Below are positions 1-64,000 of a stretch of DNA of 64,000 nt, piece after piece. Where the stretch lies: assembly GCA_015057705.1 (NCBI GenBank), contig SVDU01000006.1:62001-126000 (forward strand). Reading direction: 5' to 3'. Origin of the DNA: Paenibacillaceae bacterium (GTDB taxonomy: Bacteria; Bacillota; Clostridia; Lachnospirales; Lachnospiraceae). Within the stretch, counting starts at the first letter, position 1; the number at the start of each line of letters is the position of its first letter. A model generated the notes under the pieces. It worked only from the letters and a program-made list of their open reading frames with translations. It ran no database searches and had not been told where the DNA came from. The position numbers were made by a program, and so were the translations under genes.

Positions 1-660
1 CACCGAAGAATTGTTGTTATCGAGCCGATAATGATATAGCTGATGATCTGAAAAATAAACCTTTTTGGAAAGCAACGTTGCCAATACGGAAAATCCTGTA
101 TCCTGATAAGAAGCTCCCTGAGTCTCATTTAAATATAAATGGTTACTAATTAAAAAATCCTTTTGATAAAGTCCAGCCCATATACTGTATCCAACATAAT
201 ATCTGATTTCCGGTTCTTCCTGCACGTTTATAACACAATTATATCGGGATTGATTTGCTAAATGTTTAAATTCAGACTCAATCCTTCTTCCACCGATATC
301 AATAAACTTTTTGTAATCTGCTTTTATAAAATCCACCTGGTATTTCTCTGCCGTTTCATATAAGATCTGCAACATATCACTTCTGATATAATCGTCCGAT
401 TCCACAATTGCAATATAAGTTCCCTGAGCTAAGGAAATTCCCTTGTTAATCTTATAACCATAACTTGAATTACTGTCATACAAATAGTGAACTCGTCTAT
501 CATTTTCAGCATATGATCCAATAATATTTGAAGTTGCATCAGAACCACTATCAATACATATAATTTCAATTTCCTGCAATGTCTGATTAATTATACTATC
601 CATGCATTCTTTTATATATTTTTCAGAGTTATGTAATGGTAAAATAACGGTAATCTTCAT
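1..660 (-). CDS. Family 2 glycosyltransferase, C-terminus cut by window edge
   Basis: The frame is open from an ATG at 660 to the window edge (220 codons, no stop), so this is the N-terminal part of a longer protein. The start reads MKITVILPLHNSEKYIKEC, the classic first strand and helix of a GT-A family 2 enzyme. Further on are a CIDSGSDATS stretch (nucleotide-binding loop) and VESDDYI, the DxD-like metal and sugar-nucleotide site at about residue 100. It probably adds a sugar to a surface glycan at the cytoplasmic face. It is the last gene visible in the minus-strand glycan operon and starts 23 bases after the stop of the preceding glycosyltransferase. Donor and acceptor cannot be read from sequence. 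The family call is firm. Confidence 0.85.
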   Translation of the reverse strand, partial: MKITVILPLHNSEKYIKECMDSIINQTLQEIEIICIDSGSDATSNIIGSYAENDRRVHYLYDSNSSYGYKINKGISLAQGTYIAIVESDDYIRSDMLQILYETAEKYQVDFIKADYKKFIDIGGRRIESEFKHLANQSRYNCVINVQEEPEIRYYVGYSIWAGLYQKDFLISNHLYLNETQGASYQDTGFSVLATLLSKKVYFSDHQLYHYRLDNNNSSV

Positions 661-683
661 CTTTTTACTCCTCTAATTTAACT

Positions 684-1922
684 TTATTCCAAACATATTG
701 GTGATTTCCAGACTACCTTTTGCTCATTTATCCCCAATTCTTTAAGATTTTCTTTAATTTCTAAAACAGTTTTTTCATTTTTAACTGCTATTACTACATA
801 ATCAAACTCCATGTCTCTTAATATATCAGGTGATTGAATTATATGATCTTCGGTCATCAGATTTGTGTAATTTTGATCCACCCACCCATGTAATTTTGCA
901 TATCTGCTTTTTATCAGATTTTCTTCATATGATGCCCCAACATTTCCTCCACCGTATATTACTACACTGCTATCTTTTTCAATTAATTCAAACGGGAAAA
1001 GATACTTGGGTCTTTCTGGTAGAATATCAAATACACTTTTTATAGCCCAAAATAAAAATATTTTTGTATATGCTTTCACCTGTGTTTCCGTTTGGCTCCA
1101 AATACCAAACTCCAAAAACTTTTTCCTCATATAATGATAAAACTTATAAATCTTTTGAAAAGAGTCGATATTGTTATTCTGCGTCAAAGAATTAGAACGA
1201 GCTACATAATGATACCAACTTCTGTCAAGTATCATTATCTTTGTAGCTTTCGTAATAAATATATAAGTAATTGCAGCATCATCTCCCAAAACAATATTTT
1301 CGTCTAAATCAGCGCAAACTTTTTTCAACAATTCCACTTTATAAATTTTATTTGACATAGATGGAGTAATAGCCCTCTGTTTTGTTTGCATATCATACAT
1401 CATGCAAGGAATTATCTTATCATTTATATCCTCACACTCATATAATCCAGGAGGTATTTTATCAATCTCATAAATAACATTTTTGGGGGTTTCTATAGTG
1501 AGACCGGATGTAATCATATCCGGATTATATTCTGCATACGCAGCCATCATACAAAAATACATATCAGGCTCTATCCAGTCATCACTATCTACAAAAGTTA
1601 TCAATTTACCATAAGCCAATTGAACACCCAGATTTCTTGCTGCAACTGGTCCATTATTATTTATATGTATAACACGTATTCTATCGTCCTTATTTGAAAA
1701 TTCATCACAGAATTTCCCCGAATCATCTGTAGAACCATCATTAATTAAAATAATATCTAATTTATTATATTTCTGATAAATAATACTATTTATACATTTT
1801 TCCAGATACTGTGCAGTGTTATAAACAGGAACCACTACAGTCAATAATTCATTTATAAAAACATCTGTGTTGTACACTTTTTTAGTATTCCTCTCTTTAA
1901 ATAAATATATCACTAAAACCAC
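684..1922 (-). CDS. Family 2 glycosyltransferase with C-terminal Rossmann-like module
   Basis: The GT-A core begins with LTVVVPVYNTAQYLEKC, followed by LINDGSTDDSG and VDSDDWI (DxD-like site), so this is a family 2 inverting-type glycosyltransferase. From about residue 310 a separate domain starts with VVIYGGGNVG, a glycine-rich Rossmann-like turn also seen in three neighbouring proteins. The start is uncertain. The longest frame opens with a GTG at 1922 that overlaps the previous gene by 10 bases and puts about 25 unusual residues before the GT fold. A GTG at 1877 preceded by AGAGAGG is an alternative, though its spacing is long. Role: a sugar transfer step of the flagellin-adjacent glycan locus. 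The substrate is unknown. Confidence 0.8.
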   Translation of the reverse strand: MVLVIYLFKERNTKKVYNTDVFINELLTVVVPVYNTAQYLEKCINSIIYQKYNKLDIILINDGSTDDSGKFCDEFSNKDDRIRVIHINNNGPVAARNLGVQLAYGKLITFVDSDDWIEPDMYFCMMAAYAEYNPDMITSGLTIETPKNVIYEIDKIPPGLYECEDINDKIIPCMMYDMQTKQRAITPSMSNKIYKVELLKKVCADLDENIVLGDDAAITYIFITKATKIMILDRSWYHYVARSNSLTQNNNIDSFQKIYKFYHYMRKKFLEFGIWSQTETQVKAYTKIFLFWAIKSVFDILPERPKYLFPFELIEKDSSVVIYGGGNVGASYEENLIKSRYAKLHGWVDQNYTNLMTEDHIIQSPDILRDMEFDYVVIAVKNEKTVLEIKENLKELGINEQKVVWKSPICLE

Positions 1923-2845
1923 AATTCAGAGAATTCTAAACGTTTTGAAAAGCGCCTTCTGCACATTATTTCCACTTCTTTTGCATTTTCAACTCTTAAC
2001 TCTTTTGATTGATGGATTATTTTTAACAAAACATTATATAGTTTTTCTATATCATTCCTATTGACAATTGTCGATGAGATCGCTTCTGGAAACATTTTAT
2101 TTATAATTTCATACTCCTCATTTAGCAATAAATATCCATTTAACTCAAAAGCATATTTATGTAAATTCGAAAATTTTTCAGACCTCTCTTTTGATTGCAA
2201 ATTTTGTCTTCTTACTGTTTCATTATTTCCGGATTTTCTCCAATACAACAAATTTTCGCTTAAATTTGTAATCCTTCCGCGAGCCGAACATTGTATCCAA
2301 AAATGATAATCCTCCATTCCCAGCCAACCATCATGATAATTTATCCGATTTCTTTTTATAAAATCAGCCCTAAACATTGCACTTCCATTTGCAACAGAGT
2401 CATATAGCATCATATCAGCACGGATATATAATGGATTATTCAACGGTTCTCCACAAGTCCGTATTATCTGATCATTTTCATCTATAATACAATGCCGTCC
2501 TCCCACTACATCTATATCACTGTGTACATTTAGATAATTAACTTGAGTATCAAAGCGGAAAGGAACCGTTAAATCATCGTCATCCATTAAAGCAATATAC
2601 TCTCCACTTGCTAATGCCAATCCCCTATTTCTTGAAAATGAAATTCCCTCGTTTTTTTCATTTCTTACAATTTTTATTCTGGAATCCCTTATTTTACTAA
2701 CGATATCTAACGAATTATCTGTTGAACAGTCATCAACTATTAATAATTCAAAATCTTTATAGGATTGTTGCAAGATCGATTCAATTGCTTTACTTACAAA
2801 CTGTTCCGCATTATACAAAGGCATAATAACTGATATCTTTGGCAT
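1913..2845 (-). CDS. Family 2 glycosyltransferase
   Basis: This is a 310-residue GT-A family 2 enzyme. It starts MPKISVIMPLYNAEQFVSKA, has IVDDCSTDNSL at the nucleotide loop and ALMDDDDL at the metal site near residue 90. The GMEDYHFWIQC segment fits the acceptor-side acidic region (ED motif) common in bacterial polysaccharide glycosyltransferases. No membrane segment is evident, so it is presumably a cytoplasmic or peripheral membrane enzyme. It lies in the minus-strand glycan operon, 128 bases after the methyltransferase gene, and its 3' end overlaps the next annotated frame by 10 bases. Substrate unknown; fold and class are secure. Confidence 0.88.
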   Translation of the reverse strand: MPKISVIMPLYNAEQFVSKAIESILQQSYKDFELLIVDDCSTDNSLDIVSKIRDSRIKIVRNEKNEGISFSRNRGLALASGEYIALMDDDDLTVPFRFDTQVNYLNVHSDIDVVGGRHCIIDENDQIIRTCGEPLNNPLYIRADMMLYDSVANGSAMFRADFIKRNRINYHDGWLGMEDYHFWIQCSARGRITNLSENLLYWRKSGNNETVRRQNLQSKERSEKFSNLHKYAFELNGYLLLNEEYEIINKMFPEAISSTIVNRNDIEKLYNVLLKIIHQSKELRVENAKEVEIMCRRRFSKRLEFSELWF

Positions 2846-2973
2846 TATTACCTTATATGATGTTCATAGAAGTTTAACATCATATTTCCTCCTTATATAT
2901 ATTTAGTATTGTGATAACAAATCTTTATTAGATTATAACTGCTACAGATTTTACAAAAAAACAGATGTAATTA

Positions 2974-4179
2974 TTACTTCTTTTGCATCCAAAAACTCCC
3001 ACCTTGAATCGGAGCATGAATGGGCCAGTTTTCCATGAATATATCCCTATATTTTTTTTCCATCATATTTTGAAAATATATGGTTTTATAATTATCATTG
3101 TTCTGTAAAAACGCCCTCAATAAATATAATTCATTCCATACCCTGCCACTGTAAATCCACTCCTTTGGATATTCGAATGGATAAAAAATGTCATGCAAAT
3201 GAATGTAAACACCTTTTGCAAGTCTGGGAAATATATCAAAAAACAAATAATTGACATCTGATCCTATTTTAGATACATGTGTTGAGTCTATAAATAGAAC
3301 ATCTCCTTCTTCCAATTTCTCAAATGCATTGAATGAAACATCCTGCAATTTTTCTGGCAACAATTCAAGCTCATCCTGCGGCTTAACCAAAGATTTTAGT
3401 AAATCTGGATAAGGTTCAATAAATTTTAATTTAATTTGGTTATTCAAATAAAATTCATTCGTATCAAGCATGACTGCAGATGTATATCCTGAACCAACCT
3501 CAATAACCCTTTTAGGACGTAAAATTCGTAGCATGCAATGTAAACCAATTGCATCTGCATGACTTAGATTATTGTTATTATATTTATACCTTAATTTATT
3601 TGAATCTGTATATTCTGTAATATCTGTCCAATTGGGTATTGTGTCATACAAAAGTTGCATTTTATGTAGCGTCTTTATTTGATTCTCCTCATTAAAGTCT
3701 ATATCCCTTACATCTTTTTCTCGCAGAAATAATTGTTCTTCTTTATTTTTGATTTCTTCCAAGTCTGGATATAAAGAATAAAAATGACCAAGAGGCGAAA
3801 AGTTTTCTTTCTCTATATAACTATTCAGTCCCTCCCAATTAAATATAGTTCCTGTAATATTCGGAGGCATTATATAGGGAAAACCCTCCTTTTCTAATTT
3901 GTTTACAATATCCCAGCCATATTTTGGAGAAACCAGCATATAATATTTTCTTTTATCTTCCATAAGTTTCTCTAAGCCAACTACTGGAATTCCACAAATA
4001 ATTTCACTCTGTTTTATTATATCATTATCACAAAAGCAGCTAACTTTTAAGTTGTTTTTTTCAAGCTTATAAAATAAACGCTGCCCCCTTTGCCCTGCTC
4101 CAAAAATAACCCACACTTTTTCTAAATCCGAAGAATATTCATTGTTAAAATACGCATTAAGAATATTTTTTAATTCCAT
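2974..4179 (-). CDS. SAM-dependent methyltransferase with N-terminal Rossmann-like module
   Basis: Two domains are visible in 401 residues. The N-terminus (about 20-110) carries VWVIFGAGQRGQRL, the Rossmann-like module repeated in neighbouring proteins. The C-terminal half has a class I methyltransferase motif I, RVIEVGSGYTSAVML, near residue 220, then VLFIDSTHVSKIGSD and IHLHDIFYPF. The Asp and His residues there resemble the metal-dependent sugar O-methyltransferase type (Methyltransf_24, macrocin O-methyltransferase-like). It likely methylates a hydroxyl on a glycan sugar or side chain before or after assembly. It sits between two glycosyltransferase genes with AT-rich gaps of about 130 bases on each side. 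The exact acceptor is unknown. Class confidence is good, subtype is inference. Confidence 0.75.
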   Translation of the reverse strand: MELKNILNAYFNNEYSSDLEKVWVIFGAGQRGQRLFYKLEKNNLKVSCFCDNDIIKQSEIICGIPVVGLEKLMEDKRKYYMLVSPKYGWDIVNKLEKEGFPYIMPPNITGTIFNWEGLNSYIEKENFSPLGHFYSLYPDLEEIKNKEEQLFLREKDVRDIDFNEENQIKTLHKMQLLYDTIPNWTDITEYTDSNKLRYKYNNNNLSHADAIGLHCMLRILRPKRVIEVGSGYTSAVMLDTNEFYLNNQIKLKFIEPYPDLLKSLVKPQDELELLPEKLQDVSFNAFEKLEEGDVLFIDSTHVSKIGSDVNYLFFDIFPRLAKGVYIHLHDIFYPFEYPKEWIYSGRVWNELYLLRAFLQNNDNYKTIYFQNMMEKKYRDIFMENWPIHAPIQGGSFWMQKK

Positions 4180-4311
4180 ATTAATTATTTACAATGTATA
4201 AATATAATATAATACTCATACAATCCTCTCTAAATAGTATATAAAACAAACTATAATAACTAATAATTTTCAGAATTTATATAATATAATTTAATAGATT
4301 TTGCATTTCAA

Positions 4312-5697
4312 TCAAGCCATATGATCACATAAATATGTTTGAATAGTATCACCAAACTTATTCATAGAGAAATATCTCTCATATGTGTTTCTTGCATTTT
4401 TTCTTATATAATTAAGAGACTCTATATTTTGTATTATATAAGTCAACTTCAACAATAAATCCTCCAAATTACCCGCTTCATAGATAAACCCATTTTCATT
4501 ATTTTGGATAAATTCTGCAATCCCAGTATTCGTATTTGTTATGCATATTTTCTGATTCATCATTCCTTCTACTATAGCTATAGACATTGTCTCCTCTAAA
4601 GATGTGCATACTACTATATCTATTTGTTGGAATACTTTCTCTATTTCATTCCTAGACATCTCTCCCAAAATTTTTATCTGGTTAAAATCTTTTATTATAT
4701 CATTAACTTCTTCTCTATATTTTTTTCCCCCATCGCTTCCAATAATCCAACACTCTAGCTTATCCTTTACAGATAGAGGTAATTTTTTTAATGCATATAT
4801 TAGCTCTTTTTGATTTTTATTACTTGTGATCTTTCCTATTATTGATATAACTATCTTTTCATGGAATATATCGCCATTAACATAAAAATCCGGTAATCCG
4901 AAAGGTAATATTTCTACTTTTGGTTCTAAATAATATTTGGCAAAATTTGACCTAGCAATATCGCTAACTGCAAAAATCTTTACATTTGTAAATGCAGTGT
5001 CATCTATGAGATTCCCATATTGTTTTATGTACTCATTATAAGGTGTGCTATGCTCGTGCAACCACCAAAACACAGGTTTTCTTTTACTAATTCTATTTAC
5101 ACATAATATACTTTGAAGCGCGATAGCCATAACAAAGTCAAATTCTTGTATCCACTCAAGTTCTGCTTCCTCTATATATGGTATAGCTGTACATAACCAA
5201 ACATTTATTTTGTAACTATTAATTTCCAGAATTGTGTCTTCATTACCCGCTGGTGCTGATAATACAACATAATATCCTTTATCCTTTAATGCTATAGCAG
5301 CATATATTGCAGCTAAAGAACCTCCTGTATAATTTATAAATGGCAATATAATAAGTGCCCTTTTCTTACCTTGATCTTTCTCTGCTTCGTACTTAGTGAC
5401 AAGCCCATGAGTTTTACTACTAACAAATTCCTCCCAAAACATTATCTTTTCACTAGGTACTCCTAATAATATTAATTGATTTTTCATTTCTATAGGAGTA
5501 AGACTAGCTAAAATAATAACATCATAATTTAGTTCTGACACGGAATGGGGAGCATAAACAGATATATTTTCAATGTATTTTCCTTGTAGACTATTATTAT
5601 TATCTATAAAAGCAATTATATTTACTTCTTTTGGCAATGTATTCTTTCGTCTTTCATAAAATATTCCTGTTCCAAAAATAACTACATTTGAGTTCAT
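4312..5697 (-). CDS. Family 4 (GT-B) glycosyltransferase with N-terminal Rossmann-like module
   Basis: The first 90 residues (NVVIFGTGIFYERR and following) match the Rossmann-like module of the neighbouring methyltransferase and ParB-like protein. From about residue 110 the protein is a GT-B enzyme: LPFINYTGGSLAA is the N-terminal glycine-rich loop, ISIIGKITSNKNQ starts the C-terminal Rossmann domain, and EETMSIAIVEGM gives the E-x7-E motif of retaining family 4 enzymes. It probably transfers a sugar from a nucleotide donor in the cytoplasm during glycan assembly. The gene is preceded by a 219-base AT-rich gap, unlike the tight spacing further upstream. Donor and acceptor unknown. Confidence 0.82.
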   Translation of the reverse strand: MNSNVVIFGTGIFYERRKNTLPKEVNIIAFIDNNNSLQGKYIENISVYAPHSVSELNYDVIILASLTPIEMKNQLILLGVPSEKIMFWEEFVSSKTHGLVTKYEAEKDQGKKRALIILPFINYTGGSLAAIYAAIALKDKGYYVVLSAPAGNEDTILEINSYKINVWLCTAIPYIEEAELEWIQEFDFVMAIALQSILCVNRISKRKPVFWWLHEHSTPYNEYIKQYGNLIDDTAFTNVKIFAVSDIARSNFAKYYLEPKVEILPFGLPDFYVNGDIFHEKIVISIIGKITSNKNQKELIYALKKLPLSVKDKLECWIIGSDGGKKYREEVNDIIKDFNQIKILGEMSRNEIEKVFQQIDIVVCTSLEETMSIAIVEGMMNQKICITNTNTGIAEFIQNNENGFIYEAGNLEDLLLKLTYIIQNIESLNYIRKNARNTYERYFSMNKFGDTIQTYLCDHMA

Positions 5698-5916
5698 TAT
5701 TATACCTCTTTATCTAATTCTTTTTGTTTAAAGTAGTTTCTCAACAACATGTTTATATTATATTTTTTTAGTAAACCATTATTAAATATATCACAGTAAA
5801 TGCAATGATTCCTCTTTTATATTCATTTAAGAATACATTGTTTTTTCATTATTCCATATATCTATTATAGTATTTTTAGATACGTCACTAAGCAAAAAGA
5901 TAATGATCGTTATATT
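5698..5916. other. AT-rich intergenic gap in glycan operon
   Basis: This 219-base gap separates the GT2/DUF6270-like gene from the GT4 gene. It is very AT-rich. On the minus strand a perfect TATAAT lies at 5864-5869, but the base context 16-18 upstream is a poor -35, so an internal promoter is only a possibility. No RNA gene, repeat or clear terminator was seen. Confidence 0.3.
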
Positions 5917-7503
5917 TTAGATTAATAGCTTTTCTATCCTATATGCTATCTCTCTATTTACTAACTCATTCAGATGAGATGGAACAGCACCATATTCATA
6001 ATCTTTATCAGTAATATAGTATTGACAGTCTAAGGTTTCAACGTCTAATGCAAAACTACAATTTGACATAAAAAAGCTATAATAATGTTTCAGCATTTTA
6101 TTTATCGATTTTATCATATTAATATTTTCATACATTTCACTATAAAATATATCACCCTTATATTCTGATAAATAATTTTTTACTAAAATAATCTTAATAC
6201 TTGGGTAATAAGCTTGTATTTTTTTAATAAAGTTAATACAGCTAACTTCCCATAATCTTTTACATTCGATACTGTCGCGATATATTATATGATTGTTATC
6301 GAAGTTAACTTTGCAATCTTTATAAGCATCGCTCATAGTTAAATAACCACCCTCTACCTGTATTAAATCAAAGCGTTCTTCGATAAAGTCCATAATAATA
6401 TATTGGGGATCTTCCTTTTTTAAATAATACCAAAAATCAGATTTTATATCCCTATTAACCATAATCTCACGATATTTATTATTAGATATAACGTTTTCCT
6501 TCTGACTTATGGGATTTACTATACTAATAAGACTTGAAAAATCAAATCTTAAAGATGGAATATGTAACATATTCATTAACCATGTAATACGGTTTAAGTT
6601 ATATCCACCTAACGTGATATATTTAATTTCATTGGATTCAGGAAACTGTTTTTTGATAAATGATCGGTAGTCATTTACCATACTAGCAAATTCTTTTTCT
6701 TGTTTCCTATGAAAAAAAGCCGCCAAAATATCTGATAGCTTATATTTTATAGTTCTTTCTAATTGAAATTTATATTTCTCATAAATTCCACATCTTCTAA
6801 ATCCATAAACTAATTCGGTAAAAGCCATTACTCCTATTGAATTATTATTTTCTAGGATATCTCTAGGTTTTTCTGACAAAGAATCTTTTCTAAATGTTCG
6901 ATAATAGTATAGAGGTTTTTTAACATTTACTATATTATTTGATAATGCAATCAGTAATGCATAAATAGCTCTTGCTGGACTATGACAGTTTGGAAAATAT
7001 ATATTATATCTTAAAAATATATCTCTACGAATTAAACATTTCCAAATAGCCGTATTACCATATATCATATGTTCTTCTTTTGAATATTCTTTTGCCATGC
7101 ATCCATAACTTGAACGATATGATTTTTGACCGTTAATATCATTATAACGGTATACATCACATTCCGCTATATCAGCATCATGCTTTTCTGCCTCAGTATA
7201 TAAATCAAGTAAAAAGTTCTTATCCAACCAATCATCTGAATCCAAAAAGGCCAAATATATTCCCTTAGCTTCCCTTATTCCCAAATTTCTGGTTGCAGAT
7301 AGGCCCTCATTCATCTTAGTAATATATCGAATTCGTCTGTCTTTATTTTTCCATTGAAGACATTTTCTTTCAGATCCATCAGTAGAGCCATCATTTATCA
7401 AAAGTATTTCATAATCATTAAAACTTTGGTTTAATAACGATTCCATACAAATATCCAGCCAGCTATATACATTATACACAGGTACAATTACACTAATCTT
7501 CAT
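5917..7503 (-). CDS. Family 2 glycosyltransferase fused to a DUF6270-like domain
   Basis: Residues 1-250 are a standard GT-A family 2 domain: MKISVIVPVYNVYSWLDIC, LINDGSTDGSERK, FLDSDDWLDKN. From about residue 290 a second domain begins, with a GGYNLNRITW start, RFDFSSLISIVNP, a YIIMDFIEERFDL core and an SHLNELVNREIA end. This layout resembles DUF6270, an SGNH-like domain of capsule loci. In that family the first block usually holds a serine nucleophile; here the matching place reads LGGYN, with no serine. The start codon overlaps the stop of the 272-residue upstream gene in an ATGA (7500-7503), implying translational coupling. The domain assignment is from memory of the family, so moderate confidence. 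Confidence 0.75.
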   Translation of the reverse strand: MKISVIVPVYNVYSWLDICMESLLNQSFNDYEILLINDGSTDGSERKCLQWKNKDRRIRYITKMNEGLSATRNLGIREAKGIYLAFLDSDDWLDKNFLLDLYTEAEKHDADIAECDVYRYNDINGQKSYRSSYGCMAKEYSKEEHMIYGNTAIWKCLIRRDIFLRYNIYFPNCHSPARAIYALLIALSNNIVNVKKPLYYYRTFRKDSLSEKPRDILENNNSIGVMAFTELVYGFRRCGIYEKYKFQLERTIKYKLSDILAAFFHRKQEKEFASMVNDYRSFIKKQFPESNEIKYITLGGYNLNRITWLMNMLHIPSLRFDFSSLISIVNPISQKENVISNNKYREIMVNRDIKSDFWYYLKKEDPQYIIMDFIEERFDLIQVEGGYLTMSDAYKDCKVNFDNNHIIYRDSIECKRLWEVSCINFIKKIQAYYPSIKIILVKNYLSEYKGDIFYSEMYENINMIKSINKMLKHYYSFFMSNCSFALDVETLDCQYYITDKDYEYGAVPSHLNELVNREIAYRIEKLLI

Positions 7504-8318
7504 TTGTACTGCTCCTCAATTCTTTGATTGGTTGCATCCAATATATCAATAAGTTCAGGCTCAAATCCAGCATCTAACGCGTATTGTTTTTCTAAAATAG
7601 CCCCCTGATTATGAATCTCCGCTAGATTTTTCGTCTTATTAAATATATTACACATAACAAAACCCTGATTAAAATAGCTTGCTACTGCTATTCTATGTGC
7701 TCCATCAAAAATTCTATAGTCCTCATACAATGATGAACACTTACTCGTATCATAACCATTTTGTTCCCAGCTTTTTATTAATTCAATAAACTGTATCAAT
7801 CGTCTTTCTGACGTTTCATCGCTATTAAATAATGACAAATATTTTTTATAGCATTTGTATCCATTTATATTTTTTCCGTAATAATTATCGATAGCCAGGT
7901 ATCTGATAGCCATACCATAGTCCTCCCGAGCTGCATTCCAAATTTTAGAAAGAGTTACTTTCTTATTACAATAAATCGGTGCTCCTAGCAATAATTTATA
8001 CAAAAAGGGATAAATCCATATAAAGTTTTTGATCCCCTTATTAATCAGATCAGCTATAATAGCGTCTTTAATGGAATCATGAACAGCGACACATATTATC
8101 ATTTGTTCATTACTTTCTAGTTGATTCATAGGAATTATAGATATGCCATCTATATCCAGATAGCTACCTGTAGTAGTTGCAAAAGATACTACATTTTTTT
8201 CTATCTCGTATTTCTTTAAAGCGCCATAAAATCTTGTTGCAACATAACCAGCGCCAAAAATTATAATTTTGTGATTACTTAAAATGTATAATAGTTCAGT
8301 AATGTCATTAACTTCCAT
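7500..8318 (-). CDS. Rossmann-like module fused to ParB/sulfiredoxin-like domain
   Basis: This 272-residue protein opens with KIIIFGAGYVATRF, the Rossmann-like module shared with three neighbours (about residues 14-115). The C-terminal half contains YRIFDGAHRIAVASYFN near residue 210, the DGxHR signature of the ParB/sulfiredoxin-like fold, which in other proteins binds nucleotide or a phosphorylated substrate. No DNA-binding helix-turn-helix follows, so a chromosome partition role is unlikely. A small-molecule kinase or a nucleotide-binding role in glycan side-chain synthesis is an inference. It is translationally coupled to the following glycosyltransferase gene. It begins 67 bases after the phosphotransferase gene, at the point where the operon becomes more AT-rich. 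Confidence 0.6.
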   Translation of the reverse strand: MEVNDITELLYILSNHKIIIFGAGYVATRFYGALKKYEIEKNVVSFATTTGSYLDIDGISIIPMNQLESNEQMIICVAVHDSIKDAIIADLINKGIKNFIWIYPFLYKLLLGAPIYCNKKVTLSKIWNAAREDYGMAIRYLAIDNYYGKNINGYKCYKKYLSLFNSDETSERRLIQFIELIKSWEQNGYDTSKCSSLYEDYRIFDGAHRIAVASYFNQGFVMCNIFNKTKNLAEIHNQGAILEKQYALDAGFEPELIDILDATNQRIEEQYK

Positions 8319-8385
8319 TCAAATCACACCTGTTCATCTTAAGAATTAGCTCTTTATTTTTTAAACTTGACGCTTCTATTTCACT

Positions 8386-9585
8386 TTAATTTAGATATTT
8401 AATAATATCCGCAACTCTTTCACTAGCATGCCCATCCTCCAGAACCCCATGCTCTTCCAAAAATCCATCAACTTTATTAATATATCCTTCAGAATCAAAC
8501 TTTACGATATTCTCAACCAGTTCATCATTATCCCTAGCTACTGTAAACGGTAAGGAATACATATCCCACATCAACTTCCCTCTTTCCTCTGTATACTGGT
8601 CTAAATCATCTGCATAAAGAAAAACAGGTAAATGCATATTAATAACATCAAACGCAGAGCTGGAATAGTCGGTTATCAATACATCTGAAGCTGCCGCCAG
8701 CTCATTCATATCATCCCCCTGACTAACATCTATCATGTTTGATATTCCGTTTGTTAAAGGAAACCCTTCCAATTGTGCAGCCAATTGAGGATGAAGGCGT
8801 AAAAATACAAACCAATTCCCACCAAACTTTTCCTCCAATGCATTCACCAGACGCTTAAAATCAATAGTAGGTTCATCTGCAAATACCTGCCGGTTACCTT
8901 TTTGGCTACCGCCTCTGAAAGTAGGTGCAAACATCACTATTTTTGCATCCTGAGGCATCTGATATCGCTCCCGTATGTACCTATAAATTTCTTCTCTTCC
9001 ATTAATAAAAATATCACATCGTGGTGAACCTGTTTTAATAATATTACCATGATAAAGTAACATTTCAGGATACAGTTTTGTACACCATTCAGAATTAGAA
9101 GTCACATAATCAACAAGATTAGAATCATATTCACTTACCAGATATGCAATTCTCGGAAATAGCTTTCCTCGAAATTTTCCCACTGGTTTAAACTCCAGCG
9201 CTGCATGCCAGGTCTGTATATAAAGCTGATTTTTCCTCTTAGCCGTACCATATGCCTTTCTGCTGTTATCCACCCATACTTTTGCGGTTGTCAGATGGTA
9301 GGCTCTATTTAGAAAGCTATTTTTAACCTTTTTAATTCCATCAGGAAACTGCTTTTCCATATTATTTACCAGCCAAACAATATCATACTTTTCTTTCCTG
9401 CTTAGAAGTTCTTCCGCAATGTAGCGGGGGTTGCAGCAAAACCCTCCGTCTCCTTCAAAAGTAGTGAATACTACCTTTCTTTTATTAACCGGTAAAATCC
9501 AAAGCAAACGGTAAAATAGATTCGTTCTGTAACATTGCCTTTTACGTTTTCTTATGTATTTTTCTTCATTGCTCATACCTTTCAT
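8386..9585 (-). CDS. CDP-glycerol phosphotransferase-family (TagB/TagF-like) protein
   Basis: The 399-residue protein matches the CDP-glycerol glycerophosphotransferase family (Pfam Glyphos_transf), which moves a polyol-phosphate from a CDP donor onto an acceptor by a phosphodiester bond. Visible family marks are RKVVFTTFEGDGG, YIQTWHAALEFK, APTFRGG, LRLHPQL and VLITDYSSSAFD. The start at 9585 is chosen because its ATG overlaps the TGA of the nucleotidyltransferase gene (ATGA) and follows GGAGG by 9 bases; a longer frame to 9639 would overlap that gene by 58 bases. It lacks a long N-terminal membrane anchor, so it may act on a soluble or peripheral acceptor. Polyol and acceptor are unknown. 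In C. difficile a protein of this family acts in flagellin modification. Confidence 0.85.
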   Translation of the reverse strand: MKGMSNEEKYIRKRKRQCYRTNLFYRLLWILPVNKRKVVFTTFEGDGGFCCNPRYIAEELLSRKEKYDIVWLVNNMEKQFPDGIKKVKNSFLNRAYHLTTAKVWVDNSRKAYGTAKRKNQLYIQTWHAALEFKPVGKFRGKLFPRIAYLVSEYDSNLVDYVTSNSEWCTKLYPEMLLYHGNIIKTGSPRCDIFINGREEIYRYIRERYQMPQDAKIVMFAPTFRGGSQKGNRQVFADEPTIDFKRLVNALEEKFGGNWFVFLRLHPQLAAQLEGFPLTNGISNMIDVSQGDDMNELAAASDVLITDYSSSAFDVINMHLPVFLYADDLDQYTEERGKLMWDMYSLPFTVARDNDELVENIVKFDSEGYINKVDGFLEEHGVLEDGHASERVADIIKYLN

Positions 9586-10325
9586 CTCTGAAATTCCTCC
9601 CTTGCAATCTGAACCAGCGAATCTGGAATTAAGGCACATGCTTTTTGATAATCTTCCTTAAAATCTACTTCACTCCAAAAATATCCTTTGGTAGATATAG
9701 ATTTCACTAGAAAGGTCTGTTTATCAATCACCCTTTGTACCGCTCCTTCAAAATAAGATGTAAAGGCCTTTTCTTTCATAAGCTCAACGGTTGCACTATT
9801 TAGTTCATTAATTACACATCTGCCAACTTTAGCAATACCAATAAATTCACCTTTGGACGTTTCACAATCCATTGTTTTATTTATCTCTACAACTTTACCG
9901 TCTGTTACTTTCACTTTCATCGCCTCTTCGTCGCAAGGACTGTAATCCACCGGCAATATAATGTCTCCCTCTTCCTGAAGCAAAGCTTTAAATATCTCAG
10001 GAGCGCACAAAGTATCTGCATGTAAATATACAAAGTCATCATGAAGTAAATCTTTCGCCATAAAGTATGATCCCAGTACATTTACCATCTCAAAAAACGG
10101 ATTGTAGACACATTTGATTCCATCTATCTTCTCCGTTAGTTCATCAAACCTTTCGCTCTGGTAACCTGTAACAATAATAATATCCCTAATTCCAAAAGCA
10201 TGGAGCATAGAAATATTATATTCAATCATCTTGAAACCTTTTATTTCCATAAATGATTTAGGTTTATTGTCTGTGAGATTTCCTAATCTGCTGCCTTTTC
10301 CTGCTGCCATAATGATTGCCTGCAT
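9582..10325 (-). CDS. LicC-like sugar/phospho-alcohol nucleotidyltransferase
   Basis: The 247-residue protein has the NTP-transferase fold. It starts MQAIIMAAGKGSRLGNLTDN (the GxGxRL nucleotide loop), continues with KPKSFMEIKG, then FVYLHADTLCAP (metal Asp). It ends with WSEVDFKEDYQ, an EVD motif like that in LicC-type phosphocholine cytidylyltransferases. It should couple CTP or another NTP to a phosphorylated alcohol or sugar to give an activated donor. It is the gene immediately before the CDP-glycerol phosphotransferase-family gene and overlaps it by four bases, so it probably makes that enzyme's donor. The length is normal for LicC-like enzymes. The actual phospho-substrate is not readable. 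Confidence 0.8.
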   Translation of the reverse strand: MQAIIMAAGKGSRLGNLTDNKPKSFMEIKGFKMIEYNISMLHAFGIRDIIIVTGYQSERFDELTEKIDGIKCVYNPFFEMVNVLGSYFMAKDLLHDDFVYLHADTLCAPEIFKALLQEEGDIILPVDYSPCDEEAMKVKVTDGKVVEINKTMDCETSKGEFIGIAKVGRCVINELNSATVELMKEKAFTSYFEGAVQRVIDKQTFLVKSISTKGYFWSEVDFKEDYQKACALIPDSLVQIAREEFQR

Positions 10326-10342
10326 ACTTACGTTCTCCCATT

Positions 10343-11485
10343 CTAAATTGAATCGTAATAAATACTTGATATAATATTTTTTTGAAAGCTCAATTTGTCA
10401 TTGTTTACATTCCCCGTAACTTTTTCTGTAAGCTCTGGGATATCTTCGCTTTTAATTCCCAGGTTAAATAGAGTTTTAACGGTATTTGTCTTCTCCATAA
10501 ACCGGATCATTTCTATTCTTGCTTCTACACCGTTTTCTATTTTCCTGCCGATCAGCCAATATATAATATTCTTTACCTTATTTTCATTTACGCTGTATTG
10601 CCTTTGGATCCATGCAGGATACAAGGAGGCAACCCCCGCCCCATGACTTGTATCTGTCTTAGCACCAATCGCATACTGCATCCGATGAGGAAGGCATGTT
10701 CCCACGTTTGCAAGATTGATACCAACAATCATACTCGCATAACACATCGCTTCTCTTGCTTGATGATCATCAAGATTTTTCGCTAACAACAGAAGATTCT
10801 CTCCTATTGTTTTAATCGCTTTCTCAGAGATCATTTCGGACCAGTAATTAGATTTTACAGCTACATAGCTTTCTATCGCATGAGCCAACGCATCAAATCC
10901 CGTTTCCATTGTAATTCCAGAAGGTACTGTCCATGTATATACCGGATTAACGATTGCGGCTTTCGGTAATATTGCAGCGCCTCTTATTCCACCTTTCATT
11001 TGATAAGTCAGACTGGATAGTATTGCCCCCTTGCTCAATTCACTACCAGTACCTGCAGTCGTAGGAATAGCTATGACAGGCAACGTATGATCAGATGGTT
11101 CTATTCCCTCCAGTAAAAAACGTTCCAGCCTTTCAGTAGTACCAACTCCCACAGCTACGGCTTTTGCTGCATCGATAGCACTACCTCCGCCAAAGCCAAT
11201 AACTGCTTTCACCTGTCTGGATATACCTAACTGAACCGCCTCCTGAATCTCTTCTAATTTAGGATTTGCACTTATACTATCAAAAACCAAAGTATCTTCT
11301 ACATATGGAAGATTGTCCAGAATTCTTTTTAAGTCATTTACATAACCAAATCTTACAAGACTTCTTCCGGTTGTAACTACCATGATAGTTCCAGCCAGAT
11401 ATCTGCTTTCCTTCTTTAATGCCTCTTCTACATTATTATTGCCAAAATATATTGTTGTGGGTATTTCTAAAGTAAATCCTTCCAT
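10343..11485 (-). CDS. Iron-containing alcohol dehydrogenase
   Basis: This 380-residue protein is a group III (iron-type) alcohol dehydrogenase. Seen are IGFGGGSAIDAAKA (the GGGS NAD(P) site), IPTTAGTGSELSKGA, and GFDALAHAIESYV with the metal-binding His. A second His-bearing segment, LPHRMQYAIGAK followed by TSHGAG, completes the metal site. It would interconvert an aldehyde or ketone with an alcohol using NAD(P)H. Placed between a kinase and a nucleotidyltransferase, it likely reduces a phosphorylated aldose or ketose to a polyol-phosphate for CDP activation; this is inference. It begins 9 bases after the kinase stop. Distant relation to glycerol-1-phosphate dehydrogenases is possible. Confidence 0.82.
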   Translation of the reverse strand: MEGFTLEIPTTIYFGNNNVEEALKKESRYLAGTIMVVTTGRSLVRFGYVNDLKRILDNLPYVEDTLVFDSISANPKLEEIQEAVQLGISRQVKAVIGFGGGSAIDAAKAVAVGVGTTERLERFLLEGIEPSDHTLPVIAIPTTAGTGSELSKGAILSSLTYQMKGGIRGAAILPKAAIVNPVYTWTVPSGITMETGFDALAHAIESYVAVKSNYWSEMISEKAIKTIGENLLLLAKNLDDHQAREAMCYASMIVGINLANVGTCLPHRMQYAIGAKTDTSHGAGVASLYPAWIQRQYSVNENKVKNIIYWLIGRKIENGVEARIEMIRFMEKTNTVKTLFNLGIKSEDIPELTEKVTGNVNNDKLSFQKNIISSIYYDSI

Positions 11486-11494
11486 AGTTGAACC

Positions 11495-13027
11495 TCATAA
11501 ATTTTCAATTCTTACTTCTCTGTCATCAACCATTTTACTAATTATTCTTTTTCTTCTTTCATATAAATCTTTTACGGTCCCATAGGTATCTTTATATAGT
11601 TCATACATATACATGTACTTTTGATGATTAATCATGTTGGGCTTTATAATCATACGGACAGACACAAATTTATCAGCAGCTTCTCTCAAATCCTTAAAGC
11701 AACCTTTACCCAGCATAACCATCATAGCCGCTCCAGTTGATGTGGTCTCAAATTCGGATAAAACAAGAACGTCCCGCCCAAGAATATCCGCTTTTATCTG
11801 AGATATGAGATTAACTCTTGCCAGTCCGCCTGATAGACGAACCGAGTTTATTTTAATTCCCGTTTGCTCAATTGCAGCTATCATATCCATATCTATAAAT
11901 CCCGTACTTTCAAATACAGCTCGGGTCATGTCTTTTCTGGTATGCATTCTCTCTATACCAAAAAATACCCCCCGTGCATTATCATCCCAAATGGGCGCCC
12001 GCTCGCCTAAGAGGTATGGTAGGAATATCAAACCTTTTGCACCTAAAACAGATTCTCCTGCCTCCTTTTCCATCACCTCATAAGGATAAATTTCATTTTG
12101 ATAATAACACTGCTTTACCCACTCAATCAGTCCACCGCCCAGATTATTGCTGCCACCTATTATATTAGCGTTTTCCTTATAGAGCGGCAGATTATAGATC
12201 ATAGAGTTGTTATGTAGGTTTCTGTCTCTTGACAAGGCTCGTAATACAGTTACTGTTCCAGATACATCACTTGCTTCACCATCTTCAGATACCCCACTTC
12301 CAATGAAGGAACAAATCGCATCATAAGAGGTAACTACAATCTCCGTATTCTTACTGATTCCCAGTTTTTCCGCTAAAGCAGGGTTTATTCTGCCTACGGT
12401 ATCTCCAGGACTCATTACCCTTGGCAGACTCTGTTCAGAAACCCCTAGAGAATTTAAAAGGCTCACTGGATAATGATTTTTTTCTGGATTATAGTGATAC
12501 TTGATGGCATTAAAATAATCTGTGACATAGGTACCACTAAGTTTAAACAACATATAGTCATTGGGAGATAAAAACTTATCCGTCTTGCTAAACACTTCAG
12601 GCATATGCCTTTTTACCCACAATATTCGTGGAATCATAAGACTGGAAGTCATGTCTAATAAAGTTTCTCCATATACTTGCTTGAATTCATTTAGCTCAGA
12701 AATATACTTGCTCTCTTCTTCTGCTCTTTTATCTGAAACCATGAAAGCGCTCATAAGAGGAGACCCATCTTTATCTACGCAAACCAGACAAGAAGCAGAT
12801 GCTGTAACAGTTATATAATCAATACATATATCCTTGCATTCACAGGCTGCCCTTCCAATCAGTTGCTCCGCGCTCTGCCACCATTCCTTCGGATCCTGTT
12901 CAACTTTTTCTGCACTGATTGCTGTCTTTATGGGGATTGAGTCACTAAACAATTTCATCCCATCACCATTAAAAACAATGCACCTTATGCTCTTAAGCCC
13001 CATATTGATAACCATTACATTTTTCAT
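11495..13027 (-). CDS. FGGY-family carbohydrate kinase
   Basis: The 510-residue protein follows the FGGY sugar kinase plan. An N-terminal actin-like domain begins VMVINMGLKSIRCIVFNGDG, then VSDKRAEEES, LSPNDYMLFKLSG, a central SYDAICSFIGSG and DVSGTVTVL. The C-terminal domain has VRLSGGLARVNLISQIKADI, the FGGY-type ATP-site block. It is most like xylulokinase/gluconokinase members, but the substrate pocket cannot be assigned. It probably phosphorylates a polyol or ketose that feeds the glycan donor pathway. It starts 16 bases after the aldolase gene and runs into the dehydrogenase gene with 9 bases between. Confidence 0.8.
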   Translation of the reverse strand: MKNVMVINMGLKSIRCIVFNGDGMKLFSDSIPIKTAISAEKVEQDPKEWWQSAEQLIGRAACECKDICIDYITVTASASCLVCVDKDGSPLMSAFMVSDKRAEEESKYISELNEFKQVYGETLLDMTSSLMIPRILWVKRHMPEVFSKTDKFLSPNDYMLFKLSGTYVTDYFNAIKYHYNPEKNHYPVSLLNSLGVSEQSLPRVMSPGDTVGRINPALAEKLGISKNTEIVVTSYDAICSFIGSGVSEDGEASDVSGTVTVLRALSRDRNLHNNSMIYNLPLYKENANIIGGSNNLGGGLIEWVKQCYYQNEIYPYEVMEKEAGESVLGAKGLIFLPYLLGERAPIWDDNARGVFFGIERMHTRKDMTRAVFESTGFIDMDMIAAIEQTGIKINSVRLSGGLARVNLISQIKADILGRDVLVLSEFETTSTGAAMMVMLGKGCFKDLREAADKFVSVRMIIKPNMINHQKYMYMYELYKDTYGTVKDLYERRKRIISKMVDDREVRIENL

Positions 13028-13043
13028 TGCCTTTGTCCTTTTT

Positions 13044-13859
13044 CTAAATAATAATTTTTAATTTTTGATATGCCATCTGAAAAATAGCTTTATAAATTAA
13101 TTCTTCAACACGAGAAGCCTGAAATCCTTCTTCTTCCAGAAACCCATTCTTCAGCGAAAGTAAAATGCCCTTTCTATAAGCCAGTTTTACTTCTGTTGAT
13201 ATGTTGATTTTTCTAACATTATCTACCTGAGATAACTTATGTATCTCTTCATCCCCCATACCACTTCCTCCATGTACAACAAACGGAATGTTAGAGATCT
13301 GTGCTACATAGTCAATCAAATCGTAATCAAGCTCTGGTCTTCCTTTATACATGCCATGAGCATTTCCAAATGCTACAGCAAGCATATCAACTTCTGTTTC
13401 CATTAAAAATTTTTTTATATCTTCCCGGCTTGCAATTTGATTCTCCTGTATATTTATATTGTCTTCGATACCTTTTATCTGTCCAACTTCTGCCTCCACC
13501 AAAATTTTTTCTTTATGGGCCATTTGTATTATCTTATTAGTCCTCTGAATGTTTTCCTGTAAACTTAAATCAGAAGCATCTATCATAACTGAATCCCATT
13601 TCACAGAAATGGCATCCTTAATTAAATCCAAATCTTTGCAATGGTCCAAATGAAGGTAAACTTTGATTTTCTTTCTATCTCCATAGCTTTTAATGAATGC
13701 TCTTGTCTCTTTTACATCCATCTGCTTATATATACTGGAAGATGTCTGTAAAATAACATTCTTATTCCATTCGGCTGCAGCGTCAATTACTGCTTTTGCT
13801 GAATTAACATCCCATATATTAAAAGCAAGCAGGCATTCCTTTTGTAAATCACTTATCAT
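13044..13859 (-). CDS. Class II fructose-bisphosphate aldolase-family protein
   Basis: The 271-residue protein is a zinc-dependent class II aldolase of the FbaA/GatY/KbaY group. HLDHC holds zinc-binding His residues, VEAEVGQIKG holds a conserved Glu, AVAFGNAHGMYKG supplies another zinc His, VVHGGSG binds the phosphate, and INISTE follows. All catalytic blocks look intact. These enzymes join dihydroxyacetone phosphate to an aldehyde or split ketose bisphosphates. In this operon it may build or trim the carbon skeleton of the polyol that is later phosphorylated and CDP-activated; that is inference. The gene overlaps the end of the glycerophosphodiesterase gene by 11 bases. It is unlikely to be the glycolytic enzyme, given the context. 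Confidence 0.82.
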   Translation of the reverse strand: MISDLQKECLLAFNIWDVNSAKAVIDAAAEWNKNVILQTSSSIYKQMDVKETRAFIKSYGDRKKIKVYLHLDHCKDLDLIKDAISVKWDSVMIDASDLSLQENIQRTNKIIQMAHKEKILVEAEVGQIKGIEDNINIQENQIASREDIKKFLMETEVDMLAVAFGNAHGMYKGRPELDYDLIDYVAQISNIPFVVHGGSGMGDEEIHKLSQVDNVRKINISTEVKLAYRKGILLSLKNGFLEEEGFQASRVEELIYKAIFQMAYQKLKIII

Positions 13860-14601
13860 CCCTTATCTCACTTCCTAAATCTGGTTTGTTAGTAATGATT
13901 CCATTAACGCCCCAATCACAAAATTTCCGCATGTCTTTTCCGCTGTTTACCGTCCAGATGTTAACCTCGAACCCCTTTTTCTTAAGTGATTCAACCGAAT
14001 CTATTTTATTCATATGATACCAAGCCGGATGTACAGTTGTTACGTTATATTTTTTTGCATACTCCGCGATATCCATATTGCCGTCACTATAAAGAAATGC
14101 TACCCTTGTCTTTGAGTCTATTTCACGAAGATTCAACATGGAGGAGTGAGAAAAAGAAGAAAATAAAGTCCTTTCAAATACATTTATATCTTTTACTATT
14201 TTTAATACCTTTTCTTCCATACCCTCATAAGAAATTATACTATTTTTCAATTCTATATTAAGCTGGAAATCATTACCTGACCTTGATATCTTTTTTGAAA
14301 AATAATCCAGCACTTCCTCCAAAAGAGGAATCTTAATACCACGGAATTCCGGGTGGGTTCTATTAAATTCAAATTGCCTGATGTCTTCCAGGAGAAAGTC
14401 TTTCACATATCCAGCCCCATCTGATACCCGGCTTATTTCCTCATCATGAACAACTACCAAATGTCCATCCTTCGTCATCTGCACGTCAAATTCAATCCCG
14501 TCTGCTCCCATATCATAAGCCAACTGGAATGCTTCCATAGAGTTCTCCGGTGCATACTGACTTGCTCCACGATGTCCATATATTTTCGTCTCGTATTTCA
14601 T
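13849..14601 (-). CDS. Glycerophosphodiester phosphodiesterase family protein
   Basis: The 250-residue protein is a GDPD-type TIM barrel. It begins with YGHRGASQYAPENSMEAF (catalytic HRG and the EN pair), then GIEFDVQMTKDG (metal Glu and Asp) and LVVVHDEE (second catalytic His). No signal peptide is present, so it acts in the cytoplasm. It could release glycerol-3-phosphate or another phospho-polyol from a phosphodiester, feeding the cytidylyltransferase domain encoded just upstream. Its ATG overlaps that gene's stop (ATGA, 14598-14601). Its length is normal for bacterial GDPD. The link to glycan donor supply is inferred from operon position only. Confidence 0.85.
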   Translation of the reverse strand: MKYETKIYGHRGASQYAPENSMEAFQLAYDMGADGIEFDVQMTKDGHLVVVHDEEISRVSDGAGYVKDFLLEDIRQFEFNRTHPEFRGIKIPLLEEVLDYFSKKISRSGNDFQLNIELKNSIISYEGMEEKVLKIVKDINVFERTLFSSFSHSSMLNLREIDSKTRVAFLYSDGNMDIAEYAKKYNVTTVHPAWYHMNKIDSVESLKKKGFEVNIWTVNSGKDMRKFCDWGVNGIITNKPDLGSEIRDDK

Positions 14602-15932
14602 TGTCTAGTCTCCAAAAATTTCTCCACAACCCCAGCCATAGCAATTGACTCTTCCTCTGTAAATTTATAAGATTTCCTTTCTCCGTTATGAATGAGTGAC
14701 ACAAATTCACTTAATTCATAACGCAGACCATCTCCCAAAAATTTTGCAGTATACTGTTCCTTTTTATAAGCATTCTCGAAACGGACTTCAAAAGATTTTG
14801 TCAGCCACCAGGGTGATTCTGCCAGTATATAGCCTTTGGTTCCTGCTATGATTAGCTGTCCTTCTGATTTTACAGCAACACCTGTCTTGGATAATGCCAT
14901 CCCCCTGTCAAAAGTAAAAGAAGCTTTCGTATATAAATCGACACCATTTTCATTTTTAATACTGTTAAATTTTACCTCTTTATACTGTGTTCCCAGTAAT
15001 TTAAAAATAGGAAGCATAGTGTGATTCCCGAATTCTAAAAATCCTCCCCCATAATTAGGATCCTTACATTCCCTTGATTCCAGATCTGCAATTCTGGTAA
15101 AACAAGCTTCCACATCTACAATATTTCCAATAATTCCACTTCTTGCAACCCCCAAAAGCTGATTAAATCCAGGGCAATAAGCAGTTTTAATAGCTTCCAT
15201 AAGCAGGCAGTCATTTGCTTTTGCAATCGCAAATAATTCAAGTGACTGTGCTTTTGATAAAGCCATAGGTTTTTCACACAGTACATGTTTCTTCAAACTT
15301 AGCGCTTTCTTTGCATATTCAAAATGTGTCTGGTGCAAAGAAGCGATATATACTGCATCCAATGGCTTTAGAAAGTCTTCATAATTTTCCCAATGCGCTT
15401 GAACACCAAATCGATCTGCAAACCGCTTTATACTTTCCTCATGAGGATTAAAAGCGCTGACTGTTTCAATCCCACTGACAAATTTTGCTTCAGGTACAAA
15501 TCTTCCTGCAATTCGTCCAGTTCCAACAATTCCTAATTTAATAATCGGATACTTTTGTTTTCTTAATAATGTACTTGAGATTTCTTTTGTTCTTTCCAAA
15601 TATACCACTTTGCAAAAATCTTTCAGGTAATCAAATTCCCCGGTCCAGTCTGAACCAATGGTAAATATATCCACACCATATTTATGAATATCTTCCACCT
15701 TCTGACCAACATGGTCTTCCACTATTATCTTATCTGCAAATCCGGTTTTTTTAACGTTTTCTATCCGGTCTATGATGGAATCCACTACATTTAATTTTCC
15801 ACGAGATTCATCATATTGTTCCGTTGTAATACCCACAATCAAATAGTCACCTAATGCTTTTGCTCTTTCAAGCAATTTATAATGTCCTTCATGAAATAAA
15901 TCAAAAGAACCATATGTTATTACTCTTGTCAT
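14598..15932 (-). CDS. Fusion: TagD-like cytidylyltransferase + Gfo/Idh/MocA oxidoreductase
   Basis: Two enzymes are joined in 444 residues. Residues 1-140 are a TagD-like cytidylyltransferase: GSFDLFHEGHYKLLERA contains the HxGH motif and ERTKEISSTLLR matches the second signature. Residues 145 onward start KLGIVGTGRIAGRF and have CEKPMALS, the EKP motif of Gfo/Idh/MocA NAD(P) oxidoreductases, plus GNHTMLPIF. The start at 15932 is preferred because GAGGAG lies about 10 bases upstream and the cytidylyltransferase begins at once; a longer frame to 15974 adds 14 unaligned residues. It is the first gene of the packed glycan operon. It may activate a phospho-polyol and oxidise or reduce the same or a related sugar. 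Substrates unknown. Confidence 0.82.
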   Translation of the reverse strand: MTRVITYGSFDLFHEGHYKLLERAKALGDYLIVGITTEQYDESRGKLNVVDSIIDRIENVKKTGFADKIIVEDHVGQKVEDIHKYGVDIFTIGSDWTGEFDYLKDFCKVVYLERTKEISSTLLRKQKYPIIKLGIVGTGRIAGRFVPEAKFVSGIETVSAFNPHEESIKRFADRFGVQAHWENYEDFLKPLDAVYIASLHQTHFEYAKKALSLKKHVLCEKPMALSKAQSLELFAIAKANDCLLMEAIKTAYCPGFNQLLGVARSGIIGNIVDVEACFTRIADLESRECKDPNYGGGFLEFGNHTMLPIFKLLGTQYKEVKFNSIKNENGVDLYTKASFTFDRGMALSKTGVAVKSEGQLIIAGTKGYILAESPWWLTKSFEVRFENAYKKEQYTAKFLGDGLRYELSEFVSLIHNGERKSYKFTEEESIAMAGVVEKFLETRQ

Positions 15933-16002
15933 ATATAAGTTCTCCTCATTTAAAAGATTATTTGATGCTCGCAATTACTTTAACTTTATTACTAAATTTT
16001 TA

Positions 16003-16056
16003 TTATAGCAAAACAGATACTCCTTCTATAGAGGAGGAGTATCTGTTTTGCTATAA
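16003..16056. terminator. Symmetric terminator-like hairpin
   Basis: Two 22-base arms (16003-16024 and 16035-16056) are exact inverted copies with a 10-base loop. An A4 run precedes and a T4 run follows the CAGATACTCCT core on either strand, so it can act in both directions. It lies downstream of the flagellin-glycosyltransferase unit and just before the glycan operon. The T run is short, so leakage is possible. Confidence 0.65.
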
Positions 16057-16176
16057 TACGTTACACATAATGTGCAACCTAACCAAGATCGTAATGTAAT
16101 TGTTTTTGTTGAAATAAACAATTTCACTTTATCCAATTTAAATCCTCCCAATCGGTTGCATAACTATATTAAGATA

Positions 16177-17499
16177 TTAATCATTATTTTCCAACGCAAT
16201 TTTTTCTTCCACCGAAAGCAACTCATATACTTTATTCTCTAAGGCAGGATAGTCTGCCATCTTAGAAGCTTTTAATAAAAATAATTTATTCTTCAAAGAT
16301 GTTGTGTCATAAAGTTTTTGTAGGAAATCAAAAGTGAGATTAGCAGTTTGTATCTCTCCATTCTCCTTCATAAAAAAGCTTATAATTTCCTCGAGAATCG
16401 GCATTTGATATAAGTTTAATCTAAGTGCCAATACACCATACCGTATCATACTAGAGATCTGCCCAAATTCCCGATAAGCGCAAAATAGCATTTGATACAC
16501 TTCCACCAAACCACCTGATATATCTAAAAAACTATCCCCTTGATACTGATCAAGTAATTGCAGTGCTTTTTCAAAATATAAAACAGCACCCTTTTTAATA
16601 TAATTTTTATAATACCAATATCCTAGCCAATACTCCAGATCCGGTGATACGCATCCGGAAATCTTCGCTTTTTCATATATTTCCAATAATTCTTCTTCAG
16701 TTCCTGCATCGCTTAGGTATTTCAACTTAAAAAAATTACAGAATGCAGCCTCTTTTCTAGCTTCGGAAAGAACCCTGTCTGCATTATCAATCACATAACG
16801 ATATGCCTGTTCAGCTTCACCAAATAACTTAACTGCAAAAAAAGCATCACCCAAATAAGACCACGCATTATAATCTTCCGGACATTCCGTAACTTCATTC
16901 TTCAGCATTCGAATATTTCGCTGCAGTTTATCTGTTCCCTGATATACCTGTCTTGTATATCCTGTATGATAAATCATTAATTCTTTTGAAGCATCTACTA
17001 CAATCACATCACTACCATCTGTATTATACAAAGTCTCATGAATTCGATTGTGGTAACACAGCAAAGAAGTATTACGAAATATTCTGTCCTGTATTCCTGT
17101 TGAAAAAACCTGCCCATCATCATCTAAATTTACCAGTGAGCTTCTTACTGCATGCGGTCTCGCTTTCTTATGAAACCCGTTTTCAATACGCATCAGTATA
17201 GGGATTATCTTTGCTGTACTATCCTGTGTATAGTACTCATCAGCATCTAAAAATACAATCCAATCGCCTTTTGCTTTACTGATTGCAAAATTCTTTGCTG
17301 CCGAGAAATCATCAATCCACGTGAAATGAAATACTGTAGCACCCATTTCCTTGGCTATTTCAACGGTGCGGTCATCAGATCCTGTATCAACAACAATTTG
17401 TTCATATACAGTTCCTTTCCCCCACTCCAAAGCTTTTCTGATATTGTTTTCTTCGTTTTTAACTATCATGCATTGAGATAGCCGTACAGAATGTACCAT
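16177..17499 (-). CDS. Family 2 glycosyltransferase with TPR-like C-terminal half
   Basis: Residues 1-110 are a GT-A domain: SQCMIVKNEENNIRKAL, VVDTGSDDRTVEIA, and VFLDADEYYTQDS (DxD). The rest is helical with TPR-like units such as AWSYLGDAFFAVKLFGEAEQ and LEYWLGYWYYKNYIKKG. This resembles the SunS-type and other protein glycosyltransferases in which a TPR part holds a peptide acceptor. It is encoded directly after flagellin, 88 bases downstream, with a hairpin between. It is therefore the prime candidate for putting the first sugar on flagellin serine or threonine. That role is inferred from position and architecture; no donor is known. Confidence 0.82.
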   Translation of the reverse strand: MVHSVRLSQCMIVKNEENNIRKALEWGKGTVYEQIVVDTGSDDRTVEIAKEMGATVFHFTWIDDFSAAKNFAISKAKGDWIVFLDADEYYTQDSTAKIIPILMRIENGFHKKARPHAVRSSLVNLDDDGQVFSTGIQDRIFRNTSLLCYHNRIHETLYNTDGSDVIVVDASKELMIYHTGYTRQVYQGTDKLQRNIRMLKNEVTECPEDYNAWSYLGDAFFAVKLFGEAEQAYRYVIDNADRVLSEARKEAAFCNFFKLKYLSDAGTEEELLEIYEKAKISGCVSPDLEYWLGYWYYKNYIKKGAVLYFEKALQLLDQYQGDSFLDISGGLVEVYQMLFCAYREFGQISSMIRYGVLALRLNLYQMPILEEIISFFMKENGEIQTANLTFDFLQKLYDTTSLKNKLFLLKASKMADYPALENKVYELLSVEEKIALENND

Positions 17500-17527
17500 A
17501 TGAGATAACCTCTCTAATTCTATAGAA

Positions 17528-17562
17528 TATCCCTCGTAAGGAGCTATGCCTTTCGAGGGATA
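17528..17562 (-). other. Intercistronic hairpin between flagellin and glycosyltransferase
   Basis: TATCCCTCG at 17528-17536 pairs with CGAGGGATA at 17554-17562, with a further short AAGG/CCTT pairing inside. On the minus strand no U tract follows, so it is unlikely to be a full terminator. It may stabilise the 3' end of flagellin mRNA or lower expression of the downstream gene. Confidence 0.5.
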
Positions 17563-17587
17563 AAAAGTTAAACAAATCAGTTATATA

Positions 17588-18874
17588 TTATTTTAACAGC
17601 TGTAATACACCCTGAGGAAGCTGATTTGCCTGAGCAAGCATAGCCTGAGAAGACTGAACAAGAATGTTATTCTTAGTATAGTTCATCATCTCTTTTGCCA
17701 TATCAACGTCACGGATACGGCTCTCTGCTGCGCTCATATTCTCGGTTGTTACACCTAAGTTATTGATTGTGTGCTCAAGACGATTCTGTAAAGCACCTAA
17801 ATTACCACGAGTAGAAGAAACTGTATTAATCGCGTCTTTGATCGTCTTAATAGCAGCTTTTGCACCGCTCTGTGTGCTGACATCAACGCTGTCAAGACCA
17901 AGTGCTTTGGAACTCATGGAGCCAACACTAACAGTGATGCTATTAAAGTCCTTGCCTGTATCACCTATCTGTAATGATAAACCGCTACCTACAGTAGTAC
18001 TAGGGCTAGTTCCCTTACCAGAAATTATAGGAGTAGCATTGCCCAATGCGCCAGCAAGACCATCGGCATCCTCTGTTTGTCCATTATTAACAGTTACTTC
18101 AATTCTACCAAGTCCTACGCTTGACAAATCAATGCTTGCTGTCTGTCCTGATTGTAAAGTACCAGATGCTAATGCAGTTCCTGCGCTAGTACCATTTGTA
18201 ATTGTTGTAACATCTTTTAAATCAATTACTGAAGTCTTAGCAGAACCATCCACATTATTTGTAACAGTTACTGTAATCTTTGACGAGTTAGCACCAGTAC
18301 CAACTTTAATGCCTACTGTCTGAGACTCGTCTACTGTAGTAGTGCTAGAATTATCAACAGAAAGAGAAGCACCTGAAGCTCTTGTAACTGTTGTATGTCC
18401 AATAGAGCTACCAATACCAACCATTTTCTGTGGTACACCAGTTGTCTTACCAAGGCTACCATCTAACAGGTTGATTCCGTTGAAGTTAGTACCTTCAGAA
18501 ATACGGTTGATTTCGCTCTTTAAAGAGTCAACTTCTTTTGTAAGGTTCTCACGGTCAACGTTATCCTGATATGTTCCGTTAGCGGACTGTGTAGCCAGCT
18601 CAACCATACGGTTTAACATGGAGTGAACTTCTGTTAAAGCACCTTCAGCTGTCTGAACTAAAGAAATACCATCGTTTGCGTTCTTGGAAGCTGTCTCAAG
18701 ACCTGTGATCTGTGCTCTCATCTTCTCAGAAATAGCAAGACCAGCTGCGTCGTCACCTGCGCGGTTGATTCTGTAACCGGAAGATAATTTCTCAAGGTTC
18801 TTAGATACGGATGTGTTGTTGCTTCCTAACTGTCTGTAAGAGTTTAATGCTGCGATATTGTGCTGAATTCTCAT
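17588..18874 (-). CDS. fliC: Flagellin
   Basis: The 428-residue protein is the flagellar filament subunit. The N-terminal D0/D1 region (about 1-140) starts MRIQHNIAALNSYRQL and has INRAGDDAAGLAISEKM. The C-terminal D1/D0 region ends with RIRDVDMAKEMMNYTKNNIL and QANQLPQGVLQLLK. Between about 145 and 340 lies a variable domain very rich in Ser and Thr, which offers many O-glycosylation sites. There is no signal peptide, as expected for type III flagellar export. The start has a strong AAGGAGGA site. A sigma-28-like promoter and a long folded leader lie upstream. A TPR glycosyltransferase and a glycan operon follow on the same strand, suggesting a modified flagellin. Confidence 0.97.
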   Translation of the reverse strand: MRIQHNIAALNSYRQLGSNNTSVSKNLEKLSSGYRINRAGDDAAGLAISEKMRAQITGLETASKNANDGISLVQTAEGALTEVHSMLNRMVELATQSANGTYQDNVDRENLTKEVDSLKSEINRISEGTNFNGINLLDGSLGKTTGVPQKMVGIGSSIGHTTVTRASGASLSVDNSSTTTVDESQTVGIKVGTGANSSKITVTVTNNVDGSAKTSVIDLKDVTTITNGTSAGTALASGTLQSGQTASIDLSSVGLGRIEVTVNNGQTEDADGLAGALGNATPIISGKGTSPSTTVGSGLSLQIGDTGKDFNSITVSVGSMSSKALGLDSVDVSTQSGAKAAIKTIKDAINTVSSTRGNLGALQNRLEHTINNLGVTTENMSAAESRIRDVDMAKEMMNYTKNNILVQSSQAMLAQANQLPQGVLQLLK

Positions 18875-19115
18875 GTGTTTTTTCCTCCTTGAATATGTAT
18901 CAGGGAAATCCTTTTCCCTGTATGATAAGACGCTTTCTGGTTTCCAGATAAGCGTTAAGATGTTTGAAACCTCAGCGGGGTACCAGCCGCTTAGCGGGTT
19001 TCATAAAAACTTGACACTTGTGTCTTTAAGAAGCCTGTCCAATGAATTGCTACCGCAAAATCAGGTTAAAACCGCTTTGCAAAAGTAATTCATCATCATC
19101 TTCCTTTCACATACT
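18875..19115 (-). promoter_or_regulatory. Structured flagellin 5' leader with CsrA-like hairpin
   Basis: The leader between the predicted promoter and the flagellin ATG is about 230 bases and can fold into successive stem-loops: 19049-19080, 19013-19024, 18966-19002 (GAAACC/GGTTTC arms), 18931-18954, and 18901-18920. The last has an 8-base stem CAGGGAAA/TTTCCCTG with AGGA in the loop, the GGA-in-loop form that CsrA recognises. The Shine-Dalgarno AAGGAGGA (18883-18890) gives a second GGA site. This matches the two-site layout known for the B. subtilis hag leader. No GEMM c-di-GMP riboswitch core was found. Confidence 0.5.
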
Positions 19116-19142
19116 TTATCGAGTCGGAGGCTTAAAAAGTTA
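19116..19142 (-). promoter_or_regulatory. Sigma-28 (SigD/FliA)-type promoter for flagellin
   Basis: On the minus strand TAAC (19139-19142) is followed by 15 bases and then CTCGATAA (19116-19123). This is close to the SigD consensus TAAA-N15-GCCGATAA, matching 3 of 4 and 6 of 8 positions. It lies upstream of flagellin, where such a promoter is expected. Transcription would start near 19108. Confidence 0.7.
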
Positions 19143-19204
19143 AGTCATTTTTTGTAAATTTTTAAATATTTTTTGCAGGATTCAAAGAACCCTCACAGCA
19201 GCCA

Positions 19205-19210
19205 TATAAT
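19205..19210 (+). promoter_or_regulatory. Possible sigma-A -10 box for divergent glycosyltransferase
   Basis: A perfect TATAAT lies at 19205-19210, about 85 bases before the chosen ATG at 19295. The hexamer 17 bases upstream is not a good -35. If this is the promoter, the GTG at 19214 would precede the transcript start, which supports the ATG at 19295. Confidence 0.35.
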
Positions 19211-19294
19211 AAAGTGATACCTGCATACCTGGCAGCGTCTTTTAATCATTTTTCTACACCTGACGCTGCATTTCATTCTAAGAAGGAATCTATT

Positions 19295-21109
19295 ATGACG
19301 CACAAATTTCTAACATTAGACACAGCTTCTGCCGACGACCCTTTAAATTTCTGGAAACGGGTGATTCAAAACCAGCGTTTCCTGCTGCATATAGCCACAA
19401 AACTCCTTCCCACTCTGCCCTATCAGGAAAACCGCCTCCTGATCAGCCAGATAAAGATACTAAAATCCCTGACCACTGACTTGGAATCTGCATTAAGTAA
19501 TCCTGCAGTACAAAATATCACATTTTCCTTCCAGGCCATGCATCACAACGTAGACGATACAATTGACAGGCTCACATCGCTGATCTTAATCGACAACCGT
19601 GAAAAAGCAGCTGCACTGACCGAATATCAGTTAATTCCATTTCTGCGGGAATGGCTGGAAGACACCTACTTCTGGACTCTCATCTATCCTGATAAAGAAA
19701 AAATGAAGGAATACTATGAAACTGAATTTGCCGAAAACCACAAAAATACCTACAGCAACAGAGGCGAAAAATATCTTATTTCCATTATGATTCCTGTTTA
19801 TAACAAACTGGAATATACCAAAAGATGCCTTGATAGTCTCTTCCGCAATACAGATCTCGCCAAATACCCCTGTGAACTGATACTTCTCAATGACGGGTCC
19901 ACCGACGGGACAGAAGAATATTTTGAAAGTCTGGGTATAACAAAGGTCATAAATTTAAAGGAAAATGTTAAAACAATGATATTTTCTCTGTTATTCCGGG
20001 TTTGTGAAGGGAAATATGCAGCATTTGTCAATAACGACACCATCCTCACAGAACACTGGCTGGATAACCTGCTCACCTGCTTACAGCTTTACCCAAATGC
20101 AATCATGTCCGTCCCCAGCACGCCAAACACCAGCAACCGGCAGGGTATGTTGGCAGAACTTACCCCCGAAAACGCAGAAGCAGCGGCGAAAGCCCATAAT
20201 CGTCCCTGCCCGTACCTCTGGGAAGAGCGGTGCAGGCTCATGCCTGTAATTGCATTATACGATGTGGATAAGGTGAATACCATTGGATTTGCAGACCGCT
20301 ATTTTCATACCATGGAATTCTGGGATGATGATTTCAGTCTGCGGGCAAGAAGGGCGGGATTCCATCAGATTCTCTGCCTGGATACCTGGTGTTACCATTA
20401 CGGAAGCATTTCCGGTAAAGCAGATCAGATACAAAACAGAACCCTCTTTAATGGAAGATTGCTGTTCCAGTCAAAGTATGGGATTGATCCCTGGGGAAAT
20501 AACTATTGTTACGATTCCTTTCAGCTATCTAACATTGAACTTACCATTCCACAGCAATCTACGGAAGTATCCACACTTGTCATTGACCCCGGCTTCGGAG
20601 CCGATGTTCTGCAATTTAAAACACAGCTTAGAAGACTGGAGAAAAAAAGTTTGTTTTCATTCCTTATCAATGACTCTGACCTGAAAGGCGATCTGAATCC
20701 ATTTAATAGCACTGTCATTGTCTCTCCCTCTATCTTAGAGACACATAAGCGTATCCCAGAGGGTATCTACAACTATATCAGTCTGGGCAGGGATTTATCT
20801 GTTTATCCTGACTACAAAGAACTGATTACAGAATGCTCCACCCAATTAAAACCAGGTGGATTCCTATATTTTTATGTAGCAAATCCCTATGCTTACCATC
20901 TAAAGCAGGAACTTACTGAAGAACGAATGCTAAACGGGAAAGCTTCTCTAACGCTGATTAATATCCAGGAACTTCTGTTATTAATCACCAAACTTAATCT
21001 AAAACCTCAGTTAAAAGCTATTCTTGATACCACATCACCCAAAGAAGAAAAAGGCGGTTATACCGAACACCTGGACCAATATTTCTTAATGTGCGAAAAA
21101 CAGGGCTAA
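19295..21109 (+). CDS. Family 2 glycosyltransferase with methyltransferase-like C-terminal domain
   Basis: The 604-residue protein has three parts. About 1-150 is a helical region of unknown family. About 155-410 is a GT-A family 2 domain with ISIMIPVYNKLEYTKRC, LLNDGSTDGTEEYF and AAFVNNDTIL. About 425-604 is methyltransferase-like, with VIDPGFGADVLQ and LKPGGFLYFYVANPY. The start at 19295 follows AAGGAA with good spacing; a GTG at 19214 gives a longer frame without a clear site. It is transcribed away from flagellin from the shared intergenic region and its 3' end meets a two-way terminator. Its position makes it a second candidate flagellin glycosyltransferase. Whether the C-terminal domain still binds SAM is unclear. 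Confidence 0.78.
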   Translation: MTHKFLTLDTASADDPLNFWKRVIQNQRFLLHIATKLLPTLPYQENRLLISQIKILKSLTTDLESALSNPAVQNITFSFQAMHHNVDDTIDRLTSLILIDNREKAAALTEYQLIPFLREWLEDTYFWTLIYPDKEKMKEYYETEFAENHKNTYSNRGEKYLISIMIPVYNKLEYTKRCLDSLFRNTDLAKYPCELILLNDGSTDGTEEYFESLGITKVINLKENVKTMIFSLLFRVCEGKYAAFVNNDTILTEHWLDNLLTCLQLYPNAIMSVPSTPNTSNRQGMLAELTPENAEAAAKAHNRPCPYLWEERCRLMPVIALYDVDKVNTIGFADRYFHTMEFWDDDFSLRARRAGFHQILCLDTWCYHYGSISGKADQIQNRTLFNGRLLFQSKYGIDPWGNNYCYDSFQLSNIELTIPQQSTEVSTLVIDPGFGADVLQFKTQLRRLEKKSLFSFLINDSDLKGDLNPFNSTVIVSPSILETHKRIPEGIYNYISLGRDLSVYPDYKELITECSTQLKPGGFLYFYVANPYAYHLKQELTEERMLNGKASLTLINIQELLLLITKLNLKPQLKAILDTTSPKEEKGGYTEHLDQYFLMCEKQG

Positions 21110-21133
21110 CCACTCATATTATCATAGCCAATA

Positions 21134-21183
21134 AAAAAGTGAAGGAGCAAAACCAATGAACCAGTTTTGCTCCTTCACTTTTT
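21134..21183. terminator. Bidirectional intrinsic terminator
   Basis: Arms 21134-21152 and 21165-21183 are 19-base inverted copies (AAAAAGTGAAGGAGCAAAA and its complement). T5 ends the plus-strand stem and A5 begins it, giving a U tract on either strand. It separates the convergent glycosyltransferase gene and the YjfB-like gene. Confidence 0.85.
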
Positions 21184-21187
21184 ACTC

Positions 21188-21379
21188 TTAGACTCTTACA
21201 TCAACATACTGTCCTAAACCAGTTGTCTTAATCTGGTTTGGGACTGCCGCATCCATCATCTTTAAAAGATCGGCTGCCTGCACTTCCTGGTTATCCATTG
21301 CCTTCTTCGCAACGCTTAATCCGGCACTCTGTTGAATTTTAGAAGAGCTTAACTGCATACTCATTGCTGCAATATCCAT
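21188..21379 (-). CDS. YjfB-like putative motility protein
   Basis: The small protein (63 residues) reads MDIAAMSMQLSSSKIQQSAG at its start and has SVAKKAMDNQEVQAADLLKM. This is the pattern of the YjfB putative motility family (Pfam YjfB_motility), usually near 60 residues in Firmicutes. The molecular role of the family is not known; in Bacillus its gene belongs to the SigD regulon. The ribosome site AAAGGAGAAAGAT is strong. A sigma-28-like promoter can be drawn upstream at 21433-21459. Its place next to flagellin genes agrees with a flagellar or motility link. Confidence 0.8.
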   Translation of the reverse strand: MDIAAMSMQLSSSKIQQSAGLSVAKKAMDNQEVQAADLLKMMDAAVPNQIKTTGLGQYVDVRV

Positions 21380-21432
21380 ATCTTTCTCCTTTCACATCAC
21401 ATGTTTTAAGAAATTATGGGTCAACACTAATT

Positions 21433-21459
21433 ATATCGACATTTCTTATGGAACTGATA
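21433..21459 (-). promoter_or_regulatory. Possible sigma-28-type promoter for YjfB-like gene
   Basis: On the minus strand GTCGATAT (21433-21440) matches 6 of 8 bases of the SigD -10, and TATC lies 15 bases upstream (21456-21459), matching 2 of 4 of TAAA. The weak -35 keeps this tentative, but the downstream gene is of a SigD-controlled family. Confidence 0.38.
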
Positions 21460-21461
21460 AG

Positions 21462-23003
21462 TCAAACTCCCTGTTCCTGATAACAATCCAGAGTAAACCA
21501 GAACTCCACACCGCCCTCAACGTTTCTTACACCGCAGGACTTCTTGTGAGAGTCAATAATCGCCTTCACAATGGAAAGACCAATTCCACTGCCGCCATAT
21601 TCCCGGGTGTGGGCCTTATCCACTTTGAAAAATTTCGTCCACAGCTTCGGTAAATCCTCGTCCGGAATACTCTGCCCCGTATTAAATACGGTTACAAGCG
21701 CCTCTTTCCCATTCTCTTCGGCAGTGATAATAATCTCCCGGTCTCCACCCAGATGATTAAGTGCATTATTTAAATAATTGGTGATCACTTCTTCTATTTT
21801 AAATTCATCCGCATAAACACGAATGGTATCAAACGTCTCCAATTTCACCTTAGCATCCTTTTGCTGGATTAAAATCCCGGCAGATCCAATCACTCCGCGG
21901 ATAAGCTCCGTCAAATCAAAGCATTCCAACTGTAAATCGTCGTTGCCAAACTCCAAAGCCGTAAGATTCAACAGCTGACGAACCATTTTGTTCATCTTAT
22001 TGGCCTCATCCATTATCACCTCACAGTAATAATCCCTGCTCTCCGGATCTTCTGCCATTCCCTCCGTTAAGCCTTCCGCATATCCCTGAATAAGAGCAAT
22101 GGGTGTTTTCAGCTCATGGGACACATTAGCGATAAACTCCTTCCGCATCTCATCAATCTTTACCTTTTCCGCAATATCGTTCTGCAGTTCTTCATTGGCA
22201 CTGCGAAGCTGTCCTATTGTATCCTTAAGCCGGTCGGACAACTGATTCATGCTGTTACCCAGGACACCGATTTCATCTTTTTCATCACCAGTGTATTTTG
22301 CCTCAAAGTCAAGACCGGACATCTTCTCTGACAAATTCGCCAGTTGAAGAATGGGTGTTGTAATACGTTTGGTAGTGAAATAAATAAACAAACTACCTAT
22401 AATCAAAGCCATAGACCCCACATATGCCAGGAACCTGTTTGACAAAGCCACACTGTCCCTGATACTCGACAGCGGTATGGATATTAGAAAAATAGTTTTA
22501 TTATCCGAGAAATACCCCCAGCTCTCCAGGTAATAAGAATCCGAACGTTTATCATAAGTTTTTTGTATAATATAGTTATTATGTTTTCTTAATACTCTGG
22601 CCTTGGGCATATCTTTACCAAAAATATAATCCTCTACCCTGTTTTTTAAGAACTGTGGGTCACCACTTGTAGACATCATATATTCGTCTGATGTACTGTC
22701 GATTAAAATCATCATTAAATTATATTTTTCACCCATGGTCCGAAACATCTTCTGCACGGGTCCCTCATTTTTGAAATCAGGATCATAGGAATCGTGGTAA
22801 TAATTAATAATTCCTTTTCCGCTTTCATTGGCCTGGGCTACTACCTGATCAATCTCTGTATAGGCCATTTCCAGTATACGAACCTTGGCTCTGGTATAAA
22901 ATCCTTCTAAAAACCAGTTGTTCACACACCAGGTAGTCAAAAGAACAAATGCCATCAGACAGACAAATATGATGGCAAAACGCGCCTTTATGGAATGCTT
23001 CAT
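21462..23003 (-). CDS. Membrane sensor histidine kinase
   Basis: The 513-residue kinase has TM1 near residues 8-30, an extracytoplasmic sensor of about 160 residues, and TM2 (FLAYVGSMALIIGSLFIYF). Then come a HAMP domain (TTKRITTPILQLANLSEKM), an H box FIANVSHELKTPIALIQGY with the phospho-accepting His, and an ATPase domain ending in GGSGIGLSIVKAII. It phosphorylates the response regulator encoded 17 bases upstream in the same transcript. The sensor domain has no recognised family motif. Signal unknown; a cell-envelope or stress cue is typical for this architecture but not shown by the sequence. Confidence 0.92.
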   Translation of the reverse strand: MKHSIKARFAIIFVCLMAFVLLTTWCVNNWFLEGFYTRAKVRILEMAYTEIDQVVAQANESGKGIINYYHDSYDPDFKNEGPVQKMFRTMGEKYNLMMILIDSTSDEYMMSTSGDPQFLKNRVEDYIFGKDMPKARVLRKHNNYIIQKTYDKRSDSYYLESWGYFSDNKTIFLISIPLSSIRDSVALSNRFLAYVGSMALIIGSLFIYFTTKRITTPILQLANLSEKMSGLDFEAKYTGDEKDEIGVLGNSMNQLSDRLKDTIGQLRSANEELQNDIAEKVKIDEMRKEFIANVSHELKTPIALIQGYAEGLTEGMAEDPESRDYYCEVIMDEANKMNKMVRQLLNLTALEFGNDDLQLECFDLTELIRGVIGSAGILIQQKDAKVKLETFDTIRVYADEFKIEEVITNYLNNALNHLGGDREIIITAEENGKEALVTVFNTGQSIPDEDLPKLWTKFFKVDKAHTREYGGSGIGLSIVKAIIDSHKKSCGVRNVEGGVEFWFTLDCYQEQGV

Positions 23004-23020
23004 TCACTCACCTCTAACGA

Positions 23021-23695
23021 TTATGTCACTTCAAATTTATAGCCCATTCCCCAGATGGTCCGGATGTAATCTCCCTTTTCTCCCATCTTGCTTCTTAACT
23101 TCTTCACATGTGTGTCAATGGTTCTTGCATCACCGAAATAATCATAGTTCCATACATTATTAAGAATTTTTTCTCTGGAGAGAGCTATTCCCTGATTTTC
23201 CAGGAAATATGCCAGAAGCTCAAATTCTTTATAGCTTAATTCAATGTCTTTTCCATCAATGGTTACCTGATGTGCCACCTTATCTATGCAGATACCGCCG
23301 ATCTCAACCGAATCCGTATTCACAGCATTGCTGCGTCTTAATATAGCCTCTACTCGGGCAACCAGGATCTTGGGGCTGAATGGCTTTGCAATGTATTCAT
23401 CCACGCCCAAATCAAAGCCCTGAAGTTCATCCCGCTCTTCCGTTCTTGCTGTCAGCATAATGATCGGAACCTGGGAATACTTACGGATGGTCTTGCAGGT
23501 CTCCCACCCATCCATTTTCGGCATCATCACATCCAGAATAATCAGAACAATATCTTTTTGTTCAAAAAATATGTCTACTGCTTCCTCACCGTTTGATGCT
23601 TCCACTACAGTAAATCCTTTTACACTGAGGAAATCCTTTACCAGCTTTCTCATTCTGGCTTCGTCATCTACTACTAATATTTTTAACTGTTCCAT
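23021..23695 (-). CDS. OmpR/PhoB-family response regulator
   Basis: The 224-residue protein has a receiver domain (KILVVDDEARMRK; phospho-acceptor Asp in LIILDVMMPKMDGWE; PIIMLTART; KPF with the conserved Lys). It is followed by a winged-helix DNA-binding domain (LSYKEFELLAYFLENQG, ending TIDTHVKKLRSKMG and IRTIWGMGYKFE). It pairs with the histidine kinase gene that follows at 17 bases. GGGAGG sits just before the ATG. Target genes are unknown; autoregulation is common in this class. Confidence 0.93.
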   Translation of the reverse strand: MEQLKILVVDDEARMRKLVKDFLSVKGFTVVEASNGEEAVDIFFEQKDIVLIILDVMMPKMDGWETCKTIRKYSQVPIIMLTARTEERDELQGFDLGVDEYIAKPFSPKILVARVEAILRRSNAVNTDSVEIGGICIDKVAHQVTIDGKDIELSYKEFELLAYFLENQGIALSREKILNNVWNYDYFGDARTIDTHVKKLRSKMGEKGDYIRTIWGMGYKFEVT

Positions 23696-24050
23696 AAAAA
23701 CCTCCCGAAATCAGATCTCAATTGTTTTCCTGTATTTATGAAACATATTGTACCAAATTGATAGAGGAATATCTACATTTTCACAGAGATTTCACACCAT
23801 TTCCCGATTAACCTCTATAATTTATTGATTAAGATAAATGGCTTATCAAAGATAAACTGCTATTAGACTTTGCGATAGCGCAAAAAAGGGGTTGTGAAAT
23901 AAGTCTCTACGAAATAGGAGGATTCTCTTCTGAGCAATGTTTTACGTCATAGTTAAATTTTACTACAAAAATAGGACTTCCAATGCACGAACGTGCTTCG
24001 GAAAGTCCTATTTTATTAAGGAGTTATTTCATATCCCCTTTATCTGGCTA
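23696..24050. other. Intergenic stretch upstream of the two-component system
   Basis: This 355-base gap holds the leader of the response regulator gene, a short symmetric TTTGCG/CGCAAA element near 23873-23890 with no T run, and the terminator of the secreted-protein gene (23976-24015). No reading frame with a credible start and ribosome site was seen in it. Confidence 0.4.
23976..24015 (-). terminator. Intrinsic terminator after secreted-protein gene
   Basis: AAAATAGGACTTCC pairs with GGAAAGTCCTATTTT (one-base bulge), and an inner GCACG-AA-CGTGC extends the stem. On the minus strand the stem is followed by a T-rich stretch. It lies about 35 bases after the stop of the 142-residue secreted protein. 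Confidence 0.75.
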
Positions 24051-24479
24051 TTATTTATCTAAGTATTGTATCTCTGCACCAACAGCTTTTACAGGTTTAT
24101 CACTCTCAAACTTTATTTCACAACGCTTACCAATCTTACTTTTGCTTTTGTTAAAGAAAATAATACCTTTATTACGATCTTTAGTCATATCAATGGAAAC
24201 AGTCACTTTTTCTACATCACGCATTTGTCCATTGATAAATTCTCGTAAAGTAAATGTTGCGTCAAAAATTGGAGATTTTGAATTCGGCTCAATAAAATAA
24301 TCACATGATATTGCTCCTTTTTCGCAATAAAATGAATTAGAGTAAGCTTCGTCATTGTTTGTGGCAACAATAAATACACTACTCCATGTTGAATCACTGG
24401 CATTTGTTGTTATTGGGATTGCCATAAACAACATTAATGCGCACATAAAAACACTTACTACCTTTTTAAAAGTTTTCAT
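24051..24479 (-). CDS. Small secreted protein of unknown function
   Basis: The 142-residue product starts MKTFKKVVSVFMCALMLFMA, with a charged N-terminus, a hydrophobic core and a likely cleavage after TNAS, so it is exported. The mature part of about 110 residues is predicted beta-rich and has one Cys pair candidate (Cys residues in FYCEKGAISCDYF and KRCEIKF). No family was recognised. The ATG at 24479 is chosen because GGAGGG lies 8 bases upstream and the signal peptide begins there; a longer frame to 24509 adds 10 residues. A sigma-A-like promoter and a terminator bracket it, so it is a single-gene unit. Confidence 0.7.
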   Translation of the reverse strand: MKTFKKVVSVFMCALMLFMAIPITTNASDSTWSSVFIVATNNDEAYSNSFYCEKGAISCDYFIEPNSKSPIFDATFTLREFINGQMRDVEKVTVSIDMTKDRNKGIIFFNKSKSKIGKRCEIKFESDKPVKAVGAEIQYLDK

Positions 24480-24523
24480 ACTTTTCCCTCCTAAATGCTG
24501 TATAAACAATAATTTACATTAAA

Positions 24524-24552
24524 ATTATACTATATCAAAAGAAATAAGTAAA
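24524..24552 (-). promoter_or_regulatory. Sigma-A-like promoter of secreted-protein gene
   Basis: On the minus strand TTTACT (24547-24552), 17 bases, then TATAAT (24524-24529). The -10 is perfect and the -35 matches 4 of 6. The transcript would start about 40 bases before the ATG at 24479. Confidence 0.45.
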
Positions 24553-24718
24553 TATTATTAGTCATTTTTTTGATAATTAATTAATATAATATAATTCAGG
24601 TAATAAAATTCAGTTTATTTCCTTCTTACTTGTTTTTTATTATACTTTTAATTATGTACCTTTCAAATAAATTTATGATAAAATTCCATTAACACATCAT
24701 CCATAGCAGGTAAATAAA

Positions 24719-24753
24719 ACAGGCAGATGCCCCTGTAAAAAGCATCTGCCTGT
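24719..24753 (-). terminator. Intrinsic terminator after kduI
   Basis: ACAGGCAGATGC (24719-24730) and GCATCTGCCTGT (24742-24753) form a 12-base perfect stem. On the minus strand it is followed by TTTTATTT. It lies 12 bases past the kduI stop. Confidence 0.85.
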
Positions 24754-24764
24754 CCAATCTAATC

Positions 24765-25607
24765 TTATCTTAATTCAGTTGTAGGAATGGTATCCATATC
24801 ATCAAACGCCTGATTCTCGCCACCCATTGCCCAAACGAAGGTATAGTTGCTTGTACCTGCTCCGGAATGGATGCTCCAGGATGGGCTGATGACTGCCTGC
24901 TCATTCTGCATAACGATGTGTCTGGTCTGATTGCCTTCGCCCATCATGTGGAATACTACATTGTTCTCAGGAATCTCGAAGTACATATAGATTTCCATAC
25001 GTCTCTCATGAGTATGAGAAGGCATGGTGTTCCATACACTGCCTGGATCTAAAACAGTCATTCCCATGGATAACTGGCAAGTCTCAAGTACATCCGGATG
25101 AATGAACTGGTTGATTACGCGCTTGTTGGAAGTCTCCATAGCACCCAGTGGCTTCTTAGCTGCCTTCTCAATCGGGATAAAGGTAGTCTTGCATGCCTTG
25201 TGAGCAGGAGCACTTACCATATAAAATTTAGCTGGGTTTGATGCATCATCACTGGAGAATAATACTTCTTTGGTTCCCTTTGTGATGTATAAGCAATCTT
25301 TGTAGCCCATGGTGAATTCTTCTCCATCTGCTTTGATCTTTCCTGATCCGCCGATGTTGAAGATACCGATCTCACGTCTCTCGAGGAAAAAGCTTGTACC
25401 AAAATTTTTCCAGATATCAATTCCCTTGTCAATGGAAACGGTTTCTGTTGTTGGCATACAGCCCAGTGTTACCATACGGTCAACATGGGAGTAAACAGCT
25501 ACCACTTCATTGGCAACGTATAAGTTCTCAATTAAAAATTCGTCTCTTGTTTCTTCTGTTGTGTAGCGCTTAAAATCTTTCTGATTAGCAGAGTAACGAA
25601 TATCCAT
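24765..25607 (-). CDS. kduI: 5-dehydro-4-deoxy-D-glucuronate isomerase (KduI)
   Basis: The 280-residue protein matches KduI, the cupin-fold isomerase turning 5-keto-4-deoxyuronate into 3-deoxy-D-glycero-2,5-hexodiulosonate during pectin and glycosaminoglycan breakdown. Seen are the opening MDIRYSANQKDFKRYTTEET, the segment YMYFEIPENNVVFHMMGEG, and the His-rich metal site around TMPSHTHERRMEIYMYFE. Length is normal for the family. AAGGAGG precedes the ATG. The gene stands alone: no kduD, lyase or uronate transporter gene is near it. It has its own promoter and terminator, so it may be regulated separately. Confidence 0.93.
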   Translation of the reverse strand: MDIRYSANQKDFKRYTTEETRDEFLIENLYVANEVVAVYSHVDRMVTLGCMPTTETVSIDKGIDIWKNFGTSFFLERREIGIFNIGGSGKIKADGEEFTMGYKDCLYITKGTKEVLFSSDDASNPAKFYMVSAPAHKACKTTFIPIEKAAKKPLGAMETSNKRVINQFIHPDVLETCQLSMGMTVLDPGSVWNTMPSHTHERRMEIYMYFEIPENNVVFHMMGEGNQTRHIVMQNEQAVISPSWSIHSGAGTSNYTFVWAMGGENQAFDDMDTIPTTELR

Positions 25608-25653
25608 TTATAAAAAGCCTCCTTATTTGTATTTGAAATAACTGACCATCTCC

Positions 25654-25682
25654 ATGGTATCATAAGGCAGTTTTTAATTCAA
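25654..25682 (-). promoter_or_regulatory. Possible extended sigma-A promoter of kduI
   Basis: On the minus strand TTGAAT (25677-25682), 17 bases, TACCAT (25654-25659), with a TG one base before the -10. Both boxes match 4 of 6 and the extended TG helps. It starts almost at the stop codon of the chemoreceptor gene. Confidence 0.4.
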
Positions 25683-25686
25683 CATC

Positions 25687-27429
25687 TTATTGGATTATTT
25701 TAAATTTATCCAATTCTTTCTGGAGAAGAGCGGCCTGGGCTGACAATTCTTCGCTGGAAGCGGAACTTTCTTCTGCTGTAGCCGCATTGCTCTGGACTAC
25801 GTATGAGATTTCATTGATTCCGTTGCTGACACTGACCATGGCAACTGCCTGCTCTCTTGCGGACTGCTCCACTGATTCCATAAGTCCTTTGGCATGATTT
25901 GCCTGCTCCATAACCTCTGCCAGAATCAGGGCATTTTCTTTTGCAGTCCCCATCCCATCCGTCACAGCCCGGGCTGCATTTTCCACAAGCAGCGCAGTGC
26001 GTTTGGCAGCTTCTGCGGATTTTGCTGCAAGGCTTCGGACTTCGTCTGCTACTACCGCAAATCCCTGACCTGCTTCTCCTGCACGAGCCGCTTCTACTGC
26101 AGCATTCAGCGCCAGAAGATTTGTCTGAGAGGCAATTGCATCTACATCCTTTGTAATCTTTGCAATTTCATCGGAAGTGTTTTTAATTTCATCCATTGCC
26201 AGAAGCATCTGCTTCATCTTCTTATTGCTTTCTTCTACCCGCGACAACGTCTGCTCTGCATAACCGGCAGCCTGACCGATATGAGCCGAACTTTGTTCTG
26301 CCTTCTCTGTAATCTCTGTTATTGCAGAAGAAAGCTGGTCAATGGTTCCTGCCTGTTCCGTCGCTCCGGCTGCCAAAGCTGATGCTGCATCTGCCACCTG
26401 AGAGGATCCTGAATTCACCTGTTCGGCCGACTCACGAATCAAGCCTAATGTCCGGTTTAACTGTTTATAAATCAGAATCAGAGAATCATGGATGGTGGAA
26501 AAATCTCCGGCATACTCTCTGGTTACAGGAAGTGTCATATCTCCAACCGCCATATTTTTCAAGTGAAGCGTAATATCACCCACTACTTCTTTCATCTGCC
26601 CAATCAGTTCATCGGTTGCTTGGGAGAGTACCTCCATCTCATCGCCGGTTTTCACAACTGCAACGGGAGGGGTATGAACATCTCCGTCAGAAAGCAGTTT
26701 AAGTCGTTCGGATATGGGACTTAATGGAGCTGTAATCTTGTGCAGGAACTTGACAAGTATGATTAAACCTGTGAAGCAGATCAATAAGGCTACAACTGCC
26801 AGCAGTATAATATTGAGTATTTTTTCCCTGTGATATCCTGCAACAGCACTGTCTATGTCATCTATGTAGTTTCCTGTACTGATGTACCAGTCATATGGCT
26901 CAAATTTTATGGTATAAGCCCGTTTTGCAAATGTGCCTTCCTGGCCTGGTTTTGTAAAGTAGAAATTGGTGAAACCACCTCCGGGCTGGGATCCGTTTTT
27001 AATAAATTCACGGATATAGTATTCTCCCTTCAGATCCTTCTCATCGTAGCGTTCTTTCCCTTCATATTCCGGATTCATATGAACTGCACAGAGGCCAGTG
27101 GAAGTATCTGCCCAGAAATATCCGTTTCCATTGTCATAACGCGTATTGCGGACAATGGCTTTAGCATTGTCTAATGCCTCTTTTTCTGTAATTTCACCGG
27201 ATTTATAGCGGTCATAATTAACCTGTAACACACTAACCAGACTTTCAGTCGCTGTTTTAATATTTAAATCATAACTTTCGTAACTGGAATCGATCCAGTT
27301 CTGGTAAACCCTGTCCAGGCTAATATAAAAAATGGTCGTCACGGCGGATATAATTAACATTACCATGACGCTGACAAACACAACCAGCTTTCCAGTTACC
27401 TGCAATCTCTTACTCTTTTGTGTCTTCAT
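25687..27429 (-). CDS. Methyl-accepting chemotaxis protein with single Cache sensor
   Basis: The 580-residue chemoreceptor has a TM helix near residues 12-34 and an extracellular single Cache domain of the sCache_2 type ([19 protein letters not shown], ending with [15 protein letters not shown]). TM2 ([18 protein letters not shown]), HAMP and a cytoplasmic signalling domain follow. The hairpin tip reads [24 protein letters not shown] sequence ([20 protein letters not shown]), then [13 protein letters not shown]. It passes ligand state to CheA/CheW. The ATG at 27429 is preferred, with AAAGGGG upstream; a TTG at 27462 adds 11 residues. Ligand unknown; related Cache domains often bind small organic acids. 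No other che genes are present here. Confidence 0.92.
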
Positions 27430-27517
27430 GTAATACCCCTTTCTGATTGCAATCTCATTCAATATGGATTAGCATACACGGTATTTATAAAATCTGCAAC
27501 TGACGTTTACTGAAAGT

Positions 27518-27546
27518 TTATTAAATTTCTGTAAAATATTTGTCAA
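27518..27546 (-). promoter_or_regulatory. Possible sigma-A promoter of chemoreceptor gene
   Basis: On the minus strand a perfect TTGACA (27541-27546) is followed after 17 bases by TAATAA (27518-27523), a weak -10. It lies directly downstream of the terminator of the preceding glycosyltransferase pair, about 90 bases before the ATG. Confidence 0.35.
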
Positions 27547-27563
27547 ATTTTAAACAATTAAAA

Positions 27564-27624
27564 AAATTCCCAAAAAAAGACACAAATATGGCATTTTGAA
27601 ACCTGTGTCTTTCTTCGGGAATTT
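27564..27624 (-). terminator. Intrinsic terminator after tandem glycosyltransferase genes
   Basis: AAATTCCC (27564-27571) pairs with GGGAATTT (27617-27624) and an inner AAAGACACA/TGTGTCTTT pairing extends the stem. On the minus strand it is followed by a long T run. Confidence 0.75.
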
Positions 27625-27628
27625 ATTT

Positions 27629-28744
27629 TTATTCTTTTATGGCTGCCTGAATTAATTTTAAATTACTTTTCAGACGTTCATTGTCGGGGGCAAAAAGAAG
27701 AGCTGCTTTTGCATGCTCCTGGGATTCAGAATACAATCCCAGCCGGTAAGCGGCAATGGCGCAAAGATCATCCGGGGTATAATCCCAGGAATAACCCATA
27801 TTTACAAAGGTTCTTGACTTTTCTTTCACCTTCAGTGCTTCCAGGGTCAGATAATAAGCCATGGGCCAGTCGCTCTGCTCATAGCAGATTTTGGCAAACT
27901 CCACATAAGGATCCCGCATGCCAGGAACTTCTGCAATGGCCTTAAAATACCACTGGTATGCTTCTTTTATCTTACCCAGCCGATAATACGATCTGGCAAT
28001 CCAGCGCATGGCTGCACAACGTTCATCACACCAGGTTGCAGTGGGAAGCAGCAAATACTCCTTTAAGGTTTTAATGCTTTCCAGCCATTTGCTCTTATAC
28101 ATATACTCTCTGCCAAGATAGTACCGCATCCGCTCATCCCCCGGTGCTTCCGCAACTGCCAGCTCTAAAAGAGGCAGATAGGAACCCCTGGATTTGGTAG
28201 GATCGGGATAATGGCTTAACACCATTCCATCAATATAAATTGTCTCCAGAGGTAATTTCCCACAGTAGTGGACAAACTCATGTACCGGGCATTTCCACCG
28301 GAAGTCTTTACGCTGATGCACTTTGAAATAATAAAACTGTATATCTGGTGTTCCGTCTGGCTTTAAACTCCAGTTGTAAAGATAGCGACCGGTCTTTGCA
28401 ACAACTCCTTTGTTAACAGGTTTATGGTTCACCCACGCTTCTTCCAGACGTTTTCTCCACCCTGGTTCAAACCGTTCATCAAGATCGGTACAGACACAGA
28501 TATCCACATCTTCCGGTACGTGATCCAGAGAGATATTTCTTGCCGCATCAAACCTCCATGGCTTTACTATGTCTACATAGACTATGGCTCCCCGCTTTTT
28601 TAGCTTTTCTACCGTGTCATCTTCTGATCCGGTGTCTGTAACAACAATAAGATCAGCCTCATTCATGGAATCCATCCATCTGTCTACAAATGATGCTTCA
28701 TTTTTGCAGATTGCGTAAACACAGATTTTCAGACCTCTCATCAC
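27629..28744 (-). CDS. Family 2 glycosyltransferase with TPR C-terminus (second of tandem pair)
   Basis: The 371-residue protein begins with LKICVYAICKNEASFVDRWM, then VVTDTGSEDDTVEKL and CVCTDLDERFEPGWR (DLDE metal motif). The C-terminal half is TPR-like (ERMRYYLGREYMYKSKWLES, CAIAAYRLGLYSESQEHAKA). It is clearly a paralogue of the preceding gene, sharing the domain order and many blocks such as PWRFD-ARNI-LDHVPED. The start overlaps that gene's stop (ATGA, 28741-28744). Similar GT-TPR proteins modify proteins or glycans, and flagellin is a reasonable target given the nearby motility genes, but this is inference. Confidence 0.82.
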   Translation of the reverse strand: MMRGLKICVYAICKNEASFVDRWMDSMNEADLIVVTDTGSEDDTVEKLKKRGAIVYVDIVKPWRFDAARNISLDHVPEDVDICVCTDLDERFEPGWRKRLEEAWVNHKPVNKGVVAKTGRYLYNWSLKPDGTPDIQFYYFKVHQRKDFRWKCPVHEFVHYCGKLPLETIYIDGMVLSHYPDPTKSRGSYLPLLELAVAEAPGDERMRYYLGREYMYKSKWLESIKTLKEYLLLPTATWCDERCAAMRWIARSYYRLGKIKEAYQWYFKAIAEVPGMRDPYVEFAKICYEQSDWPMAYYLTLEALKVKEKSRTFVNMGYSWDYTPDDLCAIAAYRLGLYSESQEHAKAALLFAPDNERLKSNLKLIQAAIKE

Positions 28745-29850
28745 GATTCCTCCTTAGCTGCCGGTTTTCTGGTCATTTGCTGAATCAGAAGGAGATTGCT
28801 TTGAAGTCTTTTATTTTCCGGGTCTGTTTTTAAAGCCTGATCTGCGTACCCTTCGGCTGTTTCATACATTCCAAGCCGGTAAGCACTGATTGCTGCATAA
28901 TCGTATAATGCATATCCCCAGCTCGCCGGGTCTGCCAGATAGCTTCCCGTACTTTCTTTAATTGTCAATCCTCTTTGAGCCATGGCAAAACATAAGGCCC
29001 AATTGGATTCCATATATCCGAATTTGGCTAAGGCAAGATAAGGTTCTCTCACCTCCGGGCATTCTGCAAGCGCCCGGTACAGCCAGACAAGTTCTTCTCT
29101 TTTATTGCCCTTTTCTGCATAAGCATGAGCAATAAAGCGCATAGAGGCACTGCGTTCCTCCAGCCAACTGGCGGTGGGCATGGAAAGATGTTTATTTAGT
29201 GTCTGTATGGCCTGGTCATAATCTCCATGGTATACATATTCTCTGCCCAGCCAGAACGTGGCCCTGTCATCAAAGGGATTTTCTTTTACGGATAACTCCA
29301 GAAGGGGCAGATACTGGGTTCTCGGTTTTGAATTATCCGGGTAATGATTTAATACTAGTCCCGTCACCCAACCTGATTGTTCCGGTTCTGATCCACTATA
29401 CTTCAATATCTCATGAACCGGATGAATCCAGCGGTATCCATGGCGTATATGGATCTTTTCCATGGGATATTGCTTCTTTGGTGTTCCGTCGGAATTCATG
29501 GAAAATGTGAATAAATATCTGGCACGGGTCTGTTCCGGTTTCCACGCAGACTCTAAGATTTTTCTCCAGCCCGGTATAAATACTTCATCTAAATCATTGG
29601 ATACGCAGATATCTGCATCTTCAGGCACATGATCAAGAGCAATGTTTCGCGCTGTGTCAAATCTCCATGGGGAAATGGTTTCCTCATATACAGTCGCCCC
29701 CCTGGCTCTGAGCTTTTCAACAGTGCCGTCTGTAGAGCCTGTATCGGTCACAATCACTTCATCGGCTTCCGATACCGCATCCATCCACCGGTCCACAAAC
29801 TGTTCTTCATTCTTGCTGATTGCATAAACGCATATCTTATATCGGTTCAA
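28741..29850 (-). CDS. Family 2 glycosyltransferase with TPR C-terminus (first of tandem pair)
   Basis: The 369-residue protein starts YKICVYAISKNEEQFVDRWM, with VTDTGSTDGTVEKL and CVSNDLDEVFIPGWR as nucleotide and metal sites, and TPR-like helices from about residue 190. The start codon is a TTG at 29850. It is accepted because AAAGGAG lies about 9 bases upstream, the next Met is 22 residues in, and the N-terminus then lines up with the paralogue encoded next. The TTG may lower expression. It forms a two-gene unit ended by the terminator at 27564. Donor and acceptor unknown. Confidence 0.82.
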   Translation of the reverse strand: MNRYKICVYAISKNEEQFVDRWMDAVSEADEVIVTDTGSTDGTVEKLRARGATVYEETISPWRFDTARNIALDHVPEDADICVSNDLDEVFIPGWRKILESAWKPEQTRARYLFTFSMNSDGTPKKQYPMEKIHIRHGYRWIHPVHEILKYSGSEPEQSGWVTGLVLNHYPDNSKPRTQYLPLLELSVKENPFDDRATFWLGREYVYHGDYDQAIQTLNKHLSMPTASWLEERSASMRFIAHAYAEKGNKREELVWLYRALAECPEVREPYLALAKFGYMESNWALCFAMAQRGLTIKESTGSYLADPASWGYALYDYAAISAYRLGMYETAEGYADQALKTDPENKRLQSNLLLIQQMTRKPAAKEES

Positions 29851-29901
29851 TCAAACCATCTCCTTTTAGAATATTCTGATTGCTAGATACAATATATGCA
29901 A

Positions 29902-29941
29902 AAACAGTTTGTCCTGTGATAAAAATAAGACAAACCGGTTT
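29902..29941 (-). terminator. Intrinsic terminator after acetyltransferase gene
   Basis: AAACAGTTTGTC (29902-29913) pairs with GACAAACCGGTTT (29929-29941) with one mismatch or bulge. On the minus strand the stem runs into a T5 stretch. It lies three bases past the stop of the GNAT gene. Confidence 0.75.
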
Positions 29942-29943
29942 CT

Positions 29944-30471
29944 TTATGAAAGATTGACTCCGTACACGATTTCATAAATCTCTTTCTTATAAGGCATAAA
30001 TTCCTCCTCAGTAAATGGCTTTCCATAACTCGTAACCCATAGCTGCATTGGATTGTCTTGTGGTTTTAAGGGCATCTGTTCATAGTAGAAATGATTCACA
30101 TAAAATCCCAGCCGTTCATAAAATACTGCCCTTTTTCCTGTTGCGGGATTTTCCTCCGTCACAGGCTCAATTTCTAAAAATACAGGCTTTTTTATTTCTT
30201 TCACTGCTTCTTCGATCAGAAGTTTGCCATAGCCCTTTCCTCTTGAAATCTTTGTAGTTGCCAAATGCTCAAAAAAGGCACATTCAGGCAGATCCCAGTA
30301 TCCCAGAAACGCCATAATTTTCCCATCATCTTCCACTGCAAGGGTATGATAGGCAGGGTTGTCAAACACAAGTTTCTGGCTTTCCTTTGTACGTCTTTCC
30401 TGATCTATAAATGACTCCTCATAAATGGCATATATTTCTTCAAAGCGGTTCTGTGGTTCTCTGATTAACAT
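29944..30471 (-). CDS. GNAT-family N-acetyltransferase
   Basis: The 175-residue protein has the GNAT core. FFEHLATTKISRGKGYGKLL carries the acetyl-CoA loop (RGKGYGK), followed by FLEIEPV and a FYERLGFYVN motif near residue 140. It should transfer an acetyl group from acetyl-CoA to an amine or alcohol; the substrate cannot be told. The gene is single, with its own terminator, upstream of the GT-TPR pair but separated from it by that terminator. Confidence 0.85.
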   Translation of the reverse strand: MLIREPQNRFEEIYAIYEESFIDQERRTKESQKLVFDNPAYHTLAVEDDGKIMAFLGYWDLPECAFFEHLATTKISRGKGYGKLLIEEAVKEIKKPVFLEIEPVTEENPATGKRAVFYERLGFYVNHFYYEQMPLKPQDNPMQLWVTSYGKPFTEEEFMPYKKEIYEIVYGVNLS

Positions 30472-30545
30472 TTTTTATCTCCTGTGGTTCTTATTATATT
30501 ATTTGTATCTATTGTATCATAAATTTCTTATATTTGCAGACAAAT

Positions 30546-30601
30546 GCACCCTGTCCGGGCTTCTCCTGTTGATCTGACAGGAAAAACCCCGGGCAGGGCG
30601 C
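30546..30601 (-). terminator. GC-rich terminator-like hairpin after 5'-nucleotidase gene
   Basis: GCACCCTGTCCGGG (30546-30559) pairs with CCCGGGCAGGGCGC (30588-30601) with one mismatch and a G-U, and an inner TCCTGT/ACAGGA helix forms. The following T tract on the minus strand is weak (CATTTG). Confidence 0.55.
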
Positions 30602-30629
30602 ATGGTTATATTACTTTAATTTTATCAGT

Positions 30630-32459
30630 TTACTGAATCGTGATTCTTCCCTGTCCTGCCGGATTTGCATAATCAGTGCCTACATTTCCGCCTAAGTTAT
30701 TGCGGATGAAAGCTGAGAGAATATCCACATCTGTCATTACATCGTCACGGATTACCTTGCTGTTTTTAAACATCGTCATACCATCACCAGCCATCTTTAA
30801 CATGTAATTGTGAGAAGCTACGGTATAAACTTTGGACGTATCAAGAGGAGAATCTCCTATCATGATATCTGCTACCCGGTATGCTCCTGCCACTTTTACA
30901 AAGTTACCTTTTTCATCTACCTGAACACTGGATGGAACTGAGGTCTTAATGGTATATTTTAAACCGGATACCTGTAAAAAACCACCGCTTTCCTTGGGAT
31001 AATTACGGGAAGCCATTTCAAGGGCATCCTTAATCTGCTGTCCGGTAACTTCAACTACACAGCCCATGTTGCCAAAAGGATGTACAGAAAGTGTATCGTT
31101 ATATGTAATATTTCCTGGTTTAATGCCTGCACGGACACCGCCGCCGTTTACAATACCAATGTCTGCTCCAAGTACCTGGCGGTATGCATCTGCACAGAGA
31201 TCACCTAAGTTGGTTTCTCCGCTTCTGACTGCCCGTTCTCCTGTAGCAGGATTGTTGATGGTCAGTTCCACGTCAGTATGTCCCAATACGACTTTCAAGG
31301 ATTCATTATACTGGGCCTGAATGTGCTTAATAAACTGGTCTGTATCATAATCCAGGGCTTTTCCATCCTTGGATACTGCTGTTTTACCAGGAACCACCAG
31401 CTGGCTTCCCAGAGTAAGAACGTTTGGATTTTTAATCTTGTCCCTGTTTGCATTATAAATTTCTCTCCAGCGGTCAAAAGAGCCTAATTCTCTCTTTGCA
31501 ATACGGCTTAAGGAATCGCCTTTTTGTACGGTGTAGGTACTGGATACTGAACCTGCAGGAACTTCAGCTACTAATTCACTGGCAAGAGAACCGTCAGGGC
31601 GTATGGTCAGCTTTCCGATATTCTTTAATTTAGTTCCGGTCTGGGTAAGGAGCACGTCCTTTCCATCTTTATTCTTTATATTTTTTGAGTATTCTTCATG
31701 AGAGTGACCGTCAATTAATACATCAATTCCATTGGTATTCTTTATTACGCTGTCAGAAGTCCACCGGTCAGTAGTGCCGTTTTCCCCCAGATGACCTACT
31801 AAAATAACGTACTGTGCGCCTTCTGTTCTGGCATTGTTAACAGACTGCTGAATCTGATCGTAAAGCTTCTTTCCCGTTTCATCTTCACAGAAGCCATAAA
31901 TATAATTGCCGCTTCCATCCTGGAAGTAGGCTGGTGTTGACTTGGTAAAGCTCTCCGGTGTGGTTGCGCCTACCAGGGCAACTTTTGTATTTCCGTATGT
32001 AAACATCTTATAAGGAGCAAACACTGGAGTATTGGTCTTTAAATCCATAAAGTTGCTGGAATAGTATCCGCAGCTTAATTTGCCTGCCAGTTCCAAAAAC
32101 CGTGGCATACCGTAATCATATTCATGATTGCCCGGTACGGCAAAATCATATCCGACCTGATTCATAATGTCAATGATGTATCCGCCGTCAGAAAGTGTTC
32201 CGATGGGAGCTCCCTGAATCGCATCACCGGCATCAATCAGAGTCACATAGGGTGTCTGGGCTTTCATCTCTTTTTTATAAAGAGAAAGACCTGCATAACC
32301 GATCTTTTCATCAATGCCGCAGTGAACGTCATTGGTATACAGAATCACAATATCCTGATCTGCAGCCCTGGCAGGAAACGATAGACCTGTGGTTAGGGAC
32401 AAAACCATGAGTACGGACAGGCAAAGAGACAGAAACCTTCTTTTTGTACTTCCTTTCAT
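30630..32459 (-). CDS. Secreted 5'-nucleotidase/UshA-family metallophosphoesterase with internal LysM
   Basis: The 609-residue protein is exported: residues 1-33 form a signal peptide ending PARAAD. Residues 36-290 are a calcineurin-like metallophosphatase (YTNDVHCGID, LIDAGDAIQG, VPGNHEYDYG, LVGHLGE, LIDGHSHEEY). Around 305-355 there is a LysM module (TYTVQKGDSLSRIAKRELG, QLVVPG). About 390-590 is the 5'-nucleotidase C-terminal domain (GETNLGDLCADAYRQ, IVNGGGVRAG, HPFGNMG). It likely dephosphorylates extracellular nucleotides or sugar-phosphates. The LysM between the two catalytic halves would tether it to peptidoglycan in a Gram-positive cell. It is a single gene ended by a GC-rich hairpin. 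Confidence 0.9.
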   Translation of the reverse strand: MKGSTKRRFLSLCLSVLMVLSLTTGLSFPARAADQDIVILYTNDVHCGIDEKIGYAGLSLYKKEMKAQTPYVTLIDAGDAIQGAPIGTLSDGGYIIDIMNQVGYDFAVPGNHEYDYGMPRFLELAGKLSCGYYSSNFMDLKTNTPVFAPYKMFTYGNTKVALVGATTPESFTKSTPAYFQDGSGNYIYGFCEDETGKKLYDQIQQSVNNARTEGAQYVILVGHLGENGTTDRWTSDSVIKNTNGIDVLIDGHSHEEYSKNIKNKDGKDVLLTQTGTKLKNIGKLTIRPDGSLASELVAEVPAGSVSSTYTVQKGDSLSRIAKRELGSFDRWREIYNANRDKIKNPNVLTLGSQLVVPGKTAVSKDGKALDYDTDQFIKHIQAQYNESLKVVLGHTDVELTINNPATGERAVRSGETNLGDLCADAYRQVLGADIGIVNGGGVRAGIKPGNITYNDTLSVHPFGNMGCVVEVTGQQIKDALEMASRNYPKESGGFLQVSGLKYTIKTSVPSSVQVDEKGNFVKVAGAYRVADIMIGDSPLDTSKVYTVASHNYMLKMAGDGMTMFKNSKVIRDDVMTDVDILSAFIRNNLGGNVGTDYANPAGQGRITIQ

Positions 32460-32572
32460 TGCTTGAATCCTCCTTTAACATATGCTTTTTCCTATATTAT
32501 ATCAGATCAATGTAAAATTTCCATATTATTTTGTTAATATTTTCCTTTTATCTGATACTTTATTTCACAAAA

Positions 32573-32613
32573 AAACCTCTCTGCCTTAGCCTGTTCGCTT
32601 TGCAGAGAGGTTT
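32573..32613 (-). terminator. Intrinsic terminator after aspS
   Basis: AAACCTCTCTGC and GCAGAGAGGTTT form a 12-base stem. On the minus strand it is followed by a T7 run. It ends the hisS-aspS transcript 10 bases past the aspS stop. Confidence 0.9.
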
Positions 32614-32622
32614 GTAATTTAT

Positions 32623-34419
32623 TTATTCAGACTCTGTTTCTTCACTTACTTTAATTCCAAGATCTACCAGCTGTTTGGGATCTACAGGAGCCGGTGCCTC
32701 AGACATTAAGCAGGAGGCATCTTTTACTTTCGGGAATGCAATTACGTCACGGATGCTGTCTGCTCCAACCATCAGCATGATTACACGGTCAAGACCATAA
32801 GCCAGTCCTGCGTGTGGCGGTACACCGTATTTAAATGCATCTAACAGGAAGCCGAACTGCTCATTTGCCTGCTCTTTGGTAAAGCCCAGTACTTCGAACA
32901 TCTTAGACTGAATATCGCCCTGGTGGATACGGACAGATCCGCCGCCTAACTCTGTACCGTTTAACACGATATCATAAGCTTTTGCGCGTACAGCCCCTGG
33001 ATTGGTATCGATCAGAGCCCAGTCTTCTTCCATAGGCATGGTAAATGGGTGGTGCATGGCTGTAAAGCGTCCCTGTTCCTCGGAATACTCAAGTAATGGG
33101 AATTCAGTTACCCATAAGAATTTAAATACATCCTTCTTTAAGAGATCTAACTGTCTTGCCAGTTCCAGACGCAGGTTACCCAGCACGTCAAAGACAACCT
33201 TGTCTCTGTCTGCAGCAAATAACAGAAGATCTCCTGGCTGTCCATCCATAGCGTCTGCCAGTGTCTTAAGCTCTTCTTCTGACATAAATTTGGAGAAAGA
33301 ACATTTGTAAGTTCCGTCTTCATTGACTGCCAGATAAGCAAGACCTTTCGCACCGAAGCCCTTTGCATAGTCTACAAGAGCATCGATCTTTTTCCTTGGC
33401 ATAGCTCCCTGTCCCTTTGCATTAATACCGCGGACAGATCCACCGTTCTCTAAGGCTCCCTTAAATACAGCAAACTCGGTATCCTTAACTACCTCAGATA
33501 CGTTTTTCAGTTCCATTCCAAAACGCATATCCGGTTTGTCAGAACCAAAACGATCCATGGCTTCTCTCCAGGTCATACGTGTAATCGGAAGCTCCAGATC
33601 GAAATTGCAGATTTCCTTAAACAGCTTTTTTAACAGTCTCTCATTAACTGCCAGTACATCTTCCACATCTACAAAGGACAGCTCCATATCGATCTGTGTG
33701 AATTCCGGCTGTCTGTCTGCACGTAAGTCTTCGTCACGGTAGCATCTTGCCAGCTGGAAATAACGGTCATAGCCAGAGCACATAAGCAGCTGTTTAAAAA
33801 GCTGGGGGGACTGGGGAAGGGCATAAAAGGAACCGGGATGAACACGGCTTGGCACCAGATAATCTCTTGCACCTTCCGGCGTGCTCTTAATGAGAGTCGG
33901 AGTCTCGATCTCTAAAAAGCCTTCCTCTGCCAGAAATGCTCTTGTTAAGGTAGCAACCTGGCTTCTGATCATGATATTCTTCTGAATGTCCGGTCTTCTT
34001 AAATCCAGATAACGGTATTTCAGTCTCAGTTCTTCTTTTGTTTTGCTGTTTTCCTCAACTGGGAAAGGAGGCGTTTCAGATTCCGAGAGAATTCTCAGGC
34101 TTTTGGCACGTACTTCAATGGCGCCGGTCGCCAGATTCTCATTCACACCGCCTGAGCGGTTCTCTACCACGCCGGTAACAGCGATAACAAACTCACTTCT
34201 CAGTTTTTCTGCTTTTGCAAAATTCTCTGCTTGGCAATCACTTTCTTCGAAGATGATCTGCAGAATTCCGGAACGGTCTCTTAAATCAACGAAAATAATT
34301 CCGCCCTTATTTCTGCTTTTCTGAACCCAGCCCATTACTGTCACTTCATTTCCTGCACAGGCTGCTGTAACTTCCGTACATCTATGGGATCTTTTTAAAC
34401 CCAACATTGACTCTGCCAT
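32623..34419 (-). CDS. aspS: Aspartyl-tRNA synthetase
   Basis: The 598-residue enzyme charges tRNA-Asp (and possibly tRNA-Asn) with aspartate. The N-terminal OB-fold anticodon-binding domain reads VMGWVQKSRNKGGIIFVDLR. Class II motifs follow: FLEIETPTLIKSTPEGARDY, then LPQSPQLFKQLLM and RYFQLARCYRDEDLRADRQPE (motif 2). A GAD insert lies mid-protein and the end shows GLAYGLDRVIMLM (motif 3). Length is normal for the bacterial type. It follows hisS by 9 bases in the same transcript, an arrangement common in Firmicutes. Confidence 0.97.
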   Translation of the reverse strand: MAESMLGLKRSHRCTEVTAACAGNEVTVMGWVQKSRNKGGIIFVDLRDRSGILQIIFEESDCQAENFAKAEKLRSEFVIAVTGVVENRSGGVNENLATGAIEVRAKSLRILSESETPPFPVEENSKTKEELRLKYRYLDLRRPDIQKNIMIRSQVATLTRAFLAEEGFLEIETPTLIKSTPEGARDYLVPSRVHPGSFYALPQSPQLFKQLLMCSGYDRYFQLARCYRDEDLRADRQPEFTQIDMELSFVDVEDVLAVNERLLKKLFKEICNFDLELPITRMTWREAMDRFGSDKPDMRFGMELKNVSEVVKDTEFAVFKGALENGGSVRGINAKGQGAMPRKKIDALVDYAKGFGAKGLAYLAVNEDGTYKCSFSKFMSEEELKTLADAMDGQPGDLLLFAADRDKVVFDVLGNLRLELARQLDLLKKDVFKFLWVTEFPLLEYSEEQGRFTAMHHPFTMPMEEDWALIDTNPGAVRAKAYDIVLNGTELGGGSVRIHQGDIQSKMFEVLGFTKEQANEQFGFLLDAFKYGVPPHAGLAYGLDRVIMLMVGADSIRDVIAFPKVKDASCLMSEAPAPVDPKQLVDLGIKVSEETESE

Positions 34420-34428
34420 AATTTCCTC

Positions 34429-35697
34429 CTAATTTGTTTCCTTCAGTGCTTCTTTATAAAATTCCTTAAACTGGGTATATCCTTCTTTTATAAGGCTTTC
34501 CTTCTGGAACTTTTTATTTTTATTCATCTGGGATACCAGGACTGTCTTACCTTTGGCGCGCTCATTCATGGCCTCTTTCACTGCTTCATTCATGACCGCA
34601 TCACTCACACCCTTTTCAATCAGGAATGCAAACCGTTCTTCACTGCCAGGTACTGTAAACCCTTCTTCCATAAGAATGGTGATGATTCGTTCAAAACCAA
34701 TGGAAAATCCGCACGCAGGAGTATCCATACCAGTGAATTTTCCGATCATCTTGTCATAACGGCCGCCTCCGCCTACGGAACCTGGGAAACCGTCTACCAG
34801 AATCTCAAAAATAGTTCCTGTATAATAGGACATTCCACGTACCAGAGTGGGATCAAATTCGATCTTAAACTGACTGGTGGTAATAGCACTCACGCTGTCA
34901 ATAATAGCCGCCAGATTCTCTGCCTGCTCCGGATCCATGGCATCTTTTAATACTTCCTTTAAGCTTCTGACACCGGATGCGTCTCTGGTCACTGTCTCAA
35001 ACAGGGCTAAATAGTTATTGACATTCTCTTCTGGATAACCCGCTTCCTTTAATTCCCGGGCCACGCCATCCATACCAATCTTGTCCATCTTATCAAGAAT
35101 AATAAAAACCTGATCATAAGATTCTTCTGAAAATCCGCAGTGAGCTGCCATGCCCTTTAAGATATTACGGTCATTAATTCTTACCGTGTATCCTTTAAAT
35201 CCAATTTTTCCCAGGAGTGTGGTCGTCGCAAGAATCAGTTCGATCTCCGCCAGTCTGGTGGGATCTCCAAGGATATCGATGTCACACTGGACGAACTGTC
35301 TGAAACGTCCTCTCTGGGGACGGTCTGCTCTCCAGACACTTCCCATCTGCAGGGATTTAAAAGGAGCTGGTAAAACTGCTGCATTGTTGGAATAATATCT
35401 GGAAAGGGGAACTGTCAGATCATAACGCAGTCCGCTGTCAACCAGATCATTCTCCATCTGCGCTGTATCCAGATTCAGTTTTTCTCCCCGCTTCATAATC
35501 TTGAAAATCAGTTTTTCATTGTCGCCGCCCTGTTTGCTGCTTAAGTTCTCAATGTGTTCTACACAGGGAGTTTCAATGGAATTAAATCCAAATCCGCCGT
35601 ATGTCTCCCGAATCTGGTTCATTACATATTCCCGTACCTGCATTTCTGCAGGGAGTATGTCCTTCATTCCGGTAACCGGTTTCTTTTTTAATGACAT
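34429..35697 (-). CDS. hisS: Histidyl-tRNA synthetase
   Basis: The 422-residue class II synthetase charges tRNA-His. Marks are GMKDILPAEMQVREYV near the start, RYDLTVPLSRYY, the motif 2 stretch SVWRADRPQRGRFRQFVQCD, LVRGMSYYTGTIFEI (His-specific) and GFSIGFERIITIL (motif 3). The ATG at 35697 is chosen, with GGAG about 8 bases upstream and the alignment starting at once; a frame to 35745 adds 16 residues. It is followed directly by aspS and preceded by hemZ with 68 bases between. Confidence 0.96.
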   Translation of the reverse strand: MSLKKKPVTGMKDILPAEMQVREYVMNQIRETYGGFGFNSIETPCVEHIENLSSKQGGDNEKLIFKIMKRGEKLNLDTAQMENDLVDSGLRYDLTVPLSRYYSNNAAVLPAPFKSLQMGSVWRADRPQRGRFRQFVQCDIDILGDPTRLAEIELILATTTLLGKIGFKGYTVRINDRNILKGMAAHCGFSEESYDQVFIILDKMDKIGMDGVARELKEAGYPEENVNNYLALFETVTRDASGVRSLKEVLKDAMDPEQAENLAAIIDSVSAITTSQFKIEFDPTLVRGMSYYTGTIFEILVDGFPGSVGGGGRYDKMIGKFTGMDTPACGFSIGFERIITILMEEGFTVPGSEERFAFLIEKGVSDAVMNEAVKEAMNERAKGKTVLVSQMNKNKKFQKESLIKEGYTQFKEFYKEALKETN

Positions 35698-35765
35698 TTT
35701 TTTCACTCCGTTTTTTATATTTTCTATCTTTCCTGGAAATCGCAAATCATGCTTTCTATTTTAAA

Positions 35766-37220
35766 TTACATTTCTGATTTTGCAAGCATTTTTTCTTTTC
35801 TTTCTATCATTTCATCGATTCGGGCGATGTACTGTTCCACATCCTTAACATTTTCCACCCTCTCCAACCGGTTCTCCGATGGAAAAACAACTTTCGTGGT
35901 AGTTCCTGCCCCGCAGGCTGCTATGGTCTGCTTCTCCTCCATAATGAGGATGTTGTAGATACAGGCTTTTCCAGGGGCTGAATATCCCACATTCTCAAAG
36001 TTACCAGCCATATTTTTCTGTCGGTAGAGGTAGTAAGGCTCCTGCCCCATGCTCCGGGCGTAGGCTGCCGTTAAATCCACCATCTCCTGAGTTCCGGTGA
36101 TTTTCAAATCTCCGTATTGTTCCTTATACATATTAAGGCGGGCCGCCCGTTTAATTGCCAAAGTATGAACGGTGATGCCGTCTGGTCCCAGAGACTTAAT
36201 CTCTTCCATGGTCCGTCTTACATCTTCCATATCCTCCCCAGGCAGTCCGATAATTAAATCCATATTAATATTGTCAAAGCCCAAGGATCTGGCTAATAAA
36301 AATCGGTCCTTTACCATCTCAACAGTATGACGGCGGCCGATGATCTTAAGGGTCTCTTCTTTCATCGTCTGAGGATTTATGGAAATACGGGTTACACCAT
36401 ATTTCTTTAATACCTCAAGCTTCTCCTGTGTTATGCTGTCCGGTCTTCCTGCTTCTACTGTAAATTCTTTTACATTTGTGAAATCAAACGTATTCTTCAG
36501 CCTGGAGATCAGCGTTTCCAAATGCTCTGCACTGAGGGAAGTCGGTGTTCCGCCTCCAATATACACAGTGTCAAGAGTTTTTCCTGCCATTCGCCTGGCT
36601 GTAAACTCCATTTCTTTAAAAAGAGCTTCCAGGTAATCATCCATTCGCTTCTCCCACTGGCTGATGGGAAACGACGTGAAGGAACAGTAAAGACAGGTGG
36701 TGGGGCAGAAAGGAATTCCGATATAAAGGCTGTATCCGTTTTCATAGTCAATGTCTGACAGCAGATCTAACTCTTTTTTCGCAATTTCCAGACTTAAGTC
36801 CACCTTCTGGTCACTGGTTAAATACGTTTGTTTCATATAATCAAAAACTTCCTCTTCCCTGCTTCCGGAAAGAAGTTTTGTCATGGCTATTTTAACCGGG
36901 CGTATACCCGTAAGTGTTCCCCAGGGCAGCTCCCTGCCGGTCAGCTCTCCCGCCATACCATAAAGCATCCGCTTTATCCGGTTTTTGGTTTCAAAGCGGT
37001 CAGAAAAGTCCACCTTGGTTTCGGAAGCTTTTGTTATTCCCTGCTCCTTGTCTTCCAAACTTATGCGAAAGAAATCAACTCCAGTCACACCATGGACAAG
37101 GAGCCGGAAATCTTCATCGGTTTTCTCCTCATGAAGGAAACGTTCTCCCGGATAAAATGCCATAAGCAGTTCCCTGATATCCTGTTCAAAGGATTGATCA
37201 TCTAATATTAAACCTATCAT
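35766..37220 (-). CDS. hemZ: HemZ-type coproporphyrinogen dehydrogenase-like radical SAM protein
   Basis: The 484-residue protein has an N-terminal extension of about 160 residues, then a radical SAM core with IPFCPTTCLYCSFTSFPI, giving the CxxxCxxC cluster site, and YIGGGTPTSLSAEHLE, the HemN-family motif. It matches the HemZ branch common in Clostridia, annotated as oxygen-independent coproporphyrinogen III dehydrogenase. Biochemical activity of this branch is not well settled. It begins 9 bases after the MBL hydrolase gene, and the rel-MBL-hemZ-hisS-aspS order is familiar in Lachnospiraceae. Confidence 0.88.
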   Translation of the reverse strand: MIGLILDDQSFEQDIRELLMAFYPGERFLHEEKTDEDFRLLVHGVTGVDFFRISLEDKEQGITKASETKVDFSDRFETKNRIKRMLYGMAGELTGRELPWGTLTGIRPVKIAMTKLLSGSREEEVFDYMKQTYLTSDQKVDLSLEIAKKELDLLSDIDYENGYSLYIGIPFCPTTCLYCSFTSFPISQWEKRMDDYLEALFKEMEFTARRMAGKTLDTVYIGGGTPTSLSAEHLETLISRLKNTFDFTNVKEFTVEAGRPDSITQEKLEVLKKYGVTRISINPQTMKEETLKIIGRRHTVEMVKDRFLLARSLGFDNINMDLIIGLPGEDMEDVRRTMEEIKSLGPDGITVHTLAIKRAARLNMYKEQYGDLKITGTQEMVDLTAAYARSMGQEPYYLYRQKNMAGNFENVGYSAPGKACIYNILIMEEKQTIAACGAGTTTKVVFPSENRLERVENVKDVEQYIARIDEMIERKEKMLAKSEM

Positions 37221-37229
37221 TTTTAGTCC

Positions 37230-37874
37230 CTATCCTCTGTATAATGCCACCGGATTATACGATTTTTCATGACCGATGGTAGTAACGCTTCCATGTCCCG
37301 GATAAACCATGGTATCACCGGGAAGAGGGAACAGCTTTCCCCTGATGGAGCTTATAATTTTTAACTGGTCTCCTGTAGGAAAATCCGTACGTCCCAGGGA
37401 TTCTAAAAAGAGAGTATCCCCGCTGATTAATACGTCTTCCTCTTTCATATAGTAGCAGACACTGCCTTCTGTATGACCGGGAGTTGCGATCACATGGGCC
37501 GAAATCCCTGCAGCATCAATGATTTCCCCATCTGTCACGTAGCGATCTGCCTCTATGGAACACAGCCTTCCAATGTTTGTGGAAAGATTCACAGACGGAT
37601 CATTTAACAGCATTTTTTCATTTTCTCCAGCATAAATTACAATCTCCGGAAACGCCTGTTTTATCTCTTTGACTGCCATAATGTGATCAAAGTGGCCATG
37701 AGTAAGTAAAATGGCTTCCGGTGTTACAGACAGCTTCCTGCACTCCTCCAGAATAAATTCCCCTTCATCGCCGGGATCCACAATAATTGCCTTTTTTAAC
37801 TGCTCCCGGAAAATAATATAACAATTGGTACCAATCTGCCCTACCGGGTATGTTTTAATTCTGAAATCGCTCAT
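37230..37874 (-). CDS. MBL-fold metallohydrolase, glyoxalase II-like
   Basis: The 214-residue protein has the metallo-beta-lactamase fold: ILLTHGHFDHIMAVKEI carries the HxHxDH metal motif, VIATPGHTEGSVCYY a third His, LISGDTLFLESLGRTDFP the bridging Asp, and VYPGHG the last His. Length and motifs fit the glyoxalase II-like hydrolases found near rel and hemZ in Firmicutes. The likely job is thioester or other ester hydrolysis in the cytoplasm; the substrate is unknown. Confidence 0.9.
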   Translation of the reverse strand: MSDFRIKTYPVGQIGTNCYIIFREQLKKAIIVDPGDEGEFILEECRKLSVTPEAILLTHGHFDHIMAVKEIKQAFPEIVIYAGENEKMLLNDPSVNLSTNIGRLCSIEADRYVTDGEIIDAAGISAHVIATPGHTEGSVCYYMKEEDVLISGDTLFLESLGRTDFPTGDQLKIISSIRGKLFPLPGDTMVYPGHGSVTTIGHEKSYNPVALYRG

Positions 37875-37915
37875 ATTCTTATCTCCTGTTTCAATCGTTC
37901 ACATTAATCTGCCCG

Positions 37916-38989
37916 TTAAATAGTAAATACCGGAATATCCGTTCCATACAAAAGCTTTGCCTGATAATAATCTGCATACTCCATGAAAAGAATATTGTCT
38001 TCACATCTTGTGGTTATGAAGAAGTCAGCCGCCGCAAACAGACACCTGATATCATCTTCCATTGTGCCCATTCTTACTATAATTTCTCTGCCGTCTGCCT
38101 CCAGTTCCTCTGACACCGCTAAAACCTGCCGGTATCCCTCTTCACCGGCAGAAGGACTGATATATAAGTAAAGCCTGGTATCTGCAGGACTTAACGCCGC
38201 ATATTCCGTTAAAATCCTTTTCCATAGGGAAAATGGACTTAAATAATCTGCAATCAGAAGAATCGTCTTCTTGTCTGTTTTTGGAATCACCGGATTTATC
38301 TGATCCCAGTCTTCTATCGGATCAAACTTCTCAATGAAATCTTCAGCTGACAGCAGAAACTCCTTCTGATTTTCTATCAGCTTCTCCTCTGTCCAGTTCC
38401 ACCAGGCGATTCGGTTTAAAGCTCTTCTCTGCTCCTCATCAAACCGGTATCCAATGATTTTAGCCGGATTTCCACCCACCATTGCGTAGGCAGGCACAGA
38501 TTTTGTGACCACACTCTCAGCTCCGATCACCGCTCCGTTGTGAATGGAAACACCACTCATAATCGTCGCCCCATTGCCAATCCAGACATCATTTCCAATA
38601 AGTACGGAGCCTTTTCGTTTCGTTCTGTCAGGAAGCGCCATAGTCATAAAAGACGGACTCCCCTGAAAAATGGATTTGTAATTATGATTCAAATTAACAA
38701 GAAATGTAATTTTATCAGCAAGGGCGCAGTACTTTCCGATCTGTACACAGTGAACCCCTTGTGCAACGTTAAAGTTTAATCCTGACTGTATTTCCGCACC
38801 CACGATATAGCTGTCCTTATCGATCTGCATAAAAGGGAAACGTTCCTCGACGCCTGTAACAGGCATGGTAAGTCTGTTTAAACTTTTCACTGTCTGTGGA
38901 AGATATTTCACGGGATATACCACGGTCCACAACACCTTTCTGAATAAAAAGAGAAAAACTGCGTTATCCCGCAGTCCTCTCAATGTCAA
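37916..38989 (-). CDS. Hexapeptide (left-handed beta-helix) acyltransferase with extra C-terminal domain
   Basis: The 357-residue frame has two parts. Residues 60-200 form a left-handed beta-helix acetyltransferase of the xenobiotic acetyltransferase type: VLIGNDVWIGNGATIMSGVS, IHNGAVIGAESVVTKSVP, YAMVGGNPAKIIGYRF. Residues 215-357 are an unassigned alpha/beta domain (TILLIADYLSPFSLWKRIL, CLFAAADFFITTRCEDNILF) that resembles the C-terminal half of a GT-B protein. The start is unclear: the longest frame begins with TTG at 38989, inside the rel gene, and no Met with a good ribosome site is near. The gene sits between rel and the MBL gene, where relatives usually have none or dtd. Confidence 0.72.
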   Translation of the reverse strand: MTLRGLRDNAVFLFLFRKVLWTVVYPVKYLPQTVKSLNRLTMPVTGVEERFPFMQIDKDSYIVGAEIQSGLNFNVAQGVHCVQIGKYCALADKITFLVNLNHNYKSIFQGSPSFMTMALPDRTKRKGSVLIGNDVWIGNGATIMSGVSIHNGAVIGAESVVTKSVPAYAMVGGNPAKIIGYRFDEEQRRALNRIAWWNWTEEKLIENQKEFLLSAEDFIEKFDPIEDWDQINPVIPKTDKKTILLIADYLSPFSLWKRILTEYAALSPADTRLYLYISPSAGEEGYRQVLAVSEELEADGREIIVRMGTMEDDIRCLFAAADFFITTRCEDNILFMEYADYYQAKLLYGTDIPVFTI

Positions 38990-41288
38990 TTACACCTTCG
39001 ATTTGTCTCAGTTTATCAACCAGTTTTCCAAGCTCTTCCACACCATGAGTCTCAAAGGTCATGGTAATGGTAGCTTTCCCCTGTTTGTTGGTTCTGGAAT
39101 TCATGGAAGTGATATCAATCTGCCTCTCAGTAAATACCTTGGAAATATCAACAAACATACCGATTCTGTTATTGGCAAAAATTTTGATTTCCGTAGAATA
39201 ACGTTCTTTTGTATTGTCCCCTTCCGGCTCCTGCCACTCTGCATCGATTAAGCGGTTTCTCTCATCTTCCGGAAGATTTAAAACATTGACGCAGTCTGTT
39301 CTGTGAATGGAAATGCCTCTTCCTCTGGTTACAAAGCCTACAATCTCATCGCCTGGCACAGGAGAACAGCATTTGGAGAAACGGACCGCAAGATCGTGGA
39401 TTCCCTTAACAACAATTCCGCTTCCGGAACGTCTCTTAATTGGAAGTCTGCTGCCCATATCCTCAATGTCATTTAATATGGTGGTGTCAGTTACATCTTT
39501 CTTTAATTTCTTATCCTTTTCATCCACCATCTTATTGATGACCTGGCCTTCTTTCAGACCGCCGTGGCCAATGGATGCAAGCACAGAATCCCAGTCCCGG
39601 AAGGCATAACGCTTCATTACCTTGCTCTGATATTCCGGTTTGTTAATCTCTGAATAATTAATTCCTTTGGCCTTACAGTAGCGGTCCACCATCTCCTTGC
39701 CCCGGAGAATATTGTCTTCTTTCAGCTCTGTCTTAAACCATTGGTTGATTTTATTTTTTGCCTGGGTGCTTTTCACCACATTCAGCCAGTCCCGGCTTGG
39801 GCCTTTGCTGTTCTGAGAGGTGATGATCTCCACCTGGTCCCCGTTTTCAATGACATATTCAATGTTCACCAGCTTGCCGTTGACTCTGGCACCCACCATC
39901 TTATTTCCTACTGCGCTGTGGATGGAGTATGCAAAATCAATGGGCGTTGAACCGCTGGGAAGATTCTTCACATCACCTGACGGAGTAAAACAGTAAACAC
40001 TGTCGGAGAAAAGATCTAAGTCACCCTTAACCATATTTAAGAATTCCTTGTTGTCGGACATGTCCTTCTGCCATTCTAAAATCTGGCGGAGCCAGCTTAA
40101 CTTCTCCTGTTCTTTGCCTGCCGCAACCTGACCGCTTCCGCTCTCTTTATACTTCCAGTGAGCCGCAATTCCGTATTCAGCTGTACGGTGCATCTCATAC
40201 GTACGGATCTGAATTTCAAAGGGCTGGCCGTTGTTGCCGATCAGTGTTGTATGAAGGGACTGGTACATGTTGGGTTTGGGCATGGCGATATAATCCTTGA
40301 AACGCCCGGGGATAGGTTTATACAGTTCGTGAATTACACCAAGTGCAGCGTAACAGTCTTTTACGTTGTCAACAATAATTCGCACTGCGAACAGGTCATA
40401 GATCTGATCCAGTGTTTTATTCTGGTTGACCATTTTTTTATAGATGCTGAAGAAATGTTTGACACGTCCGTCCACTCTGGCATCAATTCCAGCTTCCTTT
40501 AAATGTTCTTCCACCTCATCAACAATGCTTTTTACAAAGTATTCTCTGGCATCTTTTTTTAGTGATATTTTTTCTGCCAGCTCATAATAGGTGTCCGGCT
40601 CTAAGTATTTTAAAGACAGATCATCCAGTTCGATTTTAATTTTGGAAATACCAAGACGATGGGCAATGGGAGCATAGATCTCCATGGTCTCCTTTGCCTT
40701 TTCCTTCTGCTTTTCCGGCCTCATGTACTGAAGTGTCCGCATATTGTGAAGACGGTCGGACAGCTTGATAATAATGACCCGAATGTCCTTCGCCATGGCT
40801 AAGAACATCTTTCTTAAATTCTCCGCCTGAATCTCCATCTTATCCATAGACCAGGAAATCTGGGTCAGTTTGGTGACTCCGTCTACTAAAAGAGCCACCT
40901 CTTCCCCAAACTCTGCCTTTAGTTCATCTAAGGACATAATGGTATCCTCTACCACATCATGGAGGATACCTGCAGCAATGGTCTCTTTATCCATCTCTAA
41001 ATCGGCCAGAATGATGGCAACACAAAGAGGATGAATAATGTAGGGTTCACCGGATTTGCGCACCTGGTCCTTATGGGCATCGGCTGCGATATGATAGGCT
41101 TTTTCTATCATGGAAATATCATCAGACGGGTGATATCTCTTTATGCTCGCAACCAGTTCTTCATAAAGGGCTTGCGGACTTGTAAAATCAGCGGGCGCCT
41201 CCAGATCAATGTCTACTTTCTTCATTTCTTTATGTTCTTTATCGAATTCAGTCACCTTGTTTTTCTCCATCATTGGATTATCTGCCAT
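38964..41288 (-). CDS. rel: Bifunctional (p)ppGpp synthetase/hydrolase Rel
   Basis: The 774-residue protein is a long RelA/SpoT homologue. In order: an HD hydrolase domain with AAGILHDVVEDT (metal HD pair kept, so hydrolase likely active), the synthetase domain with VRIIVDNVKDCYAALGVIH and FKDYIAMPKPNMYQSLHTTL, a TGS domain (DLFSDSVYCFTPSGDVKNLP), a zinc-finger-like region (RFSKCCSPVPGDEIVGFVTR) and a C-terminal ACT domain. It controls the stringent response. Its ATG follows AAAAAGGTG. The add gene lies 46-54 bases upstream on the same strand. Confidence 0.96.
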   Translation of the reverse strand: MADNPMMEKNKVTEFDKEHKEMKKVDIDLEAPADFTSPQALYEELVASIKRYHPSDDISMIEKAYHIAADAHKDQVRKSGEPYIIHPLCVAIILADLEMDKETIAAGILHDVVEDTIMSLDELKAEFGEEVALLVDGVTKLTQISWSMDKMEIQAENLRKMFLAMAKDIRVIIIKLSDRLHNMRTLQYMRPEKQKEKAKETMEIYAPIAHRLGISKIKIELDDLSLKYLEPDTYYELAEKISLKKDAREYFVKSIVDEVEEHLKEAGIDARVDGRVKHFFSIYKKMVNQNKTLDQIYDLFAVRIIVDNVKDCYAALGVIHELYKPIPGRFKDYIAMPKPNMYQSLHTTLIGNNGQPFEIQIRTYEMHRTAEYGIAAHWKYKESGSGQVAAGKEQEKLSWLRQILEWQKDMSDNKEFLNMVKGDLDLFSDSVYCFTPSGDVKNLPSGSTPIDFAYSIHSAVGNKMVGARVNGKLVNIEYVIENGDQVEIITSQNSKGPSRDWLNVVKSTQAKNKINQWFKTELKEDNILRGKEMVDRYCKAKGINYSEINKPEYQSKVMKRYAFRDWDSVLASIGHGGLKEGQVINKMVDEKDKKLKKDVTDTTILNDIEDMGSRLPIKRRSGSGIVVKGIHDLAVRFSKCCSPVPGDEIVGFVTRGRGISIHRTDCVNVLNLPEDERNRLIDAEWQEPEGDNTKERYSTEIKIFANNRIGMFVDISKVFTERQIDITSMNSRTNKQGKATITMTFETHGVEELGKLVDKLRQIEGVIDIERTAG

Positions 41289-41342
41289 ATGCCGTCACCT
41301 TTTTGTAACAATTTTGTTTTCACCGATTTTTAAACGTAGTTA

Positions 41343-42335
41343 TCATACATTATACGTATTGTTGTCGAAAAAAGCAATTATTTTTTCTTTCTCTTCCTGT
41401 CCGATAAATGCGGCTTCCAGTGCATAACGATTCATCTGTCTTAAATCCGCTTCTGTAAAACCCATATGTTTTTGAATTAGTTCTGCTTCTTTTTCAAGAG
41501 TCGTATCTGATACCGTCATATTATCCGTATTATAGGTTACCGGGATTCCCCAGTCATAAAAAGCTTTCAATGGGTGCTGATCAATAGAAGGAACCGCTTT
41601 TGTCTGAAGATTGCTGATCACGCACATCTCTAAGGTAATTTTTTCCTTTTTTAAGAGGTCCATACAGGATTCTGACTGAATTGCAGCACAACCATGTCCG
41701 ATTCTCTTTGCTCCATAGGAAACTGCTTTTATAATATTCTCGCAGTCTCCGCATTCTCCTGCATGTATGGTAAATGGAATATTTTTCTGTCCCGCTCTTT
41801 TAAAAAGAGGTTCAAAATGAGCCATGGGAACAAGGCCTTCCGGTCCTGCAATATCAACACCCACAACGCCCTTGCCAAGATAGGAAGAAGCCAGCTCAAA
41901 GGTCTCCTCATTCTCTTTATCGGAACCGTTCACCATAGAGCAAAGTAAAAGCCCTGCTTTTAAAGCAGTCCCTTCCATGCCTCTGTTCATTCCTTTAATG
42001 ACGGCTTCTAAAATTCGTTCCTTTGAAAGTCCTTTTCTCATATGAAGCTGAGGTGCAAAACGGATTTCACTGTAAATAAGTCCCTGGGCTGCAAGGTTCC
42101 TGGTTAAATCCTCACATGCCAGTGTCAGAGCTTCTTCTGTCTGCAGAAGCTGCCCTGGTAAATCAAAACATTTCAAATAATCCACAAGGCTTTCACAGTT
42201 TTCCCCCACTGATACACTATCCTTTATATCCTGTCCTTCAAAATCATATCCAATCTGCGCTGCTAAAAGTCTTACCACGTCAATCGATAAAGACCCATCC
42301 AGATGCAGATGGAGGTCAGTTTCCGGTCGCTTCAT
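41343..42335 (-). CDS. add: Adenosine deaminase
   Basis: The 330-residue enzyme converts adenosine to inosine. It begins ETDLHLHLDGSLSIDVV (zinc HxH), with FTIHAGECGDCENI, the KRIGHGCAA block and YNTDNMTVSD (zinc Asp). The ATG at 42335 is preferred because AAGGAGGGATCATT precedes it and the zinc motif follows; a frame to 42392 adds 19 residues. Length is typical. It is read toward rel with only 54 bases between, so the two may share transcripts. An adenine deaminase activity cannot be excluded. Confidence 0.88.
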   Translation of the reverse strand: MKRPETDLHLHLDGSLSIDVVRLLAAQIGYDFEGQDIKDSVSVGENCESLVDYLKCFDLPGQLLQTEEALTLACEDLTRNLAAQGLIYSEIRFAPQLHMRKGLSKERILEAVIKGMNRGMEGTALKAGLLLCSMVNGSDKENEETFELASSYLGKGVVGVDIAGPEGLVPMAHFEPLFKRAGQKNIPFTIHAGECGDCENIIKAVSYGAKRIGHGCAAIQSESCMDLLKKEKITLEMCVISNLQTKAVPSIDQHPLKAFYDWGIPVTYNTDNMTVSDTTLEKEAELIQKHMGFTEADLRQMNRYALEAAFIGQEEKEKIIAFFDNNTYNV

Positions 42336-42363
42336 AATGATCCCTCCTTCATTCAATGGAAAT

Positions 42364-42392
42364 ATTCTATCATATAATAAGGAAAGCAACAA
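42364..42392 (-). promoter_or_regulatory. Possible sigma-A promoter of add
   Basis: On the minus strand TTGTTG (42387-42392), 17 bases, TAGAAT (42364-42369). The -10 matches 5 of 6 and the -35 matches 3 of 6. It lies about 30 bases before the add ATG. Confidence 0.42.
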
Positions 42393-42440
42393 TTATTTAT
42401 TTTGACATTCACTTTCTTTTCTAATGCAGGGAGATAATTC

Positions 42441-43202
42441 TTAAATACCAATTTGCTGTGCATGAATTAAGATACTGTCTGCACGGCTTCCTATTTTATG
42501 GCTATTAAACTTATTTAATTGTATTTCAGAAATAATTTTTCCATCCTTCATGAATAAGACCCTGCTTGCCCTTGCCGCTACCTTCACATCATGAGTCACC
42601 AGTAAAATAGCAGTTCCGTCATTATTAATGTCAGACAATAGATCCATTATTTCTTCTGACGCCTTCGAATTTAGGGCTCCAGTCGGTTCATCGGCAAATA
42701 ATATTTCCGGGGAAGACATTAAGGCTCTGCAAATGCCGGCCCGTTGCAGCTGACCTCCTGATACCTGGGTGATATCACGATTTTCCAGGTTTTCAATTCC
42801 TGTTTTTTTCATTAACTTTCTGGCCTTTTGATCTACCTGTTCCAAACTCATTCCAGCACGGTTTTGTGCTACCGGAAGAATAATGTTATCAAGCAGATTA
42901 AGATTTTTAAGCATGGTTGGCTGTTGAAAAACAAACCCCATTTTTGTTCTGCGGATATCTGCCAGCTGCTTATCATTTAGCCCGGATAATTCAATCTCAT
43001 TAAATTTTACCGACCCACTGGTAATGTCATCCATTCCACTTAATGCAAACAACAGGGTAGATTTTCCTCCGCCTGAAGCACCCATAACTGCTACAAATTC
43101 GCCTTTTGATATGGATACACTCACTTTGTCAAGCGCTTTGATCTCTTCCCCTTTTTCACCAAATATCTTCATTATATTTTTTCCAGTCAATATATTTTCC
43201 AT
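42441..43202 (-). CDS. ABC transporter ATP-binding protein (LolD/FtsE/MacB type)
   Basis: The 253-residue ATPase has Walker A GASGGGKSTLLF, the Q-loop GFVFQQPTMLKN, signature VSGGQLQRAGICRALM, Walker B ILFADEPTGAL and the switch LLVTHDVKVAA. It is of the MacB/LolD class that drives FtsX-fold permeases for peptide or lipid movement or mechanical signalling. It follows the permease gene by 3 bases. No regulator or sensor kinase gene is directly beside it. The C-terminal 30 residues extend past the usual end. Confidence 0.92.
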   Translation of the reverse strand: MENILTGKNIMKIFGEKGEEIKALDKVSVSISKGEFVAVMGASGGGKSTLLFALSGMDDITSGSVKFNEIELSGLNDKQLADIRRTKMGFVFQQPTMLKNLNLLDNIILPVAQNRAGMSLEQVDQKARKLMKKTGIENLENRDITQVSGGQLQRAGICRALMSSPEILFADEPTGALNSKASEEIMDLLSDINNDGTAILLVTHDVKVAARASRVLFMKDGKIISEIQLNKFNSHKIGSRADSILIHAQQIGI

Positions 43203-43205
43203 TAT

Positions 43206-45530
43206 TTACTCCTTTATATGATCAGACACTAATAACTTATCAATGTCTGAGATTCCAAATATCGTAGCAGCATAAACACACGCCGTTATTACCAATGGCG
43301 AAAACAGGTAAGCAAATAACGGATTTACCTCAAAGTGAAATGAGGAAGCGCCAAAAGAGGAAATTAATGCTACCCCTACCAGTTCCCCCAGTGTATTGGC
43401 TAAGGCAGTACCGATCACAACTCCGAATACCAATACAAAAACAGAACGTGCCACATATTGAATCCGAATCTCAGAACAGGTAAAACCAAGTGATTTTAAA
43501 ACTGCAATTGGATAACGGTCTTTAGTGATCAGCATTTTCATGAACAGCAGTGTAACTAATATGGTAAGTAATACAGAAGCTGTAATTGAAGTATAAGAAA
43601 CTTTCTGGATCGCCAGAATAGTAGATCCGAATGACTGATCAATGTACTGGTCGATATTAGATACTTTGGCAAAAGGATATAATGCCCGGTATTTCTGAAT
43701 TTCAATATCAGTTAATGAATTATCATGAAATTCTACAGGAATAACTGACCACAATACATCCTTTCTCTGACTCTTGAACATAGCCTTTGCCGTTCTACCG
43801 CCATTTGTGATGTCAGAATAAATTCCGCAGATTGTCATCTGCTTTTCCTGTCCATCAATATACAGTGTTATCTCGTCACCAAGGTTTTTCTTTAAATCAT
43901 CCATATTTAATTTTGAAAAGGCTATCTCTGTCTCTGACTCAGGAGCTCTGCCTTTTGAATATTGAATTGGAAACAATGAATGATCGCCAAGTTCAACTTT
44001 GAGCCGCTTAACAGTCCCATCTTCCAGATTCATATCAAACAGCAGACTTGTCAGAACCGTGTACTTCGAGATATTCACATCCTGAGCCATTTCAGTAGCT
44101 ATTGATGCCGTTTTTGCAGGAATATCATCGGTTTGCTGAATATCGATCCTCATGTAACAACTTCCAATGCCCATATAAGTCATAAAATTTCTGGATAAAA
44201 TGGTATTATAAATATTTTGTGGCACCACCATAATAAATGAGGAAACCACTAAAACCAGGAACATTGTAATATAAAGCTTTTTTCTTGACAAAACATCCTT
44301 GATGCCTAGAAATATATTACAGGAAAATATCCGATTTCTGCTTAATACAAAAGCGTTTGATGACTTCGATTTTTCCCGGGGTGCTCCAAGTCGTATTGCC
44401 TGAGCCGCAGATATCTTGCGGAATCGGGATAATACCTGATTTACATACAGAGTAATTACGATAAATATGATTGCTGAGCCAATAAATCCTCCGATCAAAG
44501 CAGGGAATGTACTGTTACTTTTACCCATATAGAGCCTGATGTTGTATGAAAGCGGAGGAAGGAGAATCTGCGAAGTTAAAAATCCCAAAAGACAGGCTGC
44601 AGCAGCGATTGCTCCATATTTTGCAAGGTAAAGTTTTTTTATGTTTGATACCCGTATTCCAATCGCTTTCATTACTCCGATCTCTCTATAATCTTCTTCA
44701 ATTTTTGCCAGCAGAGTAAAACGAATACATAAGAAAGTAACAATAATAACCAGTATACTGACTAATACTAACACTGCAATCATGATTCCATCGGTACTGG
44801 CATTGGCTGTCTTAAAAAGAGCATAGGTAATACTGGAAGGACCATTTGCTTCTATTCCGGCATCCATATAAGCGGTTTCAAAATTCGTAACTGGAATGCT
44901 GTTGTCAGCAAAACGAAACTCAATCATATTTTCCAACCTTCCGTATTTTCTGACCTTTTCAAAATCATTTTGGCTTACTAAAAAACGTTTGGAAGAAATC
45001 ATGGCCGGATTCATCTGAGAGTCCCTGATAAACCCTGCTACTTTAAACGGAACACCACAAACAGTTGCTTCATCCCCCTTATGTGCCTTCCCTTCCCTCA
45101 TGTAATATATTGGCACATAAATTTCCCCGTCTGATGGAAGAACAATATCCCCATCTAAACCGATTAAAAAGTCAAATCTGGAGTTTTGTACTGTAAGACC
45201 ATTGTCCTGAACACTTCCTGCCAGCGTATTTTCTCCTATCACAATCTCGGCACCCTCAATATTTAAAAATTCCGATACTTGATAGTCTTCAACATTCTTT
45301 TGGTCAGCTGCAAATGCTGCCAACCGGTCCATATTTACATTGCCAGAGTGCATTTGCATATAATGCGGAGTCTTGGCTTGCAGCATAAAATTATCAATGG
45401 CACCAAGTAAATCAATGCTCAACGCCGTCGCAAGCGACGTCAGTAATGCCGCCAATACAATGAAAATTGCAATTGTAGCAGTAATTAATTTGCTTCTACG
45501 GATATCATTTCTGATGATTTTGCCGTACAT
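43206..45530 (-). CDS. FtsX/MacB-fold ABC transporter permease
   Basis: The 774-residue membrane protein has a TM near residues 10-35, a large extracytoplasmic domain, three TMs in the middle (VLVLVSILVIIVTFLCIRF; KYGAIAAAACLLGFLTSQI; FIGSAIIFIVITLYV), a second TM plus extracytoplasmic segment from about residue 415, and three TMs at the end. This is the two-FtsX-unit layout seen in bacitracin/antimicrobial peptide or lipoprotein-type permeases. It partners with the ATPase encoded next. Substrate unknown. GAGGCC lies 8 bases upstream of the ATG. Confidence 0.88.
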   Translation of the reverse strand: MYGKIIRNDIRRSKLITATIAIFIVLAALLTSLATALSIDLLGAIDNFMLQAKTPHYMQMHSGNVNMDRLAAFAADQKNVEDYQVSEFLNIEGAEIVIGENTLAGSVQDNGLTVQNSRFDFLIGLDGDIVLPSDGEIYVPIYYMREGKAHKGDEATVCGVPFKVAGFIRDSQMNPAMISSKRFLVSQNDFEKVRKYGRLENMIEFRFADNSIPVTNFETAYMDAGIEANGPSSITYALFKTANASTDGIMIAVLVLVSILVIIVTFLCIRFTLLAKIEEDYREIGVMKAIGIRVSNIKKLYLAKYGAIAAAACLLGFLTSQILLPPLSYNIRLYMGKSNSTFPALIGGFIGSAIIFIVITLYVNQVLSRFRKISAAQAIRLGAPREKSKSSNAFVLSRNRIFSCNIFLGIKDVLSRKKLYITMFLVLVVSSFIMVVPQNIYNTILSRNFMTYMGIGSCYMRIDIQQTDDIPAKTASIATEMAQDVNISKYTVLTSLLFDMNLEDGTVKRLKVELGDHSLFPIQYSKGRAPESETEIAFSKLNMDDLKKNLGDEITLYIDGQEKQMTICGIYSDITNGGRTAKAMFKSQRKDVLWSVIPVEFHDNSLTDIEIQKYRALYPFAKVSNIDQYIDQSFGSTILAIQKVSYTSITASVLLTILVTLLFMKMLITKDRYPIAVLKSLGFTCSEIRIQYVARSVFVLVFGVVIGTALANTLGELVGVALISSFGASSFHFEVNPLFAYLFSPLVITACVYAATIFGISDIDKLLVSDHIKE

Positions 45531-45700
45531 AATGGCCTCATTTCTCCTGTTAGCTGACAGGTTTCAATAAATAAAGAAGTATTTACATTTTATTTTAGTC
45601 TAATATAGAAATTGCCTTAATGCAATATTTAGAGGAATTTTTTAGAATATTGAGTCATTTTAAGTTAAGTTTATAACAATGCAGGAATTGCATAAAATTA

Positions 45701-45724
45701 GCGGCACCATTTGACGGGTGCCGC
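45701..45724 (-). terminator. Terminator after lsr operon
   Basis: GCGGCACC (45701-45708) pairs with GGTGCCGC (45717-45724) around an 8-base loop. On the minus strand TAATTTTATG follows. It lies about 35 bases past the lsrF stop. Confidence 0.75.
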
Positions 45725-45759
45725 CTTCTTTATCTATATTAATCTGATTTTGTTAAAAT

Positions 45760-46641
45760 TTAATGATGAACCATCTCTTCATAAAATTCAAAGGCCTCTT
45801 TATCAGTAAAGCCTTCATGAACAATTTTCCTGACCGCAGCGCACATTTCAACCGGATTTTCACTCTGGAATATGTTTCTTCCCATATCAACTCCCTTTGC
45901 ACCATGACTGATGGAAAGATAAGCAAGCTCCAGTGCCTGCCGCTCCGGTAGCTTCTTTCCTCCCGCTACCACAATGGGAACCGGACAGGCTGCAACCACC
46001 TCTTCAAAATTCTCGCAGTAATAGGTTTTAATAATATTGGCTCCCAGCTCTGCGACAATTCGTGTAGCCAGTTTAAAGAACCGGTCTGTACGCTCCATCT
46101 GTTTCCCCACTGCCACAACGCCCATAGTTGGAATACTATAGCGCATACCTAAATTAACTGCCTTAGAAAGATTTTCAAGACTGGACAACTGTCCATCTGC
46201 GCCAATAAAGGTCTGGATTGCCAGACAGTCCGCATTCATACGGATTGCATCTTCAATATCCACCGCCAGTATTTCCCTGGAAAGATCTTCGTCAAGCATG
46301 GAGGAGCCTGAAGTTGCACGCAGGGCAATTCCTTTTCTGCCCGAGACAGGAACGCAGCTTCTGATCGCCCCCCTTGTGCCCATTAAGACATCTACATAGG
46401 GAAGGATTTTCGGGACAACCAGGTCAAGGCGTTCCAGACCTGCTACAGAGCCCATAAAGTACCCGTGGTCGAAGGCAAACATTACCGTATTGTGGCTGGT
46501 TTCATCAAAGATATTAGACAGATGCTTTTTCATACCCCAGTCTAAATTATTCCCTCCCTTTACATAAAATGGCTTCTCATTGCCAAAGGGAATATCCGTA
46601 TAATAATTGTGTTCAATTTTTACACCATCAAGATCTGCCAT
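45760..46641 (-). CDS. lsrF: 3-hydroxy-2,4-pentadione 5-phosphate thiolase (LsrF)
   Basis: The 293-residue protein is an LsrF/FbaB-type class I aldolase-fold enzyme. Features are MFAFDHGYFMGSVAG, SGRKGIALRATSG, ANIIKTYYCENFEEV with the catalytic Lys in IKTYY, and VVAGGKKLPERQALEL. In E. coli LsrF splits the isomerised phospho-AI-2 product by thiolysis with coenzyme A. Here it is the last gene of the lsrACDBF operon, starting 32 bases after lsrB. Length is normal. The operon context makes the specific assignment strong. Confidence 0.92.
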   Translation of the reverse strand: MADLDGVKIEHNYYTDIPFGNEKPFYVKGGNNLDWGMKKHLSNIFDETSHNTVMFAFDHGYFMGSVAGLERLDLVVPKILPYVDVLMGTRGAIRSCVPVSGRKGIALRATSGSSMLDEDLSREILAVDIEDAIRMNADCLAIQTFIGADGQLSSLENLSKAVNLGMRYSIPTMGVVAVGKQMERTDRFFKLATRIVAELGANIIKTYYCENFEEVVAACPVPIVVAGGKKLPERQALELAYLSISHGAKGVDMGRNIFQSENPVEMCAAVRKIVHEGFTDKEAFEFYEEMVHH

Positions 46642-46673
46642 ATGTATTTTCTCCTTTATAGGAAAGCATTTTA

Positions 46674-47786
46674 TTAGAAATCATAGTTATTCATATTATC
46701 TTTGTTAAATATGGTCCGCTCCGGGAGAAGAACAACGCCGTTGTTTACCTCTGCGGTAGCCGCCCCCTCTACCAGACAGTTATTTGGCATTACTTCCACT
46801 GTCCCTATTTGTGGAATATCCAGCTTGTCTCCTACCTTTAACTGGTTTCCTGCAGCTACGTATGCTGCCAGGTAACAGCCAATGGCTCCCTGAACCTGAC
46901 AATCCCAAAGCCCCCACTGCTCAATAATTCCTGCATTGCAGTAATCTTTTATAGACATAGGGGAAGCAAAACCGGTAATGGTCACATCCTCTTTAGTAAG
47001 TCCTTTATTCTGAGCCGCCTTACACTGCCCGGGTAAAGCCGTAGAATCATTGCAGATAATTAAATCAATGTCCGGATTGGCTTCCAGTATTGAGGCACCT
47101 ATGGAAACCGCTTTCTCTGCATCCTGCTCAGAATAGTAATTATCAGGCGCTACATTTTCCCAGTTTGGAAACGTCTTCTTAATATAAGCCTCTCCTGCTG
47201 CCTGCCATGAGTTCTGATCCGCAACGGTTGCCTGAGAATAATGCCAGCAGTATTTGATTTTATCTGCTTTTATATCTTTTCCACGTTTCGTTAATGAATC
47301 TGCACCCATATCCACAAGCATCTTTCCAAGTATATCTGGGGTACCCTGGGAAACCATCAGGGTGCGCGCTGTATCTGATACATCAGAATCCCAGGTAACA
47401 ACACTCACTCCTGCAGCCGTAGCTTCTTTCAGTGCCGAGTCAAGGCCTGTTGCATCCACGGACGAAACACAGATGGCATCCACGCCGCTGGCTACCGCAT
47501 TGTTAATCACTGAAACCTGATCTGCAACAGCAGCGTTGGGACTTCCCTGGTAATCCACGTTAATTCCCCACTCTTTGCCGTATTTCTCAGCTCCCTTTGC
47601 TGCTGATTCAAAAAATGCATTTCCCGTCAGCTTTGGAATAAAAACTACAGTCTTTCCGGTAATATCAGATGCCTTCTTTTCTGCTTTTGCTGCGGCTTCC
47701 TTATTTGCTCCCCCCGCCTCGCTGCAGCCTGCCAATGCAGTTGCAGCCAGGATTCCTGCCAATAAAAGCGCCATTCCCTTTCTCAT
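46674..47786 (-). CDS. lsrB: Autoinducer-2 binding lipoprotein (LsrB)
   Basis: The 370-residue protein has a lipoprotein signal with the lipobox LAGC at about residue 20, so it is anchored outside the membrane. The mature part is a periplasmic-binding type 1 fold. Residues known to bind AI-2 in enteric LsrB have counterparts: the Lys in FIPKLTGNAFF, the Asp in VVTWDSDV, the Asp-Gln in ATVADQNSWQ, and the Pro in GFASPMS. These support true AI-2 binding rather than ribose. It follows the permease genes by 28 bases. Confidence 0.9.
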   Translation of the reverse strand: MRKGMALLLAGILAATALAGCSEAGGANKEAAAKAEKKASDITGKTVVFIPKLTGNAFFESAAKGAEKYGKEWGINVDYQGSPNAAVADQVSVINNAVASGVDAICVSSVDATGLDSALKEATAAGVSVVTWDSDVSDTARTLMVSQGTPDILGKMLVDMGADSLTKRGKDIKADKIKYCWHYSQATVADQNSWQAAGEAYIKKTFPNWENVAPDNYYSEQDAEKAVSIGASILEANPDIDLIICNDSTALPGQCKAAQNKGLTKEDVTITGFASPMSIKDYCNAGIIEQWGLWDCQVQGAIGCYLAAYVAAGNQLKVGDKLDIPQIGTVEVMPNNCLVEGAATAEVNNGVVLLPERTIFNKDNMNNYDF

Positions 47787-47814
47787 ACCAAATTCCTCCT
47801 TATTATATAAAGCT

Positions 47815-48840
47815 TTATTTATGAGGGATTCCCCCTCTTATTACCGTTTTCACTCTTAACCCGGGGCGGTTTAGTAATGCCCGTCCAATAATAATTACCA
47901 GTAAAAGTATGCCCACCGGAATATCCAGATATTGCTGGCTTACCTTAAAGCAAAGTGGCAGACCAAATCTTAACGTTCCGATTGCCACTGCCGCAAGTGC
48001 CGTTCCGGGAACACTCCCCTTTCCTCCTGTACTTAACGTCCCACCAAGAACTACCGCAGTAATAATGGGCAGCGTCAGTGTAGCTCCAATATCACTTTTA
48101 GCAGTCCCCAGATAAGAAGTCAGAATGATGCCTGCCACCGACGCACTGACAGCCGAAAGAACGTAGGTACTCATAATGATCAGCCTTGTATTAATACCCG
48201 AATATTCCGCCGCATTCTGGTTCACACCTGCCAGAAACACTTCTCTTCCGTACCGGGTCTTGTGCAAAAGAATGTAAGCCAGAACAGCCAGAATGAGAAA
48301 TATAATCACCTGGAACGGAATAATTCCAAACAGCCTGTATTTTGACAATCGGAGAAACCCTTCCGGAAACCCTCCGATCCCTTTGTAGCTTTCTGTTGCA
48401 GAAAGTTTCGACACCAGAAGCCCGATTCCCGTGTACAAAAAACTTCCGCCCAGTGTCACTACCATGGGCTGGACCCCGCAGTAAGCAATAAAAAATCCTG
48501 ATATCCCTCCGCACACCCCTGCTACTGCCATTGCCAGGCATGATGCCGCCCAGATATTAAAGCCAAAGTCCTGCCAGGCAACCCCCAGTATGATAGACGA
48601 CAATCCTACAATTGACCCTGCCTGTATATCAATTCCTCCCGTAATCATTACAAAGGTTACAAAAAGGGATATGATACAGATAGAGATAATATCATTCATA
48701 CTTCCAAATAATACTCTGGGCATGAGAAATTTACTGTTTTTCAATGCAAAAATTATTATTTCTAACAGAATAATAAGAGTCAGAACAAACTCCCACTTTT
48801 TCCTTACCTGTTTCAATTTGGGTGAAAAGGAGATTTTCAA
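47815..48840 (-). CDS. lsrD: AI-2 ABC transporter permease LsrD
   Basis: The 341-residue membrane protein belongs to the branched-chain/ribose permease family (BPD_transp_2), with about ten TM helices. Seen are MITGGIDIQAGSIVGLSSI, AYCGVQPMVVTLGGSFLYTG and VVLGGTLSTGGKGSVPGTAL, the coupling-loop region. It overlaps lsrC by 4 bases (ATGA at 48837-48840) and would pair with it as a heterodimer in the AI-2 importer. Assignment to LsrD rather than LsrC follows gene order. Confidence 0.88.
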   Translation of the reverse strand: MKISFSPKLKQVRKKWEFVLTLIILLEIIIFALKNSKFLMPRVLFGSMNDIISICIISLFVTFVMITGGIDIQAGSIVGLSSIILGVAWQDFGFNIWAASCLAMAVAGVCGGISGFFIAYCGVQPMVVTLGGSFLYTGIGLLVSKLSATESYKGIGGFPEGFLRLSKYRLFGIIPFQVIIFLILAVLAYILLHKTRYGREVFLAGVNQNAAEYSGINTRLIIMSTYVLSAVSASVAGIILTSYLGTAKSDIGATLTLPIITAVVLGGTLSTGGKGSVPGTALAAVAIGTLRFGLPLCFKVSQQYLDIPVGILLLVIIIGRALLNRPGLRVKTVIRGGIPHK

Positions 48841-49835
48841 GCTTTTTCCCCTCCTTTTTGCGCTGTCCTTGCCAATAAAATTTCATGGCGGTTTTTCCTG
48901 ACTGTATGATTCTGGGCAGATGTATTAATTACTACAATGGTCAGTAGTAAAAAACCGGTAATCGTATTGTCATAATCAGAGGAAAAACCCAGGAAGACAA
49001 GTATTCTGCTGATTGATGACATGATCACTGCACCAATGGATGCCCCTGCAAGGCTTCCCACTCCACCTGTCAGGCTAAGTCCTCCAAGAACGCAGGCCGC
49101 AATTGCCTTCATTTCATATCCATTTCCGGCAGTTGGTGTAATAAAACCAATTCTTGAAGCGTAAATCATACCTGCCACAGAGGAAAATATTCCGCACAGT
49201 ACATATGCCAGTATTTTTATCTTATTAGCCGGTATTCCTACCAGCGTTGCCCCTGCTGAATTATCTCCGACAGCCACAAAATATTTTCCCTTTCGGGTTC
49301 TGGTAAGAATGATATGTCCTATTATTACAACCAAAACAGCAGCGCCATAAAAGTATGTAACATTCTTGGTAAGAAAACGATTTGACATTAAGGTAAAATT
49401 GGCAGGGAGATTTTCAACCCAGGCGCCCTTTGTGTATACATAAATAACTCCCCTGACGACACCATTGACGCCAAGCGTAAATATGAGAGAGGGAATATTT
49501 AATACAGCCACACCAATTCCATTAATCACACCCACCACAGCTCCTACGAAAACCGCTGCAAAAAGTGCTGTTGCAATTCCGTAACCATCCCGAAGCAGCG
49601 TTGCCCCTACAGCCGCAGACAGCCCAAGCACTGCACCAATTGATACATCAATTTCACCAGTTAGTATAACGAATGCAATCCCTGCAGAGAGAAACGTAAA
49701 TACCACACTGTCATTAAAGCAATTGATTATGGTTACCGGCTGCCAGAAACTGGGGTTTATTAAGCCTACCAGAAAAATCAAACCTGCCAGAAATAAAAAA
49801 CTGTTTATCTCCCGGCTTTTTAAAATTTTCCTCAT
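48837..49835 (-). CDS. lsrC: AI-2 ABC transporter permease LsrC
   Basis: The 332-residue permease has the same family pattern as LsrD: FVILTGEIDVSIGAVLGLSA, IPSLIFTLGVNGVVRGVIY and CVLGGLSLTGGVGSLAGASI near the ATPase contact loop, with about nine to ten TM helices. It overlaps lsrA (49832-49835) and lsrD (48837-48840) by four bases each, so the three transporter genes are translationally coupled. Confidence 0.88.
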   Translation of the reverse strand: MRKILKSREINSFLFLAGLIFLVGLINPSFWQPVTIINCFNDSVVFTFLSAGIAFVILTGEIDVSIGAVLGLSAAVGATLLRDGYGIATALFAAVFVGAVVGVINGIGVAVLNIPSLIFTLGVNGVVRGVIYVYTKGAWVENLPANFTLMSNRFLTKNVTYFYGAAVLVVIIGHIILTRTRKGKYFVAVGDNSAGATLVGIPANKIKILAYVLCGIFSSVAGMIYASRIGFITPTAGNGYEMKAIAACVLGGLSLTGGVGSLAGASIGAVIMSSISRILVFLGFSSDYDNTITGFLLLTIVVINTSAQNHTVRKNRHEILLARTAQKGGEKA

Positions 49836-51352
49836 ATCTCCACCTGCTTTCCTTCCCCAACACCAAAAGATGCTGCCATCAGCCCGGCCTGTGTAATTTC
49901 ACGCTTTTTCAGTTCCCCTCTGATGCGCCCCCGATACACCACCACAGCCCGGTCTGACAGTTCCACAATTTCTTCCATGTCTGAAGAAATCAGCATTACA
50001 GCAACCCCCTGTTTTTTTAGTTTATGTATGATCCCGTATACATCTTTTCGGGCCGCTGCATCAATACCTCTTGTTGGTTCATCAAGAATTACAAGTTTCG
50101 GACCAGTTGCCAGGGATCGTCCGATCACTATTTTCTGCTGATTGCCTCCGGACAAACTTCCGGACAGCTGGTCTAAACCGGTAATCCGGATTCGGAAGCC
50201 TTCCACATATCTTCTGGCTATTTCGTATTCCACTTTTTTATTTATGAAGATTCTTCCCATTGTTTTTCCTGTAACAAGGGAAGATGTGACATTTGCCGCC
50301 ACATCGCTGATTGTAAAGAGACCATTTAAACGGCGGTCTTCCGGAACATAGTTGATTCCCGCTTCCAAAATTGCCCTGGTGGAAAGTCCGGTTACATCCT
50401 CTCCCTCTAAAAGTGCCTGTCCGGATATGGTCTTGTCTCTGCCAAACACAGTAAGCGCCATCTCAGTCCGCCCGGCACCTACAAGTCCTGCCACACCCAG
50501 GATCTCCCCCGGATAAATCTTCAGATTAATATCCCAAAATCCATATCCCGAAAAATGAATCAGTTCAAAAGCAGGTTTCAATCCGGCATAATCAATCTCC
50601 TTAGTCTCCTGCTTTTTCGCCTCTTCGCAGTCCGGCGGGAGAAGCCCCTTAACCAGCATATCCCTGGTAAATTCAGAAATTTCACCTTTCAGTGTAATGA
50701 CACCGTCTCTCATAATCGCCACATGTGTGGCAATCTGAAACACCTCCGTCAGACGGTGGGTAATATATATGATACCAATTCCCTTTTTCTTTAAATCTTC
50801 TACAATCTTAAAAAGGCTTTCCACTTCGTCAAATGTCAGGGCACTGGTAGGTTCATCTAAAATCAGAACTCTCGCCTGCCTCATCAGCCCTCTTAAAATC
50901 TCCACCAGCTGCTGTTCTGCTATGGATAGACTCATTGCTTTTCTGAAAATGTCCATATCCCAGTTAATCTCATGCATGATCTCCTTCAGTCTCTTCCGAA
51001 GCTTTGCCGGTTTTTCATGAAAGCCCATGATAATGTTTTCCTCAACTGTCATATTGGGAAACAGCATAGGTTCCTGGGGTACCATATAGATTCCTTTAGA
51101 CAGAGATACACCCGGTTTACAGGCATGAATCCTTTCTCCGGCAACAAAGATGCTTCCTTCATCAGGCTGATAGATCCCCATAATAATTTTCATCAGCGTA
51201 CTTTTCCCGGCACCATTCCCCCCAATTAACGCCAGCACTTCCCCTTCCCCTACACTGATATCGATCCCTTTCAAAACAGAATTGAAACCAAACGATTTTG
51301 TTATTCCGGTTGCAGTAAACAGACCATGACTTGCTGTTTCTGATTGTTTCAT
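49832..51352 (-). CDS. lsrA: AI-2 ABC transporter ATP-binding protein LsrA
   Basis: The 506-residue protein has two ATPase domains, as in sugar importers. The first has LIGGNGAGKSTLMKIIMGIY, a degenerate signature SIAEQQLVEILRGLM and LILDEPTSALTFDEV. The second has GLVGAGRTEMALTVFG in place of a normal Walker A, GSLSGGNQQKIVIGRSLATG and LVILDEPTRGIDAAA. Such asymmetry is usual in this family. The ATG at 51352 is chosen because GGGGAG lies close upstream; a TTG at 51376 gives 8 more residues. It opens the operon. Confidence 0.92.
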   Translation of the reverse strand: MKQSETASHGLFTATGITKSFGFNSVLKGIDISVGEGEVLALIGGNGAGKSTLMKIIMGIYQPDEGSIFVAGERIHACKPGVSLSKGIYMVPQEPMLFPNMTVEENIIMGFHEKPAKLRKRLKEIMHEINWDMDIFRKAMSLSIAEQQLVEILRGLMRQARVLILDEPTSALTFDEVESLFKIVEDLKKKGIGIIYITHRLTEVFQIATHVAIMRDGVITLKGEISEFTRDMLVKGLLPPDCEEAKKQETKEIDYAGLKPAFELIHFSGYGFWDINLKIYPGEILGVAGLVGAGRTEMALTVFGRDKTISGQALLEGEDVTGLSTRAILEAGINYVPEDRRLNGLFTISDVAANVTSSLVTGKTMGRIFINKKVEYEIARRYVEGFRIRITGLDQLSGSLSGGNQQKIVIGRSLATGPKLVILDEPTRGIDAAARKDVYGIIHKLKKQGVAVMLISSDMEEIVELSDRAVVVYRGRIRGELKKREITQAGLMAASFGVGEGKQVEI

Positions 51353-51382
51353 GATTCTCCCCACCCGTTGATACAATATTTT

Positions 51383-51398
51383 TGTTTGCTCGCTAAAC
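51383..51398 (-). promoter_or_regulatory. Candidate LsrR operator upstream of lsrA
   Basis: On the minus strand GTTTAG-CGA-GCAAACA. The same halves, GTTTAG and GCAAACA, recur in the lsrR promoter in the opposite direction at 51597-51611. It lies just downstream of the lsrA promoter -10, where a repressor would block transcription. Confidence 0.5.
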
Positions 51399-51414
51399 TT
51401 TTGTTACATTCATG

Positions 51415-51443
51415 ATGATACATGATCTAATTTTGATTGTCAA
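51415..51443 (-). promoter_or_regulatory. Sigma-A promoter of lsrACDBF
   Basis: On the minus strand a perfect TTGACA (51438-51443), 17 bases, then TATCAT (51415-51420), 5 of 6. It lies about 60 bases before the lsrA ATG. Confidence 0.75.
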
Positions 51444-51565
51444 TAGCTTCACAAAAAATATATAGTGTTTTTGCACTAATTTGTTTTATATTTTCCATAT
51501 TATTTAGTAATAATAATTTATTTTATAGGATTTTTATCAGGATGATCATTTTTATCTCAGCACTA

Positions 51566-51594
51566 TTGACAGATGATATGCCAATTGTTATACT
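51566..51594 (+). promoter_or_regulatory. Sigma-A promoter of lsrR-lsrK
   Basis: A perfect TTGACA (51566-51571), 17 bases, then TATACT (51589-51594), 5 of 6. Transcription would start near 51601, inside the candidate operator. Confidence 0.78.
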
Positions 51595-51596
51595 AC

Positions 51597-51611
51597 GTTT
51601 AGTTGCAAACA
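51597..51611 (+). promoter_or_regulatory. Candidate LsrR operator at the lsrR start point
   Basis: GTTTAG-TT-GCAAACA, with GTTT/AAAC symmetry, covers the predicted transcript start of lsrR. It mirrors the element at 51383-51398, differing by one base in the spacer. This suggests autorepression by LsrR. Confidence 0.5.
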
Positions 51612-51665
51612 TTTTATTTTATTAACAACTTTTGTGACAATCTTAAGAAACCGGGGATAAACAGA

Positions 51666-52586
51666 ATGAATTACGAAGAATCACTTATTGTTAAGACAGC
51701 ATGGTACTATTATATCGAAAATATGACCCAGCAGAAGATTTCCGACAAACTTGGCATCTCCCGCATGAAAGTAATAAAGCTGTTAGATAAGGCAAGGCAG
51801 AACGGAGTGATACAGTTTAAGATCTCTCAGGAACGCAGCCATCACCTTCAGGCTGAACAGGAATTAATCAGAAAGTGGAATTTAAAGGATGCCTTTGTGG
51901 TACCCTCCTCTCCTGATGATTCCTGTGCCAACGATACCGTTGCCAAAGCAGCTGCCATGTACATTAACGACCGGATTACAGAAAATACCTATATCAATAT
52001 TGGATACGGAGATACCTTAAGCCGCGTCTTAAATCAGCTTGCAATCGTGGCAGAAGCGCATCTCTCCGCCGTTTCATTAACTGGCGGAGTCGGCTATTAT
52101 CTTCCCAATACCTTTTCCAGCGTATTTAATACAAAACTATATTTGTATCCCGCTCCTTTAATCGTTTCAACAAAAGAACTGTGCAGTCAGCTGAGGCACG
52201 AACCATCCATTCAGGAAATCTCCCGGATGGTGAATCTGGCTTCTATGACAGTAATCAGCATTGGAGGAATTAACGAGGATGCGACAATCATAAAAAATGG
52301 GATTTTCACCAAAAATGACTTTCTGTATCTTTCCATGCAGGGTGCAGTGGGGGATCTTTTAAGTCATTTTATTGACAAGGATGGGAATCCTGTTGAAACA
52401 GATATTGAAGAGCGGCTATTAAGCACTCCTCTGTCTACGCTTCGGGAACTGCCCAATGTAATTGGCGTGGCAGCTGGAAGCAGCAAGGTTAAAGCAATCC
52501 GGGCATCCTTAAAAGGAGGATATTTAAATACACTGATTACCGATGAAGAAACTGCACTGAGCCTGCTTAACGAAGATCCCGGTTGA
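51666..52586 (+). CDS. lsrR: SorC/DeoR-type regulator LsrR
   Basis: The 306-residue protein has an N-terminal helix-turn-helix (YIENMTQQKISDKLGISRMK and VIKLLDKAR) and a sugar-binding domain of the SorC type (INIGYGDTLSRVLNQLA, SLTGGVGYYLP, GAVGDLLSHFIDKDGNPV). In enterics LsrR represses lsr genes and is released by phospho-AI-2. The ATG at 51666 is chosen as the domain start, though the nearby ribosome site (CCGGGGATAAACAGA) is modest; a TTG at 51603 gives a longer frame but lies at the predicted transcript start. It is divergent from lsrA and followed by lsrK after 28 bases. Confidence 0.9.
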   Translation: MNYEESLIVKTAWYYYIENMTQQKISDKLGISRMKVIKLLDKARQNGVIQFKISQERSHHLQAEQELIRKWNLKDAFVVPSSPDDSCANDTVAKAAAMYINDRITENTYINIGYGDTLSRVLNQLAIVAEAHLSAVSLTGGVGYYLPNTFSSVFNTKLYLYPAPLIVSTKELCSQLRHEPSIQEISRMVNLASMTVISIGGINEDATIIKNGIFTKNDFLYLSMQGAVGDLLSHFIDKDGNPVETDIEERLLSTPLSTLRELPNVIGVAAGSSKVKAIRASLKGGYLNTLITDEETALSLLNEDPG

Positions 52587-52614
52587 TATTAAAAATCAAA
52601 ATGGAGGTGTCTGC

Positions 52615-54180
52615 ATGTCATCAAATTATCTTTTAGCAATTGACGCTGGAACAGGGAGTGTACGTGCCGTACTGTTTGACTTAAAAGGGAGTCAGATCGC
52701 CTGTGTTCAGGAGGAATGGGAACACAAAGAAGATCCGGATTATCCGGGCAGCATGGATTTTGACTGGGTGCAAAACTGGGAACTTGCCGCGTCCTGTATC
52801 CGCAGGGTAATCAGTGAAAATAATGTAAATTCCAGGGAGATAGCCGCAATATCCACCACCTGTATGAGGGAAGGTATTGTTCTTTATGACAAAGAAGGCC
52901 GTGAAATCTGGGCCTGTGCCAATGTCGATGCCAGAAGTAATGATGAAGTGGAACAGTTAATCCAAAAAGACCCTGAACTGGAACGCCTTTTGTATCAGGA
53001 ATCGGGACAGTCCTTTGCCCTGGATGCCATTCCAAGACTTCTATGGGTGAAAAACAAGCTGCCGGACCGATATGAAAAGACCGCATACTTAGGGATGTTT
53101 AATGACTGGCTCATTTATAAATTAACGGGAATTCTGACCGTTGAGCCCAGCAATGGCTCTACTACCGGGCTGTTTCGTCTGGCCTCCCGGACATGGAATC
53201 CAGAAATTAATCAAAGATGCGGATTACGGACTGACCTGTTCCCTCCTGTAAAGGAATGCGGCACGGTAATCGGAAAGACCAAGGCCGGGTTACAGCCTTC
53301 TACCGGACTTCCTGATGGTATACCTGTGGTCGCTGGGGGCGGTGATGCCCAGCTTGGGTGTATTGGTGTGGGAGTGGTAAATCCCGGGGAAGCTGCCGTG
53401 TTTGGGGGCAGTTTCTGGCAGTATGAATACAACACCGACACTCCCATTATGGACCCGGACTGCCGTGTGCGGGTTAACTGCCATGCCATTCCTTCTCTCT
53501 GGCAGTACGAAGCGCTGGCATTTAAACCAGGACTTGTGATGCGCTGGTACAGGGACAGCTTCTGCATTGCCGAAAAAAAACTGGCAGCAGAAACCGGCAG
53601 AAATGTTTATGATTTGTTAAATGAAGAAGCAGAAAAGATACCGGCAGGTTGTTATGGGATGATGTGTGCATTTTCAGATATTATGAATTTTATGAAATGG
53701 AGACATGCAGCTCCATCTTTCTCCAATTTTGAACTGGATTCTGCCAAATTTAATCATTATACCTTTTACCGTGCAATCCTTGAAAACACAGCACTGGTCA
53801 CAAAAGGGCATCTGGAGCTTGTACGAAGCACAACCGGTAATCTGCCGAAGGAAATCACCTTTGCGGGAGGCGCTGCCAACAGCCGTTTATGGGCGCAGAT
53901 TCTATCGGATGTGCTGGGGATTCCGGTTAATATCCCAAAAGTAAAGGAGGCCACAGCCTTAGGCGCTGCAATTATAGCTGGTTATGGAATTGGTTTATAC
54001 CCGGATATCCGGCAGACAGCCAAGGAGCTTGTTGTAATTGAGGAACGCATCACACCCGATATGGAAAAGCATAAACGATATGGGGAAATCTATGAAGCAT
54101 GGAGAGAATTTTATAAAATGCAATTAACGCTGTGCGACCACAGGATAACCAAATATATGTGGGCTGCCCCAGGCCTGTGA
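52615..54180 (+). CDS. lsrK: Autoinducer-2 kinase LsrK
   Basis: The 521-residue FGGY-family kinase starts LLAIDAGTGSVRAVLFDLKG, with a catalytic-side block AISTTCMREGIVLYD, a central VAGGGDAQLGCIGVG and the C-terminal ITFAGGAANSRLWAQILSDV. In the lsr context it phosphorylates DPD/AI-2 after uptake, trapping it and making the LsrR inducer. ATGGAGGTG precedes the ATG. The long length (about 520) fits LsrK better than glycerol or xylulose kinases. The cupin gene follows by 20 bases. Confidence 0.92.
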   Translation: MSSNYLLAIDAGTGSVRAVLFDLKGSQIACVQEEWEHKEDPDYPGSMDFDWVQNWELAASCIRRVISENNVNSREIAAISTTCMREGIVLYDKEGREIWACANVDARSNDEVEQLIQKDPELERLLYQESGQSFALDAIPRLLWVKNKLPDRYEKTAYLGMFNDWLIYKLTGILTVEPSNGSTTGLFRLASRTWNPEINQRCGLRTDLFPPVKECGTVIGKTKAGLQPSTGLPDGIPVVAGGGDAQLGCIGVGVVNPGEAAVFGGSFWQYEYNTDTPIMDPDCRVRVNCHAIPSLWQYEALAFKPGLVMRWYRDSFCIAEKKLAAETGRNVYDLLNEEAEKIPAGCYGMMCAFSDIMNFMKWRHAAPSFSNFELDSAKFNHYTFYRAILENTALVTKGHLELVRSTTGNLPKEITFAGGAANSRLWAQILSDVLGIPVNIPKVKEATALGAAIIAGYGIGLYPDIRQTAKELVVIEERITPDMEKHKRYGEIYEAWREFYKMQLTLCDHRITKYMWAAPGL

Positions 54181-54200
54181 ACAAAAAGGAGGGAATAAGT

Positions 54201-54563
54201 ATGTATATAATAAATGAATCGGAACGGGAATATCGGTTTGGAGACAGCGGACCAAAATATCTGATGAAAGGACCACGGATGAATTTTGCAGTGGTGCAGT
54301 TTAAGCCCGGCGAGGACTTTACCGCACATTATCACAATGTGATGGAGGAGAATTTCTTTATTATGGAAGGGGAAATAAAGATTGTTGTTGATGGAGTGAC
54401 TTACCATCTGAAACAGGGAGATTTCATACATATTGAACCAACGGAAACCCATTACTGCTTCAATCCGTTTGAAGTCAGCGTAAAGATGATTTCTACCCTG
54501 GCTCCCTATCAGGAATCGGATAAGGTGGAGCTGAAAGAAGGAAGTTTTAATAGAAGCAAGTGA
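54201..54563 (+). CDS. Small cupin protein linked to lsrK
   Basis: The 120-residue single-domain cupin has the two motifs GEDFTAHYHNVMEENFFIME (His-x-His-like and Glu) and GDFIHIEPTETHYCFNP. It therefore has a likely metal site. The ATG at 54201 has a strong AAAAAGGAGGGA site; a longer in-frame start lies inside lsrK and is not needed. It follows lsrK by 20 bases in the same unit. No lsrG gene for the phospho-DPD isomerase is present, so this cupin could do that step. That is inference; a regulatory or sugar-binding role is also possible. Confidence 0.8.
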   Translation: MYIINESEREYRFGDSGPKYLMKGPRMNFAVVQFKPGEDFTAHYHNVMEENFFIMEGEIKIVVDGVTYHLKQGDFIHIEPTETHYCFNPFEVSVKMISTLAPYQESDKVELKEGSFNRSK

Positions 54564-54753
54564 TATTGTACTTCTGGATGATTGTAACCATTCACTGCGA
54601 ATCACCATGTGGGCAAAATTGTTATTACTCAGTTTCAGTGTGATTGTGGTTTCTTAACTTATAAAGCTTGTGCTGCGGCAGACAGCTCAGCAAAAATAGT
54701 CGAGAAACAATTATCTTCGTAATGTAGAATAGGTACTGTAAGGTGGTGAAACG

Positions 54754-55623
54754 ATGGAAGAACAAATGGAAGCTGTTCAACGGATGCAGGATTATATCAT
54801 GGATCATTTATCAGAGGATATCACACTGGCCGCTCTGGCAAATGTATCTTATTTTTCACCGTGGTATTCTTACCGTCTCTTTGTACAGCACACGAATCTG
54901 ACTCCCGCAAACTATATCCGGCGATTAAGACTTTCCAGGTCTGCAATTAAGTTAAGAGATGAGTCCTGCAAGATTATTGATGTAGCAGCTGAACTGGGGT
55001 TTGGAAGTGTTGACGGATATCAGAGGGCATTCTTTCGGGAATTCGGCTGTAACCCCGGAGATTATGTGAAAAGACCTGTTCCTCTCTATCTATTTACCCC
55101 CTATGGTGTTAAATACCGTGCATTAAGAAGGGAGAAACAAATGGGAACTGTGAGAACCATCTTTATTCAGGAAATAGAAAAGCCAAAACGTAAGGTATTA
55201 ATCAAAAGAGGGGTCAAGGCGACTGATTATTTTGCGTATTGTGAAGAAGTAGGGTGTGATGTGTGGGGACTTTTGCTGAGCATCAAATCCATAAGCGATG
55301 AACCAGTCTGTCTCTGGCTGCCTAAATCCTATATTACTCCCGGAACCTCGGAGTATGTACAGGGTGTGGAGGTACCGGCTGATTATGACGGCGTAATTCC
55401 AGACGGCCTGGATGTGATTGAACTTCCCGCAGCAAAATATCTTATGTTTAAAGGCGAACCCTTTGCAGAAGAAGATTACTGTCAGGCAATAGAAGAGCTT
55501 CAGGAAGCCAGAAAAAAATATGACCCCTCTGTGATCTGCGCACAATGGGATTTCTCTAACCCACACATTCAGCTGGAGCCATTAGGACAAAGGGGCTATG
55601 TGGAGCTTTGGCCAATAAAATAA
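54754..55623 (+). CDS. AraC-family regulator with GyrI-like effector domain
   Basis: The 289-residue protein has an AraC-type double helix-turn-helix at the N-terminus (SEDITLAALANVSYFSPWYS, DVAAELGFGSVDGYQRAFFR, EFGCNPGDYVK). It is followed from about residue 130 by a GyrI-like/bacterial effector-binding domain (IEKPKRKVLIKRGVKATDYF, VIELPAAKYLMFKGEP, ending GYVELWPIK). This layout is shared by Rob and multidrug-binding regulators. Its targets are unknown. It is a single gene with its own terminator. The start has GGTGG upstream of the ATG. Confidence 0.9.
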   Translation: MEEQMEAVQRMQDYIMDHLSEDITLAALANVSYFSPWYSYRLFVQHTNLTPANYIRRLRLSRSAIKLRDESCKIIDVAAELGFGSVDGYQRAFFREFGCNPGDYVKRPVPLYLFTPYGVKYRALRREKQMGTVRTIFIQEIEKPKRKVLIKRGVKATDYFAYCEEVGCDVWGLLLSIKSISDEPVCLWLPKSYITPGTSEYVQGVEVPADYDGVIPDGLDVIELPAAKYLMFKGEPFAEEDYCQAIEELQEARKKYDPSVICAQWDFSNPHIQLEPLGQRGYVELWPIK

Positions 55624-55645
55624 TTCTTATCAGTGTATCAACAAG

Positions 55646-55684
55646 AAAACGGCATCTACTCATGAAAAGAGAAGGTGCCGTTTT
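55646..55684. terminator. Bidirectional intrinsic terminator
   Basis: AAAACGGCATC (55646-55656) pairs with GGTGCCGTTTT (55674-55684) with one G-U pair. T4 follows on plus and TTTTCTTG on minus. It serves the convergent AraC and AEC transporter genes. Confidence 0.8.
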
Positions 55685-55709
55685 ATCATTTTAACTATAA
55701 TTTACCGAA

Positions 55710-56618
55710 TTATAACACCATGCACCACAGTGGGATGGTCACAAGTGATAACAGGGTTGTCACCACCACACATTTAGTTGCAAAGATATAATCTCCGTCA
55801 TATTTAGCCGCCAGTATGGCAGTGGTGCTTCCTGCCGGCATACCTGTAAGCAGCACGGACACGCCGGATATCATAGGGCGCACAGGAAAAAGGCGGCAGC
55901 AGATAAATACCAGAAGGGGAATAAAAAACAAACGGATCAGGGTATATTTCATAATCCCCTTATCAAAAATACTTCCCGCCTTCACCTCTGCAAGAATGGT
56001 TCCGATTAATATCATGGAAACAGTTGTGGTACAGCCGCCCACATTTCGTATGGTATTCTCTAAAAATACCGGCATCGATATCTGGGTAATCATAAAAAAC
56101 AGGCCAATATACACTGCAACGATACATGGGTGGGTAAGAACTTTCTTTACCACTGTCTTCCTGTCCGGACTTTCCGTAAAATAAGAAACTCCCGCAGACC
56201 ACATGACAATTCTCTGGGGAACAAGGAAGATGGACGCATACATTAATCCTTCTGCTCCGTAAACCCCTTCTGCTATTGGGTTTCCCATAAAACCGGCATT
56301 AGAGCAGACGGTTCCATACTGAAGCACCTTCTTTCGCCGGTCCGGCTCCTTATTATAAAAGGTATTGGCTATGATCAGACAGCCAAACTGAATCAGTGTG
56401 GCAATCAGGAGTATGGTCGCAAAACCTTTTAATATATCCAGATTAAATTCAATGAGAAAGGAACTTATTATATTGCACGGCAGGATGAGATCAATCACCA
56501 GATCGGTCAGCACCTGTTTTGCACTGTCCGGCAGGATTCCCAGTTTCCTTAGAATCACTCCGGCTGCAACCAGTAAAAAAAGCATACCCTGCAGGTTTAT
56601 AAGACTGCTGTTTATCAT
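55710..56618 (-). CDS. AEC-family (auxin efflux carrier-like) transporter
   Basis: The 302-residue membrane protein has about ten TM helices in two inverted halves, the AEC family pattern: GMLFLLVAAGVILRKLGILP and SAKQVLTDLVIDLILPCNII near the start, GTVCSNAGFMGNPIAEGVYG in the middle, and VLLTGMPAGSTTAILAAKYD near the end. Bacterial members carry organic acids such as malate. The ATG at 56618 lies five bases after the flavoprotein stop; a GTG at 56627 is less likely. It is in one unit with that flavoprotein gene, which suggests a shared substrate pathway. Confidence 0.88.
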   Translation of the reverse strand: MINSSLINLQGMLFLLVAAGVILRKLGILPDSAKQVLTDLVIDLILPCNIISSFLIEFNLDILKGFATILLIATLIQFGCLIIANTFYNKEPDRRKKVLQYGTVCSNAGFMGNPIAEGVYGAEGLMYASIFLVPQRIVMWSAGVSYFTESPDRKTVVKKVLTHPCIVAVYIGLFFMITQISMPVFLENTIRNVGGCTTTVSMILIGTILAEVKAGSIFDKGIMKYTLIRLFFIPLLVFICCRLFPVRPMISGVSVLLTGMPAGSTTAILAAKYDGDYIFATKCVVVTTLLSLVTIPLWCMVL

Positions 56619-56623
56619 ATTAA

Positions 56624-57847
56624 TCACTCTTCTTTTGATTTCATATATTCATCCATGGCTTCTGCCACAGTTTTTGAGTAGGCCACAGCCTCTACCACTG
56701 TTCTGGCTCCTAACACCACATCTCCCGATGCAAATATGCCAGGTATGGTAGTCTGACCGTTGTCGTCTGTCATGAGAAGTCCATTCTGACTGGCTTTCAG
56801 GCCTTCGGTGGTATTCACCAGTTTGCTCTTTGGCCCCTGGCTGACAGAAATAATGGTGGAATCAGCAAAAAATTGTTCCCGCTCTTCCTCCTGGCCAATT
56901 GCTTTTCCTGTTTCATCATGGATGACACTTACAAATACAGGACCATCATCTGTGATCTCCACAATCTGCTTTCCGAACTGGAAGTCCGCTCCGTCAAGCT
57001 TTGCATAGGCAGTTTCATGCTCACTGGCATTGCTCACAGTTCCTCTTGCATAAAGCGTCACTTTTCTGGCACCATGGCGGATCGCCGTCCTTGCCACATC
57101 CATGGCGGAATTGCCCATTCCAATAATAGCAACGGTATCCCCCAGATTATATGCATCGGGATTGGCAAGATAATCAATGGCATAATGAACATTACCCAGA
57201 GATTCTCCCTTTACGCCCAGTGTTTTCGGTCTCCACACACCGGTACCGATAAATATACTCTGATATCCGTCACGGATTAAATCCTTTATTTCCAGTGCTG
57301 TTCCTATAGCTGTGTTGGGACGAATCTTAACTCCAATTTCCAGAAGTTTTTTCTTGTAACGCTCCAGTATGGATTTGGGAAGGCGGAATTCTGGAATTCC
57401 GTACTGTAACACTCCTCCGACCTTATCTCTGGCATCAAAAATCGTCACACTGTAGCCTTTTTTCGTAAGGAGAATTGCAATGGTGATACCGGCTGGTCCT
57501 GCACCGATTACTGCCACCTTTTTTCCATTTTTAGGCATACATTCAATTTTTAACTTATCAAAAACAGTATCGGAAATGTAGTTTTCAATACTGCTGATGT
57601 GGACTGGCTGCCCTTTCTTTCCCAGTATGCAGTGGCCTTCGCACTGTTTCTCATGATTACACACCAGGGAACACACCAGGGACATGGGATTATTTTCAAA
57701 TACCATCTCTCCCGCTCTGTTTAAATCTCCTTCTTTAAACGCCTGAATCATCTGGGGAATGGCAGTCTGGATGGGACACCCCTGCCGGCATAATGGTTTT
57801 TTGCAGTTTAAGCATCTGTTTGCTTCATCAATTACATGAACAGCCAT
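56624..57847 (-). CDS. GltD-like NAD(P)-dependent Fe-S flavoprotein
   Basis: The 407-residue protein resembles the small subunit of glutamate synthase. The N-terminus has CLNCKKPLCRQGCPI and CSLVCNHEKQCEGHCILG, which supply cysteines for two 4Fe-4S clusters (Fer4_20). VAVIGAGPAGITIAILL is the FAD-binding loop and VAIIGMGNSAMDVA the NAD(P) loop. IFASGDVVLGARTVVEAVAY closes the FAD site. No large subunit gene is nearby, so it may be a stand-alone GltD homologue that shuttles electrons to another partner (as in NfnB or SudB-like proteins). It precedes the AEC transporter gene directly. Confidence 0.88.
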   Translation of the reverse strand: MAVHVIDEANRCLNCKKPLCRQGCPIQTAIPQMIQAFKEGDLNRAGEMVFENNPMSLVCSLVCNHEKQCEGHCILGKKGQPVHISSIENYISDTVFDKLKIECMPKNGKKVAVIGAGPAGITIAILLTKKGYSVTIFDARDKVGGVLQYGIPEFRLPKSILERYKKKLLEIGVKIRPNTAIGTALEIKDLIRDGYQSIFIGTGVWRPKTLGVKGESLGNVHYAIDYLANPDAYNLGDTVAIIGMGNSAMDVARTAIRHGARKVTLYARGTVSNASEHETAYAKLDGADFQFGKQIVEITDDGPVFVSVIHDETGKAIGQEEEREQFFADSTIISVSQGPKSKLVNTTEGLKASQNGLLMTDDNGQTTIPGIFASGDVVLGARTVVEAVAYSKTVAEAMDEYMKSKEE

Positions 57848-58045
57848 AATTTACTTTCCTTTCGCTTTTGCTCTCTATTATTTTTCCATTTAAAATTGTT
57901 CTTATGTTGCACATTGTATACAATTCAATGTGTTGGACACATCATATCACATTCAAAATAAGAAAATCAATAGACATGTATCATGTACAAAAAAAAATAA
58001 ATTATGTCAAAAAAATATCGAATTACCTTGCTTTCTCCAGAAAAA

Positions 58046-58109
58046 AAGAGAATTCAAAGCTCTTTGTGCACCTGTAAAAAATAGGTAGCAAAAAACCTTA
58101 AATTCTCTT
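58046..58109 (-). terminator. Terminator-like long hairpin after apt
   Basis: AAGAGAATT (58046-58054) pairs with AATTCTCTT (58101-58109) around a long, partly paired loop. On the minus strand a run of T follows. It is 10 bases past the apt stop. Confidence 0.6.
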
Positions 58110-58118
58110 ACCAGGTGA

Positions 58119-58643
58119 TTATTTACCTTCGTAGATAATCATCGCATCTACATCATATCCCTTAAGTCTGTCTCTACCGTTTAATCCGGCAAGCTCCATG
58201 ATAAAACAGATCTTAACCACTTCGCCGCCCAGTTCTTCCACCAGCTTAATAATCGCTTCGATGGTTCCTCCGGTTGCGATCAGGTCATCGATAATAACCA
58301 CTTTCTGCCCCGGTTTAATGGAATCCTTATGGATCTCCACTGTGGCTTTGCCATATTCCAGTTCATAATCAGCAGAAAGAACTTCTCTTGGAAGTTTTCC
58401 CTTCTTACGCACAGGTATGAAGCCCTTGTGTTCTGCATAGGCTACCGGCACACCAAAAATAAAGCCTCTGGACTCTGGCCCGATTACAGAATCATATTCC
58501 ACTCCTTTTAACATCTGACGAACGCCATCCACAGCCATGGAAAGTCCGTCCGGGTCTTCCAGAATGGTAGTCACATCACGGAATACAATTCCTGCTTCCG
58601 GAAAATCCGGAATGCTTGTGACATAATCTTCTAATTTCTTCAT
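58119..58643 (-). CDS. apt: Adenine phosphoribosyltransferase
   Basis: The 174-residue enzyme makes AMP from adenine and PRPP in purine salvage. It starts MKKLEDYVTSIPDFPEAGIV and has FRDVTTILEDPDGL, IGPESRGFIFGVPVAY, and the PRPP-binding VVIIDDLIATGGTIEA. Length is typical. In many Clostridia apt lies next to rel; here rel is 17 kb away on the same strand. A hairpin ends the gene. Confidence 0.96.
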   Translation of the reverse strand: MKKLEDYVTSIPDFPEAGIVFRDVTTILEDPDGLSMAVDGVRQMLKGVEYDSVIGPESRGFIFGVPVAYAEHKGFIPVRKKGKLPREVLSADYELEYGKATVEIHKDSIKPGQKVVIIDDLIATGGTIEAIIKLVEELGGEVVKICFIMELAGLNGRDRLKGYDVDAMIIYEGK

Positions 58644-58761
58644 CTTCTATCCCTCATAATCATAAAATTTTCCTGCAGCTTTTCACGCCGACTCACCTAT
58701 TATAGCGCAAAGAATCTATACAGGCAAATATTGTTTTATATTCTTCTATATTATATTCCGG

Positions 58762-59649
58762 CTAACTTCTTGGGTGAGCCCCTGCGTAGGTGCGCCGCAC
58801 AGTTTCTTTCTGGGCATAGTTCATATACATCTGTGTTGTCGCCATATCAGAATGACCAAGCATGGCCTGCACAGCATGAATATCCGCACCGTTGCGAAGC
58901 AGATGGGCAGCAAACGAATGTCTTAAGGTATGAGGGGTAATATCGGATTGAATGCCCGCTTTATCTCCGTAAAACTTGATGATCTTCCAGAATCCCTGCC
59001 GGCTCATGGGTTTCCCGCTGCAATTGGTAAACAGCCAGTCCGATTCCTGCCCTTTTAAAAGGACTTGTCTGCCCCGTTCCAAATACGCGGAAAGAGCCAG
59101 CTTCGCTACCTTGCCAAAGGGTATCATCCGTTCCTTATGCTCGTCCCGGCATGTAATATATCCCACGGACAGATTCACATCCCTGCTCTCTAAATGAATC
59201 AGCTCTGACACTCTGATTCCCGTAGCGTAAAGAAGTTCTAACATGGCACGGTCCCTTAACTCCTTGGGGGAGTCTCCGCAGGGCTGGCTTAGCAGACAGT
59301 TCACCTCATCCACAGATAATATGGTAGGCGCTTTCTTCTCAACCTTTGGCGCTTTTAACAGCTCTGCCGGATCTTTGGGAATCAGCCCTTCTCTGCATTC
59401 ATAATGGAAAAATGCTTTCATGGAAGCCAGACAGCGTGAAATGGTAGTAGTCGCTCTGCCTTCTTTTTCCAGAAACAGGATATAGGAATTGAGACTGGTT
59501 TTCGTAACCTTGTCCACTTCCATGATTCCCTGCTGCCCCAAAAAAGAAGCCATCTGAATCAAATCTCTCTGGTATGACACCTCAGTGTTTTTTGATGTTT
59601 TTTTTATCTCTCTTAAATAAATAATAAAATGATTAATATCGGCTACCAT
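58762..59649 (-). CDS. xerD: Tyrosine recombinase XerD
   Basis: The 295-residue protein has a SAM-like N-terminal DNA-binding domain (ADINHFIIYLREIKKTSKNT) and a catalytic domain with Arg in GIRVSELIHLESRDV, HTLRHSFAAHLLRNGADIH (HxxR), LGHSDMATTQMYMNY with the nucleophile Tyr. It resolves chromosome dimers with XerC at dif. The ATG at 59649 is chosen because AGGGGAT lies upstream, the family length fits and a good promoter lies between it and the longer frame start at 59796. The order with spoIIM and the NUDIX gene is common in Clostridia. Confidence 0.93.
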   Translation of the reverse strand: MVADINHFIIYLREIKKTSKNTEVSYQRDLIQMASFLGQQGIMEVDKVTKTSLNSYILFLEKEGRATTTISRCLASMKAFFHYECREGLIPKDPAELLKAPKVEKKAPTILSVDEVNCLLSQPCGDSPKELRDRAMLELLYATGIRVSELIHLESRDVNLSVGYITCRDEHKERMIPFGKVAKLALSAYLERGRQVLLKGQESDWLFTNCSGKPMSRQGFWKIIKFYGDKAGIQSDITPHTLRHSFAAHLLRNGADIHAVQAMLGHSDMATTQMYMNYAQKETVRRTYAGAHPRS

Positions 59650-59709
59650 TTCAATATCCCCTGACCTTCCGGTTTCAAAAAATGCCCTAAAATAAGGCTT
59701 CTTCCTAAC

Positions 59710-59738
59710 ATTATATAGACTATTTTCGATAAAATCAA
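59710..59738 (-). promoter_or_regulatory. Sigma-A promoter of xerD
   Basis: On the minus strand TTGATT (59733-59738), 17 bases, then a perfect TATAAT (59710-59715). It puts the transcript start about 54 bases before the ATG at 59649. Confidence 0.7.
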
Positions 59739-59869
59739 ACACATTTTTTGAACAGAAAAACCACTTTACATAATATATACTAGATGTTGGTGGCACGCAC
59801 CATTATTTCGCAAGATATGGTAACTTTTGGTCAATCATTTTACTTTATTTTTTTTTACGAATCCCCATT

Positions 59870-60469
59870 TTACAGGACATATTTCAGGAAAACAGGATTA
59901 ACCCAGGTCTCCAGAGCACTTCCCATGATGCACAGAAGAAGAATAAAAAAAAGCACGGCAACCCGAAACCGTTTCCCTTTCTGAACGCCCCAGTACAATA
60001 AAAGAATACACAGCGGCAGATAACAAAGCCACTGGGGCATAACTGTCATGAAAAAAAACGGTAACCCCATTAATCCCTTCTGTACGGTAATGACAGACAT
60101 AATAAATCCCATGGAAAATCCAAGTCCTGCTGACATAAAACAGTATAAAACGGCAGCATACGCAGTCATTCCCATCAGCCATGCAACAAAAATCTGGATC
60201 AGTCTCTGTCTTAACACCTCTCCGAATAGCCCAATCCCATTCTGCCCGTTTACATCTTTACTTCTGTTTAACAGTCCCAGATAGTAAACGGCTTCATTTT
60301 CAAAAGAATAATACCAGAAATTGGCAATAACTGTCCCTGCAATCAGCCCGATAAAAAAGCAGACCAGATACCGGTCATCTGCCCTGACTTTCCCCGGAAC
60401 CTGAATATAACCGCCTCTTAAGGTTCTTCTCTTTAGTCCTTGTCTTAAACGCAGCAAGTAATTAGCCAT
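59870..60469 (-). CDS. spoIIM: Stage II sporulation protein M-like membrane protein
   Basis: The 199-residue protein has about five TM helices (YLVCFFIGLIAGTVIANFWY, LIQIFVAWLMGMTAYAAVLY, GLGFSMGFIMSVITVQKGLM, PQWLCYLPLCILLLYWGV). It matches the SpoIIM group, a part of the DMP complex that removes septal peptidoglycan during engulfment of the forespore. Its place between the NUDIX and xerD genes agrees with clostridial genomes. Its presence implies endospore formation. Confidence 0.85.
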   Translation of the reverse strand: MANYLLRLRQGLKRRTLRGGYIQVPGKVRADDRYLVCFFIGLIAGTVIANFWYYSFENEAVYYLGLLNRSKDVNGQNGIGLFGEVLRQRLIQIFVAWLMGMTAYAAVLYCFMSAGLGFSMGFIMSVITVQKGLMGLPFFFMTVMPQWLCYLPLCILLLYWGVQKGKRFRVAVLFFILLLCIMGSALETWVNPVFLKYVL

Positions 60470-60527
60470 AAAATTCCCCCTACAGGTCTTGTCATAATTT
60501 ATGCCTGCAGAGGGTCTGTTTATTCCC

Positions 60528-61076
60528 TTATTTTACATCATACTTCCTTGCATAGGCTAAAATAGCCGCAATGGTTTTTCCATCCGTAATCTCACCCTGA
60601 TAAATCTTTTCTTCCAGATCCTTTACGGTCCATTCTTCCACTTCGATATATTCATCTTCGTCTAAATTCTGAACGGAAGGCTCTAAATCCCGTGCCACAA
60701 AGATATCAATGACTTCATCGCAGAATGCAACCGTAGTGTTGACTCTTATGAGAAATTCCAGCTTATCTTTTTCTGTCTTATACCCGGTCTCCTCTTCCAG
60801 TTCTCTGTGGGCGCAGTCAATCTTTGGCTCTTCAGGGAAGTTCAGTGCACCCGCCGGCACCTCCAGCGTATACCGGTCCAGTGCATTGCGGTACTGTCTT
60901 ACCATAAGGATGGTTCCGTCTTTTGTAACCGGAACCACTGCTGCTGCCCCATTATGATGAATGAAGTCCCAGTGTGCCAGATGTCCGTTTGCATCCACGG
61001 TATCCTGGTATATTTTCAAAATGCTCCCCTGATATTTCAGGGTTCTGTCTAATCGTTTTACAGGAAGCTGATCCAT
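60528..61076 (-). CDS. NUDIX hydrolase, ADP-ribose pyrophosphatase type
   Basis: The 182-residue protein has the NUDIX box GALNFPEEPKIDCAHRELEE followed by ETGY, keeping all key Glu residues. The rest fits the ADP-ribose pyrophosphatase group (HNGAAAVVPVTKDGTILMVR, QYRNALDRYTLEVPAGAL). It splits ADP-ribose or similar nucleotide sugars to AMP and a phosphate ester. It follows proC by 29 bases on the same strand and precedes spoIIM. Confidence 0.92.
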   Translation of the reverse strand: MDQLPVKRLDRTLKYQGSILKIYQDTVDANGHLAHWDFIHHNGAAAVVPVTKDGTILMVRQYRNALDRYTLEVPAGALNFPEEPKIDCAHRELEEETGYKTEKDKLEFLIRVNTTVAFCDEVIDIFVARDLEPSVQNLDEDEYIEVEEWTVKDLEEKIYQGEITDGKTIAAILAYARKYDVK

Positions 61077-61105
61077 GACTAGCTTCTCCTTTCCCTGACC
61101 TTTGT

Positions 61106-61900
61106 CTATATCTTCTCACATTTCTTAAAACAGGCATCTGATGCCTTAATCACAGCATTACGGAAACCATATTCCTCTAACGCAGAAACTCCGGCAATGG
61201 TAGTTCCGCCCGGAGAGCAGACCTTGTCTTTCAATGCTCCAGGGTGCTCCCCGGTCTCAAGCACCATTCTGGCACTGCCGGCTACCGCCTGGGCTGCCAT
61301 CTCATAAGCCGCATCACGGGGAAGACCGTACTTTACAGCGCTGTCAGCCAGCGCTTCGATAAACAGATAGACATAAGCAGGGGAACTGCCGCTGACACAA
61401 ACCACTGCATTCATCAGGCGTTCCTCTACAATCCTCATTTTACCAAGGGAAGTAAATATGCTTTCAATGGCGTGCTTCTCTTCGTCTGAAAAAGCTTTCT
61501 CGTCATAACAGACTCCTGTCATACCCTCTCCCAAAAGAGCAGGGGTATTGGGCATGGCACGTACCACTCTTTTTTCCTCTCCCAGTTTTTCCTTCAGCTG
61601 GGTGGTGGTGATTCCGGGTGCAATGGATATGATTACATTTTTTTCAGTCACAGTATCCTTAAGCTGCTCCAGAACCGGATCAAAATACTGAGGTTTTACT
61701 GCCAGAACAATATAGGTTGCAAGCTTCCCACATTCCTGGTTTGATTTCACCCAGTCAATGCCAAGCTCCTTGGATATCTGGGCGCAGCGATCCTGATTCA
61801 CATCAGTAAAAACAATATCCTCTTTTCCATATTGTTTCAATAATCCTTTGGCAATTGCGTATCCCATATTTCCAATTCCGATGATTCCTATCTTCGCCAT
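61106..61900 (-). CDS. proC: Pyrroline-5-carboxylate reductase
   Basis: The 264-residue enzyme makes the last step of proline synthesis, reducing pyrroline-5-carboxylate with NAD(P)H. It begins AKIGIIGIGNMGYAIAKGLL (the dinucleotide loop), has VLAVKPQYFDPVLEQL, VRAMPNTPALLGEGMTG and VSGSSPAYVYLFIEALADSA, and ends with the CSPGGTTIAGVSALEEYGFR signature. GGAGGACATCAG precedes the ATG at 61900, which is why the 14-residue longer frame is not used. Confidence 0.95.
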   Translation of the reverse strand: MAKIGIIGIGNMGYAIAKGLLKQYGKEDIVFTDVNQDRCAQISKELGIDWVKSNQECGKLATYIVLAVKPQYFDPVLEQLKDTVTEKNVIISIAPGITTTQLKEKLGEEKRVVRAMPNTPALLGEGMTGVCYDEKAFSDEEKHAIESIFTSLGKMRIVEERLMNAVVCVSGSSPAYVYLFIEALADSAVKYGLPRDAAYEMAAQAVAGSARMVLETGEHPGALKDKVCSPGGTTIAGVSALEEYGFRNAVIKASDACFKKCEKI

Positions 61901-61997
61901 CTGATGTCCTCCTGCTAATTTACTGCTTTCAATTAGCACCATTCTAACACCATTTTTTCAAATGTCAATGAGGTTAAAATTAATTTTAAATTTCGTA

Positions 61998-62026
61998 TTG
62001 ACATTTTCTTTCTGATCTCATATACT
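61998..62026 (+). promoter_or_regulatory. Sigma-A promoter of the trp T-box transcript
   Basis: A perfect TTGACA (61998-62003), 17 bases, then TATACT (62021-62026). The start point would be near 62033, giving a leader of about 350 bases before trpE. Confidence 0.85.
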
Positions 62027-62039
62027 GTAGCAAAGCAAA

Positions 62040-62343
62040 GTAATAAACTGTTGAGCAGGAGTAAGTAAGATCTCTTCATCATGCACAGAGAGCTTCCGGT
62101 TGGTGGGAGGAAGCGTTGATGTCTGGTCTGAATGGACCTGCGAGGGCGGCTTGAAACCGGTGTTTGTCTCCGGTAGTAGATGCTGACGGGTTTCCTATCC
62201 GTTATCAAGGGGAGGCACATGTTGGTGTGCTATAAGCGGGAGAAGTCTATCTTCTCCAATCAGGGTGGTACCGCGGAACGTATATTTTAAGCTTCCGTCC
62301 CTCTTATCCATAGAACTATGGAAGAGGGACGGGAGCTTTTTTT
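62040..62343 (+). promoter_or_regulatory. T-box riboswitch, tRNA-Trp specific
   Basis: The leader has the parts of a T-box. Stem I pairs GCAGG (62055-62059) with CCTGC (62137-62141) and AGATC (62068-62072) with GGTCT (62125-62129). Between them sit AGTAAGTA on the 5' side and GAATGGA on the 3' side, so the specifier is TGG at 62133-62135, the Trp codon. The AGAGAGC and GGTTGGTGGGA segments fit the distal stem I. The T-box AGGGTGGTACCGCGG lies at 62262-62276. A terminator follows. Uncharged tRNA-Trp would allow read-through into trpE. Confidence 0.93.
62289..62343 (+). terminator. T-box regulated terminator
   Basis: AAGCTTCCGTCCCTCTT pairs with AAGAGGGACGGGAGCTT, followed by T7 ending at 62343. 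It competes with the antiterminator formed around the T-box sequence just upstream. Confidence 0.92.
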
Positions 62344-62382
62344 GTTACAGAAAATTCTTATTCAGGAAAGGAGCCAGTAATT

Positions 62383-63864
62383 ATGAACATTACACCGGAT
62401 TGCAGGGAGATTGAAGTGCTTGGTGCTTCCTACCCTGTCATACCAGTCTGCCGGGAAATTTATGCAGACATTGTAACCCCCATCACACTGCTTAGAAAAA
62501 TCGGTGCATTAAGCAGTAAGTACTATTTGTTAGAAAGTATCGAGGGCGGCGAAAACTGGGGACGCTACTCCTTTCTTGGATATGATCCGGTCATGAAGAT
62601 CAGCTGCAAGGATCATGTTGTTACCATACGCCGTTATAACAGCAACGGAGGAGCAGCTCTTGATGAGATTATTCCGACTGACACTCCCTTTGAAATTCTC
62701 CGGGATATTTTAAAGGAATATCATTCTCCCAAAATTCTGGGACTTCCACCTTTTACTGGAGGCTTTGTAGGATATTTTGCTTACAGTATGATCGGATATG
62801 CGGAGCCTGTTCTGTCAATTAAAAAAGGAGACTGCAGCGATTTTGATCTCATGCTGTTTGATACGGTAATTGCCTATGATCATCTGAAACAGAAAATAAG
62901 CATCGTGGTAAATATGAAAACCGACCGGATTATGGAAAACTACGGAGCCGCCTGTGCAAGACTGGAAAGCATTGCACGGATGATCGGAGAAAATACTCCT
63001 CTGAAAAAATCGACTGTACAGGGCAGACCAGATTTTCACTGCAATGTTACCAAAGAGGAATACTGCCGTATGGTGGAGAAGGCTAAAGATTACATTGTGG
63101 ACGGAGACATTTTTCAGGCAGTTCTCTCCAGACAGTTTAAAAGCGAGTATCATGACAGTCTTCTAAATGCTTACCGGGTGTTAAGAACCACCAATCCCTC
63201 CCCCTACATGGTTTATCTTCACATGGATGAGACTGAAATTATCAGCACCTCTCCTGAGACCCTGGTCCGGTTAAAGGACGGCAGGCTGACCACCTTCCCC
63301 GTTGCCGGTTCCAGACCCAGGGGAAGCAGTGAAGAGGAAGACAGACAGCTGGAAGAGGAACTGCTTGCTGATGAAAAGGAGCTGTCTGAACATAACATGC
63401 TTGTGGATTTAGGACGGAATGATCTGGGGAAAATCGCAACGTTTTCCACGGTTGAGGTCACCGGATACAAGATGATCCACCGTTTTTCCCGAATTATGCA
63501 CATCTGCTCCCAGGTAGAGGCAGACATAAGACCAGACTGTGACGGACTTTCCGCAATTGAGGCAGTACTTCCTGCCGGCACACTCTCCGGTGCACCAAAG
63601 ATCCGTGCCTGTGAGATTATTGAGGAGCTGGAGAGGGAACCAAGGGGCATCTACGGAGGTGCTCTTGGATACATTGATTTTACCGGAAACATGGATACCT
63701 GCATTGCCATTCGGATGGCAGTGAAGAAAAACGGAATGGTAACCGTTCAGGCGGGCGGCGGAATTGTGGCTGACAGTGTTCCGGAGCTGGAATATGAGGA
63801 ATCTGGTAATAAGGCAAAAGCTGTAATCCATGCAATTGAAACAGCTGGGGAGGTGAATGACTGA
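62383..63864 (+). CDS. trpE: Anthranilate synthase component I
   Basis: The 493-residue enzyme turns chorismate into anthranilate, the first step of tryptophan synthesis. The N-terminal half contains LLESIEGGENWGRYSFLGYD, where an SxE-type Trp feedback site is usual (LLES). The catalytic half has GDIFQAVLSRQF, NPSPYMVYLHMD, FPVAGSRPRGSSEEED, LVDLGRNDLGKIA, LPAGTLSGAPKIRACEII and YGGALGYIDFTGNMD. It is controlled by the Trp T-box upstream. It overlaps the trpG start by one base. Confidence 0.96.
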   Translation: MNITPDCREIEVLGASYPVIPVCREIYADIVTPITLLRKIGALSSKYYLLESIEGGENWGRYSFLGYDPVMKISCKDHVVTIRRYNSNGGAALDEIIPTDTPFEILRDILKEYHSPKILGLPPFTGGFVGYFAYSMIGYAEPVLSIKKGDCSDFDLMLFDTVIAYDHLKQKISIVVNMKTDRIMENYGAACARLESIARMIGENTPLKKSTVQGRPDFHCNVTKEEYCRMVEKAKDYIVDGDIFQAVLSRQFKSEYHDSLLNAYRVLRTTNPSPYMVYLHMDETEIISTSPETLVRLKDGRLTTFPVAGSRPRGSSEEEDRQLEEELLADEKELSEHNMLVDLGRNDLGKIATFSTVEVTGYKMIHRFSRIMHICSQVEADIRPDCDGLSAIEAVLPAGTLSGAPKIRACEIIEELEREPRGIYGGALGYIDFTGNMDTCIAIRMAVKKNGMVTVQAGGGIVADSVPELEYEESGNKAKAVIHAIETAGEVND

Positions 63865-64000
63865 TGATACTGCTGATTGATAATTATGACAGCTTCTCCT
63901 ATAATCTGGTCCAGCTGTTCGGTTCCATTGAGCCGGATATAAAGGTTATTAGAAATGACGAACTGACCGTAGAGGAAATCCGCCTCTTACACCCTTCCCA
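63864..64000 (+). CDS. trpG: Anthranilate synthase component II (glutamine amidotransferase), N-terminal part
   Basis: The frame starts with an ATG at 63864 that shares its A with the trpE stop (TGATG) and runs open to the window end (45 codons). It reads MILLIDNYDSFSYNLVQLFG, the standard opening of TrpG/PabA glutamine amidotransferases. The catalytic Cys lies beyond the window. It supplies ammonia to TrpE. GGGGAGGTGAATGACTG before the ATG gives a ribosome site. Confidence 0.93.
   Translation, partial: MILLIDNYDSFSYNLVQLFGSIEPDIKVIRNDELTVEEIRLLHPS

Follow-up and report, generated by a model that had tools for sequence, protein, structure and literature searches.

The window, the 64,000-nucleotide stretch of DNA analysed here, holds at its left end a run of glycan genes that sits inside a flagellar gene cluster, between fliC and further flagellar genes. 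The translated open reading frames and their Pfam families agree with the initial annotation, which had described flagellin, a glycosyltransferase and a 14-gene glycan run on one strand. All are present, and the enzymes it listed (phosphotransferase, nucleotidyltransferases, aldolase, kinase, iron alcohol dehydrogenase, phosphodiesterase, five glycosyltransferases and a methyltransferase) match in family. The fourteen minus-strand genes extend from 15974 to the left edge of the window, behind the GT2 glycosyltransferase at 16177-17499, and the run goes on for about 8 kb beyond that edge. Altogether 18 genes on one strand stand behind the fliC-side glycosyltransferase, followed by flagellar genes, and the island exceeds the window.

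17588..18874, minus strand: FliC flagellin, 428 aa, proposed acceptor (PF00669/PF00700)
16177..17499, minus strand: GT2 with a long C-terminal part, proposed flagellin O-glycosyltransferase (PF00535)
14598..15974, minus strand: TagD-type cytidylyltransferase fused to a Gfo/Idh/MocA oxidoreductase, TagD-GFO (PF01467+PF01408)
13849..14601, minus strand: GDPD-family phosphodiesterase (PF03009)
13044..13859, minus strand: class II ketose-(bis)phosphate aldolase family, FBA (PF01116)
11495..13027, minus strand: FGGY carbohydrate kinase (PF00370/PF02782)
10343..11485, minus strand: iron-type alcohol dehydrogenase, Fe-ADH (PF00465/PF25137)
9582..10325, minus strand: LicC/PntC-type NTP transferase, NTPT (PF00483/PF12804)
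8386..9585, minus strand: TagF-family phosphotransferase, GLYPHOS (PF04464, 237 bits)
7500..8318, minus strand: 272-aa protein, u272; N-terminal Rossmann-like module, no Pfam or NCBIfam match
5917..7503, minus strand: GT2 fused to DUF6270 (Pfam)
4312..5697, minus strand: GT4-type glycosyltransferase (Pfam); N-terminal Rossmann-like module
2974..4179, minus strand: methyltransferase, Methyltransf_24 (Pfam); N-terminal Rossmann-like module
1913..2845, minus strand: GT2 glycosyltransferase (Pfam)
684..1922, minus strand: GT2 glycosyltransferase (Pfam); C-terminal Rossmann-like module
1..660, minus strand: start of a 455-aa GT2 whose gene ends left of the window
L007:726-3266: GTB846, 846 aa, TagF-superfamily enzyme
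L006:16464-18713: 749-aa protein, cytidylyltransferase end and weak methyltransferase match
L006:15173-16435: xylose-isomerase-like TIM barrel
L006:14233-15255: xylose-isomerase-like TIM barrel

The seven-gene core (15974-8386) is tightly packed, with intergenic gaps of -11 to +17 bp; for GLYPHOS the start at 9585, giving a 4-base overlap with the preceding gene, is preferred over 9639. Four GT2 enzymes, one of them cut by the window edge, and one GT4-type enzyme make up the five glycosyltransferases of the 14-gene run. The initial annotation's two unlike nucleotidyltransferases are both there, the first being a TagD domain fused to an oxidoreductase, and a third cytidylyltransferase-type protein lies left of the window; the island thus holds three such proteins and two TagF-superfamily enzymes, GLYPHOS and GTB846. 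Scans for promoters (91 found, 95.9 in shuffles) and terminators (5 and 8.0) did no better than chance. The Rossmann-like module was rejected as a flagellin feature, occurring in 23 of 183 ORFs of flagellin-linked loci and 38 of 398 in others; island proteins were the source of its profile, and the fair test is the leave-one-out one.

Flagellin and the neighbouring glycosyltransferase

The central part of FliC (residues 142-341) is 30.5% Ser plus Thr, the figures for the two ends being 17.0% and 14.9%. The fliC-side GT2 starts 88 bp behind fliC and shows a sub-cut-off match to the SunS peptide-glycosyltransferase model. It had been called a TPR protein glycosyltransferase; Pfam calls the GT2 domain but not the TPR part. 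In 4 other genomes a long homologue is located 0.5-2 kb away from fliC, and in one the distance is 14 kb. By our reading of its ORFs, the genome's second flagellin is without such an island.

Enzymes of the core

TagD-GFO keeps the HxGH and RTxxIS stretches of solved glycerol-3-phosphate cytidylyltransferases, and we propose that it reduces a keto intermediate and CDP-activates the product. The aldolase has the tagatose-bisphosphate aldolases KbaY/AgaY among its nearest solved proteins. The kinase is nearest to the XylB model (TIGR01312; 253 of 380 bits, under cut-off), and for Fe-ADH no NCBIfam model reached its cut-off. NTPT, with LicC 1jyk and then PntC 6pd1 as best solved relatives, is a proposed CDP-alcohol synthase. 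GLYPHOS matches solved TagF 3l7i at E 3.6e-35 and keeps the TWH, LRxH and TDYSS stretches. A polyol as the moiety is what we infer; since the nearest solved relatives of NTPT serve phosphocholine and aminoethylphosphonate, the activated group may also be a small amino-alcohol.

PntC as second-best solved relative, together with a sub-cut-off match of Fe-ADH to a phosphonate Fe-ADH model, raises the idea of a phosphonate-bearing glycan, with NTPT as PntC and Fe-ADH as phosphonoacetaldehyde reductase. PEP mutase carries the motif EDKxxxxxNS (PMC6697681). By eye, the motif is missing from both PF13714 proteins of the genome, and that family found no match in the island; we rejected this very improbable reading because of the missing motif.

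The left extension

Beyond the window edge follow the rest of the GT2, GTB846, the 749-aa protein and the two TIM barrels. GTB846 itself has no Pfam match. Its predicted fold is a TagF-like GT-B with an inserted beta-propeller; a Foldseek search with the whole model returned mostly beta-propellers and said little on the GT-B part. Homology to TagF comes from its relatives, which align with the TagF superfamily, TagF motif regions included, at an hhalign profile E of 7e-9; one relative (L173:7011-8327) matches Glyphos_transf (TagF) at 23.5 bits, with a cut-off of 22.1. Past the TIM barrels Pfam identifies FliF, FliG, the export ATPase, an FlgE-type protein, MotA, FliP, FlhA, FliD and FliS; L006:12343-12723, with no Pfam match at 1e-5, we read as FlgB.

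The initial annotation had seen no flippase or polymerase, and had named capsule export genes just left of the window as a finding that would speak against a flagellin glycan. Such genes were looked for and not found, flagellar genes standing there instead. Across the island, Pfam at 1e-3 gave no match to exporter (flippase or ABC), polymerase or initiating-transferase families, the hallmarks of wall teichoic acid and capsule loci; u272, GTB846 and a 135-aa ORF are the island proteins with no Pfam match at all at that threshold. These absences, the flagellar genes directly on the left, and the co-inheritance of GTB846 relatives and the fliC-side glycosyltransferase with flagellin argue against a phospho-alcohol repeat polymer of the wall or capsule, made by a cassette that would lie beside fliC by chance or through hot-spot integration and would have GLYPHOS as its polymerase. 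We consider that alternative unlikely, even though the closest models and solved relatives of GLYPHOS are teichoic-acid or capsule enzymes. GLYPHOS is also the sole PF04464 match in its own genome at E 1e-20 among the matches listed, so that such a wall polymer would need it. The same alternative draws support from a locus in another genome, described next.

The core away from flagellin

TagD-GFO, GDPD, FBA, FGGY, Fe-ADH, NTPT and GLYPHOS recur in the same order in genome G152 (L057/L146/L147). The region there is of polysaccharide type: an initiating sugar transferase family is present, and the contig carries no flagellin. The pooled scans took in the first 25 of 49-81 families. The cassette is therefore portable, and the flagellin target of the window's island is read from position and co-inheritance. 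Among plasmids, 8 records gave short matches to the core; the listed ones are pieces of 66.7-76.1% that cover at most 5% of the query.

The TagD-Gfo/Idh fusion was rejected as flagellin-specific, as a second clade has 8 two-domain copies, all in genomes that lack flagellin (8 genomes); the same search also gave two genomes with Gfo/Idh-GDPD fusions, and these have flagellin. Within the clade of the window's own protein, the tree requires 7 changes in flagellin linkage, of which supported branches force at least 5, gains and losses being indistinguishable. This linkage shows no significant clustering (as low a value came from 48 of 500 shuffles), and copies on short contigs are possibly mislabelled as unlinked. 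The tree holds 24 of the 25 TagD-GFO copies of this clade; a second copy in G157 was placed by identity (60%).

Co-inheritance with flagellin

Across 150 genomes, each with its own genus label and, to judge from the named loci, of the Lachnospiraceae, GTB846 relatives occur in 27. All 27 have flagellin, against a base of 82 of 150 (p 8e-9, phylogeny ignored, as in all chance values here). In at least 15 of the 27 a relative lies within 20 kb of flagellin, where 0.67 would be expected; flagellin positions are listed for 24 of them. In six genomes a relative is fused to LicD, which is a phosphotransferase family of its own. Presence was called at limits that differ between families (LicD 1e-8, PF04464 1e-20, GTB846 1e-15, glycosyltransferase 1e-20, flagellin 1e-3). 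The linkage comparison covers 70 of the 82 flagellin genomes, the G031 position coming from a separate listing, and the listed rows, 79 each for LicD and PF04464 and 45 for the control. Control rows were Gfo/Idh-only matches picked by hand, with G139:C11 missed. They do not form a blind control: G139:C14, a 245-bit Gfo/Idh-GDPD fusion some 18.6 kb from flagellin, was excluded for its kinship to TagD-GFO.

GTB846 and the fliC-side glycosyltransferase both track flagellin across genera. NTPT relatives at 1e-25 occur in 5 other genomes of the 150, in at least two of which (G131, G104) a listed flagellin is less than 8 kb away. G022 has a GLYPHOS 45-47% identical, beside IspD and SDR genes that we take to be a CDP-ribitol-type pair; IspD, SDR and LicD are in its flagellin locus. 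In G077 an NTP-transferase/aminotransferase fusion is encoded on the strand opposite to fliC, one gene away. Butyrivibrio sp. CB08 (locus L067) is a named genome that carries TagD-GFO together with relatives of both TIM barrels. Pair B of the scheme proposed below (TagD-Gfo/Idh with GTB846) is not fully regular in the named loci.

Discussion

We propose, with a probability of about 0.7, that this is a flagellin-glycan island adding phosphodiester-linked alcohols, built on the logic of the C. difficile Type A system with another donor branch. Its position between fliC and flagellar genes, the lack of export genes on the left, the TagF-like and LicC-like pair and the co-inheritance support the reading first put forward in the initial annotation; the same gene set in G152, with no flagellin on its contig, weighs against a strict flagellin role.

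In the cytoplasm, the fliC-side glycosyltransferase would begin by attaching a sugar to Ser/Thr residues of FliC, and the remaining glycosyltransferases would lengthen the bound glycan. Two donor/transfer pairs may then attach phospho-alcohols: pair A, NTPT with GLYPHOS, and pair B, TagD-Gfo/Idh with GTB846. For pair A the alcohol phosphate would come from the aldolase, Fe-ADH and FGGY kinase. In the most economical order, the aldolase would yield an aldehyde, Fe-ADH the alcohol and the kinase its phosphate; NTPT would make the CDP-alcohol, and GLYPHOS would move the alcohol-phosphate to the glycan. The TIM barrels and third cytidylyltransferase could feed pair B or a further donor, and GDPD could supply or recycle glycerophosphate. 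The completed glycoprotein would exit through the flagellar export apparatus. What the sequences show is which genes are present, where they lie and to which families they belong, the TagF homology of both transferases, and the co-inheritance of GTB846 relatives with flagellin; the target, the step order, the pairing and the identity of the alcohols are what we infer.

The available parts of two papers assign genes CD0240-CD0244 to the C. difficile 630 Type A glycan (PMC10714395) and PA1088-PA1091 to the P. aeruginosa PAO1 b-type glycan (PMC11833859). As described there, both share with the island a glycosyltransferase beside flagellin, in Type A as here directly downstream of fliC, a LicC-like NTP transferase and a TagF-like phosphotransferase for a phosphodiester-linked group on a core sugar; in PA1091 glycosyltransferase and phosphotransferase are fused (PMC11833859). 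The likeness to the C. difficile set claimed earlier is borne out, as GLYPHOS (8386-9585, TagF-like) adjoins NTPT (9582-10325, LicC-like); we liken them by family to CD0244 and CD0242. CD0243 is described as a threonine N-methyltransferase; the island has a methyltransferase at 2974-4179, of the Methyltransf_24 family. For CD0241 no phosphoserine-phosphatase/ThrH-like HAD match was found at 1e-3 among island proteins, three of which have no Pfam match. In place of that HAD enzyme the island has an aldolase, FGGY kinase, Fe-ADH, GDPD and TagD-Gfo/Idh, and unlike either system it has two transferases, three cytidylyltransferase-type proteins and six glycosyltransferases including the fliC-side one.

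Judged from this gene content, the moiety is probably not threonine. An amino-acid or amino-alcohol phosphate (CDP-threonine-like) in place of a polyol nevertheless deserves mention. The CD0242 and CD0244 parallel (PMC10714395, in its available part), the nearness of NTPT to LicC and PntC, and the G077 fusion would fit it; the missing HAD match, the carbon-skeleton route suggested by kinase, aldolase and Fe-ADH, and the IspD and SDR genes beside the G022 GLYPHOS speak against it, and we give it a slim chance.

With solved TagD and TagF enzymes (2b7l, 1coz, 3l7i) the island shares a TagD domain with its motifs and, in GLYPHOS, the TagF stretches. It differs from teichoic-acid systems in having no initiating-transferase or exporter match, in its flagellin location and in the fusion of TagD to Gfo/Idh. 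The Geobacillus (PMC5109656) and Clostridium (PMC13317340) flagellin islands are likewise variable glycan islands adjoining flagellin, and one Geobacillus strain carries tagD plus pgs (PMC5109656). The sugars named in the available text of both are nonulosonic acids, rhamnose, mannose, Fuc4N, glucose and paratose-like sugars, with no mention there of a CDP-alcohol/TagF pair.

The eukaryotic phosphotransferases FKTN and FKRP are of the LicD family. With ISPD they form the phospho-ribitol machinery of alpha-dystroglycan, as covered in part of PMC4873967: a CDP-polyol synthase and a phosphotransferase acting on a protein-bound glycan, to be compared with IspD, SDR and LicD in the G022 flagellin locus. 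Unlike that machinery, the island is bacterial, and its transferases belong to the TagF superfamily, LicD being absent; the one LicD match listed for its genome is on contig C2, outside the island.

Flagellin-glycan islands as a kind of system are already known; the new part is the flagellin-tracking GTB846 family. According to a 2026 paper, no more than seven Gram-positive genera, Butyrivibrio among them, have had flagellar O-glycosylation described (PMC13317340). Our search of open-licence literature recognised no description of CDP-alcohol or LicD-linked flagellin glycans in Lachnospiraceae, and the available part of PMC12355684 has nothing on them. The confinement of the GTB846 family to flagellated relatives among the genomes surveyed hints at a widespread, undescribed flagellar coating. 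It is tempting to go further, on what we judge to be even odds, and to suggest that a dedicated TagF-superfamily branch in flagellated Lachnospiraceae (GTB846 relatives that are plain, beta-propeller-inserted or LicD-fused) decorates flagellin glycans with phospho-alcohols that interchangeable sets of donor genes provide: TagD-Gfo/Idh; NTPT with aldolase, kinase and Fe-ADH; or IspD with SDR. If true, the dystroglycan machinery would have a bacterial counterpart across the whole family, the window's island being an elaborate form of it.

In the gut, Lachnospiraceae flagellins are major antigens, and they are ligands of TLR5. If phosphate-linked alcohols prove to be common to the family, filament charge, immune recognition and the attachment of phages could all be affected, and the family would be a source of new CDP-alcohol enzymes and phosphotransferases. 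As a marker, GTB846 makes the question of phospho-alcohols on flagellin testable in cultured commensals.

Results

The initial annotation had set a one-strand glycan operon beside flagellin, an arrangement that capsule export genes just left of the window would have explained otherwise. The island is real and well placed: the gene run behind fliC is verified from ORFs and families, and the export genes sought to the left gave no match, flagellar genes lying there instead. Starting at fliC in the window (C1:62001-126000), and on the minus strand up to the window edge, the order is:

17588-18874: flagellin gene fliC
16177-17499: GT2 glycosyltransferase (fliC-side GT), 88 bp behind fliC
From 202 bp behind this GT: 14 genes up to the window edge, including a TagD cytidylyltransferase-Gfo/Idh/MocA oxidoreductase fusion (TagD-GFO, 14598-15974), an NTP transferase (NTPT, 9582-10325) and a TagF-family phosphotransferase (GLYPHOS, 8386-9585)
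Left of the window: remainder of a GT2 gene
Left of the window, L007:726-3266: GTB846, an 846-aa TagF-superfamily protein without Pfam match
Left of the window: 749-aa protein, terminal cytidylyltransferase domain and weak methyltransferase match
Left of the window: two xylose-isomerase-like TIM barrels
Unassigned 135-aa ORF between the TIM barrels and the flagellar genes

The flagellar genes beyond this ORF encode, by Pfam, FliF, FliG, export ATPase, FlgE-type, MotA, FliP, FlhA, FliD and FliS proteins. A family search of the island proteins, leftward extension included, matched no exporter, polymerase or initiating-transferase family. Divergent from fliC lies a 631-aa GT2 protein (19214-21109, + strand), with weak relatives in some flagellin-linked loci. 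Around the genome's second flagellin (contig C33), ORFs read by eye over 20 kb revealed no comparable island. GC is low in window positions 1-8000, at 0.28-0.31; it reaches 0.36-0.38 between 8 and 16 kb and 0.38-0.46 beyond 18 kb on the right, so the GT-rich half of the island may be of separate origin.

One Rossmann-like module, some 90 residues long and marked by VIFGAG, recurs in seven island proteins of differing catalytic type. Its role may be to bind a nucleotide or a partner that they have in common:

Window 684-1922, 2974-4179, 4312-5697, 7500-8318: module carriers
L007:3293-4660; L006:15173-16435; L006:16464-18713: module carriers

With a profile built from island proteins, leave-one-out E values run from 4e-6 to 1e-19, and matches among 129 ORFs (window, flagellar operon, second flagellin region) are confined to island proteins. 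Three further loci (L151, L149, L147) have seven or eight such ORFs each; 123 ORFs of clade II loci have none.

The alignment of GLYPHOS, the genome's sole PF04464 match at E 1e-20, with TagF spans 363 residues. GLYPHOS retains the TWH, LRxH and TDYSS stretches, the first two of which contain the catalytic histidines. The closest solved proteins to NTPT are LicC and PntC. The TagD domain of TagD-GFO keeps HxGH and RTxxIS, and its fusion to a reductase-type domain follows a logic akin to that of the bifunctional CDP-ribitol synthases encoded in capsule loci. For the aldolase, the FGGY kinase and the Fe-ADH, assignment goes as far as the family, none reaching an NCBIfam cut-off. With every enzyme employed once, a linear route could run from aldehyde through alcohol, alcohol phosphate and CDP-alcohol to the transfer step.

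Own-clade TagD-GFO, the tree clade of the window's copy, comprises 25 copies (24 in the tree) from 23 genomes, and 22 of these genomes have flagellin; for 10 of the 25 copies, flagellin lies within 27 kb on the same contig. Flagellin linkage switches at least five times in this clade, and its clustering is not significant. A second clade, split from this one with full support, holds eight two-domain copies from eight genomes, all without flagellin. Our genome has another TagD-Gfo/Idh fusion (C23:5864-7204, 59%), whose tree neighbour is from Clostridium sp. chh4-2; it sits on a 7.4-kb contig beside phosphoglucomutase-family and ManC-like nucleotidyltransferase genes.

In G152, TagD-GFO, a GDPD phosphodiesterase fusion, aldolase (48%), FGGY (58%), Fe-ADH (47%), NTPT (60%) and GLYPHOS (53%) keep the window's order; no flagellin was found on that contig, and a scan of 42 proteins over about 60 kb around the cassette gave, among the families listed, Bac_transf, WbqC, GtrII and numerous GTs. 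The cassette thus moves as a unit, and finding it does not by itself prove a flagellin target.

We surveyed 150 genomes, each a separate genus label and our own counted, with E limits of 1e-8 (LicD), 1e-20 (PF04464, fliC-side GT), 1e-15 (GTB846) and 1e-3 (flagellin, present in 82). With chance values that ignore phylogeny, flagellin accompanies GTB846 relatives in 27 of 27 genomes (p 8e-9) and fliC-side GT relatives in 33 of 38 (p 2e-6); the figures are 50/93 for LicD (p 0.67) and 40/71 for PF04464 (p 0.41). A listed flagellin lies within 20 kb of a GTB846 relative in 15 of the 27, own included (expected 0.67; position listed in 24). Distances for the other families cover matches listed only, in 70 of the 82 flagellin genomes.

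Matches listed within 20 kb of flagellin
LicD: 21/79, expected 1.94
PF04464: 7/79, expected 1.99; within 10 kb the count is just 2, against 1.10 by chance
Gfo/Idh-only control, hand-picked rows: 0/45, expected 0.74

Six other genomes hold long homologues (>220 bits) of the fliC-side GT. The distance to fliC is 0.5-2 kb for G038, G107, G016 and G077 and 14 kb for G119; for G111, flagellin position is absent among the matches listed.

Neighbourhoods vary. G038 has fliC, GT (41%), GTB846 (30%) and stand-alone TagD (41%) in a row; G022 has, in sequence, fliC, GT, GTB846, TagD-GFO, LicD, GLYPHOS (45%), IspD and SDR, the last two being the enzyme pair of CDP-ribitol synthesis. In G119 fliC immediately adjoins a GTB relative, and in G077 fliC and GT are followed on the opposite strand by an NTP-transferase/class I aminotransferase fusion (L164:14956-16794), one gene and a GTB relative. 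That fusion resembles in layout the PntC protein 6pd1, an NTP transferase joined to a class V aminotransferase; it is a possible amino-alcohol donor. A GTB846 relative lies near TagD-GFO in 5/5 relatives of the first draw versus 5/17 named loci, so this pair is not fixed.

LicD and GTB are joined in single proteins, 697-777 aa long, in G042 (two), G131, G086, G116, G112 and G041, Pfam confirming LicD on two; flagellin lies 0.2 to 17 kb away. Such joining of GTB to another phosphotransferase family supports phosphate transfer as the common theme. Six flagellin-linked loci pooled (68 proteins) contain, among families listed, 9 LicD, 5 CTP_transf_like, 3 IspD, 3 GDPD and 2 Glyphos_transf matches. 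In G104 (C1:3084535-3099667, partly L142), at least five flagellin genes within 10 kb adjoin a LicC-like NTP transferase and two relatives of the fliC-side GT. L053 (G139:C14:144000-163999) carries, roughly 11-20 kb from flagellin, a Gfo/Idh-GDPD fusion, an Fe-ADH relative and an NTP-transferase-cytidylyltransferase fusion, a further donor combination.

Discussion

For C. difficile Type A (PMC10714395) and P. aeruginosa b-type (PMC11833859), the authors propose models with CDP-activated (methylated) threonine and a TagF-like transferase. Our island appears to work alike, yet it falls outside this group: the family search matched no ThrH-like HAD enzyme in it, and it adds a carbon-skeleton branch. 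Wall and capsule loci differ in having export features that the island lacks by family search. Among the open-licence papers searched, LicD, flagellin and glycosylation co-occur in a single one, which deals with Campylobacter genomes, and the main text of a 2026 Clostridium survey (PMC13317340) contains no words beginning 'phospho'.

The island is most likely a phospho-alcohol decoration system for flagellin, both target and moiety being predicted. The most useful new fact is GTB846, a TagF-like family that tracks flagellin.
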